Notes under the pieces: generated by a model
Databases searched by the model: none
Told to the model about the DNA's origin: nothing
Seen by the model: only the letters and a program-made list of their open reading frames with translations
Position numbers and translations under genes: made by a program
DNA from: Streptomyces drozdowiczii
GTDB taxonomy: Bacteria > Actinomycetota > Actinomycetes > Streptomycetales > Streptomycetaceae
DNA: 64,000 nucleotides
NCBI RefSeq assembly: GCF_026167665.1
Contig: NZ_CP098740.1
Location: 2,232,001 to 2,296,000 of the forward strand
Direction: 5' to 3'
Part shown: positions 1 through 64,000 of the stretch, one piece after another
Layout of the letters: each line of letters opens with the position of its first letter
Position numbering within the stretch: the stretch's first letter is position 1

Positions 1-2666
1 CGCCGCTTCGGGCCGTACACCGTGCTGGCCCGCTTGCGCGAGACGGCCGCCGCGGTGCAGTACCTCGCGCGCGGCGCGGACCCCGGCGAACTCGTCGTGG
101 TCACCGCCGCCCGGCCCGGGCTCGCCGCCTCGCCCGCCTACCGCCAGCGCTTCGACGCCGAGGCGCGCCTCGCGGGCCGGCTCGCCGGGGGCTGGGTCGA
201 CGGGCCGCTGGAGACCCGCACGGACGGGGCCGACGCGCCCTGGACCGCCGCCGCGTACGTCCCCGCGCTGACGCTGGCGGAGGCCATAGAGGCCGCAGGG
301 CCGCTGCCCGGGCGCGCCGTGCGGATCCTGGGCGCGGGCCTCGCCGAGACCCTGTCCCGGGTCCACGCCACCGGCGCCGTGCTGCACGGCCTCGCGCCCG
401 GGACCGTGCTGCTCGCCGAGGACGGCCCCCGGCTCACCGCGTTCGGCCCGCTGGGCGCGGCGGCCGAGGCGTCGGCCGGTCCGGGCGGCCGGCTCTCCGT
501 ACGGCTCGGCTATCTGACCCCGGAACAGCTCGCGGGCGAGGAGGCGGGCCCGGCCTCCGACCTCTTCGTGCTCGGCCTGCTGCTCGCCTACGCGGCGACC
601 GGGACGACCCCGCTGGCGGACGGCCCCCCGGCCGAGGCCGCCGACCGCATCGCGCAGGCCGCCCCGGAGCTGGGCGGGGTCCCCGACGAGCTGCGCGACC
701 TGATCGCCCGCTGCCTGGCGAAGGACCCGTCCGACCGCCCCACGGCGGGCACGGTCGCCGCCGAACTCGCCCTGGAGGGCGCGTCCGCCTCGGCGGCGGG
801 CGACTGGCTCCCGGAGCAGCTCGCGACGGCGGTGGCCGAACAGGGCGCCGAGGCCGGGAGGCTGGCGGATGCGGCGCCCGAGAATTCCGTGTCCATGAAG
901 AACGCGTCTGTGGAGAACCCCGTGTCCGATCAGTATCCGGTGTCCGACGAGAACCCCTCGGGCGGCCGGGGTGCCCATCGCCCGAAGTCGTACGGGGACG
1001 TCTGGGACGCCGTCGCGCCCGCGCCCCGGCCGGAGCCCGAGCCCGACATACAGGACGCCGTGCCGCCGCAGCACCAGCCGACGCCGGTGCCCGAGTGGCA
1101 GCAGCCGACGTTCGGCGGGGGCGGCACGGTCCCGGACGCGTCCGCCGCCGTCCCGGACACCCGCACCACGCAGCTCGGGGCGATCGGGCAGCCGGGGCAG
1201 CCCGCTCCGTGGCCGGACCAGTCCGCGTACGGGTACCCGCAGCAGCCGCAGCCCCGTACCAGCACCAGGCTCCCCAGCCCGTCCCCGTACCGTTGCCGCC
1301 CGCGCCCGTCCCGAACGTCGCACCGCCCGCCGAGCCGCGGCGGTCCGGGCCGAGCCGGCGCGGGCTGCTGTTCGGGGTGGTGGGCGGCGCGGCCGGGCTG
1401 CTGGTCGGCGGCGGGACGCTGTACGCGCTGACCTCCGGCGACGACGACAAGCCCGGCCCGGACCCGAAGCCGGCGCCGACGTCGGGCGGGCCCAGCGTCG
1501 CGGGGGTCGCGCCGACGCCGCGCTGGATCTACAACCACCCGGCGTCCGAGCCGGTCCCGTTGACCGCCGCGCTCGTGAAGGACCGTCTGCTGGTCCTCAC
1601 CGACGAGAGCCATGTGAGCGCCGTCGACCTGCGCACCGGCCGCCGGCTCTGGGAGAACGCCGACGGTGCCAAGGGCCAGGCCGCCCTGGCGGCGGGCGAC
1701 GACCTGTGCTTCGTCGCGGGTCCGTCGGAGTTCCTGTGGCTGTCGGCGAAGGACGGCAAGGTCGCCCACCGCGTGGCGTACGCCGACGGCTTCCAGGACG
1801 CCCCGGACCTCACGGTGCGTACGCTCGTCGGTTCGGCCGGATCGACCATCTGGTTCACCGGGTCGCACAAGGCCACGGTGAAGGCTCCCGCGCCGAAGAA
1901 GGGCGAGAAGCCCGGCAAGGACCGGCAGGTCGTCAAGTCGTACCTGTTCGGCTACGACATCGTGCAGCGCAAGGAGCTGTGGCGGACCCCGGTGCCCAGT
2001 GGCCGCGGCCCGATCGCGCCCGTGTTCCGGCTGATCGCGATCCGGCCGGACGCCGTCGTCATACGGCAGGACTACCGGACGCTCGCCCCGGCCGCCCTGA
2101 AGGCCGCGAAGAAGAAGGGCGTCTTCCGCAGCTTCGACCGTGAGACCGGCAAGGCGCAGTGGAGCCGCAGGTTCGGGAACGTCGCCCTCGACGGAGCGGC
2201 CGTCGGCGACGCGGAGGGCACCCTCTACGCGGCGGACGGCGCCAATCTGCGCGCCTTCGAGACGCCCGCCGGCAAGGCGAAGTGGACGCTGAAGGGCAGC
2301 CGCGGCTCCGTCTTCGGGACGTCCCTCCCCTCGGGCGACCTGCTGTACACCACGAACCGCAACCAGGAAGTGGGGGCGCTCGACCCCGAGACCGGGAAGC
2401 CGAAGTGGCGCCGGTCCACGGAGGCGGCGGGCGACAAGGCCCCCGTGATCTCCGTCAGCGGCTCCGGCAGCACGGTGCTCGCGGCCGACCCCGGCCAGGT
2501 CACCGCCTTCTCCGCCGCCGACGGCAAGCGGCTCTGGAAGTTCCAGGACATCGGCAACCAGGCCCCGGAGGGCGAGACCGTCACGGCCGGCTACCAGGTG
2601 CTGGCGTACGACAAGACGGCGATCGTCCGGCGCGGACGCACGGTGTACGCGTTCCCGGTCGCGTGA
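1..2666 (+). CDS. Pseudokinase / PQQ-like beta-propeller membrane protein (5' truncated, frame break near 1252)
   Basis: The protein begins before the window. Its first ~260 residues have the layout of a bacterial Ser/Thr kinase domain, but the catalytic motifs are gone: the VAVK lysine region reads VVVTAA (about 97-114), HRDLKP reads HGLAPG (about 385-402) and DFG reads AFG (about 436-444). It should therefore be a pseudokinase that binds rather than phosphorylates. A Pro/Gln-rich linker follows, then one transmembrane segment after RRGLLFGVVGG, then a PQQ-type propeller with repeated DLRTGRRLW-like blades that would lie outside the cell. The two halves are in different frames; adding one base to the CCCC run at 1252-1255 joins them into a single ORF of about 888 codons. 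Kinase-propeller fusions such as AfsK are known in Streptomyces, but AfsK is an active kinase. The fold is clear; the ligand is unknown. Confidence 0.8.
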   Translation, partial: PLRAVHRAGPLARDGRRGAVPRARRGPRRTRRGHRRPARARRLARLPPALRRRGAPRGPARRGLGRRAAGDPHGRGRRALDRRRVRPRADAGGGHRGRRAAARARRADPGRGPRRDPVPGPRHRRRAARPRARDRAARRGRPPAHRVRPAGRGGRGVGRSGRPALRTARLSDPGTARGRGGGPGLRPLRARPAARLRGDRDDPAGGRPPGRGRRPHRAGRPGAGRGPRRAARPDRPLPGEGPVRPPHGGHGRRRTRPGGRVRLGGGRLAPGAARDGGGRTGRRGREAGGCGAREFRVHEERVCGEPRVRSVSGVRREPLGRPGCPSPEVVRGRLGRRRARAPAGARARHTGRRAAAAPADAGARVAAADVRRGRHGPGRVRRRPGHPHHAARGDRAAGAARSVAGPVRVRVPAAAAAPYQHQAPQPVPVPLPPAPVPNVAPPAEPRRSGPSRRGLLFGVVGGAAGLLVGGGTLYALTSGDDDKPGPDPKPAPTSGGPSVAGVAPTPRWIYNHPASEPVPLTAALVKDRLLVLTDESHVSAVDLRTGRRLWENADGAKGQAALAAGDDLCFVAGPSEFLWLSAKDGKVAHRVAYADGFQDAPDLTVRTLVGSAGSTIWFTGSHKATVKAPAPKKGEKPGKDRQVVKSYLFGYDIVQRKELWRTPVPSGRGPIAPVFRLIAIRPDAVVIRQDYRTLAPAALKAAKKKGVFRSFDRETGKAQWSRRFGNVALDGAAVGDAEGTLYAADGANLRAFETPAGKAKWTLKGSRGSVFGTSLPSGDLLYTTNRNQEVGALDPETGKPKWRRSTEAAGDKAPVISVSGSGSTVLAADPGQVTAFSAADGKRLWKFQDIGNQAPEGETVTAGYQVLAYDKTAIVRRGRTVYAFPVA
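1252..1255 (+). other. Apparent frameshift site in a CCCC run
   Basis: Upstream of this run the kinase-like frame makes sense (codons starting at position 1). Downstream the linker, membrane segment and propeller are read one base earlier. One additional C would restore a continuous reading frame through PQPPYQHQAPQP. A sequencing error and a true mutation cannot be told apart here. Confidence 0.65.
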
Positions 2667-2821
2667 CCCCGTCCGCCGCCTTCCGGGCGAATCCGGAGGG
2701 CGGCGGGGGCCGTCACGGCCGTGGCTTCTTGCATCGCCCCGTCGCACGGGTGAGCGTATGGACGCATTGCGCTCACTCATGGGGTAGTCGCACGATTCAC
2801 CCCGGTTCCGGAGGTGATGTC

Positions 2822-3976
2822 GTGTCGTCGGGCACCCTGGTGCGTTCCCTCGGTACGGCGGCGCTCGCCGCCGTCGTCGTGGTCTCGCCGGCCACCGCCG
2901 CAGCCGCCCCCTCGCCCGCGCCGCCCGCGCCCGGCGCCCCGGCGGGCGGGGCCGCCGCGCTGCTGAGCGAGTTGCAGCGGCTCTACCAGCAGGCCGAAGA
3001 GGCCACCGAGACCTACAACGGCACGACGGCCGAGCTGAAGAAGCGGGCCGCGCGGGCGAAGAAGCTCGACGCGGCCCTCGTCACCGCACGCCGCTCGCTG
3101 GCCAAGGGGCGGGACGCCGCCGGGCAGCTGGCCCGCGAGCAGTACCAGGGCCGGTCCGAGCTCTCCGCGTATCTGCGGCTGCTGCTGATGCGCGACCCGG
3201 AGGCCGCCCTGACCCAGGGCCAGGTCATCCAGCGCCTCGCCGCCGGGCGGGTGGCGGCCGTGCAGCGGCTCGGCGCGGCCGAGAAGCGGGCCGACGAGCT
3301 GGCGAAGGAGTCCCGCAAGGTGCTCGCCGAGCAGCGGACCCTGGCCGCGCGGAAGCAGAAGGACCGCGACACCGTACGGACCCGGCTGAAACAGGTGGAG
3401 GCGAAGATCGCCACGCTCACCGATGACCAGCTCTCCGAGGTCTCCGGTCTCGCCCGGAAGAACACGGACCAGGCCCAGGACGCGCTGGTCGCCTCCGGCG
3501 CGCTCTCCTCGTCCCGCCCGCCGACCGCCCAGGGCGGCCAGGCCGTCCAGTACGCGGTCCGCCAGATCGGCAAGCCGTACGTGTGGGGCGCGGAGGGGCC
3601 GGGTTCGTTCGACTGCTCCGGGCTCACCTCGCAGGCGTGGGCGAGCGCCGGCCGCGTCATCCCGCGCACCTCGCAGGAGCAGTGGCGGCAGCTGACCAGG
3701 GTGCCGATGAACGCGCTGCGCCCCGGCGACCTGGTGGTCTACTTCCCGAAGGCGACCCATGTGGCGCTGTACCTCGGCAACGGCCTGGTGGTGCAGGCGC
3801 CCCGCCCCGGCACCAGCGTGAAGGTCTCGCCGGTGGCGTCCAACCCGGTGCTGGGGGCGGTCCGGCCCGACCCGGACAGCACACCGCTGGCCTCGTACGA
3901 GGGCCCGGAGCTGCCCGACGGGGCGACGGACGGTTCGGACGAGGGGTACGGCGCCTCCTCGGCCCCGGACGCGTGA
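2822..3976 (+). CDS. Secreted NlpC/P60 peptidoglycan hydrolase with coiled coil
   Basis: A 384-residue exported protein. The GTG start at 2822 is chosen because GGAGG lies at 2810-2814 and a signal peptide follows (hydrophobic residues ~9-28, Ala-rich cleavage region). Residues ~45-220 are charged, Gln/Lys/Glu-rich and predicted coiled coil, as in the RipA/CwlO-type endopeptidases. The NlpC/P60 domain occupies ~236-345: catalytic Cys265 in FDCSG and His313 in ATHVALYLG, with PGDLVVY between them. The family cleaves the D-gamma-glutamyl-diaminopimelate bond of peptidoglycan stems during growth and division. The coiled coil probably controls access to the active site. The last ~40 residues are acidic and disordered. 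It stands alone, with the conservon operon converging on it. Confidence 0.9.
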   Translation: MSSGTLVRSLGTAALAAVVVVSPATAAAAPSPAPPAPGAPAGGAAALLSELQRLYQQAEEATETYNGTTAELKKRAARAKKLDAALVTARRSLAKGRDAAGQLAREQYQGRSELSAYLRLLLMRDPEAALTQGQVIQRLAAGRVAAVQRLGAAEKRADELAKESRKVLAEQRTLAARKQKDRDTVRTRLKQVEAKIATLTDDQLSEVSGLARKNTDQAQDALVASGALSSSRPPTAQGGQAVQYAVRQIGKPYVWGAEGPGSFDCSGLTSQAWASAGRVIPRTSQEQWRQLTRVPMNALRPGDLVVYFPKATHVALYLGNGLVVQAPRPGTSVKVSPVASNPVLGAVRPDPDSTPLASYEGPELPDGATDGSDEGYGASSAPDA

Positions 3977-3998
3977 CGACCGGGGCCGGAGGGCACGG

Positions 3999-5240
3999 TC
4001 AGGCGGCCGGGCCCGCCACCGAGGCGAGGTAGGCGTTCGCCTTCTCGGGCTCGAAGAAGAAGTTCTCGAAGTCCGCCGGGTCGTTGAAGCCGTTGGCGAA
4101 GCGGTCCGCGACCGGCTGGAGCTGCCCGGCTGCGCCGATCAGGTTCAGCACATGCTCCGGCGGCACGCCGAGCATGGCGTTGGTCCACTTGGTGACGTGC
4201 TGGGCGGTGTCCCAGTAGCGGTCGAACGTCGACTGCATCCACGCCTCGTCGAACTCGCGGTCGCCGTGCTCCACGATCGAGTCGAGGTAGGCGGCGGCGC
4301 ACTTGGACGCCGAGTTGGAGCCCTGGCCGGTGATCGGGTCGTTGGCGACGACGACGTCCGCGACGCCGAGCACCAGGCCGCCGCCGGGCAGCCGGCCGAT
4401 GGGCTTGCGCACGGTGGGGGCGTAGCGGCCGGCGAGGGTGCCGTTGGCGTCGGTCAGCTCGACCTTGGTGGCGCGGGCGTACTCCCAGGGCGTGAACTGC
4501 TCCATCAGCTCCAGGGTCTTCGCCAGGTGCTCGGAGGGGTCCTTGATGCCCTGGAACGCGTCGAGCGGCCCGCCCGGGACGCCCTCCCAGAACAGGATGT
4601 CGGCGCGGCCGGAGGTGGTCAGGGTCGGCATCACGAAGAGCTCGCCGACGCCCGGGACCAGGTTGCAGCGGACCGCGTCGAACTCCGGGTGCTCCGGGCG
4701 CGGGCCCATGCCGTGCACGTACGCGACGGCCAGCGCGCGCTGCGGGGCGTCGTACGGCGAACGGGAGGCGTCCCGGCCGAACATCGACACCAGCTCGCCC
4801 TTGCCGGCCGCGACCAGCACCAGGTCGTAGGTGCGCGAGAAGTAGTCCAGGTCGGAGACGGCCGCGCCGTGGATGACGAGCTGTCCGCCGCGCTGGGCGA
4901 AGGTGTCCATCCAGCCGGCCATCTTGACGCGCTGGTCGACGGACTGGGCGTAGCCGTCGAGCTTGCCGACCCAGTCGACGGCCCGCGAGGAGTCGGGGGC
5001 GGCCACCGAGACGCCGAGCCCCTCGATGCGCGGGGCCTGCGACTCCCAGAAGTTGAGCCGGAGGTCCCGCTCGTGCTGGAGCGCGGTGTGGAACATGCAC
5101 TGCGTGGACATGACCCGCCCGGAGCGGATCTCGTCGGCGGTGCGGTTGGACATCAGGGTGACTTCGTACCCCTTGGACTGGAGTCCCAGGGCGAGCTGGA
5201 GCCCGGACTGACCGGCTCCGACTATCAGTATCTTCCGCAT
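3999..5240 (-). CDS. Styrene/indole monooxygenase-like FAD enzyme (StyA family)
   Basis: A 413-residue flavoprotein. The N-terminus has a Rossmann dinucleotide site (ILIVGAGQSGLQLALGL, residues 4-20), and the later GGGLVLGVADVVVANDPITG segment fits the second FAD-contact region of group E two-component monooxygenases. In that family the enzyme epoxidises styrene or indole using FADH2 from a separate reductase; no reductase gene is present here. The gene follows cvnD by 43 bp on the same strand and has the ribosome-binding sequence GGAGAA in that gap, so it is probably the fifth gene of the conservon operon. Other conservons carry P450 genes in this position, so a conservon-controlled oxygenase is a reasonable reading. 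The natural substrate cannot be inferred. Confidence 0.8.
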   Translation of the reverse strand: MRKILIVGAGQSGLQLALGLQSKGYEVTLMSNRTADEIRSGRVMSTQCMFHTALQHERDLRLNFWESQAPRIEGLGVSVAAPDSSRAVDWVGKLDGYAQSVDQRVKMAGWMDTFAQRGGQLVIHGAAVSDLDYFSRTYDLVLVAAGKGELVSMFGRDASRSPYDAPQRALAVAYVHGMGPRPEHPEFDAVRCNLVPGVGELFVMPTLTTSGRADILFWEGVPGGPLDAFQGIKDPSEHLAKTLELMEQFTPWEYARATKVELTDANGTLAGRYAPTVRKPIGRLPGGGLVLGVADVVVANDPITGQGSNSASKCAAAYLDSIVEHGDREFDEAWMQSTFDRYWDTAQHVTKWTNAMLGVPPEHVLNLIGAAGQLQPVADRFANGFNDPADFENFFFEPEKANAYLASVAGPAA

Positions 5241-5283
5241 CGCGGTTCTCCGTTGTGTGGTGCTGAGGGGGCAGGCCGGGGGC

Positions 5284-5931
5284 CTACGCGGGGGTGGCGT
5301 CGAGGGCGTGGCCGACGAGGGCCAGCAGGGACTCGACCACCGTGATCCTGTTGCGCGCGTCCATGATCACTATCGGGACGTGCGCGGGTACGGTCAGGGC
5401 CTCCCGGACGTCCTCGGCCTCGAAGCCCGGCGTCCCCTCGAAGTGGTTGACGGCCACGATGTACGGCAGCCCGCAGCTCTCGAAGTAGTCGAGGGCGGGG
5501 AAGCAGTCGGCGAGGCGGCGGGTGTCGGCCATGACGACGGCACCGATCGCGCCGCGCACCAGGTCGTCCCACATGAACCAGAACCGCTGCTGGCCCGGGG
5601 TGCCGAACACGTACAGCACGAGGTCGTCGTCCAGCGTGAGCCGGCCGAAGTCCATGGCGACGGTCGTGGTGGCCTTGTCCGGGGTGGCGCTGAGGTCGTC
5701 GGTGTCCTCGCTGGCCCGGGTCATCATGGCCTCGGTCTGCAAGGGGGTGATCTCGGAGACCGCGGTCACGAAGGTGGTCTTGCCGACGCCGAAGCCGCCC
5801 GCGACCACGATCTTCGTGGCGATCGGGGCCCGGGTGTTGTCCAGCTGCCAGGGCTGGAGCTTCTCCTCGGGCCGCTCCTCCGGGCCCGGCTGCCGCGGGG
5901 CGAACAGCGACTCAGAGACGGCGGAGTCCAT
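5284..5931 (-). CDS. cvnD: Conservon GTPase CvnD
   Basis: A 215-residue Ras-like/MglA-type ATP/GTP-binding protein. The P-loop is GGFGVGKT (residues 45-52); the switch region holds DFGRL and the G3-like segment FGTPGQQRFW; the NKxD motif is degenerate, reading VNHF. It is the G-protein of the conservon, a membrane-associated assembly of CvnA (sensor), CvnB (roadblock), CvnC (DUF742) and CvnD that has been compared to eukaryotic GPCR signalling. Its start lies inside the 3' end of cvnC (20 bp overlap), so the two are translationally coupled. CvnB and CvnC are expected to act on its nucleotide cycle; that is family knowledge, not visible here. Confidence 0.93.
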   Translation of the reverse strand: MDSAVSESLFAPRQPGPEERPEEKLQPWQLDNTRAPIATKIVVAGGFGVGKTTFVTAVSEITPLQTEAMMTRASEDTDDLSATPDKATTTVAMDFGRLTLDDDLVLYVFGTPGQQRFWFMWDDLVRGAIGAVVMADTRRLADCFPALDYFESCGLPYIVAVNHFEGTPGFEAEDVREALTVPAHVPIVIMDARNRITVVESLLALVGHALDATPA

Positions 5932-6328
5932 CGAGCACCCTTTCGAGCAGTGCGCGGTCGGGCTGGCCGGTGCCGTGCCCGGTCCCGTACACGCGGATCT
6001 TTCCCTGGTCGGCCAAGTCGCTGAGCAGCACCCGGACCACGCCGAGCGGCATCTTCAGCAGCGCCGAGATCTCGGCGACGGTGCGCATCCGGCGGCACAG
6101 CTCGACGATGGCCCTCAGCTCCGGCATCAGACGGGTCGCCAGATTGCCGTTGGTGAGTTCGCGGCGCTCCTCGGGGGCCTCCAGCGCGGCGACGAACGTC
6201 TCGACCAGCAGGACGTGCCCGAAGCGGGTGCGGCCGCCGGTGAGCGAGTACGGACGGACCCGCGCGGGCCGTTTGCCGGCCCCTCGGACGGGCAGTTTGC
6301 GGGCGGGTCCGGCTGCGGCGTGGCTCAC
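5912..6328 (-). CDS. cvnC: Conservon protein CvnC (DUF742)
   Basis: A 138-residue DUF742 protein. After a basic N-terminus comes YSLTGGRTR, typical of the family, followed by a winged-helix-like region (TVAEISALLKMPLGVVRVLLSDLADQG is its core). The DUF742 partner joins CvnB and CvnD in the conservon complex. The ATG at 6328 overlaps the cvnB stop (ATGA), and the 3' end overlaps cvnD by 20 bp, so all are co-expressed. The winged-helix look suggests protein or DNA contact, but no DNA target is established. Confidence 0.92.
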   Translation of the reverse strand: MSHAAAGPARKLPVRGAGKRPARVRPYSLTGGRTRFGHVLLVETFVAALEAPEERRELTNGNLATRLMPELRAIVELCRRMRTVAEISALLKMPLGVVRVLLSDLADQGKIRVYGTGHGTGQPDRALLERVLDGLRRL

Positions 6329-6807
6329 TGGGCGCTCTCCATCGATTTGCGCAGCTCACTGCGGAGTTCGGGGGTGAGTACGTGTCCGGCGCGGCCGACG
6401 AACAGCGCCATGTGGTACGCGATGACGCCCATGTCGCAGTCGGGGGCGGCGTGCACCCCGAGCAACGAGCCGTCGCTGATCGACATGACGAAGACGCTGC
6501 CCTCCTCCATGGCGACCATGGTCTGCTTCACGCCGCCGCCGTCCATCAGCTTCGCGGCACCGACGGTGAGGCTGCCGATGCCGGAGACGATGGTCGCCAG
6601 GTCGGCGCTGGAACCGCGCGGTCCGCTCTGCGGGGCCGCGGGCTCGGCGGCGTTGTGGTGGCCGGGGTCGGAGGACAGCAGCATCAGCCCGTCGGACGAG
6701 ACGACGGTGACCGAGTGGACCCCTGGCACCTCCTCCACGAGATTGCTCAGCAACCAGTGCAGGTTCCGGGCCTCGGTGCTCAGCCCGAATGTGCTGGGCG
6801 CAGTCAA
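6325..6807 (-). CDS. cvnB: Conservon roadblock/LC7 protein CvnB
   Basis: A 160-residue roadblock/LC7 domain protein with the family hallmark VTVVSSDGLMLLSSD near residue 36 and SDGSLLGVHAAPDCDMG later. Roadblock proteins dimerise and act as GTPase-activating or scaffold partners of MglA-like GTPases, here CvnD. The start overlaps the end of cvnA by 4 bp and the stop overlaps cvnC by 4 bp. The central segment after HHNAAEPAAPQSG is a short low-complexity insert, which is common in this family. Confidence 0.93.
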   Translation of the reverse strand: MTAPSTFGLSTEARNLHWLLSNLVEEVPGVHSVTVVSSDGLMLLSSDPGHHNAAEPAAPQSGPRGSSADLATIVSGIGSLTVGAAKLMDGGGVKQTMVAMEEGSVFVMSISDGSLLGVHAAPDCDMGVIAYHMALFVGRAGHVLTPELRSELRKSMESAQ

Positions 6808-9640
6808 CTGCGTGCCTCCTCGACTGTGTCCCCCGTCTCTCCGGTCCGGCCGTCGCTGCGGCCTGCCGGCTCGGCGTGCTCGGTACGTGTGGGGCTCGCG
6901 CCCTCGGCGAGTTCGGCCTCGACGTCGCGGCGGCCGTCCCTGGCGCCCTGCTGGAAGCCGCCGAGCCTGCGCCGCAGGGCCTCCTTGTCGACGCTCCCCC
7001 GCCGCTCGGCGACGGGCGCCCCGGCGGGCCGCACGACCTTGGGCGTCCGCTTGGGCAGCCCCTTGTCGGTGACGGTCTCCCCTTCGGGCCTACGGGGGCG
7101 GGGACGGTGTCCGCGTGTTCCGCTGCCTCGGGTGCGGCGGGGGCCGGGGCCTCGTCGGCGGCGCGCTCGTGGCGGTCGGGGCCGATGGCGTACGGGTCGG
7201 CGTCCGGCTCCTTGGGCGGCCGGGGGAGGCGGACCTGGAGGGTGCGCTCGGAGTCGGTCTCGGCCTCCGGGGCGGGGGCGGGCTCCGGCTCGGGGGCGGG
7301 CTCCGGCTCGGGGGCGGGCTCCGGCTCGGGGGCCTCAGGAGTCACGTCGGCTTCAGGGGCCTCCGGCGCCACAGGCGCCACGGGCGCCTCCGCGAGGGCG
7401 CGTTCCGCTGCCGCGATCATCGGGTCGTCCGCGGTGGACGCGGTGCGCCCCGGCAGAGTGTTGGAGTTGGCCTCGGCCACCGAGCCCGGCAGGTTCAGCG
7501 TGGGCGCGTCGCCCGGAGCCGTGACGGGCGGGGGCGTCGCCGCCGGGAGGGCCTTGGGTAGCAGGGCCTCCGGGAGCACGACGACCGCGGTCACCCCGCT
7601 CCCCTTCTGCTCGCGCAGCTCCACGCGTACGCCGTGCCGGGCGGCGAGCAGCGAGGTCACCTGGAGCCCGAGCCCGGCCCCGTCGGCGTTCTGCTCGCCG
7701 GCCTCGAAGAGCGCCGGGTCGGCCAGGCGGGTGTTCAGCTCGCCCATCCGTACGGACGACATGCCGATGCCCTCGTCCTGCACGGAGAGCATCACCTCAC
7801 CGCTCTCCAGGAGCCAGCCGGAGAGCTGGACGTGGGAGTCGGGCGGCGAGAACGAGGTGGCGTTCTCCAGGAGTTCCGCGACCAGGTGGCTGAGGTCGTC
7901 GGCGGCGAACCCGGCGACCTGGGCGTGCGGCGGCAGGGACTGGATGGTGACCCGCTCGTACCGCTCGATCTCGCTGACGGCCGCGCGCAGGACGTCGACC
8001 AGCGGGATCGGGCCCGGGTGGCCGTGCCCGTGGTCCGCGCCCGCCAGGACCAGCATGTTCTCGCTGTGGCGGCGCATGACCGTGGCCATGTGGTCGAGCT
8101 TGAAGAGGGTGCTGAGCCGTTCCGGGTCCTGCTCGCGCTCCTCCAGGGACTCGATGACGCCGAGCTGCCGTTCGACCAGGCCGAGGGTGCGCAGCGAGAG
8201 GTTGACGAAGGTGTGGTGGACGGTGTTCCGCAACTTCTCCAGCTGGGCGGCCAGGTCCGCCGCGTGCACCTGGAGTTCGGCGCGCTGCACCGTGAGGGCC
8301 TCGCGTCCGGCGAGCAGTTCGGCGCGCTCGGTCTCCAGGCTCTCGAAGCGCACGTTGAACTGCTGGAGCAGCTCCCGCAGGCGGCCGTGCAGGGCGTTGA
8401 TGGAGCGGACGGTCTGGGCGAACTCGTCGTTGCGGCCGGTGTAGCGGACCGGTTCGGCGGTGGCCGGTTCGGCGGCGAGCCGGGCGGCGCCGATCCGGAG
8501 CACGGCGAGCGGCTGGGTGAGGGTACGGGCGACGGCGGTGGAGACGGCGACCGCGACGAGGAAGCAGCCGCCGAGGAGGGCGATGCGCAGTTCGAGGGCG
8601 GTGACGTCGTCGTCGCGGAGCTGTTCGAGGCGCTGGACCTGGGTGGTGCCGAGCGCGGACTCCACGGAGCGCATCCGGTCGACGCGGGCGCCGAGGGCGG
8701 CGGCGACCTTCTTGTCGCTGGCCTTCAGGTCGGAGTCGGAGAGTTCGGGGCGGTCGGTCAGCTCGGCGAGGTACTTCTCGGCGCTGTTGACCTCAGGGCC
8801 CGTGACGGTGGAGGCCAGCTTGTCGCGGGCGGTGGCGCCGGCGGACTGGTCGAAGTCGGCGAGCGCGGAGAGTTCGCCGACCCGGGCCTGCTGGGCGGCG
8901 GCGCTCAGCGCGTTCCGGGTGCGGTCCTCCTTGGTCTCGCCCTCGTCCTCGCTCCGCACGGGCAGCCCGGTGAACGGGTCGATGCGCGGGGGCGCGGGCT
9001 CCGGGCGGGGCACGGCGAGCGCGGCGAGCAGCAGCCCCCGGGCGGCCGACGCCTCCTCGGTGGCCCGGCCGAGCGCCTGCGGGGTGCGGGCGGCTTCGGC
9101 GGCGCGCGGCGGGGTGGAGCGGGCCAGCTCGTCGGCGAGGCCGTGGAGCTTGGCGATGACCTCGGAGTACGCCCGGTGGGCCTCCAGGGCCGTGCCCTTG
9201 CCGCTGATCGCGTCGCGGCGCAGGGACGGGATGGTGGAGAGGTCGCGCAGGAGGTCGGCCGGGGCCGTCTCCCGGATCTCGTCCACCTGCTGGTCGACGC
9301 GGGCGCCCCGGCTGCCCGGCTCGCCCTCCCGGCCGCCCGCGATGTAGACGGTGACCTCGTCGCGCTCGTCGGCGAGGGAGTGGGCCAGGGAGATCGCCTG
9401 CTGGTTCAGCTCGGCGAGGGTGACCAGGTGCTGCGAGTCGGTGAGGTCGGACGAGGCGGCGAGCACGGCCGGTGTCCCCGCCGCTATGACGGTGATCCCG
9501 ACGACGGCGACGCCCGCGACCAGCCGGTTGCGGACGCGCACGCGGCGACCGCCCTCGGCCGGGGTCGTCGGCGCCGCCTCGGAACCGCTGTTGCTGCCGC
9601 CCTTGCTCCGAGGCCGCTTCTTCTGCACCGGTGCTCGCAT
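6804..9640 (-). CDS. cvnA: Conservon sensor histidine-kinase-like protein CvnA (frame break near 7079)
   Basis: A membrane sensor of about 945 residues once one missing base is allowed for. Order: basic tail, TM1 (VAVVGITVIAAGTPAVLAA), a long extracellular nitrate/sensor-like helical domain, TM2 (ALLGGCFLVAVAVSTAVA), HAMP, coiled coil, a DHp-like helix with LDHMATVMRRHSENM, and a HATPase domain (LLENATSFSPP, DEGIGM, GAGLGLQV). A Glu/Pro repeat linker follows. Near 7079-7082 the frame moves by one base; the conserved tail GLPKRTPKVVRPAG is only readable after the shift, and then runs to a stop at 6804 that overlaps cvnB. One extra G in the coding-strand GGGG run (CCCC on +) repairs the gene. 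No response-regulator gene is linked, as usual for conservons. Confidence 0.88.
7079..7082 (-). other. Apparent frameshift site in cvnA (G run)
   Basis: Read on the minus strand, PVGPKG continues as nonsense in the upstream frame, whereas one extra G in this four-G run gives PKGETVTDKGLPKRTPK, the expected conservon-sensor tail. The change has the same direction as the break at 1252. Confidence 0.65.
7273..7332 (-). repeat. 18-bp tandem repeat encoding Pro-Glu-Pro-Ala linker
   Basis: An 18-bp unit (gggggcgggctccggctc on +) is repeated a little over three times and encodes alternating PEPEPA steps in CvnA. It lies between the HATPase domain and the C-terminal tail. Such in-frame units make flexible, length-variable linkers. 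Confidence 0.8.
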
Positions 9641-9992
9641 TCTCGACTCGTCCGCCCTTGAAGCAGAGGTGACGCACGGTCACATGAACGAGCGTCCCGC
9701 CCCCTGGTACGGCTCCCGACCATTCCAGTGCTTTTCAGGAGGGGGCGCGCATCAACCGCTCCGCCACACGAACGAGTGAACAACACTCCCGAGTTGGCGA
9801 ACAAGTCTCCCCAGCGGGCCCCGGCGCCATGCGTGGACACCGGCTGGAACTTCCGCCCGGGCTTTGGCAGGATGCCCGCCCGCACCTCCGGGCGGAGGGA
9901 TTCCTTCCGCCTCTCCCACCCTTCTGACCTGCTGGTACACACCAATCGCGGTGCCGTGCAGGCACGGTGAAGGCATCGTGCAGACTGGCCGC
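9641..9992. promoter_or_regulatory. Divergent intergenic region upstream of cvnA and the PP2C-like gene
   Basis: About 350 bp with no convincing ORF of Streptomyces codon character. It must hold the promoters for the conservon operon (leftward) and the PP2C-like gene (rightward). I see no strong palindrome, RNA structure or mobile-element remnant. Confidence 0.5.
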
Positions 9993-10775
9993 ATGCGTAT
10001 CGAACTCGCGACCGCCCCCGGCACTCCGGACCGCCCGAACGAGGACTGGACGGCCTCGGTCCTCCCCGCCTCCGGTCGGGGCGGCGGACTGGTCCTGCTC
10101 GACGGTGTGACGCCGCCGCAGGGCGATGCCGGTTGTGTGCACCCGGTCCCGTGGTTCACGGCCCGGCTGGGCGGAGCGCTGGTCGAACTGTCCGGTTCGC
10201 GCCGGGATCTGACCTTGCGGGAGATCCTCGCGGAGTCCATCCGGCGCACGGCGGACGCCCACCGCTCGACCTGTGACCTTTCTCACGTACGTACGCCACA
10301 GGCAACCGTCGTCGTGGTGCGTTGGGACGAGGCCGAGGTGGAGCACCTGGTGCTGTCCGATTCGGTGCTGCTCCTCGAAGCGCCCGCCGGGGGCGTCCGC
10401 GCGGTCCTGGACGACCGGCTCGACCGGCTGCCCCGGGAGCTGCTGGTCTCGGACGCGGTGGCCGACGCCCGGGCGCGCAACAAGGAGGGCGGCTTCTTCA
10501 CGGCCGCCGCCGACCCGGCCGTGGCGGAGCGCGCGGTCACCGGGCGGACGCCGCGCGCGGAGGTGCGGGCCCTGGCCGCGCTGACGGACGGGGCGAGCCG
10601 CTGGACGGAGATGTTCGGCGCGGGCGACTGGGCGGCGTGCCTGGGGATCCTGGAGAAGGAGGGCCCGCAGGCGCTGATCGACCGGGTCCGCGCTCTGGAG
10701 GACGCGGACACGGAGCGTAAGCACCTCCGGGGCAAGACCCATGACGACGCGACGGCGGCGTACGTACGGCTGTGA
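9993..10775 (+). CDS. PP2C-family-like phosphatase domain protein
   Basis: A 260-residue protein with the skeleton of a PP2C/SpoIIE-type metal-dependent phosphatase: PNEDW near residue 16, GGGLVLLDGVT at ~30-40, VEHLVLSDSVLLL at ~115, LAALTDGASRW at ~195, and the C-terminal THDDATAAYVRL. The first and last Asp clusters are the metal-binding ones in true PP2Cs; the usual DGMGG/DGHGG is reduced to LLDGVT, so activity is not certain. The ATG at 9993 is used rather than the upstream in-frame extension, which has poor coding character. It is a single gene followed by a convergent marR. Likely cytoplasmic; substrate unknown. Confidence 0.7.
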   Translation: MRIELATAPGTPDRPNEDWTASVLPASGRGGGLVLLDGVTPPQGDAGCVHPVPWFTARLGGALVELSGSRRDLTLREILAESIRRTADAHRSTCDLSHVRTPQATVVVVRWDEAEVEHLVLSDSVLLLEAPAGGVRAVLDDRLDRLPRELLVSDAVADARARNKEGGFFTAAADPAVAERAVTGRTPRAEVRALAALTDGASRWTEMFGAGDWAACLGILEKEGPQALIDRVRALEDADTERKHLRGKTHDDATAAYVRL

Positions 10776-10808
10776 GCCACGGCCGCTCCCCGGGCGCTCC
10801 CCGGGCGC

Positions 10809-11240
10809 TCAGTCCTCGGCGCGCGCGTTCAGCTGGTGCAGCAGGCGGGCCAGTTCCGCGACCTCGGCGCGGTCCCAGTCGGCCAGCTTGCGGACGTAGC
10901 GGTCGCGGCGGGCGTCGCGGACGCTGCGGAAGCGGGCGAGCCCTTCCTCGGTGAGGTGCACGAGAAAGGCGCGTCCGTCGGCCGGATCGGGCTCCCGCGC
11001 CACCAGGCCGAGCGCCTCCAGGGCGCGGAGCTGCCGGCTCATGGTGGCCTTGCCGACGCCGAAGTACGCGGCGAGATCGGTGGCCCGCTGCCGGCCGGCG
11101 GATTCCAGGCGTACGAAGAGGCCGTAGGCGGCTGCCTCCAGTTCGGGGTGCACCTCGCGCGCCATCTCGCCGGAGTTGGCCCGCGCGCGGCGCAGAAAGA
11201 CGGCCAACTCCAGCTCCAGGGCGAGGAATTCGTGGTCCAC
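10809..11240 (-). CDS. MarR-family transcriptional regulator
   Basis: A 143-residue winged-helix protein. The recognition region is ATDLAAYFGVGKATMSRQLRAL, followed by the wing (GLVAREPDPADGRAFLVHLT); dimerisation helices flank it. The GTG at 11240 is preferred over an ATG at 11291 because GGAGGA sits 6 bp upstream of it. MarR proteins usually repress neighbouring genes until a small phenolic or oxidant is sensed. The divergent neighbour is the GH25 lysozyme gene, so the shared 290-bp region is the natural place for its operator; the link is inferred from position only. Confidence 0.88.
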   Translation of the reverse strand: MDHEFLALELELAVFLRRARANSGEMAREVHPELEAAAYGLFVRLESAGRQRATDLAAYFGVGKATMSRQLRALEALGLVAREPDPADGRAFLVHLTEEGLARFRSVRDARRDRYVRKLADWDRAEVAELARLLHQLNARAED

Positions 11241-11434
11241 ACCACTTCCTCCGGTAGCGCCGGGCTCACGTCCGCTTTCGCTCCCGTGCACGTCAACTCC
11301 CTCAAGAGGTTTCCCGCAGATGAAAGTTTCTTCCGCCGGCGGCCATCACCGCAGCTCCGCCAGTATTTCGCAGGAGTAGACCAACGGCGCCGCCCAGGCC
11401 CTCTTCCGCCGCACGGGTCTACGTGCGTAGCGTC

Positions 11435-11465
11435 ATGCATGGCATGTCCACACCATGGCATGCAT
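11435..11465. promoter_or_regulatory. 12-bp inverted repeat upstream of the GH25 gene
   Basis: ATGCATGGCATG (11435-11446) and CATGGCATGCAT (11454-11465) are complementary except for one position and are separated by 7 bp. The element lies ~65 bp before the lysozyme start, in the region shared with marR, and looks like a dimeric regulator site. Which protein binds is unknown. Confidence 0.55.
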
Positions 11466-11530
11466 CCGGGGTCGCCGTGCGGCGCCTCCCGGGTCAGCAG
11501 ATCCCCCCACCGAGGTCTCGGAGGCACGCA

Positions 11531-12373
11531 ATGCCCGTGCACAGATCCGGCTCCACGAAGTCCCGCCGCCCGCGCCTCGCCGCGGCCGGCACCCTGCTCG
11601 CAGCCCTCTCCCTCCTCATCGCGCTCCCCGGCGCCTCGAACGCGGCGGGCGGCGACCCCACCGCGCCCGCGCGCGGCACCGCCACCATGGGGATGGGCGT
11701 CATCGCCCACGACGGCAAGGGCGGCCTGCCGGTCGAGGGCCGCGCCGCCCAGACCGAGGGCGTGGACGTCAGCAGCCACCAGGGCAACGTCGCCTGGTCG
11801 ACGCTCTGGAACAGCGGCGTGAAGTGGGCCTACACCAAGGCCACCGAGGGGACGTACTACACGAACCCCTACTTCGCGCAGCAGTACAACGGCTCGTACA
11901 ACGTCGGGATGATCCGCGGCTCGTACCACTTCGCCACGCCCGACACCACGAGCGGCGCCGTCCAGGCCAACTACTTCGTGGACCACGGGGGCGGCTGGTC
12001 CAAGGACGGCAAGACCCTGCCGGGCGTGCTCGACATCGAGTGGAACCCGTACGGCGCGCAGTGCTACGGCAAGACCGCCGCGCAGATGGTCTCGTGGATC
12101 CGCGACTTCGTGAACACGTACAAGGCGCGCACCGGGCGCGACGCGGTGATCTACACCGCGACCAGCTGGTGGCAGTCCTGCACCGGCAACAACGCGAGCT
12201 TCGGGACGACCAACCCGCTGTGGGTGGCCCGGTACAACACCACGGTCGGCACGCTCCCGGCCGGCTGGGGCTTCTACACGATCTGGCAGTACACGTCCTC
12301 CGGCCCGACGGTGGGCGACCACAACCACTTCAACGGCGCCCTCGACCGCGTACAGGCACTCGCCAACGGCTAG
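11531..12373 (+). CDS. Secreted GH25 lysozyme (N,O-acetylmuramidase type)
   Basis: A 280-residue exported muramidase. The ATG at 11531 follows GGAGG at 11520-11524 and opens a signal peptide (LAAAGTLLAALSLLIALPGAS, cleavage before AAGG). The mature protein is a single GH25 barrel: GVDVSSHQGNVAW at the first strand, YTKATEGTYY, GSYHFATPD, and the catalytic acidic pair in LDIEWNPYG. It resembles Streptomyces cellosyl, which hydrolyses the beta-1,4 bond between MurNAc and GlcNAc. There is no wall-binding domain. A strong hairpin follows the stop, so it is monocistronic. Likely roles are autolysis or attack on other bacteria. Confidence 0.92.
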   Translation: MPVHRSGSTKSRRPRLAAAGTLLAALSLLIALPGASNAAGGDPTAPARGTATMGMGVIAHDGKGGLPVEGRAAQTEGVDVSSHQGNVAWSTLWNSGVKWAYTKATEGTYYTNPYFAQQYNGSYNVGMIRGSYHFATPDTTSGAVQANYFVDHGGGWSKDGKTLPGVLDIEWNPYGAQCYGKTAAQMVSWIRDFVNTYKARTGRDAVIYTATSWWQSCTGNNASFGTTNPLWVARYNTTVGTLPAGWGFYTIWQYTSSGPTVGDHNHFNGALDRVQALANG

Positions 12374-12385
12374 TACCCGGCCCTG

Positions 12386-12420
12386 CGGAGCCCGGTGACG
12401 CACCCCGTCACCGGGCTCCG
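12386..12420 (+). terminator. Hairpin terminator after the GH25 gene
   Basis: A perfect 15-bp stem (12386-12400 with 12406-12420) and a 5-nt loop start 12 bp after the stop codon. There is no U-tract, which is usual in Streptomyces. Confidence 0.8.
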
Positions 12421-12453
12421 TCGCGTCTGGGCCACCCCGCTATGCACTCGGTG

Positions 12454-12470
12454 TATACCTCACAGGTATA
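12454..12470. promoter_or_regulatory. Perfect palindrome TATACCT-CAC-AGGTATA, probable operator
   Basis: A flawless 7-3-7 inverted repeat sits 57 bp upstream of the deacetylase-like gene. Its right arm runs into TATAGT (12467-12472), which can serve as a -10 element, so a bound dimer would block the promoter. The AT-rich arms stand out in this GC-rich sequence. I cannot assign the regulator family. Confidence 0.6.
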
Positions 12471-12526
12471 GTCGCCGCTCCAGGTCGCACACCAGTGCGT
12501 CCATTCACGCGAGGGAGTGGCGCGCC

Positions 12527-13291
12527 GTGCCCAGTAAGAGGAAGTCGATCGGTACGGGGTTGGGCGTCGCCCTTGTGACCGCGCTCACGCTCACGCTGAG
12601 CGGCTGCACGATGGAGACCACCGCGCCCGGCTCGGCCCGCGACGACGCCGCTTCGGACGCCAAGGCGCCGATGGGCCCGGTCGACTGCCGCGAGGCCAAG
12701 TGCATCGCCCTGACCTTCGACGCGGGCCCGGGCGAGGACACGCCCCGCCTGCTGGACATCCTCAAGGAGAAGAAGGTCCACGCGACGTTCTTCCTGCTCG
12801 GCAAGAACCACGTCAAGAAGCACCCGGACACCGTGCGGCGGCTCGCCGCCGAGGGCCACGAGATCGCCAACCACACCTGGTCGCACAAGATCCTGACCGA
12901 CCGGAAGCCGGCCGAGATACGCGCCGAGCTGGAGAAGACGCAGGACGCCATAGCGGCGATCACCGGCAGGAAGCCCCGGCTGATGCGCCCGCCGCAGGGC
13001 CGCACCAACGACACGATCTCCGGCATCTGCAAGGACCTCGGGCTCTCCCAGGTCCTGTGGAGCGCCACCGCCAAGGACTACTCCACGACCGACTCCGCGC
13101 TGATCAGGAAGCGGATCGTCGACCAGGCGAGCAAGGACGGCATCATCCTGCTGCACGACATCTACAAGGGCACCGTGCCGGCCGTGCCCGGGATCATCGA
13201 CACCCTGAAGAAGCAGGGCTACACCTTCGTGACGGTCCCCCAGCTGATGGCCCCGGCCGAGCCGGTCGCGGGCACGATCTACCGCCCGTAG
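12527..13291 (+). CDS. NodB-type polysaccharide deacetylase lipoprotein
   Basis: A 254-residue lipoprotein. The GTG at 12527 begins a basic tail and a hydrophobic stretch ending in the lipobox LSGC (residues ~22-25), so it should be anchored outside the membrane. The carbohydrate esterase 4 fold is clear: motif 1 TFDAGP, motif 2 NHTWSH, motif 3 RPPQG, and a C-terminal IILLHDIYKGT. The second Asp of the usual TFDDGP, a metal ligand, is Ala here. A convergent terminator separates it from lon. The family removes N- or O-acetyl groups from peptidoglycan, chitin or xylan; the cell wall is the likely target. Confidence 0.88.
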   Translation: MPSKRKSIGTGLGVALVTALTLTLSGCTMETTAPGSARDDAASDAKAPMGPVDCREAKCIALTFDAGPGEDTPRLLDILKEKKVHATFFLLGKNHVKKHPDTVRRLAAEGHEIANHTWSHKILTDRKPAEIRAELEKTQDAIAAITGRKPRLMRPPQGRTNDTISGICKDLGLSQVLWSATAKDYSTTDSALIRKRIVDQASKDGIILLHDIYKGTVPAVPGIIDTLKKQGYTFVTVPQLMAPAEPVAGTIYRP

Positions 13292-13301
13292 GCACGGCGG
13301 T

Positions 13302-13338
13302 ACGCGGAACGGCCCGGGCTGCCCGGGCCGTTCCGCGT
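13302..13338. terminator. Bidirectional terminator between the deacetylase gene and lon
   Basis: A perfect 17-bp stem (13302-13318 with 13322-13338) and 3-nt loop lie between two convergent stop codons. It can serve both transcripts. Confidence 0.85.
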
Positions 13339-13357
13339 CCGCTGTCGCCGTTGCCCG

Positions 13358-15778
13358 TTACGCCGCCTGGGCCGCCGGAATCCTGCGCTCCGCCGTGGCC
13401 GGGGCCAGGGCGATCTCCAGGACCTGGCGGACGTCGGTGACCGGGTGGACCTCCAGGGTCTCCAGGACCTCGGCCGGGACGTCGTCCAGGTCGGCCTCGT
13501 TCCGCTTGGGGATCACCACGGTGGTGATGCCCGCCCGGTGCGCGGCCAGGAGCTTCTGCTTCAGGCCGCCGATCGGCAGCACCCGCCCGGTCAGCGAGAC
13601 CTCACCGGTCATCGCCACATCCGTGCGGACCAGCCGGCCGGAGAGCAGCGAGGCCAGCGCGGTCGTCATCGTGATGCCCGCGCTCGGGCCGTCCTTGGGG
13701 ACCGCGCCCGCCGGGAAGTGGATGTGCACGCCCCGGTCCTTGAGGTCCGCGACCGGCAGCTCCAGCTCCGCGCCGTGCGACCGGAGGAAGCTCAGCGCGA
13801 TCTGCGCGGACTCCTTCATGACGTCGCCCAGCTGTCCGGTGAGGGTCAGCCCGGACGCCCCGGTCTCCGGGTCGGCGAGCGACGCCTCCACGAAGAGGAC
13901 GTCCCCGCCCGCCCCGGTCACCGCGAGCCCGGTGGCCACGCCCGGCACCGACGTACGGCGCTCGGCCGGGTCCTGGGCGGACTCGGGCACATGGTGCGGG
14001 CGGCCGATGAGACCGCGCAGGTCGTCCGCGCCCACCGTGAACGGCAGCTCGCGGTCGCCCAGCTCGCTCTGGGCCGCGACCTTGCGCAGCAGCCGGGCGA
14101 CGGCGCGCTCCAGGTTCCGCACACCGGCCTCGCGGGTGTACTCGCCGGCCAGCTTGCGCAGCGCCGGTTCGTCGAGCGCGACCTCGTCCTTCTCCAGACC
14201 GGCCCGTTCCAGCTGGCGCGGGAGCAGGTGGTCCCGGGCGATGACGACCTTCTCGTCCTCGGTGTAGCCGTCGAGCCTGACCAGCTCCATGCGGTCGAGC
14301 AGCGCCTCCGGGATGGCCTCCAGGACGTTGGCGGTGGCCAGGAAGACGACGTCGCTGAGGTCGAGCTCGACCTCCAGGTAGTGGTCGCGGAAGGTGTGGT
14401 TCTGCGCGGGGTCGAGGACTTCGAGGAGGGCGGCGGCCGGGTCGCCCCGGAAGTCGGAGCCGACCTTGTCGATCTCGTCCAGGAGGACGACCGGGTTCAT
14501 CGAGCCGGCCTCCTTGATGGCGCGCACGATGCGTCCGGGCAGCGCCCCGACGTACGTACGCCGGTGGCCGCGGATCTCCGCCTCGTCCCGGACACCGCCG
14601 AGCGCGACGCGGACGAACTTGCGGCCCATGGCGTGCGCCACGGACTCCCCGAGCGAGGTCTTGCCGACGCCGGGCGGTCCGACGAGGGCCAGCACCGCGC
14701 CGCCGCGCCGTCCGCCGACGACGCCGAGGCCGCGGTCGGCCCGGCGCTTGCGCACCGCGAGGTATTCGGTGATGCGCTCCTTCACGTCCTGGAGGCCCGC
14801 GTGCTCGGCGTCCAGGATCTCCTGGGCGCCCTTGATGTCGTACGCGTCCTCGGTGCGCTCGGTCCAGGGCAGTTCGAGGACGGTGTCGAGCCAGGTCCTG
14901 ATCCAGGAGCCCTCGGGGCTCTGGTCGGAGGCGCGCTCCAGCTTGTCGACCTCCTTGAGCGCGGCCTCGCGGACGTGCTCGGGCAGGTCGGCGGCCTCGA
15001 CGCGGGCCCGGTAGTCGTCGGACTCGTCCTCCGGGTCGCCGTTGAGTTCGGACAGCTCCTTGCGTACGGCGTCGAGCTGGCGCCGCAGCAGGAATTCGCG
15101 CTGCTGCTTGTCGACGCCCTCCTGGACGTCCTTGGCGATGGACTCGGCGACGTCCTGCTCGGCGAGGTGTTCACCCAGCCACTGGATGGCGAGCTTCAGC
15201 CGGGCGACCGGGTCGGTGGTCTCCAGCAGCCGGACCTTCTGGGCGGTGGTGAGGAAGGGCGAGTAACCGGAGTTGTCGGCGAGCGCGGAGACGCCCTCGA
15301 TCTGCTGGACCCGGTCCACGACCTGCCAGGCCCCGCGCTTCTTCAGCCAGCTGGTGGCGAGCGCCTTGTACTCCTTGACCAGCTCGGCGACGGCCCCGGG
15401 CAGGGGGTCGGGGACGGATTCGTCCACCCGGACCCCTTCCACCCAGAGGGCGGCACCGGGGCCGCTGGTGCCCGCTCCGATGCGGACCCGGCCGCGGCCC
15501 CGGATGAGGGCGCCCGGGTCGCCGTCGGAGAGCCGCCCCACCTGCTCGACGGTGCCGCGGACGCCGATCCCGGTGTACGTCCCGTCGATGCGCGGGACGA
15601 GCAGCACCTCGGGCTTGCCCCCGCCCTCCCGGGCAGCGGCCTGCGCGGCCTCGACGGCGGCTCGCACCTCGGCGTCCGACAGGTCCAGCGGCACCACCAT
15701 CCCCGGCAGCACGACCTCGTCGTCGAGCGGCAGCACGGGCAGGGTGAGCGGTGTGACGGCGTTGGACTCAGTAGCCAT
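13358..15778 (-). CDS. lon: ATP-dependent protease Lon
   Basis: An 806-residue Lon. The ATG at 15778 (MATESNAV) is chosen over one eight codons upstream because GGGGAG lies just before it. Order: N-terminal substrate-binding domain (~10-200), helical region, AAA+ module with Walker A GPPGVGKTS and Walker B VVLLDEIDKV, and the C-terminal protease with Ser in PKDGPSAGIT and Lys in GGLKQKLLAAH forming the catalytic dyad. Lon degrades misfolded and selected regulatory proteins in the cytoplasm. The gene is alone and is preceded by an HspR-type inverted repeat, which fits heat-shock control. Confidence 0.97.
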   Translation of the reverse strand: MATESNAVTPLTLPVLPLDDEVVLPGMVVPLDLSDAEVRAAVEAAQAAAREGGGKPEVLLVPRIDGTYTGIGVRGTVEQVGRLSDGDPGALIRGRGRVRIGAGTSGPGAALWVEGVRVDESVPDPLPGAVAELVKEYKALATSWLKKRGAWQVVDRVQQIEGVSALADNSGYSPFLTTAQKVRLLETTDPVARLKLAIQWLGEHLAEQDVAESIAKDVQEGVDKQQREFLLRRQLDAVRKELSELNGDPEDESDDYRARVEAADLPEHVREAALKEVDKLERASDQSPEGSWIRTWLDTVLELPWTERTEDAYDIKGAQEILDAEHAGLQDVKERITEYLAVRKRRADRGLGVVGGRRGGAVLALVGPPGVGKTSLGESVAHAMGRKFVRVALGGVRDEAEIRGHRRTYVGALPGRIVRAIKEAGSMNPVVLLDEIDKVGSDFRGDPAAALLEVLDPAQNHTFRDHYLEVELDLSDVVFLATANVLEAIPEALLDRMELVRLDGYTEDEKVVIARDHLLPRQLERAGLEKDEVALDEPALRKLAGEYTREAGVRNLERAVARLLRKVAAQSELGDRELPFTVGADDLRGLIGRPHHVPESAQDPAERRTSVPGVATGLAVTGAGGDVLFVEASLADPETGASGLTLTGQLGDVMKESAQIALSFLRSHGAELELPVADLKDRGVHIHFPAGAVPKDGPSAGITMTTALASLLSGRLVRTDVAMTGEVSLTGRVLPIGGLKQKLLAAHRAGITTVVIPKRNEADLDDVPAEVLETLEVHPVTDVRQVLEIALAPATAERRIPAAQAA

Positions 15779-15799
15779 GATCTCCCCTTCGGCAGTCAA

Positions 15800-15820
15800 G
15801 TTGAGTTATACCGGCTCAAT
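15800..15820 (-). promoter_or_regulatory. HAIR-like HspR operator upstream of lon
   Basis: TTGAGT (15801-15806), 7 bp, then GCTCAA (15814-15819) matches the HspR-associated inverted repeat CTTGAGT-N7-ACTCAAG at most positions with exact spacing. It lies ~22 bp upstream of the lon start. In Streptomyces, lon is a known HspR target, repressed until heat shock titrates DnaK. The match is seen; the regulation is family knowledge. Confidence 0.8.
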
Positions 15821-15896
15821 GCTTGTGAGCCCCACAATGTTCCCCGGACGTTGTTCGCTCTGAGCGATCAGCCGCTGATGTCCTGCGCCGGAGTCG

Positions 15897-16046
15897 GTGC
15901 AGGAGTCCGCGGCCCGCGAGTGGGAGCGGCAGATGGTGGAGATCGAGACCGGGCTGCCGTTCGACGCCGCACCGGGCACGCCGCCGCGCCCCGGCCATGA
16001 CCCGGCAGCCTTCTCGTTGCTGGAGCGGATGGCCCCGGAGTTCATA
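15897..16046 (+). pseudogene. Possible remnant of a broken gene between lon and the methyltransferase
   Basis: A short frame here reads like the acidic tail of a larger protein (AREWERQMVEIETGLPFDA and following) but has no upstream body, start context or recognised domain. The frame runs on into the 3' end of the opposite-strand methyltransferase. It may be a leftover from the event that placed the methyltransferase here, or chance. I do not assign a function. Confidence 0.25.
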
Positions 16047-16797
16047 CCTTGCTCGCGACCACCATGTAGTTCTCGGCCTCAAGATCGAACGTGCTCAGTT
16101 CCGTTCGGAGTCCGACCTGGTGCAGCTCGACTTCGAGTTCCTCGTACCGGTAGGGCCAGCAGGACAGCAATTCCGAGCGGACAAGAACCGGCCCAGTCGC
16201 ATCGATTTGGGCGATCGCAATCTCGATATGGTGCTCATCCTCCCAATGCGGCGCAATCTCCCAGCGGTAAATCACGACGGCATCGCGACCGTTTCGTCGG
16301 ACGAGTCGGTCCCAGATGTCCAGCCGGGAACCTCTGGCCCTCACGAGTTCCCAAGTGCGCGATGTGAGCACCAAGCGCCCGCCCGGGCGCAGAATCCGTG
16401 ACATCGACTCCAGAGCAGCATTCCTGCCTGTCGCGCCCGCGGCGTGGTGAAGCGAATTTCCCACGCAGAACACCATGTCGAACGTGTTGTCCTGGAAATG
16501 GTCGGGCAGCTCTTCCCAGCTCGCCCGTACGGTCCGGACGGACGCCCCGAACTCCTCGGCCAACTCCGCGGTCCGACGAACCATCCCCTCGCTGGCGTCA
16601 GTCGCGACAACCTGCATGCCACGACCGGCGAGGCCAACCGCCAACTGCCCGGTTCCGCACGAACAGTCGAGGACCTGAGCGTTCGACGGCAGGAGATCGA
16701 GGACGTCGTCGAACGACGCAACGAACTCGGCTGGAGGCAACTTCGCATCCGAGATGAGCCATTCGTACACCTCGGCAAGCACGCCATAACCTGTCAC
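16042..16797 (-). CDS. Class I SAM-dependent methyltransferase
   Basis: A 251-residue Rossmann-fold methyltransferase. Motif I is VLDCSCGTGQLA (~residues 41-52), followed by VVATDASEGM (acidic residue for SAM ribose), NTFDMVFCVGNSLHH (motif IV) and LRPGGRLVLTSR (post-I region). The start is uncertain among GTG codons at 16815, 16800 and 16797; 16797 is chosen because GGAGG (16806-16810) lies 8 bp before it. Base composition is visibly lower in GC, with more A/T-ending codons, than neighbouring genes, and no operon partner is present. This suggests recent gain. Substrate unknown; small-molecule methylation is most likely. Confidence 0.85.
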   Translation of the reverse strand: MTGYGVLAEVYEWLISDAKLPPAEFVASFDDVLDLLPSNAQVLDCSCGTGQLAVGLAGRGMQVVATDASEGMVRRTAELAEEFGASVRTVRASWEELPDHFQDNTFDMVFCVGNSLHHAAGATGRNAALESMSRILRPGGRLVLTSRTWELVRARGSRLDIWDRLVRRNGRDAVVIYRWEIAPHWEDEHHIEIAIAQIDATGPVLVRSELLSCWPYRYEELEVELHQVGLRTELSTFDLEAENYMVVASKV

Positions 16798-17055
16798 CAC
16801 CACTACCTCCGTCACGCGGCAGATTCACGGTAGGACGTCAGTCCACCAGCGGAGCGGGCCGGGCACCAATGGTTTTCGCAAGCCCCCGCCTGCCGCGGCA
16901 GCGGACGGAAAACGAAGAGTCAATCCGCACAAAACCTGATGGCACGGCGCAACCCATCGAAACGGCACCGACACCGCTGACTGGTGCGGCGGGCGTTGTC
17001 AGTGGCGCCTGTCACGATGCGGGGGATCGACTCGACAGCTCGCCGGGAGAGACAC

Positions 17056-17457
17056 ATGGGTACGTGGGACGTGGGCCCCTTCGACAACGACACGGCCGCC
17101 GACTGGTGCGGCGGTCTGGACGACGCCGCGCCGGAGGCGCGCGAGGCGATGGTCCGGGCCGCGCTGACCGAGACGGCGGAGACCACGGACTACCTGGACT
17201 CGGACGTCGCGAACGAGGCCATAGCGGCCGCCGCCCTGGTCGCGGCGCAGTGCCCCGGGGGCGCCCCCGCCGACTCCGCGTACGGCCCCGACGAGCCCCT
17301 TCCGGACCTGACCGGCCTGCGCGGACTCGCGCTCCGGGCGCTGGACCGGGTCCTGACGGAACCGTCCGAGGCGCTGGAGCTCTGGGAGGAAGCGGAGGAC
17401 GGGCCCTGGCACACCGGGGTCAACCAGCTGCGCGGAGTCCTTGTGCCCCGGCCCTGA
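17056..17457 (+). CDS. DUF4259 domain protein
   Basis: A 133-residue acidic protein with the DUF4259 signature GTWDVGPFDNDTAADW at its N-terminus, followed by AALTETAETTDYLDSDV and a conserved helical core that includes WEEAEDGPWHTGV. The ATG at 17056 follows GGGAGA. The family is common and usually encoded singly in Streptomyces, and its function is unknown. It has no signal peptide or membrane segment, so it is probably cytoplasmic. The next gene starts 66 bp downstream on the same strand and may be co-transcribed. Confidence 0.85.
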   Translation: MGTWDVGPFDNDTAADWCGGLDDAAPEAREAMVRAALTETAETTDYLDSDVANEAIAAAALVAAQCPGGAPADSAYGPDEPLPDLTGLRGLALRALDRVLTEPSEALELWEEAEDGPWHTGVNQLRGVLVPRP

Positions 17458-17523
17458 GCGGCCCCGCTCCAGCGGCACCGATATTCCGTGGAGCCCCGGC
17501 GCCGCGCCGGACAGGATGGCCGC

Positions 17524-18102
17524 ATGACCGAGACCCCGCTCCCCGTGCAGGCCCTGATCGTCGTGGACGTGCAGAAGGACGGGGTGACCGGCGCGGGTGC
17601 CGTGCCCGCGGCCGATGTGCTGCTGGACCGTACGGCCGGGCTGCTGGCACGGGCCCGGCGGGCGGGCGCGGTCGTCGTCCACCTCCAGAACGACGGCGAC
17701 CCGGGGTCGGGCGACGAGCCGTTCACGCCGGGCTGGGCGCTGCACCTGCCGGTCGTGGAGGGCCCCGCGGAATCCGTGATCCGCAAGACCTGGGACGACG
17801 GCTTCAAGGACACGTCGCTGGGCGCCGTACTGGCGGAGGCGGGCGTCGAGGCGCTGGCGGTCTGCGGCGTCATGTCGGAGATGTGCGTCCAGGCGACGGC
17901 CCGCACCGCCCTGGAGCGCGGCTACCGGGTGGTCCTCCCGTACGACGCCCACGCCACGCACGACGTCCCGGCCGCCCCCGGGATCAGCTCGGCGGTCCCC
18001 GCCGCCGTCGTCTCCCGGGTCGCCGCCTGGGCGATCAGCGCGGACGCGGACGTCACCACGCCCGCCTCGGCCGTACGGTTCACGGCACCGCCGGGGGCGT
18101 GA
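17524..18102 (+). CDS. Isochorismatase-fold cysteine hydrolase
   Basis: A 192-residue enzyme of the isochorismatase/nicotinamidase superfamily. The catalytic triad is in place: Asp15 (VVDVQ), Lys88 (IRKTW) and Cys121 (CGVMSEMCVQ), and the cis-peptide motif before the Cys (CGVMSE) is intact. Members hydrolyse amides or vinyl ethers such as nicotinamide, carbamoyl compounds or isochorismate; this one lacks the metal-site histidines typical of nicotinamidases, so the reaction is open. Its stop codon overlaps a GTG (18099) that may start the next, damaged gene, suggesting translational coupling. Confidence 0.88.
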   Translation: MTETPLPVQALIVVDVQKDGVTGAGAVPAADVLLDRTAGLLARARRAGAVVVHLQNDGDPGSGDEPFTPGWALHLPVVEGPAESVIRKTWDDGFKDTSLGAVLAEAGVEALAVCGVMSEMCVQATARTALERGYRVVLPYDAHATHDVPAAPGISSAVPAAVVSRVAAWAISADADVTTPASAVRFTAPPGA

Positions 18103-18593
18103 ACGCTCCCGCGCCCTCCCCCGCACCGCCGCGGCCCTCGCCTGCACGGCCCTGCTCGCGGCCTGGGCGGCGTACTGGATTCAGGCGCAGCCGACGTTCG
18201 ACCACAGCGCCCGGGTCCCCGTCCTCGTCCTGGCCCCGCTGCTGGTCTCGTCGGCCATCGGGACGAGCCTGTACGCCCCGTCGGACGAGCTCGACCGGAC
18301 GGCGGTCCGGCGCTGGTGGCCCCGGCGGCTGGCGCACCTGCTCGCGCTCGCCGTCCCGGCCGCCGCGGCCCTCGCGCTGGCCGTGCCCGGGCATCCGGAG
18401 GCGTTCGGCGCGCCCGGCATGGTGCGCAACGTGCTCGGCGCCACCGGGATCACCGCCGCCGCGGCCGCCCTGATCGGGGCCCGGCTGAGCTGGCTGCCGG
18501 TCACCGTGTACATCGGCGCGGTCTATCTGGCCGCACCGCGCACCCCGGGCGGCGCTCTACGCCGTACGCGGGGCGCGCCGCGAACGCGGCTGA
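18099..18593 (+). pseudogene. Small integral membrane protein, frame broken at both ends
   Basis: The central reading frame (from about 18111 to 18560) encodes a clear polytopic membrane protein: ALACTALLAAWAAYW, VLVLAPLLVSSAIGTSLYA, LLALAVPAAAALALAV and GITAAAAALIGARLSWLP. It has no start codon in that frame. The GTG at 18099, overlapping the previous stop, leads into it if one C is added to the run at 18108-18110 (VNAPRALPRTAAALA). At the 3' end a plausible tail (ALYAVRGARRERG, stop at 18591) is in a third frame; otherwise the frame runs unbroken into the next gene. Either this is a decayed gene or the sequence contains small indels. Function unknown. Confidence 0.45.
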
Positions 18594-18682
18594 CCGGGGC
18601 CCCGTACGAACCCGCTGGCCCCCGCCCGCCCCGCGCGACAGGATGGCGGGGACAGCGACCACGGCCACCGGAGATCAGTGCC

Positions 18683-19374
18683 ATGCCCCATACGTTCGGC
18701 CCCGACGCCGACGCCCCCGTCACCCTGGACCGCCGCGAGGGACCGTTCGGGGAGGTCGTCCTGCGCCGGCGCGGGGAGGACTTCGAGATCATCGCCAACG
18801 GGTGCTTCCTGATGGACACCTCGGACGGGCGCTCCGAGCGGCTGCTGATCGACGCCGCGCTCGCCGCGCTCCCGGCCGGCCGCACCGCGCCCGCCGTGCT
18901 CATCGGGGGGCTCGGCGTCGGCTTCTCGCTCGCCCGGGCCGCCGCCGAGCCGCGGTGGGGCCGGATCGCGGTCGCCGAGCGGGAGGAGGCGATCGTGGAC
19001 TGGCACCGGCGGGGGCCGCTGGACCGGATCTCGGGGCCCGCGCTCGCCGACCCCCGTACGGAGATCCTGACGACCGACCTCGTCGCGTATCTGCGTACGA
19101 CTACGGACCGTTACGACGCACTGTGTCTGGACATCGACAACGGGCCCGACTGGACGGTCACCGAGGACAACAACGACCTCTACTCCCCCGCCGGTCTCGC
19201 CGACTGCCGGGCCCGGCTCAACCCGGGCGGGGTGCTCGCCGTCTGGTCCGCACAACCGTCCGCCGCATTCGACCGAGCCCTACGGAATGCCGGGTTCCAG
19301 GGGTACGGGCGGAAGAAGTGGGCGTTGCCCGAGGTGTTCCCGACGTGGTCCATCTCGCAATCCGGGGCGAGTGA
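18683..19374 (+). CDS. Spermidine-synthase-like protein (frame break near 19300)
   Basis: About 230 residues after repair, with the spermidine-synthase Rossmann fold: VLIGGLGVGFSLARAAAEP (SAM-binding-like glycine loop), IAVAEREEAIVDW, and YDALCLDIDNGPDW where polyamine synthases carry the catalytic acidic residue. No aminopropyl-acceptor pocket can be recognised, and many actinomycete members lack known polyamine activity. The conserved tail VGVARGVPDVVHLAIRG is read in a different frame from the body; adding one G to the GGGG run at 19300-19303 joins them and gives a stop at 19374. Unrepaired, the body frame runs to 19522 with an unlikely Pro/Gly-rich tail. The ATG at 18683 follows GGAGAT. 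Confidence 0.75.
19300..19303 (+). other. Apparent frameshift site in the spermidine-synthase-like gene (GGGG run)
   Basis: Upstream frame reads FDRALRNAGFQG and then becomes implausible; read one base earlier, the sequence continues as VRAEEVGVARGVPDVVHLA and stops at 19374. One missing G explains it, as at 1252 and 7079. Confidence 0.65.
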
Positions 19375-19609
19375 GAGCCCCCCGGCGGGTGGCGGGAGCC
19401 CCCGAACGCCCGGGAGGCCGGGCCCCTTGGCGCGTCGCCCCGCCCCGGGCGAAGGTGCCGCACGGCGGTCCGTCCTTGCACCCTGCGTAGCCGAAAAGCC
19501 TCCGCTGCCTCTACGCTGCTGACCGGTAGCGGGATCACCCACGAAATTCACGAGCGAAAACCGTACGTCCGGGGGAATGGCCTCCGTGAGAACGGGCAGG
19601 GGCGGGGCG

Positions 19610-20347
19610 ATGGAACAGACACACACCACCCACAGCGGCGTCGCGGCCACCCCGGGCGCGCAGCGCCGGGTGCTGGTGGTCGAGGACGACGCCACGATCG
19701 TCGATGCCATTTCCGCGCGGCTGCGGGCGGAGGGCTTTCTCGTGCAGACCGCGCTCGACGGCCCCGCCGCCGTGGACGCGGCCGAGGCGTGGCAGCCGGA
19801 CCTGATGGTGCTCGACATCATGCTGCCGGGCTTCGACGGCCTGGAGGTCTGCCGCCGGGTCCAGGCCCAGCGGCCGGTGCCGGTGCTGATGCTGACCGCG
19901 CGGGACGACGAGACGGACATGCTCGTCGGGCTCGGGGTCGGCGCCGACGACTACATGACCAAGCCGTTCTCGATGCGTGAGCTGGCCGCCCGGGTGCACG
20001 TCCTGCTGCGCCGGGTGGAGCGGGCCGCGCTGGCCGCGGTGACGCCGCGCAGCGGCATACTCCGCCTCGGCGAGCTGGAGATCGACCACGCGCAGCGCCG
20101 GGTGCGGGTCCGCGCCGACGACGTGCACCTCACCCCGACCGAGTTCGACCTGCTGGTCTGCCTGGCCAACACCCCGCGCGCGGTGCTCTCGCGCGAGCAG
20201 CTGCTCGCCGAGGTGTGGGACTGGGCGGACGCCTCGGGCACCCGCACGGTCGACAGCCACATCAAGGCGCTGCGCCGGAAGATCGGCGCGGAGCGCATCC
20301 GTACCGTGCACGGCGTCGGCTACGCGCTGGAGACCCCCGCGCCATGA
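19610..20347 (+). CDS. OmpR/PhoB-type response regulator
   Basis: A 245-residue DNA-binding response regulator. The receiver domain has the acidic pocket (VVEDD), phospho-acceptor Asp69 in LMVLDIMLPG, Thr in MLTARDD and Lys in YMTKPFS; the C-terminal winged helix ends with TVDSHIKALRRKIG and TVHGVGYAL. The ATG at 19610 follows GGGGCG; the protein begins with a short disordered tail. It overlaps the following sensor-kinase gene by 4 bp (ATGA), so the two form a two-component operon. It lies directly upstream of the 2-oxoglutarate dehydrogenase gene, but no regulatory link can be shown. Confidence 0.95.
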   Translation: MEQTHTTHSGVAATPGAQRRVLVVEDDATIVDAISARLRAEGFLVQTALDGPAAVDAAEAWQPDLMVLDIMLPGFDGLEVCRRVQAQRPVPVLMLTARDDETDMLVGLGVGADDYMTKPFSMRELAARVHVLLRRVERAALAAVTPRSGILRLGELEIDHAQRRVRVRADDVHLTPTEFDLLVCLANTPRAVLSREQLLAEVWDWADASGTRTVDSHIKALRRKIGAERIRTVHGVGYALETPAP

Positions 20348-21420
20348 CCTCGCCCGGACCGGGGCTGCGGCCGTTCTCGATCAAGGCCAAGCTGGGCACC
20401 CTGGTGGTGGTCTCGGTGTTCATCACCACCGGCCTGATCATGGTGGCCTTCCGTACGCGGACCGAGCTGCGGTTCATCACCGTGTTCTCGGTCATCGCCA
20501 CCCTGCTGATCACCCAGTTCGTGGCGCACGGCCTGACCGCGCCGCTGGACGAGATGCGCGCGGTGGCCCGGTCGATCTCGCACGGCGACTACACGCGGCG
20601 GGTCAACGGCGCGGACCGGCGCGACGAGCTGGGCGACCTGGCGCAGACCATCAATCTGATGGCGGACGACCTGGCGGCCGTGGACCGGCACCGCAAGGAG
20701 CTGGTGGCGAACGTCTCGCACGAGCTGCGCACGCCCATCGCGGCGCTGAGAGCCGTCCTGGAGAACGTGGTGGACGGGGTGTCCTCGGCCGATCCGGAGA
20801 CGATGCGGACCGCGCTGAAACAGACGGAGCGCCTGGGCCGCCTGGTGGAGACGCTGCTCGACCTGTCCCGGCTGGACAACGGCGTCGTCCCGCTGAAGGC
20901 CAACCGCTTCGAGGTGTGGCCCTATCTGTCCGGGGTGCTGAAGGAGGCGAACCTCGCCGCCGCGCACCGCCGGCTCTCCTCCGGGTCCGGCAACCACTCG
21001 CGTACGGACGTCCATCTGCACCTGGACGTGTCGCCGCCGGAGCTGACCGCGCACGCGGACGCGGAGCGGCTGCACCAGGTGGTGGCCAATCTCATCGACA
21101 ACGCCGTCAAGCACAGCCCGCCGCACGGCCGGGTCACGGTGCTGGCCCGGCGCGGCCCGCAGCCGGAGTCCCTGCACCTGGAGGTGGTGGACGAGGGCCC
21201 GGGCATTCCGGAGTCCGAGCGCCACCGGGTCTTCGAGCGGTTCAACCGGGGCGAGGTGGCCTCGCCGCACGGTCCGGGCAGCGACGGCGGCACCGGTTTG
21301 GGGCTGGCGATCGCCCGCTGGGCGGTGGATCTCCACGGCGGCCGGATCGGAGTGGCCGAATCTGCTCGCGGCTGCCGGATCCGCGTCACTCTTCCGGGGA
21401 TTCCGCAACCGCGAGGTTGA
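20344..21420 (+). CDS. Sensor histidine kinase
   Basis: A 358-residue membrane kinase partnered with the preceding regulator. Two close transmembrane segments (LVVVSVFITTGLIMVAF and ITVFSVIATLLITQFVA, residues ~20-62) leave almost no extracellular loop, so it probably senses the membrane or an internal signal. HAMP (~62-115) is followed by the HisKA box with His126 in NVSHELRTPIAAL, then HATPase motifs NLIDNAVKHS, DEGPGIP, FNRG and GTGLGLAI. It phosphorylates the regulator at Asp69 in the usual scheme. The gene stops 257 bp before kgd. Confidence 0.95.
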   Translation: MTSPGPGLRPFSIKAKLGTLVVVSVFITTGLIMVAFRTRTELRFITVFSVIATLLITQFVAHGLTAPLDEMRAVARSISHGDYTRRVNGADRRDELGDLAQTINLMADDLAAVDRHRKELVANVSHELRTPIAALRAVLENVVDGVSSADPETMRTALKQTERLGRLVETLLDLSRLDNGVVPLKANRFEVWPYLSGVLKEANLAAAHRRLSSGSGNHSRTDVHLHLDVSPPELTAHADAERLHQVVANLIDNAVKHSPPHGRVTVLARRGPQPESLHLEVVDEGPGIPESERHRVFERFNRGEVASPHGPGSDGGTGLGLAIARWAVDLHGGRIGVAESARGCRIRVTLPGIPQPRG

Positions 21421-21677
21421 CATAGGGTTCGAACCGGAAGGCCGCGTTCTGCGTGTTCCGGTAACGGGATACGGTCGAGGAGGCCGCTGCGGCGGCCTCG
21501 CGTACCCGGAGCGAAGCGGAACCATGCTTGTTTCCCGCCATTTCCAGCGCCGAAACCCGGCTTCCGATGTGACTTGCACGACGAAGACCTCCCCGGCCTG
21601 CAAGGAACGGCTGCGGAGGCGTAGCCTTGATTCCCGCTGTCCATCACCTTGCGAAGCGGAAGAGGGCGGTCACCGCC

Positions 21678-24600
21678 GTGTCGTCTCAGTCCCCCAGTAA
21701 CTCGAGCATCTCGACCGACCAGGCCGGCCCGGGCACCAACCCGGCCGCGGCATTCGGCGCCAATGAGTGGCTCGTCGACGAGATCTACCAGCAGTACCTC
21801 CAGGACCCCAATTCGGTCGATCGTGCCTGGTGGGACTTCTTCGCCGACTACAAGCCGGGCAAGACCGGCACGGCGGACAAGCCCGGCGCCGCAGCCGCGG
21901 GGGCTGCAGCGCCCGCGGCCCCGGCCGCCCCCACCACCGCACCGGCGGCCCCGGCCGCTCCGGCGCAGCCCGCCGCCCAGGCCCCGGCCGCACCCGCCGC
22001 CCCGGCGAAGGCCGCCCCGGCCGCCCCCGCCGCGCCCAAGGCTCCGGCCCAGGCCGCCCCGGCGAAGGCCGCCCCGGCTCCGGCCGCCAAGGCCCCCGCC
22101 GCGAAGGCCAAGGCCGCCGCGGACACCGAGGCGCCGGCCGGACCGGAGTACGTGACGCTGCGCGGCCCGTCCGCCGCGGTCGCGAAGAACATGAACGCCT
22201 CGCTGGAGCTGCCCACGGCCACGTCCGTGCGCGCCGTCCCGGTGAAGCTGCTCTTCGACAACCGCATCGTCATCAACAACCACCTCAAGCGCGCCCGGGG
22301 CGGGAAGATCTCCTTCACGCACCTCATCGGGTACGCGATGGTGCAGGCGCTCAAGGCCATGCCGGCCATGAACTACTCCTACGCGGAGAAGGACGGCAAG
22401 CCGACCCTCGTCAAGCCGGAGCACGTCAACCTCGGCCTCGCCATCGACCTGGTGAAGCCGAACGGCGACCGCCAGCTGGTCGTCGCGGCCATCAAGAAGG
22501 CCGAGACGCTCAACTTCTTCGAGTTCTGGCAGGCGTACGAGGACATCGTCCGGCGCGCCCGCAACGGCAAGCTCGGCATGGACGACTTCACCGGCGTCAC
22601 CGCCTCGCTGACCAACCCCGGCGGCATCGGCACCGTCCACTCGGTGCCCCGCCTGATGCCCGGACAGGGCCTCATCATGGGCGTCGGCGCGATGGACTAC
22701 CCGGCCGAGTTCCAGGGCACCTCGCAGGACACCCTGAACAAGCTGGGCATCTCCAAGGTCATGACCCTGACCTCCACGTACGACCACCGGGTCATCCAGG
22801 GCGCCGCCTCGGGCGAGTTCCTGCGCGTCCTCTCCCAGCTGCTGCTCGGCGAGAACGAGTTCTACGACGAGATCTTCAAGGCGCTGCGCATCCCCTACGA
22901 GCCGGTCCGCTGGCTCAAGGACATCGACGCCTCGCACGACGACGACGTCACCAAGGCCGCGCGGGTCTTCGAGCTGATCCACTCCTACCGGGTCCGGGGC
23001 CACGTCATGGCCGACACCGACCCGCTGGAGTACCACCAGCGCAAGCACCCCGACCTGGACATCACCGAGCACGGCCTCACCCTGTGGGACCTGGAGCGGG
23101 ACTTCGCGGTCGGCGGCTTCGCCGGCAAGTCGATGATGAAGCTCCGCGACATCCTCGGCGTGCTGCGTGAGTCGTACTGCCGCACCACCGGCATCGAGTT
23201 CATGCACATCCAGGACCCGAAGCAGCGCAAGTGGCTCCAGGACCGGGTGGAGCGTCCGCGCCCCAAGCCGGAGCGCGAGGAGCAGCTGCGCATCCTGCGC
23301 CGGCTCAACGCCGCCGAGGCGTTCGAGACGTTCCTGCAGACCAAGTACGTCGGCCAGAAGCGGTTCTCGCTGGAGGGCGGCGAGTCCGTCATCCCGCTGC
23401 TCGACGCGGTCATCGACTCCGCCGCCGAGGCCCGCCTCGACGAGGTCGTCATCGGCATGGCCCACCGCGGCCGCCTGAACGTCCTGGCGAACATCGTGGG
23501 CAAGTCGTACGCCCAGATCTTCCGCGAGTTCGAGGGCAACCTCGACCCGCGCTCGATGCACGGCTCCGGCGACGTGAAGTACCACCTGGGCGCCGAGGGC
23601 ACCTTCACCGGTCTGGACGGCGAGCAGATCAAGGTCTCGCTGGCCGCCAACCCCTCGCACCTGGAGGCGGTCGACCCGGTCCTGGAGGGCATCGCCCGCG
23701 CCAAGCAGGACATCATCAACAAGGGCGGCACGGACTTCACCGTCCTGCCCATCGCGCTCCACGGCGACGCGGCCTTCGCGGGCCAGGGCGTCGTCGCCGA
23801 GACGCTCAACATGTCGCAGCTGCGCGGCTACCGCACCGGCGGCACCGTGCACGTGGTGATCAACAACCAGGTCGGCTTCACCGCCGCCCCGGAGTCCTCG
23901 CGCTCCTCGATGTACGCCACCGACGTGGCGCGCATGATCGAGGCGCCGATCATCCACGTCAACGGCGACGACCCCGAGGCCGTCGTCCGGGTCGCCCGGC
24001 TCGCGTTCGAGTTCCGCCAGGCGTTCAACAAGGACGTCGTGATCGACCTCATCTGCTACCGCCGCCGCGGTCACAACGAGGGCGACAACCCGGAGTTCAC
24101 CAACCCGCAGATGTACACCCTGATCGACAAGAAGCGCTCGGTGCGCAAGCTCTACACCGAGTCCCTGATCGGTCGCGGCGACATCACCCTGGAAGAGGCG
24201 GAGCAGGCGCTCCAGGACTTCCAGGGCCAGCTGGAGAAGGTCTTCGCCGAGGTCCGCGAGGCCACCTCGCAGCCGGCGCAGCCGCACGTCTCCGACCCGC
24301 AGGCCCACTTCCCGGTCGCCGTGAACACCGCGGTCTCGGCCGAGGTCGTCAAGCGGATCGCCGAGTCGCAGGTCAACATCCCCGAGTCGATCACCGTGCA
24401 CCCGCGGCTCATGCCGCAGATGCAGCGCCGTGCCGCCTCGGTGGAGAACGGCACCATCGACTGGGGCATGGGCGAGACCCTGGCCATCGGTTCGCTGCTG
24501 ATGGAGGGCACCCCGGTCCGGCTCGCCGGCCAGGACAGCCGCCGCGGCACCTTCGGCCAGCGCCACGCGGTGCTGGTGGACCAGGTCACGGGCGAGGACT

Positions 24601-25505
24601 ACACCCCGCTCCTGTACCTGACGGACGACCAGGCCCGTTACAACGTCTACGACTCGCTCCTCAGCGAGTACGCGGCGATGGGCTTCGAGTACGGGTACTC
24701 GCTGGCCCGCCCGGAGTCGCTGGTCATCTGGGAGGCCCAGTTCGGTGACTTCGTCAACGGCGCGCAGACCGTCGTGGACGAGTTCATCTCCTCGGCCGAG
24801 CAGAAGTGGGGCCAGACCTCCGGCGTCACACTGCTGCTGCCGCACGGCTACGAGGGCCAGGGCCCGGACCACTCGTCCGCCCGCCCGGAGCGCTTCCTCC
24901 AGATGTGCGCGCAGGACAACATGACGGTCGCGATGCCGACCCTGCCGTCGAACTACTTCCACCTCCTGCGGTGGCAGGTGCACAACCCGCACCACAAGCC
25001 GCTGATCGTCTTCACCCCGAAGTCGATGCTCCGCCTCAAGGCGGCGGCGTCGAAGGTGGAGGAGTTCACCACCGGCGGCTTCCGCCCGGTCATCGGCGAC
25101 GACACCGTCGAGCCGAGCGCCGTCCGCAAGGTCGTCTTCTGCGCCGGCAAGGTCTACTACGACCTGGAGGCCGAGCGCGAGAAGCGGGGCGTCACGGACA
25201 CCGCGATCATCCGCCTGGAGCGCCTGTACCCGCTGCCGGGTGCGGAGATCCAGGCCGAGATCGCCAAGTACCCGAACGCCGCGAAGTACCTGTGGGCCCA
25301 GGAGGAGCCGGCCAACCAGGGCGCCTGGCCGTTCATCGCCCTGAACCTGATCGACCACCTGGACCTGGCCGTCGGCGCGGACGTCCCGCACGGCGAACGC
25401 CTGCGCCGCATCTCGCGCCCGCACGGCTCGTCCCCGGCAGTCGGCTCGGCCAAGCGCCACCAGGCGGAGCAGACCCAACTGGTCAACGAGGTCTTCGAGG
25501 CCTGA
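21678..25505 (+). CDS. kgd: Multifunctional 2-oxoglutarate dehydrogenase E1/E2 (KGD type)
   Basis: A 1,275-residue fused enzyme of the actinobacterial KGD type. Order: short E1 N-terminal helix ([13 protein letters not shown]), an Ala/Pro linker (~70-155), an E2-like succinyltransferase domain (~165-400) with DHRVIQG in place of the usual HxxxDG, then the thiamine-diphosphate E1 domain with [13 protein letters not shown] and [10 protein letters not shown]. There is no lipoyl domain; in mycobacteria that function is supplied in trans. It decarboxylates 2-oxoglutarate for the TCA cycle and is held back by GarA-type FHA proteins in relatives. The GTG at 21678 ([10 protein letters not shown]) is preferred to an upstream ATG at 21627 because conserved sequence begins there. 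Confidence 0.95.
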
Positions 25506-25517
25506 CCGGCAGCCCGT

Positions 25518-25569
25518 ACGGCCGAGGGGCCCGTCCCGCGCACACGCGCGGGGCGGGCCCCTCGGCCGT
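25518..25569. terminator. Strong bidirectional terminator between kgd and the FxsT gene
   Basis: A 23-bp stem (25518-25540 with 25547-25569, one G-U pair) with a 6-nt loop between convergent genes. It marks the right end of the kgd transcript and the end of the 21-kb minus-strand cluster. Confidence 0.9.
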
Positions 25570-25575
25570 GGCGGC

Positions 25576-28500
25576 TCAGGTGACCAGCGGTTCGAAGGGC
25601 CAGAACCGGGGAGGCGGGGTGTCCTCCGCCGGACCGGCGGTGAGCACCGCACGGCAGGCCACGGCCAGCGGGTGGCCGGGTCCCAGCACCGCGTCGGCCC
25701 GGTCGCTGTTCGTACGCCCCGGCAGACGCCGGTCCGCAGGGCGGACCAGGGCCGTGTTCAGCGCCCAGCCGATCGCCCAGGGGTGGTCCTCGCCGACGGC
25801 CCGCGCCATCCTGACGCACGCACGTTTGATGTCCTCCGCCCCCCGGTCCCGGTCACCGGCCGTCCAGCGCATCAGCCCCAGGTTCCCCCGCGTGCCGATG
25901 GTGTACGGGTGCTCGTCGCCCAGCATGCTGCGGTAGCCGGCCACCACCTGCTCGTGGAGTTCCAGGGCCTCGCGGGGGTCGCCCGCTTCCCGTCGCACGG
26001 AGGCGGTGCCGGTGCTGATGAGGAGGGTGAGCGGGGTGTACTCGCCCAGGGTGCGCAGGGCGTCCCGCCGGATGCGGTCCAGGTCCGCGAGCACGGCCGG
26101 GGCGCCCTTGATCGCGTACTGGCAGAGCGCCAGGTGGTACCGGCCGCGCAGGGTCTGCGGGGCGTTGCCCCCGAGCACCCGCAGATGGTGGTCGACCGTT
26201 TCCCGCAGCGCGTGTTCCGCCTCCCGGTACCGGCCGAGGAGCCGCAGGTCCATGGCGAGGTTGATCTCCGAGTACAGCGCCGCCGGCGCGTCCGGCGACA
26301 GCACCGCCCGCCGGGATTCGAGGCAGCGCTCGTCCAGGGCAAGCGCGTCCCCGTACCGCCCGAGGAGCCGCAGTGAGACGGCGAGGTTGTTCTCCGCGTT
26401 GAGGGTGCGCGGGTCCTCGGGGCCGAGGACCCGGCGGTCGCGCTCCAGGATCGACGCGGACAGCTCCGCCGCCTCCTGGTAACGGCCGAGCCCGCGCAGA
26501 TCGGCGGCGAGTCCGCCGGCGGCCCGCAGATGGTCCAGGTCCAGTTCACCGCGCTCGGCCGCCAGGAAGTCCGCGGTGGCGCGCTCGACCCGCTCGCTGT
26601 TCCGGTAGTCGCCGAGGGCCCGCAGCAGGTTGGCGTAATGGTGGCGCAGGGCCCAGGTCCGGGGGTCGGCGGCGCCGAGCGCGCTCTCCCAGGACCCCAT
26701 CGCCGCTTCGGCGAACCGGATGCCGCTGCCGTACTCGCCGGAGAGGTACATGTAGCGCAGGCAGTTGAGGACCAGTTGGTGGACCCGCGGGTCCGTGCTG
26801 TCCAGGACCTCCGCCCATTCGAGGTGGGTGGTGAGTGCGGCATACGCGGGCCAGTGGCGCGGGTCCGAGGGGTCGCCCGGATCGGCGGCGACGAGCGCCC
26901 GGGCGGCCCCCTCGGCGAGCGCCCACCGCTCGCGCTCGGGGATGTCCTTGCGGATGATCTGGTGGACCATGCGGTGGAGGTGGACGGACGTCTCGCCCTC
27001 GGCCGCCCCGGACTCCACGCGGATCACGGAGTACTGGCGCAGCCTACGGATCGCATCGCCCCACCGCACCGGTTCACCCATCAGACGGGCAAGCCCTTCG
27101 GGCAGCACCTCAGGAGGGGCGGCCCTGAGCAGCCGCACGGGTACGGCGCCGGGGGCGAAGAAACAGCAGAGGTGCAGCAGTTCGACGGCTTCCGGCGCGG
27201 TTTCGCGGAGCCGGTTCAGCAGGATCGACCAGGCGGTCCGGAAGGCGAGCGGGAAGTCGGCCGACACCCTGACGACGTCCTGGCCGGCGCCTTCGTCGAG
27301 CAGCCGGATGTACTCGTCGACCGGCATGGCGGCCTCGCTCAGCCAGCCCGCCGCCTGGTCGAGCAGGAGCGGGAGACCGTCCAGGGCCTCGGCCAGCCGG
27401 GCGGCGTCGTCCTTGGTGAGGCGGGGGGCTCGAAGGCCTACCAAGGCGACCGACTCCTGAATCGTGTATGGAGGGACTTCCAGGGCGGCGCAGCCGTGTT
27501 CGGTCCACTCGGGGTTACGGGAGGTGATCAGGACATGGCCTGGTCCGGAGGGCACGAGGTCCTGGATCTGCTCGGGCTCGTCCGCGCCGTCCAGGACGAG
27601 CAGCCACCGCGCGTGCGGCTCGCCGCCGCGCAGTGCGTCCCGTACGGCGCGCAGGCGTTCGCCGTACTCGGCACCGGTGGGGAGCCCCAGCTCAGGGGCC
27701 AGATCGGCGAGTTCCTGCCGGAAGGCGGCGCGCCGGTCGGCCTGCACCCACCACACCACGTCGTATGCGGAGCCGAAGCGGTGTGCGTACTCCGCCGCCA
27801 GCTGCGTCTTGCCGATGCCGGCCATGCCGTGCAGGACGACGCGGCCGTGCCGGTTCCCGGTGGCGCGCAGCATGTCGTACAAGGCCATCAGCGGCTCGAC
27901 GCGGCCGGTGAAGCGGGTGTTGCGGCGGGGGACGCCTCCCCATACCGCGGGCGGGTCATCGGGGAAGCGGGGCCCAGCCGAAGCGGACGCTTGCTCGGGC
28001 AGCGGATCGGTGGGCAGCCCCAGCCGGTCGAGGAGCCGCCGTTCCGCTTCCCGCGCACCGGCGTCGGTCAAGTCGGCCACACCGACCGCGGACGCGGCGT
28101 GGGGAAGCGCCGACGTCGTCACACATACGGTCGCGAACCAGTCCGGTCGAGGGGCGACTTCCGAGCGCAGGACCCGGTTCCACTCCTCGTGGCTGCGCGG
28201 GCCCCACTGGAAGAAGGAGTCGCTGAGCAGCAGTAGGACACGGCCCGGGGGTCGGGCCAGATCCCGCAGGGCCTCCTCCAGCGGCATTTCGGGCGGCGGG
28301 TCCCATCGCCGCTGAACCACCGGTACCCCGCGCCGCTCCAGACGGTCCCCGATCCACGCTGCCCAGGCCCGGTCGTATCCGGCGGAGCTGATGGTGACGC
28401 TCGCGTCGGGCCGCGGGGCGGGCGGGCCCGGGCGGGACGCGGTCACGCCCCGTACCACCGCTCCGGACCGGGCCGACTCCGTGATGGAGCAGGGCAGTTC

Positions 28501-28854
28501 GGCCTTGCGGACCGACGCGCCCCACTGGTTGAAGATGGTCAGCCGCAGCACTCCGGGACCGGCCGAGGGCCCCGCGGTGACGAGGAACGTCGCGGGTCCG
28601 TACGTACCGCCGAAGCGGTGCAGGACGAGGCCCGGGCCCTCGATGGCCTCGCAGACGAAGTGCGGCGCGCCTTCCAGGGCGACGCTGAACGTCACTTCCT
28701 CCTCCTCGTACGGCCAGGCGTCGCCGTCCGTGTCCCCGTGGGCGTCGAGCGGGCCGCGCAGGTCGACGCTGACGCACTGGACCAGGCCCGGTTCCACCTC
28801 GGGGAGCCAGCCCACGACGGGTTCGATCAGCAGCGGGCGTTCGGCGGGGGTCAT
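25576..28854 (-). CDS. TIR-STAND-TPR protein of the FxsT type, with extra N-terminal domain (arm A)
   Basis: A 1,092-residue multidomain regulator. Residues 1-145 form a beta-rich domain I cannot name (WPYEEEEVTFSVALEG, HRFGGTYGPATFLVTA, LRLTIFNQWG). Residues 152-280 are TIR-like (VTISSAGYDRAWAAWIGD, RVLLLLSDSFF). The STAND/NB-ARC module follows, with P-loop GMAGIGKTQ (343-351), Walker B WLLVLDGAD and sensor LITSRNPEW, then a winged helix and about ten TPR-like repeats (ENNLAVSLRLLGRYGDAL pattern). It matches FxsT proteins of FxSxx-COOH peptide loci. The ATG at 28854 overlaps the stop of the CHAT gene (ATGA). STAND proteins are normally off-state switches that oligomerise on ligand binding; the ligand here is unknown. 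Confidence 0.88.
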   Translation of the reverse strand: MTPAERPLLIEPVVGWLPEVEPGLVQCVSVDLRGPLDAHGDTDGDAWPYEEEEVTFSVALEGAPHFVCEAIEGPGLVLHRFGGTYGPATFLVTAGPSAGPGVLRLTIFNQWGASVRKAELPCSITESARSGAVVRGVTASRPGPPAPRPDASVTISSAGYDRAWAAWIGDRLERRGVPVVQRRWDPPPEMPLEEALRDLARPPGRVLLLLSDSFFQWGPRSHEEWNRVLRSEVAPRPDWFATVCVTTSALPHAASAVGVADLTDAGAREAERRLLDRLGLPTDPLPEQASASAGPRFPDDPPAVWGGVPRRNTRFTGRVEPLMALYDMLRATGNRHGRVVLHGMAGIGKTQLAAEYAHRFGSAYDVVWWVQADRRAAFRQELADLAPELGLPTGAEYGERLRAVRDALRGGEPHARWLLVLDGADEPEQIQDLVPSGPGHVLITSRNPEWTEHGCAALEVPPYTIQESVALVGLRAPRLTKDDAARLAEALDGLPLLLDQAAGWLSEAAMPVDEYIRLLDEGAGQDVVRVSADFPLAFRTAWSILLNRLRETAPEAVELLHLCCFFAPGAVPVRLLRAAPPEVLPEGLARLMGEPVRWGDAIRRLRQYSVIRVESGAAEGETSVHLHRMVHQIIRKDIPERERWALAEGAARALVAADPGDPSDPRHWPAYAALTTHLEWAEVLDSTDPRVHQLVLNCLRYMYLSGEYGSGIRFAEAAMGSWESALGAADPRTWALRHHYANLLRALGDYRNSERVERATADFLAAERGELDLDHLRAAGGLAADLRGLGRYQEAAELSASILERDRRVLGPEDPRTLNAENNLAVSLRLLGRYGDALALDERCLESRRAVLSPDAPAALYSEINLAMDLRLLGRYREAEHALRETVDHHLRVLGGNAPQTLRGRYHLALCQYAIKGAPAVLADLDRIRRDALRTLGEYTPLTLLISTGTASVRREAGDPREALELHEQVVAGYRSMLGDEHPYTIGTRGNLGLMRWTAGDRDRGAEDIKRACVRMARAVGEDHPWAIGWALNTALVRPADRRLPGRTNSDRADAVLGPGHPLAVACRAVLTAGPAEDTPPPRFWPFEPLVT

Positions 28855-30122
28855 GGCCGCCCACCCGCCTCGGTCGGTACGGGAACGCCCTGGTGGCGGG
28901 CGGTGAGGCGCAGGGTGCTGAGCGGATGCCCGTAGTACTGGAACATCAGGCTGTAGAGCAGGCGCAGCACGTTCTGCTGCCGGTCCCTGTCGAAGGTGCC
29001 GTCGTCCTTGACCATCATCGGGACCCCGCCGCCCGCGAGGAAGGTGTCGTAGACCTCCGCGCGGAAGGCCCGGAGCGCAGTGGCGACGGGCCGGCCGGGG
29101 GCCTCGGTCACGGTGTCCACGATGCGGCGGATCATCACCCGGGCCTCGGGGTCGCCGACCGCGCCCGCCGAGACGATGCAGCCGCCCGCGCCGTTGCGCA
29201 GGAAGATCTGGGTGAACCCGCGCAGATACTGCCTGCCGTCGCCCCCGTAGTCGAGGAAGCGCCCGGAGTGGCAGGCGTTGAGGCAGACCAGGGACGCGTC
29301 GCGGCCCAGGAGCCGCATGTCGAGGTCGTGGTAGTCGGCCCAGGTGCCGCCGCCCAGGGTGAGCTTGCTGAGTTCCTGGTCGAAGGTGCCGTGGCAGCCC
29401 ATGTACACCAGGCCGGTGCGCTGCTCGGCGAGATCGTCCAGATTGCTCAGGAAGCTCTCGATGCCGAAGTGCGGCCGGTGTTCGTACGGGTCGAAGAACT
29501 CCTGGTCGCGGGTCATGTCGGCGTGGAAGAAGCTGAGGACCCGGCCGTCGGGGGCGACCGCCCGGTCCGGGAAGTCGTCCAGCCAGCGCGCCACGTCCAC
29601 GAGCGCGCCGAGCGGCCCGCCGCGCAGCCCGGCGCCCGGCTCCGGGGGCAGGTCCAGGGCCTCCCAGGGCAGCTCGAAGCCGGTCTGGTCCAGGACGACG
29701 ATCTGAAGCGCTTCGCCGTGGACCCGCCGGCACCGGTTGATCCAGTCGGTCAGCCGGTGCTGGTACTTCGACCAGCGCCGGATGGACCGGAACAGCTCGG
29801 AGGGCGGGATGCCGCCCCGGCGCGCATGGCCGAATCCGATGTCCCCGGGCCGGAGCTGGTCGGGGCCCGTGGTGTACGGGAGCCGGTCCACGCCCGCGCA
29901 CCACGCCTCGATCCCGAACGCGTCGGGAGCGCCGGCCCCGGTGTGGTGGCGCGCGACCCGGATGCGGGCGTACGCGGTGTCCGGCGGGCGGGCCGCGTCC
30001 ACGGGCGCGGCGCCCAGGCCGCGTGGCTCCGGCGGGCCGGGTGCCGGGAGGCGTGGGCCGGGCAGCGCCTGGGCGGCGGAGGCGACCATGCCTCGGATCA
30101 GCCGGAGCCGCCCGTCACCCAT
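28851..30122 (-). CDS. CHAT-domain cysteine protease-like protein
   Basis: A 423-residue caspase-like protein. The CHAT dyad is intact: His244 in VYMGCHGTFD and Cys284 in LNACHSG, separated by the usual insert. Residues ~45-190 form the N-terminal half that CHAT proteins use to pack against the protease. CHAT enzymes are effectors in bacterial conflict systems, cutting target proteins once a partner STAND or TPR protein is activated, as in the gRAMP/TPR-CHAT complex. The ATG at 30122 is chosen over an extension to 30149 because it gives the usual short overlap with the upstream chelatase-like gene. The stop overlaps the FxsT start by 4 bp, so FxsT is its likely controller. Confidence 0.88.
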   Translation of the reverse strand: MGDGRLRLIRGMVASAAQALPGPRLPAPGPPEPRGLGAAPVDAARPPDTAYARIRVARHHTGAGAPDAFGIEAWCAGVDRLPYTTGPDQLRPGDIGFGHARRGGIPPSELFRSIRRWSKYQHRLTDWINRCRRVHGEALQIVVLDQTGFELPWEALDLPPEPGAGLRGGPLGALVDVARWLDDFPDRAVAPDGRVLSFFHADMTRDQEFFDPYEHRPHFGIESFLSNLDDLAEQRTGLVYMGCHGTFDQELSKLTLGGGTWADYHDLDMRLLGRDASLVCLNACHSGRFLDYGGDGRQYLRGFTQIFLRNGAGGCIVSAGAVGDPEARVMIRRIVDTVTEAPGRPVATALRAFRAEVYDTFLAGGGVPMMVKDDGTFDRDRQQNVLRLLYSLMFQYYGHPLSTLRLTARHQGVPVPTEAGGRP

Positions 30123-32067
30123 GGCGCGCCTCCCGGTCCGCCGCGGCAAGGGCGTCCTCGTCGCCGGTCCCTCCGACGAACCCGCCGCCCAGGGCCTCGG
30201 CCAGGGCCGCCGGGAGGCGGGTGTACGGGGGCCGGCCCGGGTCCACGACGACGCTGCGAAGGCGGCTGCGGCCCAGGGCGCGGATGTGCTCCGCCACGGC
30301 CACGGCGTCGTCGACGCCGGTACGGCACACCGGGCCGGGGACCGGCCGGCCGCTGCGGCTCACGGCGAGCGGGACATTGCCCCGGCCGTCGGTGGCGACG
30401 ACCAGGAGCGCTTCGACCAGTCCTGCGCTGTGGTGCCGGAACGCCCGCCGCAGCGCCTGCCCGGCCAGGTCGAGGCCGTGGGCGAGCGGGGTGGCCCGTC
30501 CGGGGTGCCGGGCCAGCGCGGCGGCGATGCGGGGGTCCCGGGTGGAGCGGGCGGTGAAGGCGCGGGCCCGGAGTTCGTCCGGCTCGCCGCCGGCGCCGAC
30601 CTCGACCACATGGACGGCGGCCCGGGTGACGTACGCCCAGCGCAGGAAGGGTTCGAGTGCCGGGTACCAGTCCCAGCCGCCCCGGCAGGTGTGGTCGAGG
30701 ACGACGGCCAGCATTCGTACGGGCTCCGGGGCCCGGAGATAGCCGCGCAGGTCCGCCGGGGCGATCACCAGCGGGCCTCCCGCACCGCCCCGGACGGCCC
30801 GGTACTTCGCGGCCTCCATCGCGGTGCGGACCGGGGCCAGATCCCACAGGTCGCGGGCGCGCCGCACCCCGATGACCGGCCCCCGGGAGGCCCGCGTCCC
30901 GGTATCGCGCCGGGCCGGCACCCGCAGCGTGCCCTCGCCGCGCCCCGGGCCCGCCACGTCCTCCGGATACGGGAGGTCGGCGGCCGGTGACGGTTCCTTG
31001 GGGGCCGCCGCCGGGCCGAGCGGCTGCGCCGATTCCGGCCCGTGCACGGGGACACCGGCTTCGGCCTCCTGCTCCGCGCCGCGCGGAGGCTCCGGGCGCG
31101 GCAGCGGACGGCCCGCACCCGGCGGCTCGGGCAGCTCCCGGTCCGGGGTGTGCTCCGGGCGCGCTTCGGGGCGGTGCGGGGTGCGGAGCCGGATGAGCCG
31201 CGCGGCGCGGTCGACGTGAGCGGGGGTGACCGGGAAGGGGGTGGCGGGGAAGGGGGTGGCGGTTGGGCGGTCCTGCGAGGCGCCCGTCGTGTCCGCCGAG
31301 TCCAGCCGGGCCAGGGCGCGGGCGATGCGGGCCAGGGCGAGCGCGCGCCGGTTGCCGCCGCCATCCGGCTCGTCCAAGAGGCCCAGCACGGCGGAGGCGG
31401 CCTCGTCGGTGAGCGTGACGGGGGGCCGGGGGGTGTCCGGGGCGAGGGCCGTCGCCCAGCCGGCGGGGAGCGGACCGAGCGGGTCGGGGCCGGGGCGCGG
31501 GCGCAGGGCCGGGGCGGCGAGGCGCAGGACGAAGCGGTCCAGGAGGTGCGGGGAGAGGAGCGCGGCGTCCTCGGACCGGCAGCACGCCAGCCACCGTGCG
31601 CGCGGCCGCCAGTGGTGGCGGACGCCTGAGTGCTCCAGGGCGGCGGTGTCCGCGCCGAGCAGTTGGACGGCGGCGCGCAGGCCGGGGACGCTGAGCCGGG
31701 CGAGATCGGGGACGACGACGAGCCGGGGGCCGCCGTCCGGCTCGGCCAGCGGCCCGGGGCCGAAGGTGAACCCGATGCCTTCCGGGCCCCGGCGCACTCG
31801 GGGGCGTATCCACAGGTCCTCGTCCACCGTGGCGGAGTCCAGCACGGTCCGGGGCGCGGGACGGCCCGGCGGATGCCCGTACGCACTGCCGAGCAGTCGC
31901 GCGAACGTCCGGGCGACGACGGGCAGGTGCTCGGGCGGGAGGTCGAAGAGCAGGACGCCGGCGAGCGAGGGCTCCAGCGCGGCGGAGACGAGCACGGTGA
32001 GCAGGCGCCGGAGGTCGCCGTCCGGCCCGTCCGCCTGGTCCCCTGTCGGTCGCACCGGTGTCCCCAT
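30115..32067 (-). CDS. Mg-chelatase subunit D-like protein (degenerate AAA + vWA)
   Basis: A 650-residue ChlD/BchD-like protein. Residues ~20-230 look like an inactive AAA module without a Walker A (VLLFDLPPEHLPVVARTFARLLG, RLVVVPDLARLSVPGL). A Pro-rich acidic linker (~265-390) follows, as in ChlD. The C-terminal ~240 residues are vWA-like, ending with VVATDGRGNVPL, very close to the ChlD vWA strand, but the MIDAS DxSxS is DHTCR, so metal binding is doubtful. It sits 1 bp after the ChlI-like gene. No porphyrin genes are nearby, so a role in chlorophyll-type chelation is unlikely; these pairs work as remodelling ATPases in conflict loci. Confidence 0.78.
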   Translation of the reverse strand: MGTPVRPTGDQADGPDGDLRRLLTVLVSAALEPSLAGVLLFDLPPEHLPVVARTFARLLGSAYGHPPGRPAPRTVLDSATVDEDLWIRPRVRRGPEGIGFTFGPGPLAEPDGGPRLVVVPDLARLSVPGLRAAVQLLGADTAALEHSGVRHHWRPRARWLACCRSEDAALLSPHLLDRFVLRLAAPALRPRPGPDPLGPLPAGWATALAPDTPRPPVTLTDEAASAVLGLLDEPDGGGNRRALALARIARALARLDSADTTGASQDRPTATPFPATPFPVTPAHVDRAARLIRLRTPHRPEARPEHTPDRELPEPPGAGRPLPRPEPPRGAEQEAEAGVPVHGPESAQPLGPAAAPKEPSPAADLPYPEDVAGPGRGEGTLRVPARRDTGTRASRGPVIGVRRARDLWDLAPVRTAMEAAKYRAVRGGAGGPLVIAPADLRGYLRAPEPVRMLAVVLDHTCRGGWDWYPALEPFLRWAYVTRAAVHVVEVGAGGEPDELRARAFTARSTRDPRIAAALARHPGRATPLAHGLDLAGQALRRAFRHHSAGLVEALLVVATDGRGNVPLAVSRSGRPVPGPVCRTGVDDAVAVAEHIRALGRSRLRSVVVDPGRPPYTRLPAALAEALGGGFVGGTGDEDALAAADREARHG

Positions 32068-32068
32068 G

Positions 32069-33016
32069 TCAGCCGAAGAGGTCGTCCAGCGCGGATTCCT
32101 CTTCCGGCCCCCAGACCGGCTCGGGACCGTGCACCGAATCGGGCCTGCGGTGGCGCAGGGCGAGCGGCACCACCCGGCGTACGTGCGACCGCTCCACGGA
32201 CCGGGCGCCGTCCCGTGCGGCGAGCGCGCGGGCCGCCTTGGCCACGAGCAGGTCGCCCCGCTGGCCAACGGCGCCGGTGCGGGCGGCGGCCTCGGCGCAG
32301 AGCCTGCTGATGTCCGGGTCCAACCGGACCTCGGAAAGCCGCTCACGGGCGGTGACCAGGCCGTCCCGCAGGCGCTTGTTGTCGTCCTCGGCCTCCCGTA
32401 ACCAGGCGGAGTCCGCGACGAGGCGTTCCTCCTCGAAGGCGAGCACGGTGGTGATCATCCGGTGCCGCTCCTCGATGTCCAGCTCGGCGGCGGTCACCAT
32501 CAGCCCGAAGCGGTCGAGCAGTTGGGCCCGCAGGCTGCCCTCCTCCGGGTTCATCGTGCCGACGAGCCCGAACGAGACATGGGCCTCAGTGTCTATGCCC
32601 TCCCGCTGCACGGACAGGACGCCGGTGGAGACGACATCGAGGATGATGTTGACGATGTGGTCGTCCAGGAGGTTGACCTCGTCGATGTAGAGCAGCCCCT
32701 TCCGGTGCGCCTCCTCCAGGAGGCCGGGCTGCCGTCGCGCCTCCCCGTGCATCAGGGCGTCCAGCTCCCAGCCGCCGAGCACCCGGTCGTCGGTCGCGTT
32801 GATCGGCAGGGTGACGGGCAGGCAGCCGCCGGTCATCAGCGCGAAGGCCCGGACGACGGTGGACTTGGCGGTGCCACGCCGGCCGGCGATGAGGACGCCG
32901 CCGATGGCCGGCGCGATGAAGTTCAGCTCCAGGGCCAGCTTCAGCTCGTCCTGCCCGACGACGCGGCTGTACGGGAGGATCGGGGCCGGTAACGCCTCGG
33001 CCGCCGCCTCGCTCAC
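32069..33016 (-). CDS. Mg-chelatase subunit I-like AAA+ ATPase
   Basis: A 315-residue ChlI/BchI-type ATPase. Walker A is GRRGTAKST (45-53), Walker B is LLYIDEVNLLDDH, and the ChlI-specific segments VVGQDELKLALELN, RVLGGWELDALMHGE and GTMNPEEGSLRAQLLDRF are all present, including the arginine finger region. It should form the active ring that drives the D-like partner encoded 1 bp downstream. The GTG at 33016 overlaps the stop of the small Trypco1-like gene by 4 bp. In this context it is the ATPase of a MoxR/vWA-like pair, not a magnesium chelatase. Confidence 0.88.
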   Translation of the reverse strand: MSEAAAEALPAPILPYSRVVGQDELKLALELNFIAPAIGGVLIAGRRGTAKSTVVRAFALMTGGCLPVTLPINATDDRVLGGWELDALMHGEARRQPGLLEEAHRKGLLYIDEVNLLDDHIVNIILDVVSTGVLSVQREGIDTEAHVSFGLVGTMNPEEGSLRAQLLDRFGLMVTAAELDIEERHRMITTVLAFEEERLVADSAWLREAEDDNKRLRDGLVTARERLSEVRLDPDISRLCAEAAARTGAVGQRGDLLVAKAARALAARDGARSVERSHVRRVVPLALRHRRPDSVHGPEPVWGPEEESALDDLFG

Positions 33017-33420
33017 GAGGGCGCCACCACCGTGGTCACCCGCTCCTCCCGTCCCGGCTGCCAGCGGAAGGTGACCTGGATCTGCGCCTCCGCCCCGGCC
33101 TTGACCACGGCGGCCATCCCCGCCTCGAAGGTGATGCCGACCTGGAGTTCGACCTCGTCGGGCCGCAGCCCGTCCCCGAGGTCGCCCAGCCTGCGCATCG
33201 CCTGGGAGGCGCAGCGCCGGGCGAGGTCGAGCCCGTCGCCGTAGAGGTCCTGCGCCGCCGCGAGCGCTCGGCGGCCGGCGTTGTCCCGGGTCTCCTCGCT
33301 GTCGTACAGGGAGTCCGCGTCGGTGGCGGGCACCCCGGTGGCGGCGAACGCGTCCGCGTCCACGACCACCGGGATGGGGGCGTCCTCGCCCGGTGCGGGT
33401 GGTCCCACTACTACCGCCAT
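33013..33420 (-). CDS. Small trypsin-co-occurring (Trypco1/CU044_2847-like) protein, arm A
   Basis: A 135-residue protein. The last half carries the family pattern DEVELQVGITFEAGMAAVV followed by AEAQIQVTFRW, which also appears in the protein encoded at 46304-46840. The N-terminus (IPVVVDADAFAATG) differs. The ATG at 33420 has a G-rich ribosome-binding site; an upstream GTG/ATG extension to 33456 is less likely. These small proteins accompany trypsin-like and MoxR/vWA conflict genes; their biochemical role is unknown. It heads the ChlI-ChlD-CHAT-FxsT string, which suggests it is the sensor or adaptor of that arm. Confidence 0.7.
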   Translation of the reverse strand: MAVVVGPPAPGEDAPIPVVVDADAFAATGVPATDADSLYDSEETRDNAGRRALAAAQDLYGDGLDLARRCASQAMRRLGDLGDGLRPDEVELQVGITFEAGMAAVVKAGAEAQIQVTFRWQPGREERVTTVVAPS

Positions 33421-33489
33421 TGCTGCCCCCAGTCGCCCAACTGCCTTACTGCGCAAGGTTACTGATAGGGCATCACTGACGCCATGCCG

Positions 33490-36477
33490 TCAGATCATCT
33501 GAGGTTCGAAGTCCCAGTACGGCCGGTTCCTGGAGCGGGCCGACACGGTGTGCACATGCTGCGCGCCGAGGGTGGCCACCAGGTCGTCCAGCGCCTCCGT
33601 CTCGACCTTCTCCGCCCGCTGCCTGTCCCGGACTCCGCGCAGGTCAGCGGCGTGAGCGATGCGGGCGGAGAGCGTCAGGGGATGAGTGCGCCCCAGGGCC
33701 TCGATGGCGCGCGTGACCACGGAGTCCGTCAGGGCCACGGCGGACTCCACGTCACCGATCAGGTTGCGGATGGCCGAGGCGTTGATGGCGCAGCCCAGCG
33801 TCCAGGGGTGGTGCTCGCCCACGGCCCGCTCCATGCCGGCGAGCGCTTCCTCCATCAGGTGGTACGCCTGCTGGCGCTCCCCGACGCTGCGGAGGATCAG
33901 GGCGTGATTGCCGCGGGTGCCCGCCACGTACGGATGCTCCTCACCGAGCATGTCCGCGAAGCCCTGGACGACCTTCTCGCTTATGGCCCTGGCCTGGTCG
34001 ATGTCGCCGTGCTCCCGCGCGAAGAAGCTCTGGCTCGCGGCGAACATCATCGTGAGAGGGTCGCTCTCACCCAGGGCGCGCTCGCACCGTTCGAGTACGC
34101 GGGTGAACAGCTCCGCCGCCCTGGTGCGTTCGCCGTTGCGGTAGTGGCAGAGGGCGAGGTTGTGCTCGGCGCGCAGGGTCTGCGGATTGTCCGGCCCCAG
34201 GACCCGTCGGTGGACCTGGGCGCTCTGGTTCTGGAGGGAGAACGCCTCGTTGTACCGGCCGAGGAGTCGCAGGTCGGTGGCGTAGTTGATCTCGGAGTAG
34301 AGAGTCCACGCGTGGCGCTGGCGCAGGAGTTGGCGGCGGGCGTCCAGGGTCAGCCCGTTCAGTTCGAGGGCCTCGGCGTACCTGCCCAGCAGCCGCAGTG
34401 TCGTGGCCAGGTTGTTCTGCGCGTTGAGGGTGCGTGAATCCTGTTCGCCCAGCAGTTCCTGGTAGCCGGCGAGCACCCAGCTGGAGATCTCCAGCGCCTC
34501 GTCGTACCGCCCGAGGCCGCGCAGGTCGGCGGCCAGTCCGGTGGCAGCGCGCAGGTGTTCGAGTTCGTGGGTGCCGCGCTTGGCGCGCAGATGCTCCACC
34601 GCCGCACGTTCGATGGCCTCGGTGGCCGCGTAGTCGCCGACGGACCTGAGCAGGTTGGCGTAGTGGTAGCTGAGTTCCCAGATCCTCGGGTGGTCCTCGC
34701 CGAACAGCTCCCGCCAGGCGGCCAGGGCGCGTTCGCCCAGCTTGATGCCGGCCCGGTACTCCCCGGACAGGTACATGTAGCGCAGGCAGTTGAGGACCAG
34801 CGTCTGCACCGCGGGGTCGGTGCTCTTCAGTACATCGGCCCACTTGAGGTGGGGGGTGATCTCGGCGTACGCGGGCCACAGCCGGGTGTCGGTGGGGCGG
34901 CCCGGATCCGCCGCCGCGAGGGCGCGCCGGACTACGTCGATGAACTCCTGGCGGTTCTCCTCCGACATGTCGTGGCCGACGATCTGGTGGACCATGCGGT
35001 GCATGTAGATGGATTCACCGGCGGAGGCCGCGTCGACCACCGACTCGTGGGACTCCAGCCGGACCACGGAGTACTGGCGGAGCTGGTTGATGGCCCTGTT
35101 CCACAGCAGGGGGTCGCTCATCAGACCGGAGACCTGTTCCGGCAGGTCCCCCGGCGGCATCTCCTTCAGCAGCCGTACGGGGATGGAGCCGGGCGCGAAG
35201 AAGCTGCACAGGCGCAGCAGGTCGACGGACTCGGGGACGGTGTCCCGGAGCTTGTTCAGCAGTATCGACCAGGCGGTCTGGAAGGCGAGCGGGAAGTCGG
35301 CGGAGACCTTGACGACGTCCTGGTCGATGCCGCCTTCGAGGAGTTCGATGTACTCCTCCACGGACAGGTCCGAGTCGTTGAGCCAGCCCGCGGTCTGGTC
35401 GAGCAGCAGCGGCAGGTCTTCGAGGGCCTCGGCCAGCTGGTCGGCCTCGGCCGGGGTGAGGCGCGGGGCGCGGCGGCGGATGAAGGCCACGGACTCGTCG
35501 CGCCGGTAGACGGGCACCTCGACCAGGTTGCTGTTGTGCTCGCTCCACTCCGGGTTGCGGGAGGTGATGAGCACGTGCCCCGGTCCGGTGGGCACCAGGT
35601 CCCAGATCTGGTCGGGTTCGTCGGCGCCGTCCAGGATCAGCAGCCAGTGGGAGTGGGGGTCGCCCCGGCGCAGCGAGTCGCGGACGGCGCGGAGCCGTTC
35701 ACCGTACTCGGGGCCGGTGGACAGGCCGAGTTCCGGGGCGAGTTCGGCGAGCTTCTGGCGGTAGAGGGCGCGCCGGTCGGCCTGCACCCACCACACCACG
35801 TCGTACTCGGAGCCGAAGCGGTAGACGTACTCCGCCGCCAGCTGGGTCTTGCCGACGCCGGACATGCCGTGCAGGGTCACGACTCCGGCGCCCGGTCCGG
35901 ATTCCTGGAGCGCCCGGTAGGCGTCGGTGAGCAGTTGCTCGCGGCCGGTGAAGCGGATGTTGCGGCGCGGCACTCCGCCCCACACCTGCGGGGTGTCGGA
36001 CGGGAAGCGCGGGCCCGCGGGGGTGCCGTCGGGCAGCGGGTCGGTGGGCAGCCCCAGCCGGACGAGGAGCCGCCGCTCCGCCTCCTCGGCGCCGACGTTG
36101 GTGAGGTCGGCGGCGCCCAGTGCGGAGGTGGCTCCGGGAAGCGCTGACGTGGTGACGCACACGGCGGCGAACCGGTCGGGATTGGGGGCGACTTCGGAGC
36201 GCAGGGCGCGGTTCCACTCGTCGTGGCTGCGGGGGCCGAGCTGGAAGTACCAGTCGCTGAGGATCACCAGGACGCGGCCGCGCGCGAGCGTCAGGTCCCG
36301 CAGCGACTCCTCCAGCGGGATCGAGACCGGCGGGTCCCACCGCTGCTGGACGACCTCCACACCACGCCGCTCCAGACGGTCCGCGATCCACGCCGCCCAG
36401 GCGCGGTTGAAACCGGCGAAACTGATCGTGACGGTATTCGCCCCGGTTACTCCAACTGGCCTACGCGTTCCGGGCAT
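33490..36477 (-). CDS. TIR-STAND-TPR protein of the FxsT type (arm B)
   Basis: A 995-residue paralogue of the arm A protein, without its N-terminal beta domain. TIR-like residues 15-145 (VTISFAGFNRAWAAWIAD, RVLVILSDWYF), P-loop GMSGVGKTQ (203-211), Walker B WLLILDGAD, ITSRNPEWSEH, a winged helix, and ~11 TPR-like repeats (AQNNLATTLRLLGRYAEAL pattern). Sequence identity with the arm A copy is high throughout the STAND core, so one arose by duplication. The position of the TIR catalytic Glu is not clear, so NADase activity is uncertain. It lies downstream of the HExxH gene by 80 bp on the same strand, in the place FxsT occupies in FxSxx-COOH loci. Confidence 0.9.
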   Translation of the reverse strand: MPGTRRPVGVTGANTVTISFAGFNRAWAAWIADRLERRGVEVVQQRWDPPVSIPLEESLRDLTLARGRVLVILSDWYFQLGPRSHDEWNRALRSEVAPNPDRFAAVCVTTSALPGATSALGAADLTNVGAEEAERRLLVRLGLPTDPLPDGTPAGPRFPSDTPQVWGGVPRRNIRFTGREQLLTDAYRALQESGPGAGVVTLHGMSGVGKTQLAAEYVYRFGSEYDVVWWVQADRRALYRQKLAELAPELGLSTGPEYGERLRAVRDSLRRGDPHSHWLLILDGADEPDQIWDLVPTGPGHVLITSRNPEWSEHNSNLVEVPVYRRDESVAFIRRRAPRLTPAEADQLAEALEDLPLLLDQTAGWLNDSDLSVEEYIELLEGGIDQDVVKVSADFPLAFQTAWSILLNKLRDTVPESVDLLRLCSFFAPGSIPVRLLKEMPPGDLPEQVSGLMSDPLLWNRAINQLRQYSVVRLESHESVVDAASAGESIYMHRMVHQIVGHDMSEENRQEFIDVVRRALAAADPGRPTDTRLWPAYAEITPHLKWADVLKSTDPAVQTLVLNCLRYMYLSGEYRAGIKLGERALAAWRELFGEDHPRIWELSYHYANLLRSVGDYAATEAIERAAVEHLRAKRGTHELEHLRAATGLAADLRGLGRYDEALEISSWVLAGYQELLGEQDSRTLNAQNNLATTLRLLGRYAEALELNGLTLDARRQLLRQRHAWTLYSEINYATDLRLLGRYNEAFSLQNQSAQVHRRVLGPDNPQTLRAEHNLALCHYRNGERTRAAELFTRVLERCERALGESDPLTMMFAASQSFFAREHGDIDQARAISEKVVQGFADMLGEEHPYVAGTRGNHALILRSVGERQQAYHLMEEALAGMERAVGEHHPWTLGCAINASAIRNLIGDVESAVALTDSVVTRAIEALGRTHPLTLSARIAHAADLRGVRDRQRAEKVETEALDDLVATLGAQHVHTVSARSRNRPYWDFEPQMI

Positions 36478-36557
36478 TCAACCGTCTCCCTGCCTCGATA
36501 CGAGCCTTCTCAACATACCCCGGAGCATGGTCGCTCCGACTGGAATCCGGGCGATGT

Positions 36558-37949
36558 TCACTGCCTTCGCGAGCCGTTCCTCTGCTGCCATATCACCTTG
36601 GCGGTGCTCACGTACGCCTCCGCGCGTGCAAGGTGCCCCGAGGGAGGCGGCGAATCCTCCAGACGGTGGTAAACCGAGATCATCTCGTTGACGACCGTCC
36701 GGCCCTCGGGCGTGAGCGCCGCCGACCCGGCCAGCACCGGCAGTACGGCCCCGACCTGCTGCCGGCAGCGCGCATGCTCGGCCCAGGCCAGATCCCGGTG
36801 GGTGACGCGCCTCGCGCTCAGCGCGAACCGCTGCCAGTAGTCGGCGAGTGCGAGGTGCGAATAGGCGCCCTGGAGCAGTCCGTCGAAGGGCCGGGGATCG
36901 GGGCGCCAGGGCGCGAAGTGCCGGGGCGCGGTGTCCTCGTGGTGCAGGGGTACGAGGGCGCAGAGGGCGGCGAGTTTGGTGTGCTGGAGTTCGTGCACGA
37001 GCGTGGAGGCGAAGTACGCGGCGGTGGCCGGCTTGCTGCTGAGAACCGCGCCGAACGCCTCACGCCGGGTGCCGCTGCAATGCGCGGCGCTGCGGCCGGT
37101 GGGCCCGGAGCCGGGCGGCGGCCCGAGCGGGACCATGCAGCGCAGCAGGACGGATGCCTCGGTGAGCCGGTGCTCGCCGCCCAGGCGCAGCAGTGGCTCG
37201 ACCCCGGACCAGGACTCGACCCACGCCTTGCGCTCCCAGTCGTCGATCTGGGCGGCGTCCCCCAGTCCGTGGGTCTCGGCTCCGCCGCCGCGCGTCCGGT
37301 ACGGGTCGAGGTCGTCCAGCACCACGGGCCCCGCCCCGGGCACCACGGCGGGCAGCGTGACCAGGGGCACCCAGCGGGGGTCCGCCGAGCTCGTGGCCCC
37401 GTCCCGCTGGACGCGGACGGTGAAGGGCGCGCCGTCGGCCGGGCGTACGGTCAGCTCTCCTTCGCGGCCGTGGAGTGCGACCGGTCCGGTGTCCGCGCGG
37501 ACGGCTCCCAGGGTGGGCAGCGACAGGAGCCCGCCCCGGGGACCGAGCCGCACCCGGAACCCGATCCCCGCCCGCACCCCGGCCGCGGCGGCCAGCGCCG
37601 TCAGGTGCGCCAGGTCGGCCAACAGGTCCGGTCCGCCCGGCGCCTCCGACGTCAGCCCGCCCAGCAGCCGCTCGGCCCAGGGCCCCGCCAACGGGTGGAA
37701 CAGAACGCTCCGCGCCGCCCCCCGGTCCGCGCGTTCGGCGGCTTCGAGGAGGGCCCAGTCCGCGCGGAGCCGGTCCAGCAGGGGTGGCGGGCAGACGGTG
37801 GCCGGGGCGGCCTCCGCCGCGTCGAGCACGGCGCGCAGGAGGACGAGGCGGCGGGTGTCCTGGTCGCGGACGAGCAGGCCGAGCGACGCGGCGTCGCCCT
37901 CGGTGCGGCCGAGCTCGCGCAGGACGTGGTCGGGGACGGCAGAACTCAT
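36558..37949 (-). CDS. HExxH enzyme, candidate alpha-ketoglutarate-dependent peptide beta-hydroxylase
   Basis: A 463-residue protein with HELQH at 319-323 (TLVHELQHTKLAALC), followed by LHHEDTAPRHFAPWRPDPRP and LQGAYSHLALADYW, the pattern of the HExxH proteins that accompany or are fused to FxsB maturases. Work on such proteins shows iron/alpha-ketoglutarate-dependent beta-hydroxylation of precursor peptides rather than proteolysis; applying that here is inference. The first ~300 residues are alpha-helical, then beta-rich, and probably bind the leader. The start overlaps the stop of the radical SAM gene by 4 bp, so the two enzymes are made together. In many loci the two are one protein; here they are separate. 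Confidence 0.8.
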   Translation of the reverse strand: MSSAVPDHVLRELGRTEGDAASLGLLVRDQDTRRLVLLRAVLDAAEAAPATVCPPPLLDRLRADWALLEAAERADRGAARSVLFHPLAGPWAERLLGGLTSEAPGGPDLLADLAHLTALAAAAGVRAGIGFRVRLGPRGGLLSLPTLGAVRADTGPVALHGREGELTVRPADGAPFTVRVQRDGATSSADPRWVPLVTLPAVVPGAGPVVLDDLDPYRTRGGGAETHGLGDAAQIDDWERKAWVESWSGVEPLLRLGGEHRLTEASVLLRCMVPLGPPPGSGPTGRSAAHCSGTRREAFGAVLSSKPATAAYFASTLVHELQHTKLAALCALVPLHHEDTAPRHFAPWRPDPRPFDGLLQGAYSHLALADYWQRFALSARRVTHRDLAWAEHARCRQQVGAVLPVLAGSAALTPEGRTVVNEMISVYHRLEDSPPPSGHLARAEAYVSTAKVIWQQRNGSRRQ

Positions 37950-39166
37950 GGGGGGTCTCCAGCGGTTGCTTCGGCGAGCCGGTCCGCGACGTGGCGGATC
38001 AGCCGTTCGAGGTCGGCGCAGTAGACGGAGGGGTTCCGGAAGCCGTTGTCTGCGCGGTAGCGGTGTGCGTAGTGGCCGCCCCCGCACACGGTCAGCAGCG
38101 GGCAGGCGCGGCAGGCGGCGGCGAGCGCGCCGGCCCCCGCCTGGCGGGCGGCCACGCCCGGGTGGCGCAGCGCCTCGTCGAAGGTGTGGTGGAAGACGTC
38201 GAGGCCGGTGGCGGCCGCGCCGTCGTAGGCGGACTTGAGCGAGTCGACCTGCTCGATGGAGCCGTCCGTCTCGATCACGACCGCGTTGACCGGGTCCAGG
38301 CCGAGGGATTCGGTCGCGGCGGGCAGCCCGAGAAGCAGCGCGGAGCACTCCTCGAACAGCCGGATCCGGGTCTCCCGCCGGGGCGCCCCCCACCAGCGGT
38401 CGAAGACGGTGCACAGCCAGTCGCCGTACGGGGTGGGGCGCCCCGGACCGGGAGCGGCGGCAAGGCCGGGCGGCGGGCTGGACCAGTTGCCGTGCGGGAG
38501 CAGGAGGTCCAGGGCCGGAGGGCGCAGGGCGAGCAGTGACTCGTACATCTCCACCGGGTCGGTGCGCGGGTCCACGACGGTGAGGATGCCCGCGTACGCC
38601 TCGGGGTGGTGGTCGGCGAGGAGCCGGGCGCCCCGGGAGGCGGCGGGCCAGGAGGGGCGGCCTGCGTGGTCGGTGCGCAGGGTGTTGTGGGCGGCGAGCC
38701 CGCCGTCGAGGCTGATGCCGACACGGATGCCGTGCCGGGCGAGCGTGTCGATGCCGGCGTCCGTGAGCAGCGTGGCGTTGGTCTGCACGGTGGTGCGTAC
38801 GGCGCAGCCCTCCGGCACGCGTTCGCGCACCGCGTCGGCGAGGGCCGCCAGCCTGCCCGGTCCGGCGAGCAGGGGTTCGCCGCCGTGCAGGACGAGGGCG
38901 ACGCTGCCGAGCCCGTGGGCGGCGGCGTGCTCGGCGATGCGGTCGGCGGTGCGGTCGAGGACGGCGGGCGACGCGGCGGACGGGCGGTCGCGCCAGGTGC
39001 GGTCGGGGCCCTCGTACAGGTAGCAGTAACGGCAGGCCAGGTTGCAGCGGCCGTGCACCTTCACGATGAACTGCCCGAAGGGCACGGGGCCGAAGCCCGG
39101 GGCGTCCGCCGTCCCCTTCGCGTCCCGCTCCGTGTGTCGCCCCCGCGGTGTCGTCCGTCCAGCCAC
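37946..39166 (-). CDS. fxsB: Radical SAM/SPASM peptide maturase of the FxsB type
   Basis: A 406-residue radical SAM enzyme. The cluster motif is C41-NLA-C45-RY-C48 after QFIVKVHGR. GGEPLL, typical of the SAM-binding strand, follows at ~95. The SPASM-type tail has CRACPLLTVCGGGHYAHRY for auxiliary clusters. FxsB enzymes join an aromatic ring carbon to the beta-carbon of the residue two positions on, making three-residue cyclophanes near the C-terminus of FxSxx-COOH peptides. The GTG at 39166 is the longest start; conserved sequence begins near residue 24. It is 163 bp downstream of the precursor gene and coupled to the HExxH gene. Confidence 0.9.
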   Translation of the reverse strand: MAGRTTPRGRHTERDAKGTADAPGFGPVPFGQFIVKVHGRCNLACRYCYLYEGPDRTWRDRPSAASPAVLDRTADRIAEHAAAHGLGSVALVLHGGEPLLAGPGRLAALADAVRERVPEGCAVRTTVQTNATLLTDAGIDTLARHGIRVGISLDGGLAAHNTLRTDHAGRPSWPAASRGARLLADHHPEAYAGILTVVDPRTDPVEMYESLLALRPPALDLLLPHGNWSSPPPGLAAAPGPGRPTPYGDWLCTVFDRWWGAPRRETRIRLFEECSALLLGLPAATESLGLDPVNAVVIETDGSIEQVDSLKSAYDGAAATGLDVFHHTFDEALRHPGVAARQAGAGALAAACRACPLLTVCGGGHYAHRYRADNGFRNPSVYCADLERLIRHVADRLAEATAGDPP

Positions 39167-39252
39167 TCACGCACCCCCGTGCTGTACACCGGCCGGGGCA
39201 CCCCCCGTACCGGCCCGGGGCGAGTGTTCCCGGTGAGGGACAGGGCCAGGCG

Positions 39253-39283
39253 GCACCCGGGCGATGATGTCTCAATCGGGTGC
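39253..39283 (-). promoter_or_regulatory. Inverted repeat between precursor and maturase genes
   Basis: GCACCCG (39253-39259) and CGGGTGC (39277-39283) form a 7-bp stem with a 17-nt loop in the 163-bp gap. A weak attenuator here would allow excess precursor over enzyme, as in many RiPP operons. The stem is short, so this is tentative. Confidence 0.35.
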
Positions 39284-39329
39284 ACCACGGGCCGGAATCG
39301 AGCGTCGGCCCCACCGGCACGGCCTTGGC

Positions 39330-39518
39330 TCAGAACGCGTTGGTGAACCCCCAGAGCATCTCCTTGGGCTGCTCCGCCCGCCCCCGCAGATCCGCCACCA
39401 CCTCGGACAGCACCGGGTGGTCCATCGTCCGCAGGGCCGCCAGGTCCAGGCCCAGCAGGTCCGGCAGTGCACCCGCGCCGGCCGCGCCCGTTCCCTCGTA
39501 CCGTGTCGACTCGCTCAT
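39330..39518 (-). CDS. fxsA: FxSxx-COOH-type precursor peptide with an FTNAF C-terminus
   Basis: A 62-residue peptide. The ATG at 39518 follows GGGGAGG by about 6 bp; a longer frame upstream lacks coding character. The leader is acidic, with the family helix PDLLGLDLAALRTMDHPVL followed by SEVVADLRGRA. The C-terminus is PKEMLWGFTNAF: Phe58-Thr59-Asn60-Ala61-Phe62. In FxSxx-COOH precursors the FxsB enzyme crosslinks Phe and Ser; here Asn stands at the Ser position, a residue known as an acceptor in other three-residue cyclophane peptides (WxN type). It is directly upstream of the maturase gene on the same strand. A second aromatic, Trp56, could also be modified. Confidence 0.85.
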   Translation of the reverse strand: MSESTRYEGTGAAGAGALPDLLGLDLAALRTMDHPVLSEVVADLRGRAEQPKEMLWGFTNAF

Positions 39519-39669
39519 CACGCCTCCCCGTACCGCAGCACCGGGCCGGCCGGTGACCCGCTCGCCGTTGAGCGCGTCCCGCCGGTCCCGCATCCCTGAC
39601 CTGCCGTGTCGCCTGCTGCCTTACGCGCGTGCCGGGGCCCCGGCGCGCTCGCCGTCGGGCGCGCCGCTC

Positions 39670-42600
39670 TCACCGCTCCAGCTCCGCCAGCCGCTCGGCG
39701 GTCGCCTCACCCGCCGCGCCGCCGTTGTCCGGCAGTTTGCGCCACTCCTGGCGGGCCGCCCGGTACGCGTCGCGCGCGGCCCGGGGGCGGCCTGCCCTCT
39801 CGTACGTCATACCCCGCCAGTGGTTGGCTGTAGCGGCCAACTCCACTGCTTCCTGGAGATGTTGTGGACTTTCCTGCTCCGTTTGCGCCTCGCCGGCCGC
39901 GTCGGCGGCCGAGCGGAACGCCTCCGCCGCCTCGTCGCGGCGGGCCGGGCGGTCGAGGACGCCGGCCGCCTGGAGGAGGGCCCGGCCCAGCTCCAGCCAG
40001 CAGCGGGCGGCGGTGAGCGGGGCGGTGGCCTCCTCGGCCGCCAGCTTGAAGAGGTACTCGGCCTCCCGCAGGTCGACCCGGTCCGCCGTGGCGCGGTGGC
40101 GCAGCATCAGGGCCCGGCCCAGCATCAGCAGGCGCTCGGACTGCTGGGCGCCGCCGGCCGGCATCTCGGAGCGGCAGTCGCGCAGCACCCGGACCGCCGC
40201 GCCGATGTGCGCGCCGCCGTCCGGGAGTTCGGCGCGGCGCAGCAGCGTGGCGCCCCATTCGGCGAGCAGGTCGGTGTAGGCGCGGGAGTCGCGGGGGATG
40301 CCCCGGGCCGCGCGGGCGAACCACTCGGTGGCGGCGACGAGTTCGGCCGGGTCGCCGGTGTGTTCGTAGCGGGCGACCCGGACGCGTCCGGCCCGGGTCT
40401 GGAGCTGGGCGCGCTGGCGCTGGTCGCGTACGGTCTCCAGCGCCTGGGCGGTGAGGGTGGCGGCCTCCTCCGGCTCGGCGCCCGAGGCGAGCAGCGCGTC
40501 GACCAGGTCGAGGACGATGCGGACCTCGGTGCCCATGGTCTGCCCCGCGCTCTGGGCGAACGCGGTGCGCAGCGACCGGGCCGACTGGCGGGCGTACTCG
40601 CGGGACTGTTCGCCGTCCTGGGTGGCGCGGGCCAGCTTCAGGAGGGTGCGGCCGTGCTGGAGGGGCAGGACGGCGGGGCGGTTCTCCTGGTCGGGCCAGG
40701 CGTCGGCGAACGCCTCCAGCATCCCGCAGGCGCTCTGGAGCAGGGCCGTGTCGCCGTCGAGCCGCCACTGCGCCTCCAGGGCCCGGACCCGCTCCAGGGT
40801 GAGGCGCAGCGCCTCGCCGGGCTCAAGTCCGGGGCTGGCGCAGGCCGCGGTGTATTCGCGGTCGGCGCGCCGCAGCAGCTCCAGCGCGCCGCGCCGGTCG
40901 CCGCGCCTGCGCCGGTCGTCGGCGGCCGCGTGGAGGACCTTGGCGAGCACCGCGCGTTCCCGGACGGCGCCGGGGCGGGCGGCGGCCCGTTCGGCGGCGC
41001 GTTCGGCCTCTTCGAGGAGGTCGGCACCGCCCTGGACCTCCCACAGGCGCAGCACGCAGCGCGCGTACTCCGCCCAGAGTTCGGTGTCGTCGGCGGGGGC
41101 CGGGGTGTGCTCGGCGGCGCCCCTGAGCAGCTGTACGGCGTCGATCAGGCGCTGCACCATCTTGTCGGTCTCGAAGTGGCGCACGAGTTCCCGCGCGCGG
41201 CGCACGGCGAGGCCGGCGGCCTGGGGGTTGCCGGGCGTCTTGGGCTCCCGGGTGACGAATCGTGGCGGTACGGGCATGAATCGCTCCAGTACGCGGGCTG
41301 CGACTTCGGCAAAGGCGTGGGGGACGCGCGGACCCCCGGGTCTCTCGTTCCCCCCGTTCCCCTCGTTCTCCTCACTGTCGTCGGTTTCCTCGGCCGCCCG
41401 GGCGGCGGGGTCCGTGGCGGGGACCGGCCAGGGGGTGCCGTGCGCGGCGTCGCGGATGGTGCCGTCGCCGAGCTGGGCGTAGGCCAGGGCCGGGAAGTTG
41501 GGCCCGCCCTTGCCGAACCGCTGCTCTATGTACTGCGAACAGTGCTTGAGCACGAGCAGGGCCTCGTCGCGGCCGAGGGGCCCGAGCAGTGCTTCCTGGA
41601 CGTCGGGCTCGAAGACGTACCACTGTCCGCGTCCGGTGCCGCCCTCCTGCCGCTTGAGGAGTCCGCTCAGCAGGACCTCGGCGAGCTCGGAGGGTCCCGA
41701 GTGGGGCAGCATCGTGCGCTGGACGAGTTGCATGACGGGGAGGTAGAGGGGGGCCGCGGCGAGGTAGACGGCGAGCTGTCCGGCCGCCGGGGAGGCCGTC
41801 GAGCGGAACCGGCTGACCAGGTGCAGCGAGGACAGCGCGTCGCCCGGGCGGCGGGCCGGGGCCGCGGGCTGGTCGGCCCGGACCCAGCCGACCGCGCCCG
41901 GCACCGAGGCCGCGCCGGTGCCGGAGAGCAGCCGGGCCCAGGCGGCGAGCGCGTCCGCGACCGGCGGCAGCACGGGGACGGCGAGGGCGCCGGGGTGGGC
42001 GGGGCCCGTCCCGGCGTCGCCGGTGACCTTGAGGAGGGCGGCCCCGGCCGGGCCCTCGCCGCGGGTGAGCGAGCCGAAGGTGACCGGCAGCCGGGTCCGG
42101 TTCCACATGCGCTGCGGCAGCGGCTGGAGCACGGCGACGGGGGCGAGCCGGGCGAGCTGGTGCAGCAGCCGGTGGGCGTGTCCGGTGCGCCAGAGGGGGC
42201 CCGCGCAGTCGCTGACCACGACGGTCACCCGGCGGCCGGTGGGGTCGCTGAGCCGGTCCGCCGAGTGCAGCGGGGCGGCGGTGGGGTCGGGGCTGCGGCT
42301 GACCGTGCAGCCGCCGTCGGGACCGGGGTGGAGGTAGCGCATCTGGACATCCCGGAACGCGCCGATCCGGGCGAAGATCTGCTGGAGTTCCTCGAACAGC
42401 CGGTCCCAGACCAGCATCGAGGAGGAGGCGTCCATCACGCACTGCACGACGGCGTCGCCGCGCCGGACGCCCCGGAAGACGGGCATGACCACGCCCCCGG
42501 CGCGGGCGCTGCGTTCGGCGGTCGCCGACTCGTCCAGGACCTGGCGCAAGGGCGCGGAGACCGGGCGGTAGCGCTGCAACGGGCGGAGCGCGCGGGTCAG

Positions 42601-43077
42601 TTCGAGGGCGGCGGGCAGGACGGGCGCGGCCGGTACGCCGAGGGGCAGCACGGCGGCGTGGGCGTCCGCGCCGGGCCGGATGTCCTCCGGGTCCGGTGGA
42701 GCGTCCGGTGAGCCGGGCCGGGTGCGGCCGGGGACGGGGTGCAGGGAGATCCGCTCGCCGTCGCCCGGTGCGGGCGTCTCCTCGCGCCGGGCGGCCCGGT
42801 CCTCGTCCGGGGTGCGGGCGTCCGGGGTGGCGGTGCGGCGGGGGTCGGGGCGGTCTTCGGAGGGGCGGTGGCCGGGGCGCGCGGGGTCCGGGCCGGTCCC
42901 CTCCCCGGGCGCGGCGGCGCGGCGGGTCCACCGGGCCAGCCAGAGGGCGTCGCAGAGCTGTTCGACGTCCGGGTCGAGCCCGGCGCCGCGCAGCCGCGCG
43001 ACCAGCTCGGGCAGTAAGCCGCCGTCGTGGGTTTCCGGGGCACCGCCGCCGTCGGTCCTGTCCGCCGCACCGGACAT
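39670..43077 (-). CDS. SAV_2336-type protein: vWA domain with helical repeats
   Basis: A 1,135-residue protein. The N-terminus has the SAV_2336 motif (LVARLRGAGLDPDVEQLCDALWLARW, split by the window of residues 26-50). After a disordered linker a vWA-like domain has an intact MIDAS, Asp216-x-Ser218-x-Ser220 (VMDASSSM), and VTVVVSDCAGPLW. The last ~550 residues are TPR-like helical repeats. It is encoded 7 bp downstream of the MoxR ATPase gene and is its vWA partner. Proteins of this type belong to the vWA-MoxR-VMAP ternary conflict systems described by Aravind and colleagues. The MIDAS probably binds a partner or substrate that the ATPase remodels. Confidence 0.8.
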   Translation of the reverse strand: MSGAADRTDGGGAPETHDGGLLPELVARLRGAGLDPDVEQLCDALWLARWTRRAAAPGEGTGPDPARPGHRPSEDRPDPRRTATPDARTPDEDRAARREETPAPGDGERISLHPVPGRTRPGSPDAPPDPEDIRPGADAHAAVLPLGVPAAPVLPAALELTRALRPLQRYRPVSAPLRQVLDESATAERSARAGGVVMPVFRGVRRGDAVVQCVMDASSSMLVWDRLFEELQQIFARIGAFRDVQMRYLHPGPDGGCTVSRSPDPTAAPLHSADRLSDPTGRRVTVVVSDCAGPLWRTGHAHRLLHQLARLAPVAVLQPLPQRMWNRTRLPVTFGSLTRGEGPAGAALLKVTGDAGTGPAHPGALAVPVLPPVADALAAWARLLSGTGAASVPGAVGWVRADQPAAPARRPGDALSSLHLVSRFRSTASPAAGQLAVYLAAAPLYLPVMQLVQRTMLPHSGPSELAEVLLSGLLKRQEGGTGRGQWYVFEPDVQEALLGPLGRDEALLVLKHCSQYIEQRFGKGGPNFPALAYAQLGDGTIRDAAHGTPWPVPATDPAARAAEETDDSEENEGNGGNERPGGPRVPHAFAEVAARVLERFMPVPPRFVTREPKTPGNPQAAGLAVRRARELVRHFETDKMVQRLIDAVQLLRGAAEHTPAPADDTELWAEYARCVLRLWEVQGGADLLEEAERAAERAAARPGAVRERAVLAKVLHAAADDRRRRGDRRGALELLRRADREYTAACASPGLEPGEALRLTLERVRALEAQWRLDGDTALLQSACGMLEAFADAWPDQENRPAVLPLQHGRTLLKLARATQDGEQSREYARQSARSLRTAFAQSAGQTMGTEVRIVLDLVDALLASGAEPEEAATLTAQALETVRDQRQRAQLQTRAGRVRVARYEHTGDPAELVAATEWFARAARGIPRDSRAYTDLLAEWGATLLRRAELPDGGAHIGAAVRVLRDCRSEMPAGGAQQSERLLMLGRALMLRHRATADRVDLREAEYLFKLAAEEATAPLTAARCWLELGRALLQAAGVLDRPARRDEAAEAFRSAADAAGEAQTEQESPQHLQEAVELAATANHWRGMTYERAGRPRAARDAYRAARQEWRKLPDNGGAAGEATAERLAELER

Positions 43078-43084
43078 CAGAGCC

Positions 43085-44110
43085 TCACCTCGGCCGGTCG
43101 AGTCGCTGGATGAGCAGGTCGGCGAGCCGGTCGCGGCCCGCCGGTGACGCGGCGTGCGTGAGGTATATGGCGTTCAGCAGCTGGTCGGTGGCGAGGAGTT
43201 CGGTGCGGGACCGTTCCAGGAAGTGGGCGATCAGGTCGTCGCTGGCGCGGGCCGCCTCCTCGCCGAGGTGGGCCTTGACGAAGGAGGCGAGGCGCTTGTG
43301 GTCGGGGCGGCCGAGTTCCAGGTGGATGCAGCGGCGCATCAGCGGGGCCGGGAAGTCCCGTTCGCCGTTGCTGGTGAGCACGACGAAGGGGAAGGCCCGG
43401 CACTGCACCCGGCCGCCCTTGATGCGGACCTTGTTGCCGTCGTGGTCGAGCACGTCCGCCTCGCCGTCGGGCAGCCGGTCCGCGATCCGTTCCAGCTCGG
43501 GGATGGCGAACTCGCCCTCCTCCAGGACGTTCAGCAGGTCGTTGGGCAGGTCGATGTCGCTCTTGTCCAGCTCGTCGATGAGCAGGACGCGCGGCCGGTC
43601 CGAGGGCAGCAGCGCGGTGCCGAGCGGCCCGAGCCGGATGTAACTGCCCACGCTCTGCGCCGCGTCGGCCCCGGCACCGCCGCCGGCCGCCGCGTGCGAG
43701 GCGATCTGGACGTCCTGGAGCCTGGCGATGGCGTCGTAGTGGTAGAGGCCGTCCTGGAGGGTGGTGCGGCTGACCACGGGCCAGCGCAGCACCTTGCCGA
43801 GTTCGAGCTCGCGCGCCACGGAGTGGGCCAGGGTGCTCTTGCCGGCGCCCGGGTCCCCGGTGACGAGCAGGGGACGCCGCAGGTACAGCGCGGCGTTGAT
43901 CATCTCCAGTTCCTCGGCGCCGGGCCGGTGCTCCTCGGCGACGCGCCCGGGGATGCCGAGCCGCCGGTCGGCGGACTCGCCGCCGTCCGCCCCGTCGGCC
44001 CCGCGGCCTCCGGTGAAGTCGCGCCAGGGCGGCGGGGGCGGCAGCTGGGGCACCTCGTCGTGCGGTTCGCCGATGCCCCGGTAGATGAGCCACTCGCTCG
44101 GTTCACTCAT
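43085..44110 (-). CDS. MoxR-family AAA+ ATPase
   Basis: A 341-residue AAA+ protein. Walker A is GDPGAGKST (85-93), Walker B is LLIDELDKSDIDLP, followed by the sensor segment VLTSNGERDFP and the arginine region APLMRRCIHLE. MoxR ATPases pair with vWA proteins to remodel or insert metals into clients; the partner is the SAV_2336-type protein encoded immediately downstream. It begins a new transcription unit or follows the trypsin gene after a 130-bp gap. The first 75 residues are disordered and acidic. Confidence 0.92.
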   Translation of the reverse strand: MSEPSEWLIYRGIGEPHDEVPQLPPPPPWRDFTGGRGADGADGGESADRRLGIPGRVAEEHRPGAEELEMINAALYLRRPLLVTGDPGAGKSTLAHSVARELELGKVLRWPVVSRTTLQDGLYHYDAIARLQDVQIASHAAAGGGAGADAAQSVGSYIRLGPLGTALLPSDRPRVLLIDELDKSDIDLPNDLLNVLEEGEFAIPELERIADRLPDGEADVLDHDGNKVRIKGGRVQCRAFPFVVLTSNGERDFPAPLMRRCIHLELGRPDHKRLASFVKAHLGEEAARASDDLIAHFLERSRTELLATDQLLNAIYLTHAASPAGRDRLADLLIQRLDRPR

Positions 44111-44240
44111 AGCGTGTCCCTCGTTGTCACCCGTCCGCCAGGGGCGGCCTGCGTCGGACGTGCCCTACCGTATCGATCCGGCTCAACACCCGTAAGTGGA
44201 AAGCCAGTTCGCTTACCCGACTGATGCCCCGCACGGTGGC

Positions 44241-46307
44241 TCACGGCGCCTCCAGGAAGTCGGAACCCGGCAGCGGTCGGTGCGGATCGTCGTAGTAGAG
44301 GGCCGCGCCGGCGGACCAGTACGTCTCCGTCCGCCCCGCGCTCACCCCGCGTCTCAGTTCATGGATCTTCCACGGCAGCCGGTCGTGGGTGCGGGTGTCC
44401 GACACCGCCTCGGCCACGCGCCGGTGGAACTCCTTGCAGACCGTGTCGCCCTCCGCCGTGCGCCGCTGGAGCAGCGCCACGCCGAAGCCGCTGTCGAGCA
44501 GCCGCACCACCCCGGCCGTCACCTCGGGGTCCGGCAGGCTGCCGTAGCGGCACAGGACGGGCACGGTCCCGTGGGCCAGGGTGCGCAGCCGCGCCGACTC
44601 CGGTACACGTACCCGCAATTCGTCCTCGCAGTCGACCACCTCGGCCCGGATCGCGGCCGCGAGCCCCGCGTCCCACCGGGCGGGCCGCTCCTCGGCCGCC
44701 CCCTGGTACGGGCTGCGCAGCACCACCGGGCGTACGGCTCCGAGCCGCGTCCCGGACGGCGGCAGCACCCAGTCGTCCACCGGGAGCCCGAAGAGCGCGG
44801 GCGCGACGACGACCTGGAGCATGGCGGGGCTGTCCGGTTCGTCGCACCGCCGGAACGCCTCGGTCAGCGCGGCGGCGAGCCGGTCCGGCACGGTGCCGAG
44901 CGGCACGCCGCGGCTGTCCTCGTCCACGGGCTCGGCCTCCGCGGCCCGGCGGTCCACGGCGACCCGCCAGTCGTACTGGTCGCGGGCCCAGCCCTGGAGG
45001 TCCACATGGAGCACGACGCAGTCGCGTTCGCCGTAGCGGACGGGATCGCCCGCCGGGGCGCGGGCGGCCCGCTGGCGGTTCTGTTCCAGGCGGAGCCGGA
45101 TCGCGGCCCACTCCACGTCGAGCTGCCGCCGAAGGTCGCGGGGGAGTTCGGTGTCGGCGATGCGCTTGACCCAGCCCCAGAGCGCCTTGGCGTTGCGCAC
45201 CGAGAGCTGGCCGCAGGGGCGGTCCGCCGCGAGGACGCCCATGCAGTAGCGGACGATCAGCTCGAACCGGGCCTCGCGGTCGCGGGCGCGGGCGTCGTAG
45301 AGCGCGCCGAGTCCGTCGCGCCAGCCGCGCGGGGCCGGTCGGTGGTCGCGGGCGTACACCCCGGGCAGCCGGTCGAGCAGCGTCAGCAGCGACCGGGTGC
45401 TGGCCGGGGGCGACAGCTCCGCGAGGCGGCCGAGGAGTTCGGCGCGCAGCTTGGGGCCGAGGATGCCGCCGGGCGGGTCGGGCAGGTCGCTCTGCGCGTC
45501 GGTCCAGGTCCGCTCGGTGCCGGCGGAGCTGGTGTGCCGGTCGGCGTGGTAGCGGTCGTGGGCGTGGAAGACGGACTGGTATATGTCGTCGGTCTCGGTC
45601 TCGACGGGCCCGGCCGGCACCTCCAGGGTGCGCAGCCGCTCGACGCCGACGGCGGTGCCGCCCTGGTGGCCGTTGATCTGCGACTTGATGACGCCGACGA
45701 CCTCGCCCCGGGCCAGGTCGACCAGGGGGCCGCCGGACATGCCGAGCTCCACCCAGTCGCCGTCGATCCTGACGACCTGTTCGGCGTCGCCCGATCCCCC
45801 GTACGAGCCCTTGACGACGCAGACGCCGCTGCGGTTCCGGAGCCCGCCGCCCTGGACGGGCGCCCAGCCGACGCAGCGCACCTCGCGGCTGCGGAGCAGG
45901 GCCTCGGACCGCTCGGTGACGTACACGCAGGGGTGCTCGACGGGGCGCTGGAGCTGGATCAGCGCGAGGTCGGGGGCCGGCCAGCCGCCCGGGCCGGGGG
46001 GCCGGGTGCCGGGCAGGGCGGCGACGACACGGCCCGGCACCTCGGTCAGTTCCGCGCTGTAGCGGTCCTCCTTGAACCACACGCCCACCATGCCCCCCTC
46101 CCCCCGCGTCGCCACATGCGCACAGGTGAGGACCCAGCTGGGTGCGACGAAGAATCCGCTGCCCAGGAAGTCCCCTTCCGGCCCGTCCTGGGCATACCCG
46201 GACGGCGGGCGATGGATGCGTACGGTGGCGTCCTGGACGAGGTCCATGAGGGCGGCCTGGGCGGGACCGAGGGCCCCCTCTGCGCCCCCCTGTTCCCCGA
46301 AGGTCAT
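44241..46307 (-). CDS. Trypsin-like serine protease fused to a VMAP-like C-terminal domain
   Basis: A 688-residue protein. The protease domain (~25-215) has a complete triad: His64 (VLTCAHVA), Asp113 (PDLALIQL) and Ser191 (GMSGGP). There is no signal peptide, so it acts inside the cell. The rest is helical then alpha/beta and resembles the C-terminal domains of vWA-MoxR-associated proteins (VVLHVDLQGWARDQYDW, ALLQRRTAEGDTVCKEF, WKIHELRRGVSAG). In such ternary systems the VMAP protein links the MoxR/vWA pair to an effector; here the effector protease is in the same chain. It overlaps the upstream Trypco1 gene by 4 bp. An active protease in the cytoplasm must be kept silent until a trigger. Confidence 0.82.
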   Translation of the reverse strand: MTFGEQGGAEGALGPAQAALMDLVQDATVRIHRPPSGYAQDGPEGDFLGSGFFVAPSWVLTCAHVATRGEGGMVGVWFKEDRYSAELTEVPGRVVAALPGTRPPGPGGWPAPDLALIQLQRPVEHPCVYVTERSEALLRSREVRCVGWAPVQGGGLRNRSGVCVVKGSYGGSGDAEQVVRIDGDWVELGMSGGPLVDLARGEVVGVIKSQINGHQGGTAVGVERLRTLEVPAGPVETETDDIYQSVFHAHDRYHADRHTSSAGTERTWTDAQSDLPDPPGGILGPKLRAELLGRLAELSPPASTRSLLTLLDRLPGVYARDHRPAPRGWRDGLGALYDARARDREARFELIVRYCMGVLAADRPCGQLSVRNAKALWGWVKRIADTELPRDLRRQLDVEWAAIRLRLEQNRQRAARAPAGDPVRYGERDCVVLHVDLQGWARDQYDWRVAVDRRAAEAEPVDEDSRGVPLGTVPDRLAAALTEAFRRCDEPDSPAMLQVVVAPALFGLPVDDWVLPPSGTRLGAVRPVVLRSPYQGAAEERPARWDAGLAAAIRAEVVDCEDELRVRVPESARLRTLAHGTVPVLCRYGSLPDPEVTAGVVRLLDSGFGVALLQRRTAEGDTVCKEFHRRVAEAVSDTRTHDRLPWKIHELRRGVSAGRTETYWSAGAALYYDDPHRPLPGSDFLEAP

Positions 46308-46840
46308 GCCCCGCCGCCGTCGGGGTCGTCCGCACCGCCGGGGTGTGCCGGTGCGCCGGGGGGTGCCCCGGCGGGCGGGAAGCCGGGAGGTGCACCGGCG
46401 CCCGGCGGCGTGGCGGGGGGCGCGAAGGGCGGGGCCGTCTGCGCCGGTACGGGGGCGGGCGGGGGCGCGTCGATGGGCGGCCCGCCGCCGTTCCAGGTCA
46501 GCGTGACCGTGATGGCGCCCTTGGCCTCGCCGTCCGCGAGCAGCCCGACGACCTTCCCGGCCTTGGCGGTCAGCTCGATGCCGAACTCGACGCTCACCTC
46601 GTCCGGCCGCACCGCGCGCAACGGCACGGCGAGCGAGCGCGCCACGCCGGTCACCACGGAGTGCAGGCTCTCGACCCGGGCCTGCACCTGGTCCGCGATG
46701 TCCCCGAACCCGGTGTCCGTATAGGTCGGACCGCCCCCGGGCGCCGGCCCGGTCAGCTCCTCGGCCCCGGAGATCCTGGCCCAGACCGGTGTGCCGTCCG
46801 GCAGCTCAATGCGCGTAATACGGGACCCACTGTCACCCAT
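46304..46840 (-). CDS. Trypsin-co-occurring protein (CU044_2847/Trypco1 family), arm B
   Basis: A 178-residue protein. Order: N-terminal strands (ITRIELPDGTPVWARI), a helical middle, the family core DEVSVEFGIELTAKAGKVV and AKGAITVTLTW, and a Pro/Gly-rich tail (~130-178). The CU044_2847 family is found beside trypsin-like proteases, here overlapping by 4 bp. It is the first gene of the minus-strand cluster, and its promoter should lie in the 113-bp divergent gap to 46954. The function is unknown; an adaptor or inhibitor of the neighbouring protease is plausible. Confidence 0.82.
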   Translation of the reverse strand: MGDSGSRITRIELPDGTPVWARISGAEELTGPAPGGGPTYTDTGFGDIADQVQARVESLHSVVTGVARSLAVPLRAVRPDEVSVEFGIELTAKAGKVVGLLADGEAKGAITVTLTWNGGGPPIDAPPPAPVPAQTAPPFAPPATPPGAGAPPGFPPAGAPPGAPAHPGGADDPDGGGA

Positions 46841-46953
46841 GACACCCCCCGTTTCGCCAACTACCCGCAGATTAACGGCCGTAGTCGGCGGATGCGGGCT
46901 GGTTCGACGAGGAGGCGTCCCAAGGTGCGCGAAGGCCGTCCTAGACTTGAGCC

Positions 46954-47136
46954 ATGTACTTCACCGACCGCGGTATCGAGGAGCTGGAGAAGCGGCGAGG
47001 CGAGGAGGAGGTCACTTTCGAGTGGCTCGCCGAGCAGCTTCGTACGTTCGTCGATCTCAATCCCGACTTCGAGGTGCCGGTCGAGCGCCTTGCCACCTGG
47101 CTGGCCCGTCTGGACGACGAGGACGAGGACGAGTAG
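46954..47136 (+). CDS. DUF6104 family small acidic protein
   Basis: A 60-residue protein, strongly acidic, with the DUF6104 pattern MYFTDRGIEELEKRRG and EEVTFEWLAEQLRTF, and an Asp/Glu tail. It is highly conserved in actinomycetes and often a single gene in the chromosome core. Two helices are predicted; no metal or catalytic motif is visible. Function unknown. Confidence 0.85.
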   Translation: MYFTDRGIEELEKRRGEEEVTFEWLAEQLRTFVDLNPDFEVPVERLATWLARLDDEDEDE

Positions 47137-47169
47137 GGGTCACTCCCCGGCGGTTCATTCCCCGCCGGT

Positions 47170-47991
47170 TCACTCCCCGCCGGGGCGGCCCTCGCGTACG
47201 CGGTCGTACGCGAGTCCCAGCGCCCCGTGCGCCATCAGGAGCGCCCCGGCGAAGGCCCAGCCGCCGCTGCGCCGGGCCGCTCCCCACAGGGCGAGCGGCA
47301 GTCCGGCCGCGAGCTGGAGGCCCGCCAGCGCCCGCGCCCGCGGGCCCCGCACCCACGGTCCGAGCCGACTGCTCTCCACCGCGCCCAGGTCGACCCGGAC
47401 CGCGTCGCGCCAGCCGGGCCACTCGATGCGCTCGGCGTCCTCCCAGTCCTCGCCCGCGCCGAACCCGGCCGGGAGCGCGAGACCGGTGCGGGTGAGGACG
47501 GCGACCAGCCCGCGCAGCCGGGCCCGGGCGTCGGCGTCCGGGTCGGGGCGGGTGAGCGCTTCGAGCGACTGCACGTCCAGTACGGGGTCGAGCCCCAGCC
47601 GCTCGGCGAACGTCCGCATGGCCTCGTCCTCGCCGGCCGGGGTGCCGTCCGCCAGCCAGACGTAGCCCACGGGGCGGCGGAATCCCGAGGCCAGCGTGTA
47701 TCCGGCCCGGTCGGCGTCCCACCACAGCGCGAGCACCGGCCAGGTGGAGCCGACGGCGAGCGCGGTGGCCCAGCCGCCCAGCACCCGGTCGACAGGTTCG
47801 GCCCGCTCCCCCTCCCCGGCCCTGGCCCGGCGCCCGCCCTGCCAGGGCTCCCCCTCCGGTACGAGCGCGCTCCAGCCCGGTCCGGCCGGCGCGAGCAGCA
47901 GCGGTTCGCGCAGCAGCTGCGCGACGGGGCGCACGGCGTCCGGCACGGTCCGGCACAGCAGCAGGGCACCCACGGGGGAGGTCGCGTCCAT
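47170..47991 (-). CDS. Hypothetical protein with C-terminal membrane segments
   Basis: A 273-residue protein I do not recognise. The first ~180 residues are soluble (WPVLALWWDADRAGYTLASGF, MRTFAERLGLDPVLDV), possibly a ligand-binding or regulatory domain. Two hydrophobic segments close to the C-terminus (ALAGLQLAAGLPLALWGAA and AFAGALLMAHGALGLAY, ~220-260) should anchor it with the bulk in the cytoplasm. The GC pattern and codon use look normal. It is convergent with the DUF6104 gene and divergent from the DUF4097 operon. Similar proteins seem limited to Streptomyces and relatives. Confidence 0.65.
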   Translation of the reverse strand: MDATSPVGALLLCRTVPDAVRPVAQLLREPLLLAPAGPGWSALVPEGEPWQGGRRARAGEGERAEPVDRVLGGWATALAVGSTWPVLALWWDADRAGYTLASGFRRPVGYVWLADGTPAGEDEAMRTFAERLGLDPVLDVQSLEALTRPDPDADARARLRGLVAVLTRTGLALPAGFGAGEDWEDAERIEWPGWRDAVRVDLGAVESSRLGPWVRGPRARALAGLQLAAGLPLALWGAARRSGGWAFAGALLMAHGALGLAYDRVREGRPGGE

Positions 47992-48085
47992 GCCTCACAC
48001 CGTAGGACACCTTGCCCAGGCTTGTGGGGTTTTGTGCACCCTGCCCGCCCGCACTCCCGCCCGTTTTCTTGACTTCCCGAACCCG

Positions 48086-48123
48086 CGATATATCGTGTTC
48101 TTCAAGAGACGCGATATGTTGCG
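48086..48123. promoter_or_regulatory. Two palindromic boxes upstream of the DUF4097-padR operon
   Basis: CGATATATCG (48086-48095) is a perfect palindrome; CGCGATATGTTGCG (48110-48123) is a close imperfect copy of the same theme 24 bp downstream. They lie 29-66 bp before the DUF4097 start, the usual place for autoregulation by the PadR protein encoded next. PadR operators are AT-cored palindromes of this size, so this is a good candidate site. Confidence 0.65.
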
Positions 48124-48151
48124 TCGCCAGTGCTATCGGGAGGTCAGATCC

Positions 48152-49009
48152 ATGCCTGTCTCGACGTGGTCCGTCGCCGAGCCTCGGAAACTGGCCTTCG
48201 AGGAGCCCGTGACCGCGCTGAAGGTGCGCATCGTCAACGGCACGGTCAACGTGGTCGGCACCGACGAGCCGACCGCGCGCCTGGAGGTCTCCGCCATCGA
48301 GGGCCCGCCGCTGGTCGTGACGCAGGAGGACGGCGTCCTGACCGTGGCGTACGAGGACCTGGCCTGGCAGAACCTGCTGAAGTGGTTCGACCGCAAGGAG
48401 TGGCGCCGCACCGCGGTCGTCTCGCTCGCCGTCCCGGCCGGCTCCTCGGTGGAGGTCGGCGTGGTCGGCGCCGGGGCCTTCGTCTCCGGCGTCCGGGGCC
48501 GTACGGAGGTGCGCGGCGTCACCGGTGACACCACGCTCGTCAAGCTCTCCGGGCCGGTGGGCGCGGAGACCGTGTCGGGCAGCATCGAGGCCCAGTCCGT
48601 CACCGGGGACCTGCGCTTCAAGTCGGTCTCCGGCGAACTGACGGTGGTCGAGGGCGCGGGCGCCTCCGTGAAGGCGGAGTCCGTCAGCGGCGGCATGGTG
48701 CTCGACCTGGACCCGACCGGGAAGCCCACGGACATCCGGCTGACCACGGTCTCCGGCGAGATCGCCATCCGGCTGCCGCACCCGGCCGACGCCCGGGTGG
48801 AGGCGAACACCGCGAGCGGTTCCGTCTCCAACGGCTTCGAGGACCTGCGGGTCAGCGGCCAGTGGGGCGCGAAGAAGATCACCGGCACGCTGGGCTCCGG
48901 CACCGGCACCCTGCGCGCGACGACCGTATCGGGGTCGATCGCGCTGCTGCGCCGACCCCCGGCCGACGAGGAACCGTACGACGCCGAGCCGACCGGAAAG
49001 GTGCTCTGA
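48152..49009 (+). CDS. DUF4097 beta-repeat protein
   Basis: A 285-residue protein made of short beta repeats in which VSG or VTG recurs about every 20 residues (GAETVSGSIEAQSVTGDL, KAESVSGGMVLDL, TTVSGEIAIRLPH), the DUF4097/DUF4098 parallel beta-helix pattern. The ATG at 48152 follows GGGAGG by 8 bp. It lacks a signal peptide. DUF4097 proteins are often encoded with PadR regulators, as here (1-bp gap). Related adhesin-like or membrane-stress proteins in Bacillus respond to envelope conditions; the role in Streptomyces is unknown. Confidence 0.88.
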   Translation: MPVSTWSVAEPRKLAFEEPVTALKVRIVNGTVNVVGTDEPTARLEVSAIEGPPLVVTQEDGVLTVAYEDLAWQNLLKWFDRKEWRRTAVVSLAVPAGSSVEVGVVGAGAFVSGVRGRTEVRGVTGDTTLVKLSGPVGAETVSGSIEAQSVTGDLRFKSVSGELTVVEGAGASVKAESVSGGMVLDLDPTGKPTDIRLTTVSGEIAIRLPHPADARVEANTASGSVSNGFEDLRVSGQWGAKKITGTLGSGTGTLRATTVSGSIALLRRPPADEEPYDAEPTGKVL

Positions 49010-49010
49010 C

Positions 49011-49970
49011 ATGCCCCCCGTATTCGCCCACGGCCGTCTCCGGCTGTACCTCCTCAAGCTGCTGGACGAGGCGCCCCGGCACGGCTACGAGGTGATCCGC
49101 CTGCTGGAGGAGCGCTTCCAGGGCCTGTACGCGCCCTCGGCCGGCACGGTCTACCCCCGGCTGGCCAAGCTGGAGGCCGAGGGCCTGGTCACGCATGCCA
49201 CGGAGGGCGGCCGCAAGGTCTACTCGATCACCGACGCCGGTCGCACCGAACTCGCCGACCGCACCGGGGAGCTGGCCGATCTGGAGCTGGAGATCCGGGA
49301 GTCGGTCTCCGAGCTGGCCGCCGAGATGCGCGACGACGTGCGCGGCGCCGCGGGCAAGCTGCGCAGCGAGATGCGGGCGGCGGCCGACGAGTCGCGCCAC
49401 GTTCCCGGCGCCGCCCCCGGCACCAAGGCGCCCTTCGGCGACATCGGCGACCACGAGGCATGGCGCACCGCCAAGGACGAGCTGCGCAAGGCCAAGCAGG
49501 AGTGGAAGGAGCAGGCCCGCCGCGCCAAGGACGAGTCCCGGCGCGCCCGCCAGGACGCCCAGCAGGCCCGCCGCCAGGCGAAGGAGGCCCAGGACCGGGC
49601 GCGCGAGCAGATGCAGCAGGCCGCCCGCCAGGTCCAGGAGCACTTCGCCCGGGGCGACTGGCCGGCCGGGGTCCGCGAGGGCCTGGCCGAGATCACCGGT
49701 CGGCTGGGCGGCTTCGCCGGTACGGGGAGCTGGGGGCCGTACGCGAAGCCGGACGCCGCCAACGCCGACCCCGAGTGGGGCAGGGACGCGGGCGGCACCG
49801 GCGACCCGGCCCGCGATCTGGACCGGCTGCTCGACCGCTTCCGCGACGAGATCCGCGACGCGGCGCGGGACCACGGGGTGACGGAGGCCCAGCTCGCGGA
49901 GGTCCGCCGCCACCTGGCGACGGCAGCGGCGCAGGTGGGGGCGGTGCTGCGGGGGGACGGGGAGAAGTAG
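49011..49970 (+). CDS. PadR-family transcriptional regulator with long coiled tail
   Basis: A 319-residue protein. The N-terminal ~85 residues are a PadR winged helix (LYLLKLLDEAPRHGYEVI, GTVYPRLAKLEAEGLV, GRKVYSITDAG). The remaining ~230 residues are unusual: a highly charged helix rich in Arg, Gln and Ala (~140-215) that should form a coiled coil, then a Gly/Pro-rich stretch and a helical end (DLDRLLDRFRDEIRDAAR). The gene begins 1 bp after DUF4097, so it probably represses its own operon through the boxes at 48086-48123. The long tail may sense a partner or the membrane. Confidence 0.9.
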   Translation: MPPVFAHGRLRLYLLKLLDEAPRHGYEVIRLLEERFQGLYAPSAGTVYPRLAKLEAEGLVTHATEGGRKVYSITDAGRTELADRTGELADLELEIRESVSELAAEMRDDVRGAAGKLRSEMRAAADESRHVPGAAPGTKAPFGDIGDHEAWRTAKDELRKAKQEWKEQARRAKDESRRARQDAQQARRQAKEAQDRAREQMQQAARQVQEHFARGDWPAGVREGLAEITGRLGGFAGTGSWGPYAKPDAANADPEWGRDAGGTGDPARDLDRLLDRFRDEIRDAARDHGVTEAQLAEVRRHLATAAAQVGAVLRGDGEK

Positions 49971-49982
49971 GGCAGGAAGTGC

Positions 49983-50016
49983 GCTTACGGGGGCCGGTCG
50001 CCCGGCCCCCGTAAGC
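49983..50016. terminator. Bidirectional terminator between padR and the Clp-N gene
   Basis: A perfect 15-bp stem (49983-49997 with 50002-50016) with a TCGC loop lies between convergent genes. Confidence 0.85.
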
Positions 50017-50039
50017 CTGCCCGGCCCGTTCCCGTCGGG

Positions 50040-50615
50040 TCAGCCCGCCTTGCGCTCCTGGCCGTCCGCGCCGCCGTCCCCGTACAGCGCGCGTTCGACG
50101 GAGGCGTACGTCGCCCCGTGCTCGGCGAGCACGTCGGCGACGGGGCCGGGGGTCGCGGTGAGGGCCAGCAGGAGGTGCTCACCGCCGATGAACCGGTCGC
50201 CGCGCCCGACTGCGACGCGCAGCGACTTCTCCAGGGCCTTCTTCGCCTCCCGGGAGAAGGCCGGGCGGCCCGCGCGGCGTCGGCGTCCGCCGTCGTCCCG
50301 CAGGGCCCCCTCGCCGTGCGCCTCCTCGATGCGCGAGACGACGGCGGTGAGGTCGATGCCGATGTCCGCGAGGGCGTCGACGTCGGCCCTGCTCATGCCG
50401 CCGCGCCTGCGGGCCTCGGCGAGCGCGGCCTCCACGGACTCCCTACGGTCCACGAGGCCCAGCGCGGTGAGCGCGAAGGAGGCGCGGCCGGCTTCCTGGT
50501 CGAGGAGGGCGAGCAGCAGATGTTCTCCGGTGACCGTGGAGGCCCCGGTCCGCCCGGCATGGTCCACGGCGCCGGTCACCGTGGCGCGGGCGTCCTTGGT
50601 GAATCGCTCGAACAT
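50040..50615 (-). CDS. Stand-alone Clp N-terminal domain protein
   Basis: A 191-residue protein consisting only of two Clp-N repeats: MFERFTKDARATVTGAV and TVTGEHLLLALLDQ in the first, FSREAKKALEKSLRVAVG and FIGGEHLLLALT in the second. There is no ATPase domain. The double repeat is how ClpC/ClpA bind substrates and adaptors, so this protein may act as an adaptor or competitor of ClpC1. The ATG at 50615 (GGGAGG upstream) overlaps the stop of a small HTH gene by 1 base (TGATG), so the two are translated together. Confidence 0.9.
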   Translation of the reverse strand: MFERFTKDARATVTGAVDHAGRTGASTVTGEHLLLALLDQEAGRASFALTALGLVDRRESVEAALAEARRRGGMSRADVDALADIGIDLTAVVSRIEEAHGEGALRDDGGRRRRAGRPAFSREAKKALEKSLRVAVGRGDRFIGGEHLLLALTATPGPVADVLAEHGATYASVERALYGDGGADGQERKAG

Positions 50616-50824
50616 CAATGCCTCCCGTACTTCTTGTGCACGGCCTGCCTGCTGACGCCGAGTTCGGCCGCGATCTCCTGCCACGACCAGCCCTTGGCGC
50701 GGGCGCTTCTGACTTGTACGGCTTCCAGCTGCTCCAGCAGCCGCCGCAGCGCGGCGACCGACCGCAGCCCCACCCGGGGGTCGCGGTCGCCCGCCCGCTC
50801 GGCGAGATCCGTTGCTTCGGTCAT
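50615..50824 (-). CDS. Small helix-turn-helix protein encoded before the Clp-N gene
   Basis: A 69-residue protein with a single HTH (WSWQEIAAELGVSRQAVHKKYG) at its C-terminus and a helical N-terminus. It overlaps the Clp-N gene by one base and shares its promoter. Such HTH/Clp-N pairs recur in Streptomyces; the HTH protein is presumably an autoregulator, with the Clp-N protein controlling its stability. That link is inferred from gene order. Confidence 0.85.
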   Translation of the reverse strand: MTEATDLAERAGDRDPRVGLRSVAALRRLLEQLEAVQVRSARAKGWSWQEIAAELGVSRQAVHKKYGRH

Positions 50825-50855
50825 GATGTCAACTTACATTGACACCACGGCCGCG

Positions 50856-51827
50856 TCAACCGTTGTTGACAGTGAGTACGATCTTCCCGAACTGGTCGCC
50901 CGCCGCGAGGCGTTCGAAGCCCTCGCGGGCGCGGTCCAGGGGCAGCACCGCGTCGATCACCGGGCGGACGCCGGTGGTGGCGCAGAAGGCGAGCAGGTCC
51001 TCCAGCTCGTCCTTGGAGCCCATGGTCGAGCCGACGACCTTCAGCTCCAGGAAGAAGATCCGGGTCAGCTCGGCGTGCGAGGGGCGGTCGCCGCTGGTGG
51101 CGCCGGAGATGACCAGGGTGCCGCCGGGGCGCAGCGACTTGACGGAGTGCGACCAGGTGGCGGCGCCGACCGTCTCGATGACGGCGTCCACCCGGTGCGG
51201 CAGCCGGGCGCCCGCCTCGAACGCCTCGACGGCGCCCAGCTCGACGGCCCGCCTGCGCTTGGCCTCGTCGCGGCTGGTGGCGTAGACCCGCAGCCCGGCG
51301 GCCCGGCCGAGCACGATCGCGGCGGTCGCGACCCCGCCGCCGGCGCCCTGCACGAGCACGGAGTCCCCGGGGCGCACCCCGGCGTTGGTGAACAGCATCC
51401 GGTACGCGGTGAGCCAGGCGGTCGGCAGGCAGGCGGCCTGCTCGAAGCTCAGCTCCTTGGGCTTCGGCAGCACGTTGTACGTGGGAACGGTGACCCGCTC
51501 CGCGAACGTGCCCTGGTAGCGCTCGGTGAGGATGGACCGGGGCTCGTCGGGCCCGACGCCGTGCCCGGTCTGGCCGATGACGGAGTGCAGGACGACCTCG
51601 TTGCCGTCCTGGTCGACCCCGGCGGCGTCGCACCCGAGGATCATCGGAAGCTTGTCCTCCGCGAGGCCGACGCCGCGCAGGGACCAGAGGTCGTGGTGGT
51701 TGAGGGAAGCGGCCCGGACGTCCACGGTGGTCCACCCGGGCCGGTCCTGCGGGGCCGGGCGGTCGCCCAGCTCCAGGCCGTTGAGGGGGTGGGCTGGGTC
51801 GAGGCTGGCTGCGTAGGCGGCGAACAT
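50856..51827 (-). CDS. Zinc-binding-dehydrogenase-type oxidoreductase (MDR family)
   Basis: A 323-residue medium-chain dehydrogenase/reductase. The GroES-like half has SLNHHDLWSLRG and LGCDAAGVD; the nucleotide half has VLVQGAGGGVATAAI for NAD(P)H. The zinc-binding Cys/His/Glu set of alcohol dehydrogenases is not complete, so it is closer to quinone oxidoreductases, which reduce enones or quinones with NADPH. The ATG at 51827 (MFAAYAASL) is preferred to a GTG at 51848; homologues usually begin MFAAYA. It is preceded by a dispersed-repeat region rather than an operon partner. Confidence 0.87.
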   Translation of the reverse strand: MFAAYAASLDPAHPLNGLELGDRPAPQDRPGWTTVDVRAASLNHHDLWSLRGVGLAEDKLPMILGCDAAGVDQDGNEVVLHSVIGQTGHGVGPDEPRSILTERYQGTFAERVTVPTYNVLPKPKELSFEQAACLPTAWLTAYRMLFTNAGVRPGDSVLVQGAGGGVATAAIVLGRAAGLRVYATSRDEAKRRRAVELGAVEAFEAGARLPHRVDAVIETVGAATWSHSVKSLRPGGTLVISGATSGDRPSHAELTRIFFLELKVVGSTMGSKDELEDLLAFCATTGVRPVIDAVLPLDRAREGFERLAAGDQFGKIVLTVNNG

Positions 51828-51892
51828 GCCGCCGACGATAGGCGTCACCGTACCGACGCGTAACCGCCTGCGACTGTGACGCGCGCCGCTGA

Positions 51893-52000
51893 TTCCGGGG
51901 CTCCGCCCCGGACCCCGCGCCTCAAACGCCGGCGAGGCTACTTGTAAGCCCCTCCGGCGATTGAGGAGCGGGGGTTACGGGGGCAGAGCCCCCGCAACGC
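51893..52000. repeat. Dispersed GC-rich intergenic repeat with nested hairpins
   Basis: The segment contains CCTCAAACGCCGG (51920-51932) and its near-perfect complement (51954-51966), plus CGGGGGC/GCCCCCG (51978-51984 with 51988-51994) and a GGGGCTCCGCCCC hairpin at its left. This is the common Streptomyces intergenic element seen between many genes. It follows the malic enzyme stop and can act as a terminator. I found no second copy in this window. Confidence 0.65.
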
Positions 52001-52001
52001 C

Positions 52002-53225
52002 TCAGCGGCGGGCCACGCCCTCCGCGCGGGCCGCCGCGGCCACCGCGGCCGTCACCGCCGGAGCAACCCGCTCATCGAACGGCGACGGAATCACGTACTC
52101 CGCCGCCAGCTCCTCGCCGACGACGTCGGCCAACGCCTGGGCGGCCGCGATCTTCATCCCCTCCGTGATCCGCGAAGCCCGCACCTGCAACGCCCCCGCG
52201 AAGATCCCGGGGAAGGCCAGCACGTTGTTGATCTGGTTCGGGTAGTCCGACCGCCCCGTCGCCACGACGGACGCGTACTTGTGGGCGATGGCCGGGTGGA
52301 CCTCCGGGTTCGGGTTGGCCATCGCGAAGACGAAGGCCCCCGGTGCCATCGACGCGACCGCCGCCTCCGGCACCGTACCGCCGGAAACGCCGATGAAGAC
52401 GTCCGCGCCGGCCAGCGCGACCTCCAGGGGGCCCGAGATGCCCGCCCGGTTCGTGAGCTCCGCCAGCTCGCGCTTGACGTCGGTCAGGTCCTCGCGGTCC
52501 CGGCTGACGATGCCCTTGCGGTCCGCGACGGCCACGTCGCCGAGCCCCGCCTCCAGCAGGAACTTGGCGATGGCCACGCCCGCCGCACCGGCGCCGGAGA
52601 TCACCGCGCGCAGGTCGCCCAGGCTGCGCCCGGACAGCTTCGCGGCGTTGCGCAGGGCGGCCAGCGTGACGACGGCCGTGCCGTGCTGGTCGTCGTGGAA
52701 GACCGGGATGTCCAGCCGCTCCTGGAGCTTGCGCTCGATCTCGAAGCAGCGCGGCGCCGAGATGTCCTCCAGGTTCACCCCGCCGAAGGAGGGGGCGAGC
52801 CGGACGACGGTCTCCACGATCTCGTCCGCGTCGGTGGTCGCGAGCGCGATCGGCACCGCGTCCACCCCGCCGAACTGCTTGAAGAGGATGGCCTTGCCCT
52901 CCATCACGGGGAGGGACGCCTCGGGACCGATGTCGCCGAGGCCGAGCACCGCCGTGCCGTCCGTGACGACGGCGACGACCTGCGACTTCCAGGTGTAGTC
53001 GTGGACCAGCTCCGGCCGCTCCGCGATCGCGCTGCACACCTTCGCCACGCCCGGCGTGTACGCGAGGGACAGGTCGTCCCGGTCCCGGATCGGGACGGTG
53101 GACTGCACGGCCATCTTCCCGCCCCGGTGGAGCGCGAAGGCCGGATCGAACGGCTCGTCGGTGGTGCTGTCGATACCGCTGTCGGTACTGCTGTCGCTGC
53201 GAGGATTGACGATCTCCGCTGCCAT
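52002..53225 (-). CDS. NAD-dependent malic enzyme
   Basis: A 407-residue two-domain malic enzyme of the short bacterial type. N-terminal half: YTPGVAKVC with the catalytic Tyr, VVAVVTDGTAVLGLGDIG, and metal-binding acidic residues near FGGVNLEDISAPRCFEIE; FHDDQHGTAVV carries the Asp ligand. C-terminal NAD domain: ISGAGAAGVAIAKFLL and VFAMANPNPEVHP. It oxidatively decarboxylates malate to pyruvate, feeding acetyl-CoA and lipid or polyketide synthesis. The absence of a C-terminal phosphotransacetylase domain fits the short NAD type. It is single, with a long divergent region upstream. Confidence 0.95.
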   Translation of the reverse strand: MAAEIVNPRSDSSTDSGIDSTTDEPFDPAFALHRGGKMAVQSTVPIRDRDDLSLAYTPGVAKVCSAIAERPELVHDYTWKSQVVAVVTDGTAVLGLGDIGPEASLPVMEGKAILFKQFGGVDAVPIALATTDADEIVETVVRLAPSFGGVNLEDISAPRCFEIERKLQERLDIPVFHDDQHGTAVVTLAALRNAAKLSGRSLGDLRAVISGAGAAGVAIAKFLLEAGLGDVAVADRKGIVSRDREDLTDVKRELAELTNRAGISGPLEVALAGADVFIGVSGGTVPEAAVASMAPGAFVFAMANPNPEVHPAIAHKYASVVATGRSDYPNQINNVLAFPGIFAGALQVRASRITEGMKIAAAQALADVVGEELAAEYVIPSPFDERVAPAVTAAVAAAARAEGVARR

Positions 53226-53750
53226 GGTGTTGACCCCTTAAGTCTTCATCGTTTGAGGGTGGCCACTCCTGGTTGAGGAGGGGTGGGCGGACCCGCGTAC
53301 GCGCCCTGCGCCCGGCGGTTGGCCCGCCCCGGCAGGGGGTGTTGCGTACGCGCGGGCGCGCCGCACACGCGCCCTGAGCCCCGGATGAGGGGTGTAAAGG
53401 TCTTTCTTACCGGACGGACCTGGTCACGGACGAGTCCATATGCGCTCCGTGACATGACTCATAGTGGGCTGCCATTTCAACAGGTCAGCCTCGTGCCGGA
53501 CCTGAGTCCGGCACGCGAGACGCGCCGCAGATCCTCCGGTCATAAGAAGCAAACCCCATAAAAGGTCCGGCCTTGGTGTACCGGCCTCAAGAGGTTCGGG
53601 GATCGCCCGTTACCCGATTTTGACATGCCGGGCCCCCTGTTCGGGCTAATCCGCATGGCAACATGCCGTAATCACACAAGGCGGCGACACCCGACGCCGT
53701 GTGCCATTACCGCCTGGCGAACCGTCCCCACCTGCCGGAGGAACCCGAAC
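53226..53750. promoter_or_regulatory. Long divergent region between malic enzyme and amino-acid ABC genes
   Basis: About 525 bp without a convincing gene. Two inverted repeats are visible: GTCACGGA (53423-53430) with TCCGTGAC (53446-53453), and a 10-bp hairpin CGTGCCGGAC (53492-53501) with GTCCGGCACG (53506-53515). Local GC falls in 53520-53680, which suggests promoter sequence for the ABC operon. The two repeats may be regulator sites or part of a structured leader; I see no known riboswitch. Confidence 0.5.
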
Positions 53751-54719
53751 ATGACCGCACGCTCCACCCGTCGTACGACCGCGACCACCCGCATCGCCGC
53801 GGTCGGCGCCATCGCGGTCGCCGGCACCATGCTGCTGACCGCCTGCGGCGACCAGACGAAGAACAACGACTCCGGGTCGACCAAGGCGAGCACCGGCGCC
53901 TCCGCCGGTACGTCCTCCCCCGCCGACCTGCTCCCCGCGGACATCAAGTCCAAGGGCGTCATCCGCGTCGGCTCCGACATCGCCTACCCGCCGGTCGAGT
54001 TCAAGGACAAGTCCGGCAAGACCGTGGGTATCGACCCCGACCTCGGCGCCGCGCTCGGCAAGGTGCTGGGCGTCGAGTTCAAGTTCGAGAACGGCACGTT
54101 CGACACCCTGGTCACCGGCCTGCGCGCCAAGCGCTACGACATCGCGATGTCGGCGATGACGGACAGCAAGGAGCGCCAGGAGGGCATCGACCCGGAGACG
54201 AAGAAGAAGGTCGGCGAGGGCGTCGACTTCGTCGACTACTTCACCGCCGGTGTCTCGATCTACACCAAGAAGGGCGACGACCAGGGCATCAAGACCTGGG
54301 CCGACCTCTGCGGCAAGAAGATCGCCGTCCAGCGCAACACCGTCTCGCACGACCTGGCCAAGGACGAGTCCAAGAAGTGCGCCGGCGGCAAGAAGATCGC
54401 CATCGAGCCGTACGACACGGACCTGGAGGCCCAGACCCGTATCCGCTCGGGCGGCGCCGACGCCGGCTCCTCCGACTTCCCGGTCGCCGCGTACGCGGTG
54501 AAGACCTCGGGCGGCGGCAAGGACTTCCAGATCGTCGGCGACCAGGTCGAGGCGGCCCCGTACGGCATCGCCGTCGCCAAGGGCAACGACAAGCTGACCC
54601 AGGCCATCAAGGCGGCCATGGACGAGATCATCAAGAACGGCGAGTACGACAAGATCATCGCCAAGTGGGGCGTCGAGGCCGGTGCGGTCACCGAGGCCAA
54701 GGTGAACGGCGGGTCCTGA
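53751..54719 (+). CDS. Polar amino-acid ABC transporter, substrate-binding lipoprotein
   Basis: A 322-residue lipoprotein. The ATG at 53751 follows GGAGGAA; lipobox LTAC (~residues 29-32) anchors it outside. The periplasmic-binding fold of the His/Glu/Gln family (SBP_bac_3) is clear: GVIRVGSDIAYPPVEFKD, IDPDLGAALGKVLG, FDTLVTGLRAKRYDIAMSAM, and the hinge region after DFVDYFTAGVSIY. Polar or acidic amino acids, such as glutamate or cystine, are likely ligands. It is the first gene of a three-gene importer operon; the permease starts 28 bp later. Confidence 0.93.
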   Translation: MTARSTRRTTATTRIAAVGAIAVAGTMLLTACGDQTKNNDSGSTKASTGASAGTSSPADLLPADIKSKGVIRVGSDIAYPPVEFKDKSGKTVGIDPDLGAALGKVLGVEFKFENGTFDTLVTGLRAKRYDIAMSAMTDSKERQEGIDPETKKKVGEGVDFVDYFTAGVSIYTKKGDDQGIKTWADLCGKKIAVQRNTVSHDLAKDESKKCAGGKKIAIEPYDTDLEAQTRIRSGGADAGSSDFPVAAYAVKTSGGGKDFQIVGDQVEAAPYGIAVAKGNDKLTQAIKAAMDEIIKNGEYDKIIAKWGVEAGAVTEAKVNGGS

Positions 54720-54747
54720 CCCGATCCGGCACTGAAAGGCATCAGCC

Positions 54748-55704
54748 GTGACTGACATCAAGAAGACGGGACCGGCCGACGAGCCGCCCGCATCCTCCGC
54801 CACGGCGGCGGCACCCGCACCGGAGGCCATCCGGGCCATCCCGGTCCGGCACTACGGCCGGTACGTCGCGGCGCTGGTCGCCATCGCCGTACTCGCGTCC
54901 CTCGTCTACGCCTTCAGCCAGGGCAAGATCAACTGGGGTGCGATCCCGGACTACTTCTTCGACGACCGCATCATCGACGGTGTGGGCCAGACCCTGCTGC
55001 TCACCGCCCTGTCGATGCTGATCGGCGTGGTCGGCGGCGTCCTGCTCGCCGTCATGCGGCTGTCGAAGAACCCGGTGACCTCGTCCATCGCGTGGTTCTA
55101 CATCTGGTTCTTCCGGGGCACGCCCGTCCTGGTGCAGCTGTTCGTGTGGTTCAACCTTGGGCTGGTCTTCGAGTACATCAACCTCGGGCCGATCTACAAG
55201 GACTACTGGTCCAGCTTCATGACGCCGCTGCTCACGGCGCTGCTCGGGCTCGGCCTCAACGAGGCCGCGTACATGGCGGAGATCTGCCGGGCCGGTCTGC
55301 TCTCGGTGGACGAGGGCCAGACCGAGGCGTCGCACGCGCTGGGCATGAGCCACGCCAAGACCCTCCGGCGCGTCGTGATCCCGCAGGCCATGCGGGTGAT
55401 CGTGCCGCCCACGGGCAACGAGGTCATCAACATGCTGAAGACGACCTCGCTGGTGGCGGCGGTGCAGTTCTACGAACTCTTCAAGAACGCCCAGGACATC
55501 GGGCAGGCGTCCGGGGCGCCGGTGGAGATGTACTTCCTCGCCGCCGCCTGGTATCTGATCATGACCTCGGTGCTGAGCGTCGGGCAGTACTACCTGGAGC
55601 GGTACTACGCGCGTGGATCGAGCCGCAGCCTGCCGCCGACCCCGTTCCAGAAACTGAGGGCCACCGTGCTCTCGGTGGGCCGCCCGAAGGGAGGCATCGC
55701 ATGA
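54748..55704 (+). CDS. Polar amino-acid ABC transporter permease
   Basis: A 318-residue membrane protein (GTG start at 54748). An N-terminal cytoplasmic tail of ~40 residues is followed by five to six transmembrane segments, the HisMQ-type TM domain ([32 protein letters not shown]) and the EAA loop ([25 protein letters not shown]) that docks on the ATPase. One permease serves as a homodimer, since no second permease gene is present. Its stop overlaps the ATPase start by 4 bp (ATGA). Confidence 0.95.
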
Positions 55705-56462
55705 CCGCGATGGTGAAGGCCGAGGGCGTCCACAAGTCCTTCGGCGCCGCGCACATCCTCAAGGGCATCGACCTGGAGGTCGCCCCGCGGGAGGTCTTCT
55801 GCCTGATCGGCCCGTCCGGTTCCGGCAAGTCGACGTTCCTGCGGTGCATCAACCACCTGGAGCAGATCAGCGCCGGACGGCTGTACGTCGACGGGGATCT
55901 GGTGGGCTACCGCCAGAAGGGCGACAAGCTCTACGAGCTCAAGGACAGCGAAGTCGCCCTGAAGCGCCGGGACATCGGCATGGTCTTCCAGCGCTTCAAC
56001 CTGTTCCCGCACATGACGGCCCTGGAGAACGTCATGGAGGCGCCCGTCCAGGTGCGCCGCGAGGCCAAGGCGGTCGCCCGGGCCCGTGCCGAGCGGCTGC
56101 TCGACCGGGTCGGCCTCCGCGACAAGGCCGGGAACTACCCCTCGCAGCTCTCCGGCGGGCAGCAGCAGCGGGTGGCCATCGCCCGGGCGTTGGCCATGGA
56201 GCCGAAGCTGATGCTCTTCGACGAGCCCACCTCGGCGCTCGACCCGGAGCTGGTCGGTGACGTGCTCGACGTGATGCGGGGCCTCGCCGAGGACGGCATG
56301 ACGATGATCGTCGTCACGCACGAGATGGGCTTCGCCCGCGAGGTCGGCGACGCGCTGGTCTTCATGGACGACGGCGTGGTGGTCGAGTCGGGCCACCCGC
56401 GCGACGTCCTGACCAACCCGCACCACGACCGGACGAAGTCGTTCCTGTCGAAGGTGCTGTAG
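55701..56462 (+). CDS. Polar amino-acid ABC transporter ATP-binding protein
   Basis: A 253-residue ATPase of the GlnQ/HisP type: Walker [11 protein letters not shown]-loop [10 protein letters not shown], signature LSGGQQQRV, Walker [13 protein letters not shown], and switch His in VVTHEMGFA. The short insertion after [16 protein letters not shown] is typical of some actinomycete members. It completes the import system with the two preceding genes; a perfect hairpin follows the stop. Confidence 0.97.
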
Positions 56463-56471
56463 GGATTACCG

Positions 56472-56509
56472 GAAGGGCGGTACGGACCCCGTGGTCCGTA
56501 CCGCCCTTC
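56472..56509. terminator. Terminator between the ABC operon and the anti-sigma-like gene
   Basis: A perfect 16-bp stem (56472-56487 with 56494-56509) and a 6-nt loop start 10 bp after the ATPase stop, ending in TTCTT. It can serve both convergent units. Confidence 0.9.
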
Positions 56510-56525
56510 TTCCGTGCGGGCGGCG

Positions 56526-57299
56526 TCACCGCTTCGGCAGCAGCTCCGGACGCAGCATCAGCTCGCGCAGCTGGGCGCGGGTGAGCGGCGGGGTCTTGAG
56601 CAGCGGCCCCCGGACGATGTCGGCCTCGAAGCCGGTGCTGTCGCGTACGCCGAGCTGCGAGCCGTCCGCCAGGGTGAGCCGGGCGGCCAGCTCCGGCCCC
56701 CACTGCGGGGTGCCGTCGCCGTAGTCCATGTCGTCGCTCCAGATGGTGAGCACCCGGCCACCGGACAGCTCCTCGCGGACGCAGTTGTCGCGGGCCGGCT
56801 CGCCGTTCGTAGGCTTGCACAGGTTCGCGACCGGCGCCCCGCCGCCGAGCTTCTTCCGCACGGCCTTCGCGTCCATGACGTCGATGGTCAGATACCCGAC
56901 GCCGCCGTCCTGGCGGATCTCGTACTGCCCGTCGAGCGGCCCGGTCCTGGCGGGCTCGGGCGGCGGCGGCGAGACATGCTTGATGATGTCCGCGAACGAC
57001 ACCTCTTCGACGGTGCCGGTCAGATGCGGCAACAGCTTGAGCAGCCGCACGTCCCGCGGCGACTCACCGGACTCCTGTGCCAGGGACCCCACGGACGAGG
57101 TCCGCGGGGAGGCCGGTCCCGAGGTGAGCTGGGGCACGACGAACGCCCCGGCCGCCACCGCGCACACCGCCGTCGCCGTCACAGCGGCGCGGCGCCGCCA
57201 CCGCACCCGGGCCGCCTTGGCGAACACCGCTTCCGTGCTGATGACGGGCCGTCCGGCCTCGTCGGCGGCCTTCCCCAGCAGCTCACGCACGTCACTCAT
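56526..57299 (-). CDS. Single-pass membrane protein, probable partner of the SigE-family sigma factor
   Basis: A 257-residue protein. The N-terminal ~35 residues (MSDVRELLGKAADEAGRP onward) are cytoplasmic, a single transmembrane segment follows (AVTATAVCAVAAGAFVV, ~39-56), and the remaining ~200 residues are extracellular with two Cys (LCKPTN and DNCVREE) that could form a disulphide. It overlaps the sigma-factor gene by 4 bp. This layout fits a sigma-factor-linked membrane regulator, but it has no ZAS motif, so an anti-sigma role is only suggested by position. Confidence 0.75.
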   Translation of the reverse strand: MSDVRELLGKAADEAGRPVISTEAVFAKAARVRWRRRAAVTATAVCAVAAGAFVVPQLTSGPASPRTSSVGSLAQESGESPRDVRLLKLLPHLTGTVEEVSFADIIKHVSPPPPEPARTGPLDGQYEIRQDGGVGYLTIDVMDAKAVRKKLGGGAPVANLCKPTNGEPARDNCVREELSGGRVLTIWSDDMDYGDGTPQWGPELAARLTLADGSQLGVRDSTGFEADIVRGPLLKTPPLTRAQLRELMLRPELLPKR

Positions 57300-57784
57300 A
57301 CCGATACCTCCGCCATCTCGGCGCGCAGCGCCGCCAACCCCCGAGCCGTGTGGCTCTTGACCGTGTTCTCCCGCATCCCGAGCGTCGCGGCCGTGGCCTC
57401 GACGCTCAGGTCCTCCCAGTAGCGCAGCACCAGGACCGCCCGCTGCCTGGGCGTGAGCCGGGCGAGCGCCGCCCGTACCGCCAGGCCGGTGTCGGTGTCG
57501 GGTGCCTCGACGGCCCGCTCGGGCAGCTCCCCGTACGCCTGCTCGCGGCGCCAGAACCGGCGGCGGCCCGCGATGAAGGTGTTGACCAGGGTCTTGCGCG
57601 CGTACGCCTCGATGTTGTCGAGCCGCCCGTGCCGCCGCCCGCCCAGCACCACCTTGACCAGGGTCGTCTGGACCAGGTCCTCGGCCTCGTGGCGGTCGCC
57701 GCAGAGCAGGAACGCGCTGCGGAACAGGGCGGTGCGCCTGCCCTCCACGAAGGCGTGCAGCGCGGCGTGGTCATCGCTCCGCAT
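57296..57784 (-). CDS. SigE-family ECF RNA polymerase sigma factor
   Basis: A 162-residue ECF sigma factor. Region 2 has LFRSAFLLCGDRHEAEDLVQTTLVKVV, region 4 has LARLTPRQRAVLVLRYWEDLSVEATA and GMRENTVKSHTARGLAAL. The ATG at 57784 follows GGAAGGA; an extension to 57826 has no support. It belongs to the small SigE-type group (distinct from S. coelicolor SigE itself), usually encoded with a membrane protein of the kind found here. Targets unknown; autoregulation is usual. Confidence 0.92.
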   Translation of the reverse strand: MRSDDHAALHAFVEGRRTALFRSAFLLCGDRHEAEDLVQTTLVKVVLGGRRHGRLDNIEAYARKTLVNTFIAGRRRFWRREQAYGELPERAVEAPDTDTGLAVRAALARLTPRQRAVLVLRYWEDLSVEATAATLGMRENTVKSHTARGLAALRAEMAEVSV

Positions 57785-57994
57785 CCGGTTGTCCTTCCCC
57801 CGGCCCGCGGGCGCGGACCGTCTCACCCTTCCAGTGCGGTGGCCGGCACGGCGGGTTGCACGCGTACGGGGATATTTTCGGGCGGCACCGCGGCCTCCCG
57901 GACGCCCCGCCCCTCCCCCGTAATACCCTGTACGCTGAGCGACCCATTACGCCCGCTTCGCACCACCGCTGGACCGACGCCGTAAGGACACCTC

Positions 57995-58624
57995 GTGGAA
58001 CTGGCCTATTACGCGGACTACGCCGTGCGCCTGGTCAACACCGAGCAGCCGGCCCGGAACACGGACGCCCTCACCTCGGTCGACGCGGTCCGGGAGCTGT
58101 TCGGCCCGAGCGGCCAGGCGGCCCGGCGGGCGACCGACGCGGACGTGACCCGGTTCCGTTCCGTACGGGCCAGGCTGCGCGCGGTGTTCGAGGCGGCCGA
58201 CACCGGGGACGAGCGGCTGGCGGTGGACCGGCTGAACTCGCTGCTGATGGAGTTCCCGGTCAGCCCGCAGATCTCCGGGCACGAGGAACGGGACGCGGAC
58301 GGCAGGCCGGACTGGCACATGCATCTGGCGGACCACCCGTCCAACGCGACCGCCGGGTACGCCGCGATCGCCTCCATGGGCCTGGCCTTCCACCTCACCT
58401 CGTACGGCGTGGACCGGCTCGGACTGTGCGAGGCCGCGCCGTGCCGCAACGCCTACCTCGACACCTCGACCAACCGTTCCCGCCGCTACTGCTCGGACCG
58501 CTGCGCGACCCGGGCGAACGTGGCGGCCTACCGGGCCCGCAAGCGCCTGGAGACCGAGCGCGCCGCCGACACCGGGCGCAGCGCGGAGACCGCCCAGGTC
58601 ACCACCCCGCGCACCGAGCGCTGA
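57995..58624 (+). CDS. CGNR zinc-finger, putative stress-induced regulator
   Basis: A 209-residue protein (GTG start at 57995). The ABATE-type N-terminal half (LAYYADYAVRLVNTEQ, RLNSLLMEFPVSPQI) is followed by the CGNR zinc finger with LCEAAPCRNAYLDTS and RRYCSDRCATRANVAAYRAR, giving four Cys ligands. The family has been proposed to act as stress-related transcription regulators. Its last 97 bp overlap the convergent sodX gene, so transcripts of the two would be antisense to one another. Confidence 0.9.
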   Translation: MELAYYADYAVRLVNTEQPARNTDALTSVDAVRELFGPSGQAARRATDADVTRFRSVRARLRAVFEAADTGDERLAVDRLNSLLMEFPVSPQISGHEERDADGRPDWHMHLADHPSNATAGYAAIASMGLAFHLTSYGVDRLGLCEAAPCRNAYLDTSTNRSRRYCSDRCATRANVAAYRARKRLETERAADTGRSAETAQVTTPRTER

Positions 58625-58989
58625 TCCTTCGTCAGCGGCCGGTACCGCGCGCGGACCCGGGCCAGCACCAGCTCCTCGGGCACGGTCCCGTAGTCCGTGC
58701 TGTCCCCGCCCGCGTAACTGTTGTCCCCCAGCACCCACCAGCCCCCGGTCCGCCGCTCCACGGCCCGCTTCACCACCAGCAGGTCCTGCTGGAACGGATG
58801 GCGCAGAATCACCACGTCACCGGGGCGCACCGGCGCCCCGTACTGCACGAGCAGCCAGTCCCCGTGGTAGAGCGTGGGCACCATCGAGGGCCCCGTCACC
58901 TCCACCACCTGGAACGGCACCCGCCCCGCCAGCCCGCGCGCGGGCTGCTGCTCTTCGGCCGGTTCCGGCACGTCCGGCACCTCCCTCAT
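58528..58989 (-). CDS. sodX: Nickel-type superoxide dismutase maturation protease
   Basis: A 153-residue S26 (signal-peptidase-like) protease: Ser35 in VTGPSMVPTL and Lys74 in LVVKRAVE make the Ser-Lys dyad; WVLGDNSYAGGDSTDYG is box E. It removes the SodN propeptide to expose the nickel-binding His1. It is divergent from sodN across a 150-bp region. The last ~30 residues are basic and extended, and the gene runs 97 bp into the 3' end of the CGNR gene on the other strand. No transmembrane segment is present, as expected for a cytoplasmic maturation enzyme. Confidence 0.95.
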   Translation of the reverse strand: MREVPDVPEPAEEQQPARGLAGRVPFQVVEVTGPSMVPTLYHGDWLLVQYGAPVRPGDVVILRHPFQQDLLVVKRAVERRTGGWWVLGDNSYAGGDSTDYGTVPEELVLARVRARYRPLTKDQRSVRGVVTWAVSALRPVSAARSVSRRLRAR

Positions 58990-59139
58990 CTCCGTTCCTC
59001 ACAGGGTTTCGTACATTCGGCCACGGGACCCACACTCATCCCGGACTTTTGGCCTAAGCCCCTGGGGGCACTCGCGAAAACAGGCTTCTCACGGAGTAAT
59101 GTCCCACCTGAGAAGACGATCACGAGGAAGGACAGCTCA

Positions 59140-59535
59140 ATGCTTTCCCGCCTGTTTGCCCCCAAGGTGAAGGTCAGCGCCCACTGCGACCTGCCCTGCG
59201 GCGTGTACGACCCGGCCCAGGCCCGCATCGAGGCGGAGTCCGTCAAGGCCGTCCAGGAGAAGTACCAGGCCAACGAGGACGCGGACTTCCGCACGCGCGC
59301 GGTCCTGATCAAGGAGCAGCGCGCCGAGCTGGCGAAGCACCACGTCTCGGTCCTGTGGAGCGACTACTTCAAGCCCCCGCACTTCGAGAAGTACCCGGAG
59401 CTGCACCAGCTGGTCAACGACACCCTGAAGGCCCTCTCGGCCGCCAAGGGCTCGAACGACCCGGCCACGGGCCAGAAGGCGCTCGACCTGATCGCGGAGA
59501 TCGACAAGATCTTCTGGGAGACCAAGAAGGCCTGA
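59140..59535 (+). CDS. sodN: Nickel superoxide dismutase
   Basis: A 131-residue NiSOD precursor. The 14-residue propeptide ends in SA, and the nickel hook HCDLPCG begins at His15, giving mature His1, Cys2 and Cys6. The rest is the four-helix bundle (AQARIEAESVKAVQEKYQ, IEKIFWETKK-like end). It forms a hexamer that converts superoxide to oxygen and peroxide in the cytoplasm. In Streptomyces sodN is induced by nickel, with the opposite Fe-SOD repressed by Nur; I do not see a clear Nur box here. The hook depends on cleavage by SodX, encoded divergently. Confidence 0.97.
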   Translation: MLSRLFAPKVKVSAHCDLPCGVYDPAQARIEAESVKAVQEKYQANEDADFRTRAVLIKEQRAELAKHHVSVLWSDYFKPPHFEKYPELHQLVNDTLKALSAAKGSNDPATGQKALDLIAEIDKIFWETKKA

Positions 59536-59550
59536 TCTCCCGGCCCTGTT

Positions 59551-59589
59551 CCGGAGGGGTACGACCGCTCGGCGGTCGTACCCCTCCGG
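59551..59589 (+). terminator. Terminator after sodN
   Basis: A perfect 18-bp stem (59551-59568 with 59572-59589) and a TCG loop start 15 bp after the sodN stop. Confidence 0.9.
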
Positions 59590-59631
59590 GCGTTCGGGGG
59601 GCGACCGGGAGCTGTGGCGGAGGGGAACCGC

Positions 59632-60678
59632 TTGGATGTGTTCGTGTGTGTCGCGTGCGGTACGGAGCTGACGGCGCCGGTGTCCCGGGTCGCCCTCCCC
59701 GTCCATGCGCACTACGGAGCCTGGGAGGAACTCCATCCGCCGCTGATGGAGGCTGCCACGTACGCCGTGGACCCCCGGCCCACCGGACCGCCCTGGAAGT
59801 TGTGGGCGGAGGTCGGAGAGGACAAGGCGGCGCAGCAGGGTGTTTACGCCCCTGTCTACTCGGTCTCCTTCGGCGCGCGGGACCGGATCGTCATCGCGCC
59901 CGGTGACTCCCGGTCCATGGCCCTGATCCCCGAGAGGTGTGAGGGCTACTGCCGGGGCCTGGACGGGCGGGGCGGTCCCAATCTGGCATGCGAGGGGTGC
60001 GGGCGGGCCGTGGCCACCCGCATGGACGACTGCGGATTGTGGCAGGCGGTGTGGCTGGAGCCCGACGCGGTCACCCGACGCGCCTCGGGGCGGCCGGCCG
60101 GTCCAGCTCCCGGCTGGGCCGATCTGGAGCGTGCCGAGCACCGCGTCCCGCCCGTCGAGCCCGACGGGTCGTGGAGTCGCCGCTGGGAGGCGGCGGTCGG
60201 GGTGGCGCTGGCCCACCTCGTGGCGGCCACCGAGGGGCGGCCGGTGGCCCTTCCTCCCGGCCCCGTCGCCGACCTGCTGGGCCATGCCGTCGACCACTAC
60301 CTCCCCGCCGGGCCCGGAGCCCGGTCCGTGGGGCTGGCCGGTCCCGGGGTCCGCACACCCCGGCCCCGCCCCGACGTCCTCCTCGTCCCCCGCCATCCCC
60401 TTACGGGCGCGCCGTGGCGCCCACGCGGCGACGAGGACTCGGTGGTCCCGCTGGACAGCGGGGTCTGGGCCTACCTCGCCCACCCGGGCGAGACCTCGCC
60501 GATGCCCGCGACCGGGGTGCTCCCGGAAGGCGTGCTGCGCGACGACTACCCCCTGCCACCGCGCCCTTGGCGCCCGCTGACGCCCCACCGCTGCGCCTTC
60601 GCGGACACCCTGGCCGGGCTACCCGCCGCACGCGGCCTGCGGCTGCGCGGGTATCGCGACGCGTCCCGCCGGTCCTGA
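59632..60678 (+). CDS. Hypothetical zinc-ribbon protein
   Basis: About 348 residues. The N-terminus has CVACG, and a second CEGCG lies at ~120, together a possible zinc ribbon (four Cys). No enzyme motif is visible; there are Pro-rich stretches and a conserved-looking C-terminus (PHRCAFADTLAGLP). Similar proteins are widespread in Streptomyces without known function. The start is uncertain: TTG at 59632 has GGAGGGG 6 bp upstream, GTG at 59614 and GTG at 59638 are alternatives. It follows the sodN terminator and is probably independent. Confidence 0.65.
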   Translation: MDVFVCVACGTELTAPVSRVALPVHAHYGAWEELHPPLMEAATYAVDPRPTGPPWKLWAEVGEDKAAQQGVYAPVYSVSFGARDRIVIAPGDSRSMALIPERCEGYCRGLDGRGGPNLACEGCGRAVATRMDDCGLWQAVWLEPDAVTRRASGRPAGPAPGWADLERAEHRVPPVEPDGSWSRRWEAAVGVALAHLVAATEGRPVALPPGPVADLLGHAVDHYLPAGPGARSVGLAGPGVRTPRPRPDVLLVPRHPLTGAPWRPRGDEDSVVPLDSGVWAYLAHPGETSPMPATGVLPEGVLRDDYPLPPRPWRPLTPHRCAFADTLAGLPAARGLRLRGYRDASRRS

Positions 60679-60793
60679 ACTCGGCCCGGATCGAAGCCTC
60701 GTTGGTCGCGGACGGCCATGGCCGTACAGAGGGCGACGGCATCACCACCTGGATCCCGGCGCCAGGCTCGCGCGGCATCTGGCGTGAACGCAC

Positions 60794-60831
60794 GAGCGGC
60801 CGGGCCCCCGCCGACAGGGGTCCGGCCGCTC
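60794..60831 (-). terminator. Terminator after the metallopeptidase gene
   Basis: A 15-bp stem (60794-60808 with 60817-60831, one G-U pair) just beyond the stop at 60850 on the minus strand. Confidence 0.8.
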
Positions 60832-60849
60832 AGGTATTACTGGGTCAGG

Positions 60850-63708
60850 TCAGCACTTGCCCGCCGGGCGGTCGCGCTTGACCAGGTTGGTGAAGCCGGT
60901 CGTGCCGTCCAGCCACAGGACTCGGTCGCCCTCGTCGGCCGCGCCGAAGACCTGGTCGCCGCGGTTGCAGGAGACGCGCTGCGGCGCGGTCCTGCCGTCG
61001 GGGTCGACCTGGTAGAGCTTCGGCAGGGTCGCGTTGTCGTACGAGGTGGCCGGCGGCAGCGAGGTGATGGAGACCGCGTCGTCCGAGGCGGTCAGCGAGT
61101 AGGCGGGGAGGGCGCCGGGGCCGGACTCGGGGGTCACGGTGACCGGGTTCGTACCGTCGAAGTCCGCGCGGCGCACCGCGGCCTCGCCGGCGTCGGTCAC
61201 GTCGTTGTCCTCGATCCAGAAGACGCCGTCGTCGGTGACGGCGGTCTGGCCGACGCCGTACACCTTGGCCTTGTCGATCGGCATCAGCGTGGTCTTGCCG
61301 GTGGCGGTGTCCAGCACCTCGATGCCGAGCTTGTAGCCGTCGGGCTCGGGGTACAGCTTGGCGTAGGCGATCTTGCCGTCGTGGACGGAGGGGAGAGCCG
61401 TGGAGCCGACCGGGTTGGTGTAGAGCTCCTTGGTCTGCGAGGTGCGGATGTCGATGTAGCGGCCCTGCGTCATCCCGGTGCTCGGATTGACGTAGGTGTA
61501 GACGAGGTAGTTCCCGTCGATGGCCACCGCGTTGACGTTGGCGCCGACGCCGCCGACGACCTTGTCCACGCCGCCCTTGACCGGGCGGACGTGCAGGCTG
61601 ACGGACGTCGGGCCGAACTCCGCCCATGCGACGTTCTTGCCGTCGGTGTCGGCGTACACGTTGTAGTTGCCGTTGTTCGGGCTGACCAGCTGCGGCTTGC
61701 CCTTGCCGTCGGTGTTGCCGACCCACACCGAATAGGGCTCGCTGCCCTCCTCGTTGGAGCGCGAGATGGCGTACTTGCCGGCGGCCGCGCCGAGGCCGGT
61801 GCCCGCGATGTTGACCTTGGAGAGGATGGTGTCGGTGTCGACGCCGAGCGCCTTCTCCCAGCCGGGCACGATGCCGTGGGCGTCGAAGGACCGCTTCACG
61901 ATCTTGAGCTGCGCCTTGGTGGCGCCGAGTTCCTGCGCGGCGGCGATGACCGCGGCGCGGCCCTCGGTGAAGCCGTCGAGGGGGGTCATGTACGCGGTGA
62001 GGGCACGGTAGACGATCTGGTCGGCGAGGTCGGCGCCGAGGTCCTGGCGCATGTCCCACAGGGCGCCGGAGAAGATCGTGGAGTTGAGGTGCACGCCGCC
62101 GTTGTCACCGCGGTAGCTGACGCCGAGGAAGTCCTTCGACGTGGTGGCGCCGTCGTTGAGGTCGCGCAGGGCGCACTCGCGCGGGCCGGCCGTGGTGCAC
62201 AGGTCCTCGCCGAGCAGGCCCGAGTCCGGGTCGTCCATCGACTGGCCGTTGGCCTCCAGGTCGATGGCGTTGCCGAAGTAGTCCGAGATGGCCTCGTTCA
62301 TCGCGCCGGACTGGCCCGCGTAGACGAGGTTCGCGGAGTGCTGGGTGACGGCGTGCGTCATCTCGTGGCCGACGACGTCGGTGTCCGCGGAGAAGGTGCG
62401 GTAGTCGCCGCCGCCCTTGCCGTACACCATCTTGGTGCCGTCCCAGAAGGCGTTGTCGTACGACTTGCCGTTGGCGGTGACGCCGACGATCGAGTACATG
62501 TACCCGTCGTTGTCGTCCAAGCCCTTACGGCCGAAGTGGTCCTTGTAGTACCCGTAGACCTTGTTCGCGGCCCAGTGGGCGTCCACCACACCGGAGTTGG
62601 TGTACTCGGCCCCGAGGTCGGGGGTGGCCGACTTGACGATCTTGGCCGCGGCCGGCCAGACGCCGGAGGCGCTGGAGACGTCGGCGCCGTTCGCGTCCCA
62701 GGTCTGGAGCAGCGGGCCCTCGTACGGGTTGTCGGCGTCCCGGAACCCGTAGTCGTAGGTCTGGTACGTGCCGTCGGCACCCTTGTACAGGTTGAGGTCG
62801 ACCTTCTGGCCGTTGTACCGGACTCCGGAGCCCTTGACGACGAACGACGGGGCGGCCATCGGAGCGGCGGCGTCCGGGACCGAACCGGTCCTGCCCGCTC
62901 CGCCGGCGGCGCCACCGGTCGCGCCGAAGGACTGGATGCCGCTGTACTGCATGACCGGGAAGCCGGAGTGCGCGTCGATGTACACCTCCTGCTTGACGGC
63001 CGTGCCGTCCGCGGGGTTGGTGCCCGTGACCGTGATGTGGCGGGTCAGCACGCCCGTGCCCTGCGGCAGGATCGTGAGGTCGCCGGCCTGGCCGGCAAGG
63101 GCGGCCGCCTTCCCGTCCTTGCCGGGGGCGTGCAGCAGGCCGCCGCCGAGCTGCGAGGAGACCGCGCCGACCGCGCGCTCGATCGCGGTCTTCTCGGAGA
63201 CCTTCGGGGTGACCGTGCCCAGCCTCAGCTTGGTGAAGTAGTTGCCGGAGGTGCCGGTGACGGCGCGCTTGCCGTCCTTCTTGGTCATCCGGACGACGTA
63301 CTGGCCGCCGAGGACCTCGACGCCCTTGTACTTCTGCTGGAGGCGGACCGTCTCCTTGCCGCCCTTCCCGGTGGTGGTCCCGACGGAGGTCAGGTCCTTC
63401 GCCGAGGTGTCCGCGATGTGGTAGCGGCCCTTCTTGGCCTTGAGGTGGCCCCGGGCGGCGTCGGCCGCGCTGCCGGTGGCGGCGACCTCCTCGTGCAGAC
63501 CGGTGACGAGCGAGGGGGTGTCGGTCTCGCTGCCCGGCGTGGTGTCGGACGCGGCGGGGGCGGCCGACGCGGAGTCCGCGTGCGCTGCCGGCACGGCGGT
63601 GGCCATCAGGCCCGCCGTGGCCAGCAGCGCGGCTATGCCCTGTCCGACGACGACGCCGGTACGGCGCCCCTGTGATCCAACTGCTCGTCTGCGTGCTGAA
63701 GTCCGCAC
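60850..63708 (-). CDS. Secreted M4 (thermolysin-like) metallopeptidase with C-terminal propeller-like domain
   Basis: A 952-residue exported protease. The GTG at 63708 is chosen over an ATG at 63759 because GGAGGAG lies 5 bp upstream of it; it opens a twin-Arg-containing basic tail and a signal peptide (GIAALLATAGLMATAVPAAHA). An FTP propeptide (~60-240) precedes the catalytic domain: HEMTH at 448-452 and the third ligand Glu in GAMNEAISDYFG, with a downstream His in the active-site loop. The last ~330 residues, after the M4 domain, form TolB-like repeats (AYADTDGKNVAWAEF, IDGNYLVYTY, DGKIAYAKL) not found in thermolysin. It is divergent from a regulator at the window end. Confidence 0.92.
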   Translation of the reverse strand: MRTSARRRAVGSQGRRTGVVVGQGIAALLATAGLMATAVPAAHADSASAAPAASDTTPGSETDTPSLVTGLHEEVAATGSAADAARGHLKAKKGRYHIADTSAKDLTSVGTTTGKGGKETVRLQQKYKGVEVLGGQYVVRMTKKDGKRAVTGTSGNYFTKLRLGTVTPKVSEKTAIERAVGAVSSQLGGGLLHAPGKDGKAAALAGQAGDLTILPQGTGVLTRHITVTGTNPADGTAVKQEVYIDAHSGFPVMQYSGIQSFGATGGAAGGAGRTGSVPDAAAPMAAPSFVVKGSGVRYNGQKVDLNLYKGADGTYQTYDYGFRDADNPYEGPLLQTWDANGADVSSASGVWPAAAKIVKSATPDLGAEYTNSGVVDAHWAANKVYGYYKDHFGRKGLDDNDGYMYSIVGVTANGKSYDNAFWDGTKMVYGKGGGDYRTFSADTDVVGHEMTHAVTQHSANLVYAGQSGAMNEAISDYFGNAIDLEANGQSMDDPDSGLLGEDLCTTAGPRECALRDLNDGATTSKDFLGVSYRGDNGGVHLNSTIFSGALWDMRQDLGADLADQIVYRALTAYMTPLDGFTEGRAAVIAAAQELGATKAQLKIVKRSFDAHGIVPGWEKALGVDTDTILSKVNIAGTGLGAAAGKYAISRSNEEGSEPYSVWVGNTDGKGKPQLVSPNNGNYNVYADTDGKNVAWAEFGPTSVSLHVRPVKGGVDKVVGGVGANVNAVAIDGNYLVYTYVNPSTGMTQGRYIDIRTSQTKELYTNPVGSTALPSVHDGKIAYAKLYPEPDGYKLGIEVLDTATGKTTLMPIDKAKVYGVGQTAVTDDGVFWIEDNDVTDAGEAAVRRADFDGTNPVTVTPESGPGALPAYSLTASDDAVSITSLPPATSYDNATLPKLYQVDPDGRTAPQRVSCNRGDQVFGAADEGDRVLWLDGTTGFTNLVKRDRPAGKC

Positions 63709-63856
63709 GGTGCTCCTCCGGTTGCCACGAATGCGTGAACGGTTATCGGATGCCGACATGGAAGACCCGGAGCGGGATGTGAACAATGCGTTCCACCTGC
63801 AGACTTCTGTACGTGCACACTTGTGTGGCCTGCGCGCAGCGACGAAGATCGGGCAG

Positions 63857-64000
63857 GTGAAATGGGCTGACCTGGACGAACAGTGGCAGGCCCTCGGGCT
63901 CGGTGCGGACGAACTCCGGGTGTACGAGGCGCTGCTGAACAGCCCCGGCGACCGCACCCGGACGGCCCTCGCCCAGAGCGTCGGCCTCTCGCCCCGGCAG
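63857..64000 (+). CDS. N-terminus of a TrmB-like helix-turn-helix regulator (cut by window end)
   Basis: The first 48 codons of a protein that continues outside the window. The GTG at 63857 opens WADLDEQWQALGLGADELRVY, followed by EALLNSPGDRTRTALAQSVGLSPRQ, the start of a TrmB-type winged helix. In Streptomyces such regulators often carry a C-terminal LuxR HTH, and many sit divergent from secreted protease genes, as here. The 148-bp gap should hold both promoters. Confidence 0.7.
   Translation, partial: MKWADLDEQWQALGLGADELRVYEALLNSPGDRTRTALAQSVGLSPRQ

Follow-up and report, generated by a model that had tools for sequence, protein, structure and literature searches.

The window analysed here is a 64,000-nucleotide stretch of Streptomyces drozdowiczii DNA. 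At positions 25576-46840 we observed 13 genes, all on the minus strand, as determined from profile searches with gene starts chosen in this analysis (Table 1). The first-pass annotation had listed 13 minus-strand genes with named domains, and this was borne out by the Pfam and NCBIfam/TIGR scores. It had also stated that most of the genes overlap by 4 bp, which was seen at only 4/12 junctions with the starts chosen here (STAND-A/CHAT, ChlI/Trypco1-a, HExxH/FxsB and VMAP/Trypco1-b); CHAT and ChlD overlap by 8 bp, and the remaining 7/12 junctions are gaps of 1 to 163 bp. A simple consensus scan found no terminator-like site within the 13-gene run, and co-transcription of the 13 genes is therefore possible. 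Both TIR-NB-ARC-TPR proteins match NF040586, a family titled 'FxSxx-COOH system TPR protein'. PADLOC returned no system match for the locus proteins (weak AAA and protease matches at most). The kgd product of one flank and the predicted HExxH hydroxylase both use 2-oxoglutarate and their genes are convergent, an observation to which we give no weight.

Table 1. Genes and features of the locus, with flanking genes (positions in the window).
Feature	Position	Strand	Evidence
Trypco1-b (trypsin-co-occurring domain 1), first gene of VMAP arm	46304..46840	-	Pfam Trypco1 69.8 bits (cut-off 24.6); NF041216 67.7
Trypsin-like peptidase/VMAP-C fusion	44241..46307	-	VMAP-C 115.4 (cut-off 27), Trypsin_2 55.5 bits; His and Ser motifs present
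VMAP-type MoxR AAA+ ATPase	43085..44110	-	AAA_5 30.9 bits; WLIYRG and PPWRDF
vWA protein, SAV_2336 N-terminal family (SAV_2336_NTERM)	39670..43077	-	NF041121 485 bits (cut-off 200); MIDAS-like DASSS
FxsA precursor	39330..39593	-	TIGR04268 43.2 bits (cut-off 28); C-terminus EMLWGFTNAF
FxsB radical SAM/SPASM cyclophane maturase	37946..39166	-	TIGR04269 441 bits (cut-off 370)
HExxH enzyme, predicted 2-oxoglutarate-dependent peptide beta-hydroxylase	36558..37949	-	TIGR04267 163 bits (cut-off 40)
STAND-B, TIR-NB-ARC-TPR, named fxsT here	33490..36477	-	NF040586 886 bits (cut-off 300); TIR_2, NB-ARC, TPR
Trypco1-a, first gene of CHAT arm	33013..33456	-	Trypco1 53.2 bits (cut-off 24.6); NF041216 55.5; alignment
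ChlI-like AAA+ ATPase, chelatase clade	32069..33016	-	TIGR02442 285 bits (cut-off 779), TIGR02030 232 bits (cut-off 467); Walker A and B
ChlD-like protein: degenerate AAA part, proline/acid-rich linker, C-terminal vWA-like part	30115..32067	-	TIGR02442 28.5, TIGR02031 27.3 bits, weak; alignments
CHAT peptidase, His244 and Cys284	28851..30122	-	CHAT 41.5 bits (cut-off 24)
STAND-A, adaptor domain-TIR-NB-ARC-TPR	25576..28854	-	NF040586 765 bits (cut-off 300)
Ig-like adaptor at STAND-A N-terminus, motif LHRFGGTYGP; CHAT-module marker	28475..28854	-	AF2 model, profile searches
Flank: kgd-type 2-oxoglutarate dehydrogenase; one site border	21627..25505	+	Pfam
Flank: hypothetical p5 (-), DUF4097 (+), PadR regulator (+); other site border	47170..49970		Pfam

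By gene order and motifs, Module 1 (33490-46840) belongs to the VMAP ternary systems of FxSxx type, a published kind. On the minus strand, the stretch from 46307 down to 39670 holds the VMAP, MoxR and vWA genes in this order, and a separate TIR-AP-ATPase-TPR gene (STAND-B) lies downstream of the peptide genes. Among trypsin-VMAP relatives, including the window's protein, GxSGGP was present in 55/55 and the His motif in 54/55. The MoxR N-terminal motifs WxhapG and PsWRxa, seen here as WLIYRG and PPWRDF, were each found in 58/58 sequences, and the DxSxS motif of the vWA protein in 57/65. TPRs were not recognised on the vWA protein: no Pfam family matched at E<=0.01, and besides the N-terminal NF041121 match there was one weak F420_cofE match.

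The FxsA precursor, for which an internal ATG at 39518 is a possible start, ends in FTNAF and not in a literal F-x-S-x-x, though its TIGR04268 score passes the cut-off. Across 79 precursors including the window's (three of the 79 rows being shifted by one residue), the residue third from the end was Asn in 60, Ser in 18 and Arg in one, and the C-terminal core varied little across the genus. The CxxxCxxC motif of FxsB was present in 81/81 sequences, and its closest solved chain was 9gm3, 'ChlB radical SAM domain' (E 1.2e-73); we take cyclophane chemistry to be that of this enzyme group. The HExxH motif was found in 76/76 sequences (HELQH in the window), and the solved structures matched were 22nu (E 1.3e-24) and ChlH 8s5f (E 6.2e-6). 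Kaur et al. (PMC7159879) proposed a protease that releases the peptide; in view of TIGR04267 and of the ChlH work to which PMC12636437 refers, we predict that the enzyme is better read as a 2-oxoglutarate hydroxylase.

The two STAND proteins share 56-79% identity across the first 700 aligned positions (TIR, NB-ARC onward) and 27-41% in the last bins (TPR end). Since they are alike in the output half and most unlike at the TPR end, we read them as two inputs with one output. A motif that presumably marks the catalytic Glu of the TIR domain was present in 68/75 STAND-B proteins, and the other 7/75 may lack it. No meaningful PDB relative was found by sequence for the TIR piece, the VMAP protein or the CHAT protein. 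In a quick tree the STAND-A proteins did not form one clade; in one genome (G310) STAND-A and STAND-B grouped together. Cassette loss by recombination between the two STAND genes was considered and rejected, as the single STAND was STAND-B throughout in 17 cassette-less loci, with no chimera.

The CHAT arm is a separable module of five genes: Trypco1, ChlI, ChlD/vWA, CHAT and TIR-STAND. The Walker A/B motifs of ChlI were conserved in 23/23 sequences, and both of its chelatase scores fell below the equivalog cut-offs (Table 1). ChlD was far lower, at 28.5 of 779 bits (70.5 bits for one relative, L152); in a profile search against PDB its first match was MCM6 (E 2.5e-5) and its second BchI 1g8p (E 5.4e-5). 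Many ChlD relatives are titled 'magnesium chelatase' by their source records. In CHAT, His244 and Cys284, which we take to be the catalytic pair, did not vary in any of 11 aligned rows, of which ten have 25-49% identity to the window's protein, and the simple motifs HG[TGS] and NAC were present in 20/21 and 21/21 sequences. A structure model of CHAT was unusable (pLDDT 45). Pfam found no VMAP-C in 25576-33456, so that VMAP-C is not the third component of the CHAT cassette here; components of iSTAND, iSTAND2 and TERNS3 had no Pfam match in the CHAT module either, and Pfam may not model all three. A plasmid search with ChlD gave two partial matches, one in a chromosome-sized Nonomuraea record.

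The N-terminal domain of STAND-A is about 125 residues long, Ig-like and predicted with eight strands (AF2, pLDDT 85.7). It matched no Pfam family at E<=1, and a PDB fold search gave weak matches, mostly to beta-sandwich proteins, and we therefore name no family. When the adaptor alone was used as query in another family (f17), 15/327 genomes matched, and all 15 matches lay directly behind ChlI-ChlD-CHAT. With one further genome (G207), the order ChlI-ChlD-CHAT-adaptor held in 16/16, with Trypco1 in 9/16, and FxsB had no match in any of these 16 non-Streptomyces stretches (13-20 kb each). The adaptor occurred as one match per genome (E<=1e-6, 17 genomes with a match), with no second copy on a core component. 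The effectors fused to it (n=16) were alpha-amylase/CBM48 (glycogen-debranching-like) in two cases, trypsin in two, VMAP-C in three, TPR in two, TPR mostly with AAA_16 in four and TIR-STAND in one, with none recognised in two. Two of the three VMAP-C fusions also carry NYN, one of these with EAD2 as well. In one f17 genome an adaptor/VMAP-C fusion sits beside MoxR and vWA genes, joining both arms without FxsB. Since the arm occurs elsewhere without FxsB and with varied effectors, it looks, from gene order and domain content, like a chelatase-type AAA+/vWA/CHAT conflict module of its own, previously undescribed and with its own effector adaptor, which some Streptomyces carry joined to the peptide locus.

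We further estimated how often the two arms occur together. The 80 loci used were the nearest of 297 confirmed, a biased sample; 19/80 did not extend far enough on at least one side, and from the remaining 61 we dropped L011, whose arm contains an assembly gap, and L049, whose arm is out of reach beyond an insertion. L051, where the contig ends after ChlI, is not among the resulting 59. With the VMAP arm scored as present on a VMAP or MoxR match, 40 of the 59 near-relative loci had the VMAP arm only, 14 had both arms, four had the CHAT arm only and one had neither; the same flanking genes were found at 56/59. The CHAT module is rare (7/150 Streptomyces genomes; 2/246 genomes in the class), and in a separate genus sample both arms were present in 2/6 CHAT-bearing loci with context. 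An orphan Trypco1-a lies between fxsT and kgd in two loci (L078 and L081). On the FxsB tree the CHAT arm changed 16 times or more, and the core tree places three of the four CHAT-only loci together with L050 and L039. The CHAT arm was commoner where the VMAP arm is absent in the 59 loci (Fisher p 0.027; 0.06 with one locus dropped and 0.18 for all 61); we make no claim from this, because the loci are related and two rows were dropped.

Starting from what was observed (gene content, site, modularity, adaptor-CHAT linkage and conserved catalytic motifs), we propose, as a probable though far from certain explanation, that two conflict modules lie in tandem at one chromosomal site. In the peptide arm, FxsB and the HExxH enzyme would mature the FxsA C-terminus, the MoxR and vWA proteins would set the threshold for the trypsin-VMAP protease, and the TIR-STAND fxsT would be the output; the peptide might also be a ligand or co-signal of STAND-B. 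Module 2 (25576-33456) would be a chelatase-type ternary system, in which ChlI (AAA+) and ChlD (vWA) form an NTP-driven switch, CHAT is the peptidase with Trypco1 as its partner, and the Ig-like adaptor couples switch and peptidase to an effector that can be exchanged and that at this locus would be another TIR-STAND from the fxsT family. In the order of events that we infer, the capture of infection or damage by the vWA/TPR parts would most likely come first, ATPase action of ChlI-ChlD would then release CHAT, and CHAT would cleave or license the effector via the adaptor, at which any cleavage may occur. The TIR domain would deplete NAD or make a nucleotide signal, leading to growth arrest or death of the hypha. 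The CHAT and TIR mechanisms used here are those that we assume for the proteins of this locus, and a role in defence is suggested by analogy with the protein families.

The first-pass annotation had placed both arms in a single system around one peptide, suggested as an alarm, effector or substrate of the protease arms. We weighed this reading in the form that the modified peptide serves both arms in common, be it as alarm, ligand or substrate, with CHAT and trypsin acting on it in one cascade. The CHAT arm adjoins FxsB in 6/6 Streptomyces loci with context, and in G310 a second FxsA-FxsB pair sits between STAND-B and the CHAT cassette. The cassette and core trees agree (12/18 splits common, against a permuted maximum of 2), the near-constant core C-terminus fits an internal ligand, and profile searches found no transporter domain among the 13 genes. 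Against this, the arms occur together in just 14/59 loci and apart in most, which is in part the pattern that the first-pass annotation had itself named as speaking against a single system. The linkage to FxsB also disappears in the 16/16 stretches outside Streptomyces; among these, G894 has the CHAT module with an FxSxx_TPR-family STAND and no FxsB match over about 56 kb. We therefore conclude from the joint occurrence and the 16 stretches that the arms are not one obligate system, and the distribution of genes indicates that the CHAT arm can in some places do without the peptide; the integrated reading as a whole we consider rather unlikely. Cross-talk between the arms is plausible in view of the FxsB adjacency, the tree agreement, the G310 pair and the adaptor-VMAP-C fusion, although co-inheritance at one site is also expected from plain linkage.

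That the locus is a RiPP natural-product cluster, with the surrounding genes as its regulators, seems improbable to us. The FxsA, FxsB and HExxH genes are genuine; yet profile searches found no export or leader-peptidase domain among the 13 genes, conflict-type signalling genes are the majority, and the core is unlike that of a diversifying antibiotic. Still less credit is given to ChlI-ChlD as a metal-insertion ATPase pair with CHAT a mere neighbour: chelatase models do match and the names of ChlD relatives agree, but all scores are far under the equivalog cut-offs, no ChlH/CobN was found among the 13 genes by profile searches, and the gene order with CHAT and adaptor is constant in the 16/16 stretches outside Streptomyces.

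Tandem conflict modules thus remain our preferred reading. A bolder and quite tentative extension is that Trypco1-ChlI-ChlD-CHAT-adaptor is a class of conflict system with an origin separate from the CoxD-CoxE-derived MoxR-vWA systems, where a chelatase-type machine controls a caspase-like protease and swaps effectors via the Ig-like adaptor, and which in Streptomyces is wired to the cyclophane peptide, two TIR-STANDs with different sensors reading the same modified peptide. The described ternary conflict systems that we found use a MoxR-vWA switch; a chelatase-type switch with CHAT and an effector adaptor would be an additional branch, whose origin may be separate. The LHRFGGTYGP domain is a handle for finding new effectors, and since there are strains with either arm alone, with both arms and with none, the purpose of FxSxx peptides is testable at the Streptomyces locus.

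The first-pass annotation had called FxSxx-COOH loci and vWA-MoxR-VMAP systems each known; the peptide arm as a whole matches one published system, the peptide-processing VMAP ternary system of FxSxx type predicted by Kaur et al. 2020 (PMC7159879), gene for gene save for the TPRs not recognised on the vWA protein. As described there, the two have in common the trypsin-VMAP, MoxR, vWA order, Trypco1, FxsA, rSAM-SPASM, HExxH and a downstream TIR-AP-ATPase-TPR gene; the present locus differs by the added five-gene CHAT arm and by core peptides that are mostly FxNxx. Other MoxR-vWA ternary systems are iSTAND, FtsH and beta-propeller (2020, PMC7159879) and iSTAND2 and TERNS3 (PMC8195603). The CHAT module shares with them an AAA+/vWA switch, a system-specific third component, exchangeable effectors and a peptidase signal (PMC8195603), and differs from those described in that its ChlI-ChlD pair is of the chelatase type, its third component is CHAT, encoded 3' of the vWA gene, and it has a beta-sandwich adaptor. 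Words starting with 'ChlI' or 'CHAT' do not occur in the main text of PMC7159879, nor 'chelatase' or the whole word 'CHAT' in that of PMC8195603, and we found no description of the module in the main-text literature on related conflict systems. The published effector-associated domains (EADs), as described in PMC7159879, are likewise small non-catalytic domains on varied effectors of a conflict core; their folds are alpha-helical or alpha+beta and a core protein bears a further copy, whereas the adaptor is predicted to be all-beta with one match per genome.

In Thiohalocapsa, a diversity-generating element targets a CHAT-TIR protein near Trypco2 (PMC10907252, a text without 'chelatase' or 'ChlI'). 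CHAT, TIR and a Trypco gene thus stand in one predicted conflict locus there as here, the difference being that CHAT and TIR are in one protein in Thiohalocapsa. ChlBH, a fused rSAM/HExxH protein (Morishita et al. 2024, as described in PMC12636437), belongs to the same two enzyme families as the maturation genes of our locus and is described with cyclophane formation and beta-hydroxylation; at our locus the rSAM and HExxH enzymes are separate genes in a conflict-gene context.

All 13 minus-strand genes claimed for this locus by the first-pass annotation were recovered; the annotation was wrong in giving most junctions a 4-bp overlap, which is present at only 4 of the 12. The host genome is a single contig of 7.39 Mb, and the closest relatives of its FxsB in the FxsB search were nearly all Streptomyces records. 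Elsewhere in the window, an Rfam NLPC-P60 cis-regulatory RNA was matched at 65.1 bits (gathering score 53.7).

Positions of features in the window and in the relatives' loci
Sequence	Feature	Position	Strand	Content
Window	Whole locus	46840 to 25576	minus	13 genes
Window	First module (VMAP arm and peptide genes)	33490-46840	minus
Window	Second module (CHAT arm)	25576-33456	minus	Trypco1-a to STAND-A
Window	5' part		minus	Trypco1-b, trypsin-VMAP-C, MoxR, vWA (SAV_2336 family), FxsA precursor
Window	Middle		minus	FxsB, HExxH enzyme, TIR-NB-ARC-TPR (STAND-B)
Window	3' part		minus	Trypco1-a, ChlI, ChlD/vWA, CHAT, second TIR-NB-ARC-TPR (STAND-A)
Window	Open frame	36558-39320		overlaps real gene in another frame; likely start 37949
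Window	Open frame	25576-29904		overlaps real gene in another frame; likely start 28854
Window	NLPC-P60 RNA	2723-2815	plus
L049	Apparent insertion	2772-10004
L082 (Streptomyces shenzhenensis)	Eroded locus	9450-12670		FxsA, FxsB, HExxH, vWA gene fragment, then kgd
L164	Joined arms	7679-15574		Trypco1-ChlI-ChlD-CHAT-(adaptor-VMAP-C)-MoxR-vWA
L175 (G310)	Two FxsA-FxsB pairs	1994-7300
L133 (G207)	CHAT module	1-20000		ChlI-ChlD-CHAT-adaptor near weak double-GTPase match

The peptide pathway and the two arms had been proposed to form one system. We took the nearest 80 of 297 FxsB loci and mapped all window genes onto each; with L011 and L049 set aside as misread, 59 loci were readable on both sides. 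Forty of these carried the VMAP arm only, four the CHAT arm only and one neither. Both arms were together in just 14, which counts against a single system. On the other side, FxsB adjoined the second module in all six loci with enough contig in a separate sample of Streptomyces, so the proposal stands in part. The second module is a facultative cassette. ChlD was present in 7 of 150 Streptomyces genomes and, across the class, in 2 of 246; in the seventh genus locus (G272) the contig ends inside ChlD. The VMAP core was observed in two of the six loci (the window and G356) and not seen in four. This sample overlaps the named loci (G258 is the same strain as L050, and G312 as L016).

On the FxsB tree, where L011 and L049 are included, a minimum of 16 state changes was needed for the CHAT arm (marker ChlI) and of 6 for the VMAP arm. 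The cassette and core trees shared 12 of 18 splits (permuted maximum, 2). These state changes and common splits favour an old joint residence with repeated loss; plain linkage could give the same pattern. STAND-A followed CHAT in 18 of 20 loci, the remaining two ending there, and an orphan Trypco1-a was retained before kgd, a bordering gene of 2-oxoglutarate dehydrogenase type, in L078 and L081.

The chromosomal site varies little. In most relatives kgd (21627-25505 in the window) lies at the border of the locus, and at least one of kgd, DUF4097 and PadR was visible in 56 of the 59 loci, the exceptions being L019 and L033, with only the hypothetical gene p5, and L075, without any of the four. 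The kgd start lay less than 1 kb from STAND-B in 37 of 41 cassette-less loci and 3.7 kb away in L088, and no kgd was seen within 5 kb in L033 and L084; in these last three loci other DNA intervenes downstream of STAND-B despite the absence of the cassette. In L127, L128, L129, L130 and L132, which bear the cassette, kgd follows STAND-A. The last of the 41, L082, where neither STAND-B nor either arm was found, is an eroded locus. In L049, about 7 kb with several ORFs separates FxsA from FxsB.

The second FxsA-FxsB pair of L175 lies between STAND-B and Trypco1-a, and its FxsA scores weakly, with tails of another type. FxsA tails of two kinds occur in this locus, FYEDGPYQL and a repeated YHEDSP type, which suggests a multi-core precursor; HExxH had no match in this stretch. 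FxsB was above the cut-off in 221 of 392 Streptomyces genomes, and the best-scoring among the matches listed were mostly in open frames of ~690-1010 residues, the size expected of rSAM-HExxH fusions.

STAND-A begins with a domain of ~125 residues containing LHRFGGTYGP, the adaptor, which matched no Pfam model at E≤1. AlphaFold2 models it as a beta sandwich of eight strands (pLDDT 85.7), and its PDB matches were weak, mostly to beta-sandwich proteins. A protein search returned 100 adaptor proteins, ten of which (P0167-P0176) were not of the TIR-STAND-TPR kind; the partners here were glycogen debranching, phosphoesterase, restriction-type, NACHT-HEAT, AAA-TPR and VMAP-C proteins. Searched alone, the adaptor was found in 2 of 246 class genomes, identical to the two with ChlD, and, within f17, a family outside Streptomyces, in 15 of 327. 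ChlI-ChlD-CHAT lay in that order directly upstream of the adaptor in all 15 and in G207. Trypco1 accompanied 9 of these 16 modules, and FxsB was found in none of the 16 surrounding stretches of 13-20 kb. The reverse search with ChlD gave seven matches in 220 f17 genomes: six were adaptor genomes, and in the seventh the contig ends inside CHAT.

By Pfam, the 16 effectors fused to the adaptor outside Streptomyces comprised VMAP-C (three; NYN on two, EAD2 on one of those two), alpha-amylase/CBM48 (two), trypsin (two), TPRs alone (two), long TPR proteins (four; AAA_16 on three) and one TIR-STAND-TPR protein, its TIR and NB-ARC matches below the cut-offs; no effector domain was recognised in two. 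In L164, which had no FxsB or FxsA match, both arms of the window are joined directly. The G894 effector is a STAND of the FxSxx_TPR family (542 bits), and FxsB had no match in three stretches of this genome (about 56 kb). The G207 adaptor gene (404 residues) had no recognised domain in its effector half.

STAND-A and STAND-B share 56-79% identity in the first 700 residues of their alignment and 27-41% in the remainder; being alike in the first part and unlike beyond, they probably provide one output with two inputs. Save in G310, STAND-B formed one clade in a quick tree and STAND-A did not, so a single duplication does not account for their history unless conversion has blurred it. The ChlI Walker A and B motifs (23/23), the ChlD motifs DHTC and TDGRGN (22/22) and the CHAT His and Cys are retained in the sequences compared. 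If the unit works like the ternary systems already described (Kaur 2020), the ATPase would act on a ligand held by the vWA part and so activate the peptidase, whose target would be the adaptor-bearing effector; PMC10907252 proposes the opposite direction of signalling. In databases the single genes go under the names CHAT protein, magnesium chelatase and FxSxx TPR protein. Searches of freely readable main texts found the ChlI-ChlD-CHAT-adaptor unit described nowhere, the nearest hint being a published locus with CHAT, TIR and Trypco2 (PMC10907252).

The closest solved chain to FxsB was the ChlB radical SAM domain, and those closest to the HExxH enzyme were 22nu and ChlH. From TIGR04267 and PMC12636437, the HExxH product is predicted to be a 2-oxoglutarate beta-hydroxylase rather than a protease. 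The kgd substrate, 2-oxoglutarate, is the co-substrate of this predicted hydroxylase, possibly by coincidence. Since the WGFxN/S tail of FxsA varies little and no exporter was found among the 13 genes, the peptide may be an internal ligand rather than a secreted antibiotic.

The first module is an already published kind of system. Kaur et al. 2020 (PMC7159879) describe VMAP ternary systems in which an FxSxx-type peptide is accompanied by genes of radical SAM-SPASM and zincin-like type and, downstream, by a separate TIR-AP-ATPase-TPR gene; they report peptide processing in about 20% of actinobacterial VMAP systems. The genes of this module agree with that description, including the MoxR motifs, which were retained in 58/58 sequences. 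They differ from the published FxSxx type in the FxsA C-terminus, which is mostly F-x-N-x-x, the residue third from the end being Asn in 60, Ser in 18 and Arg in 1 of 79 precursors.
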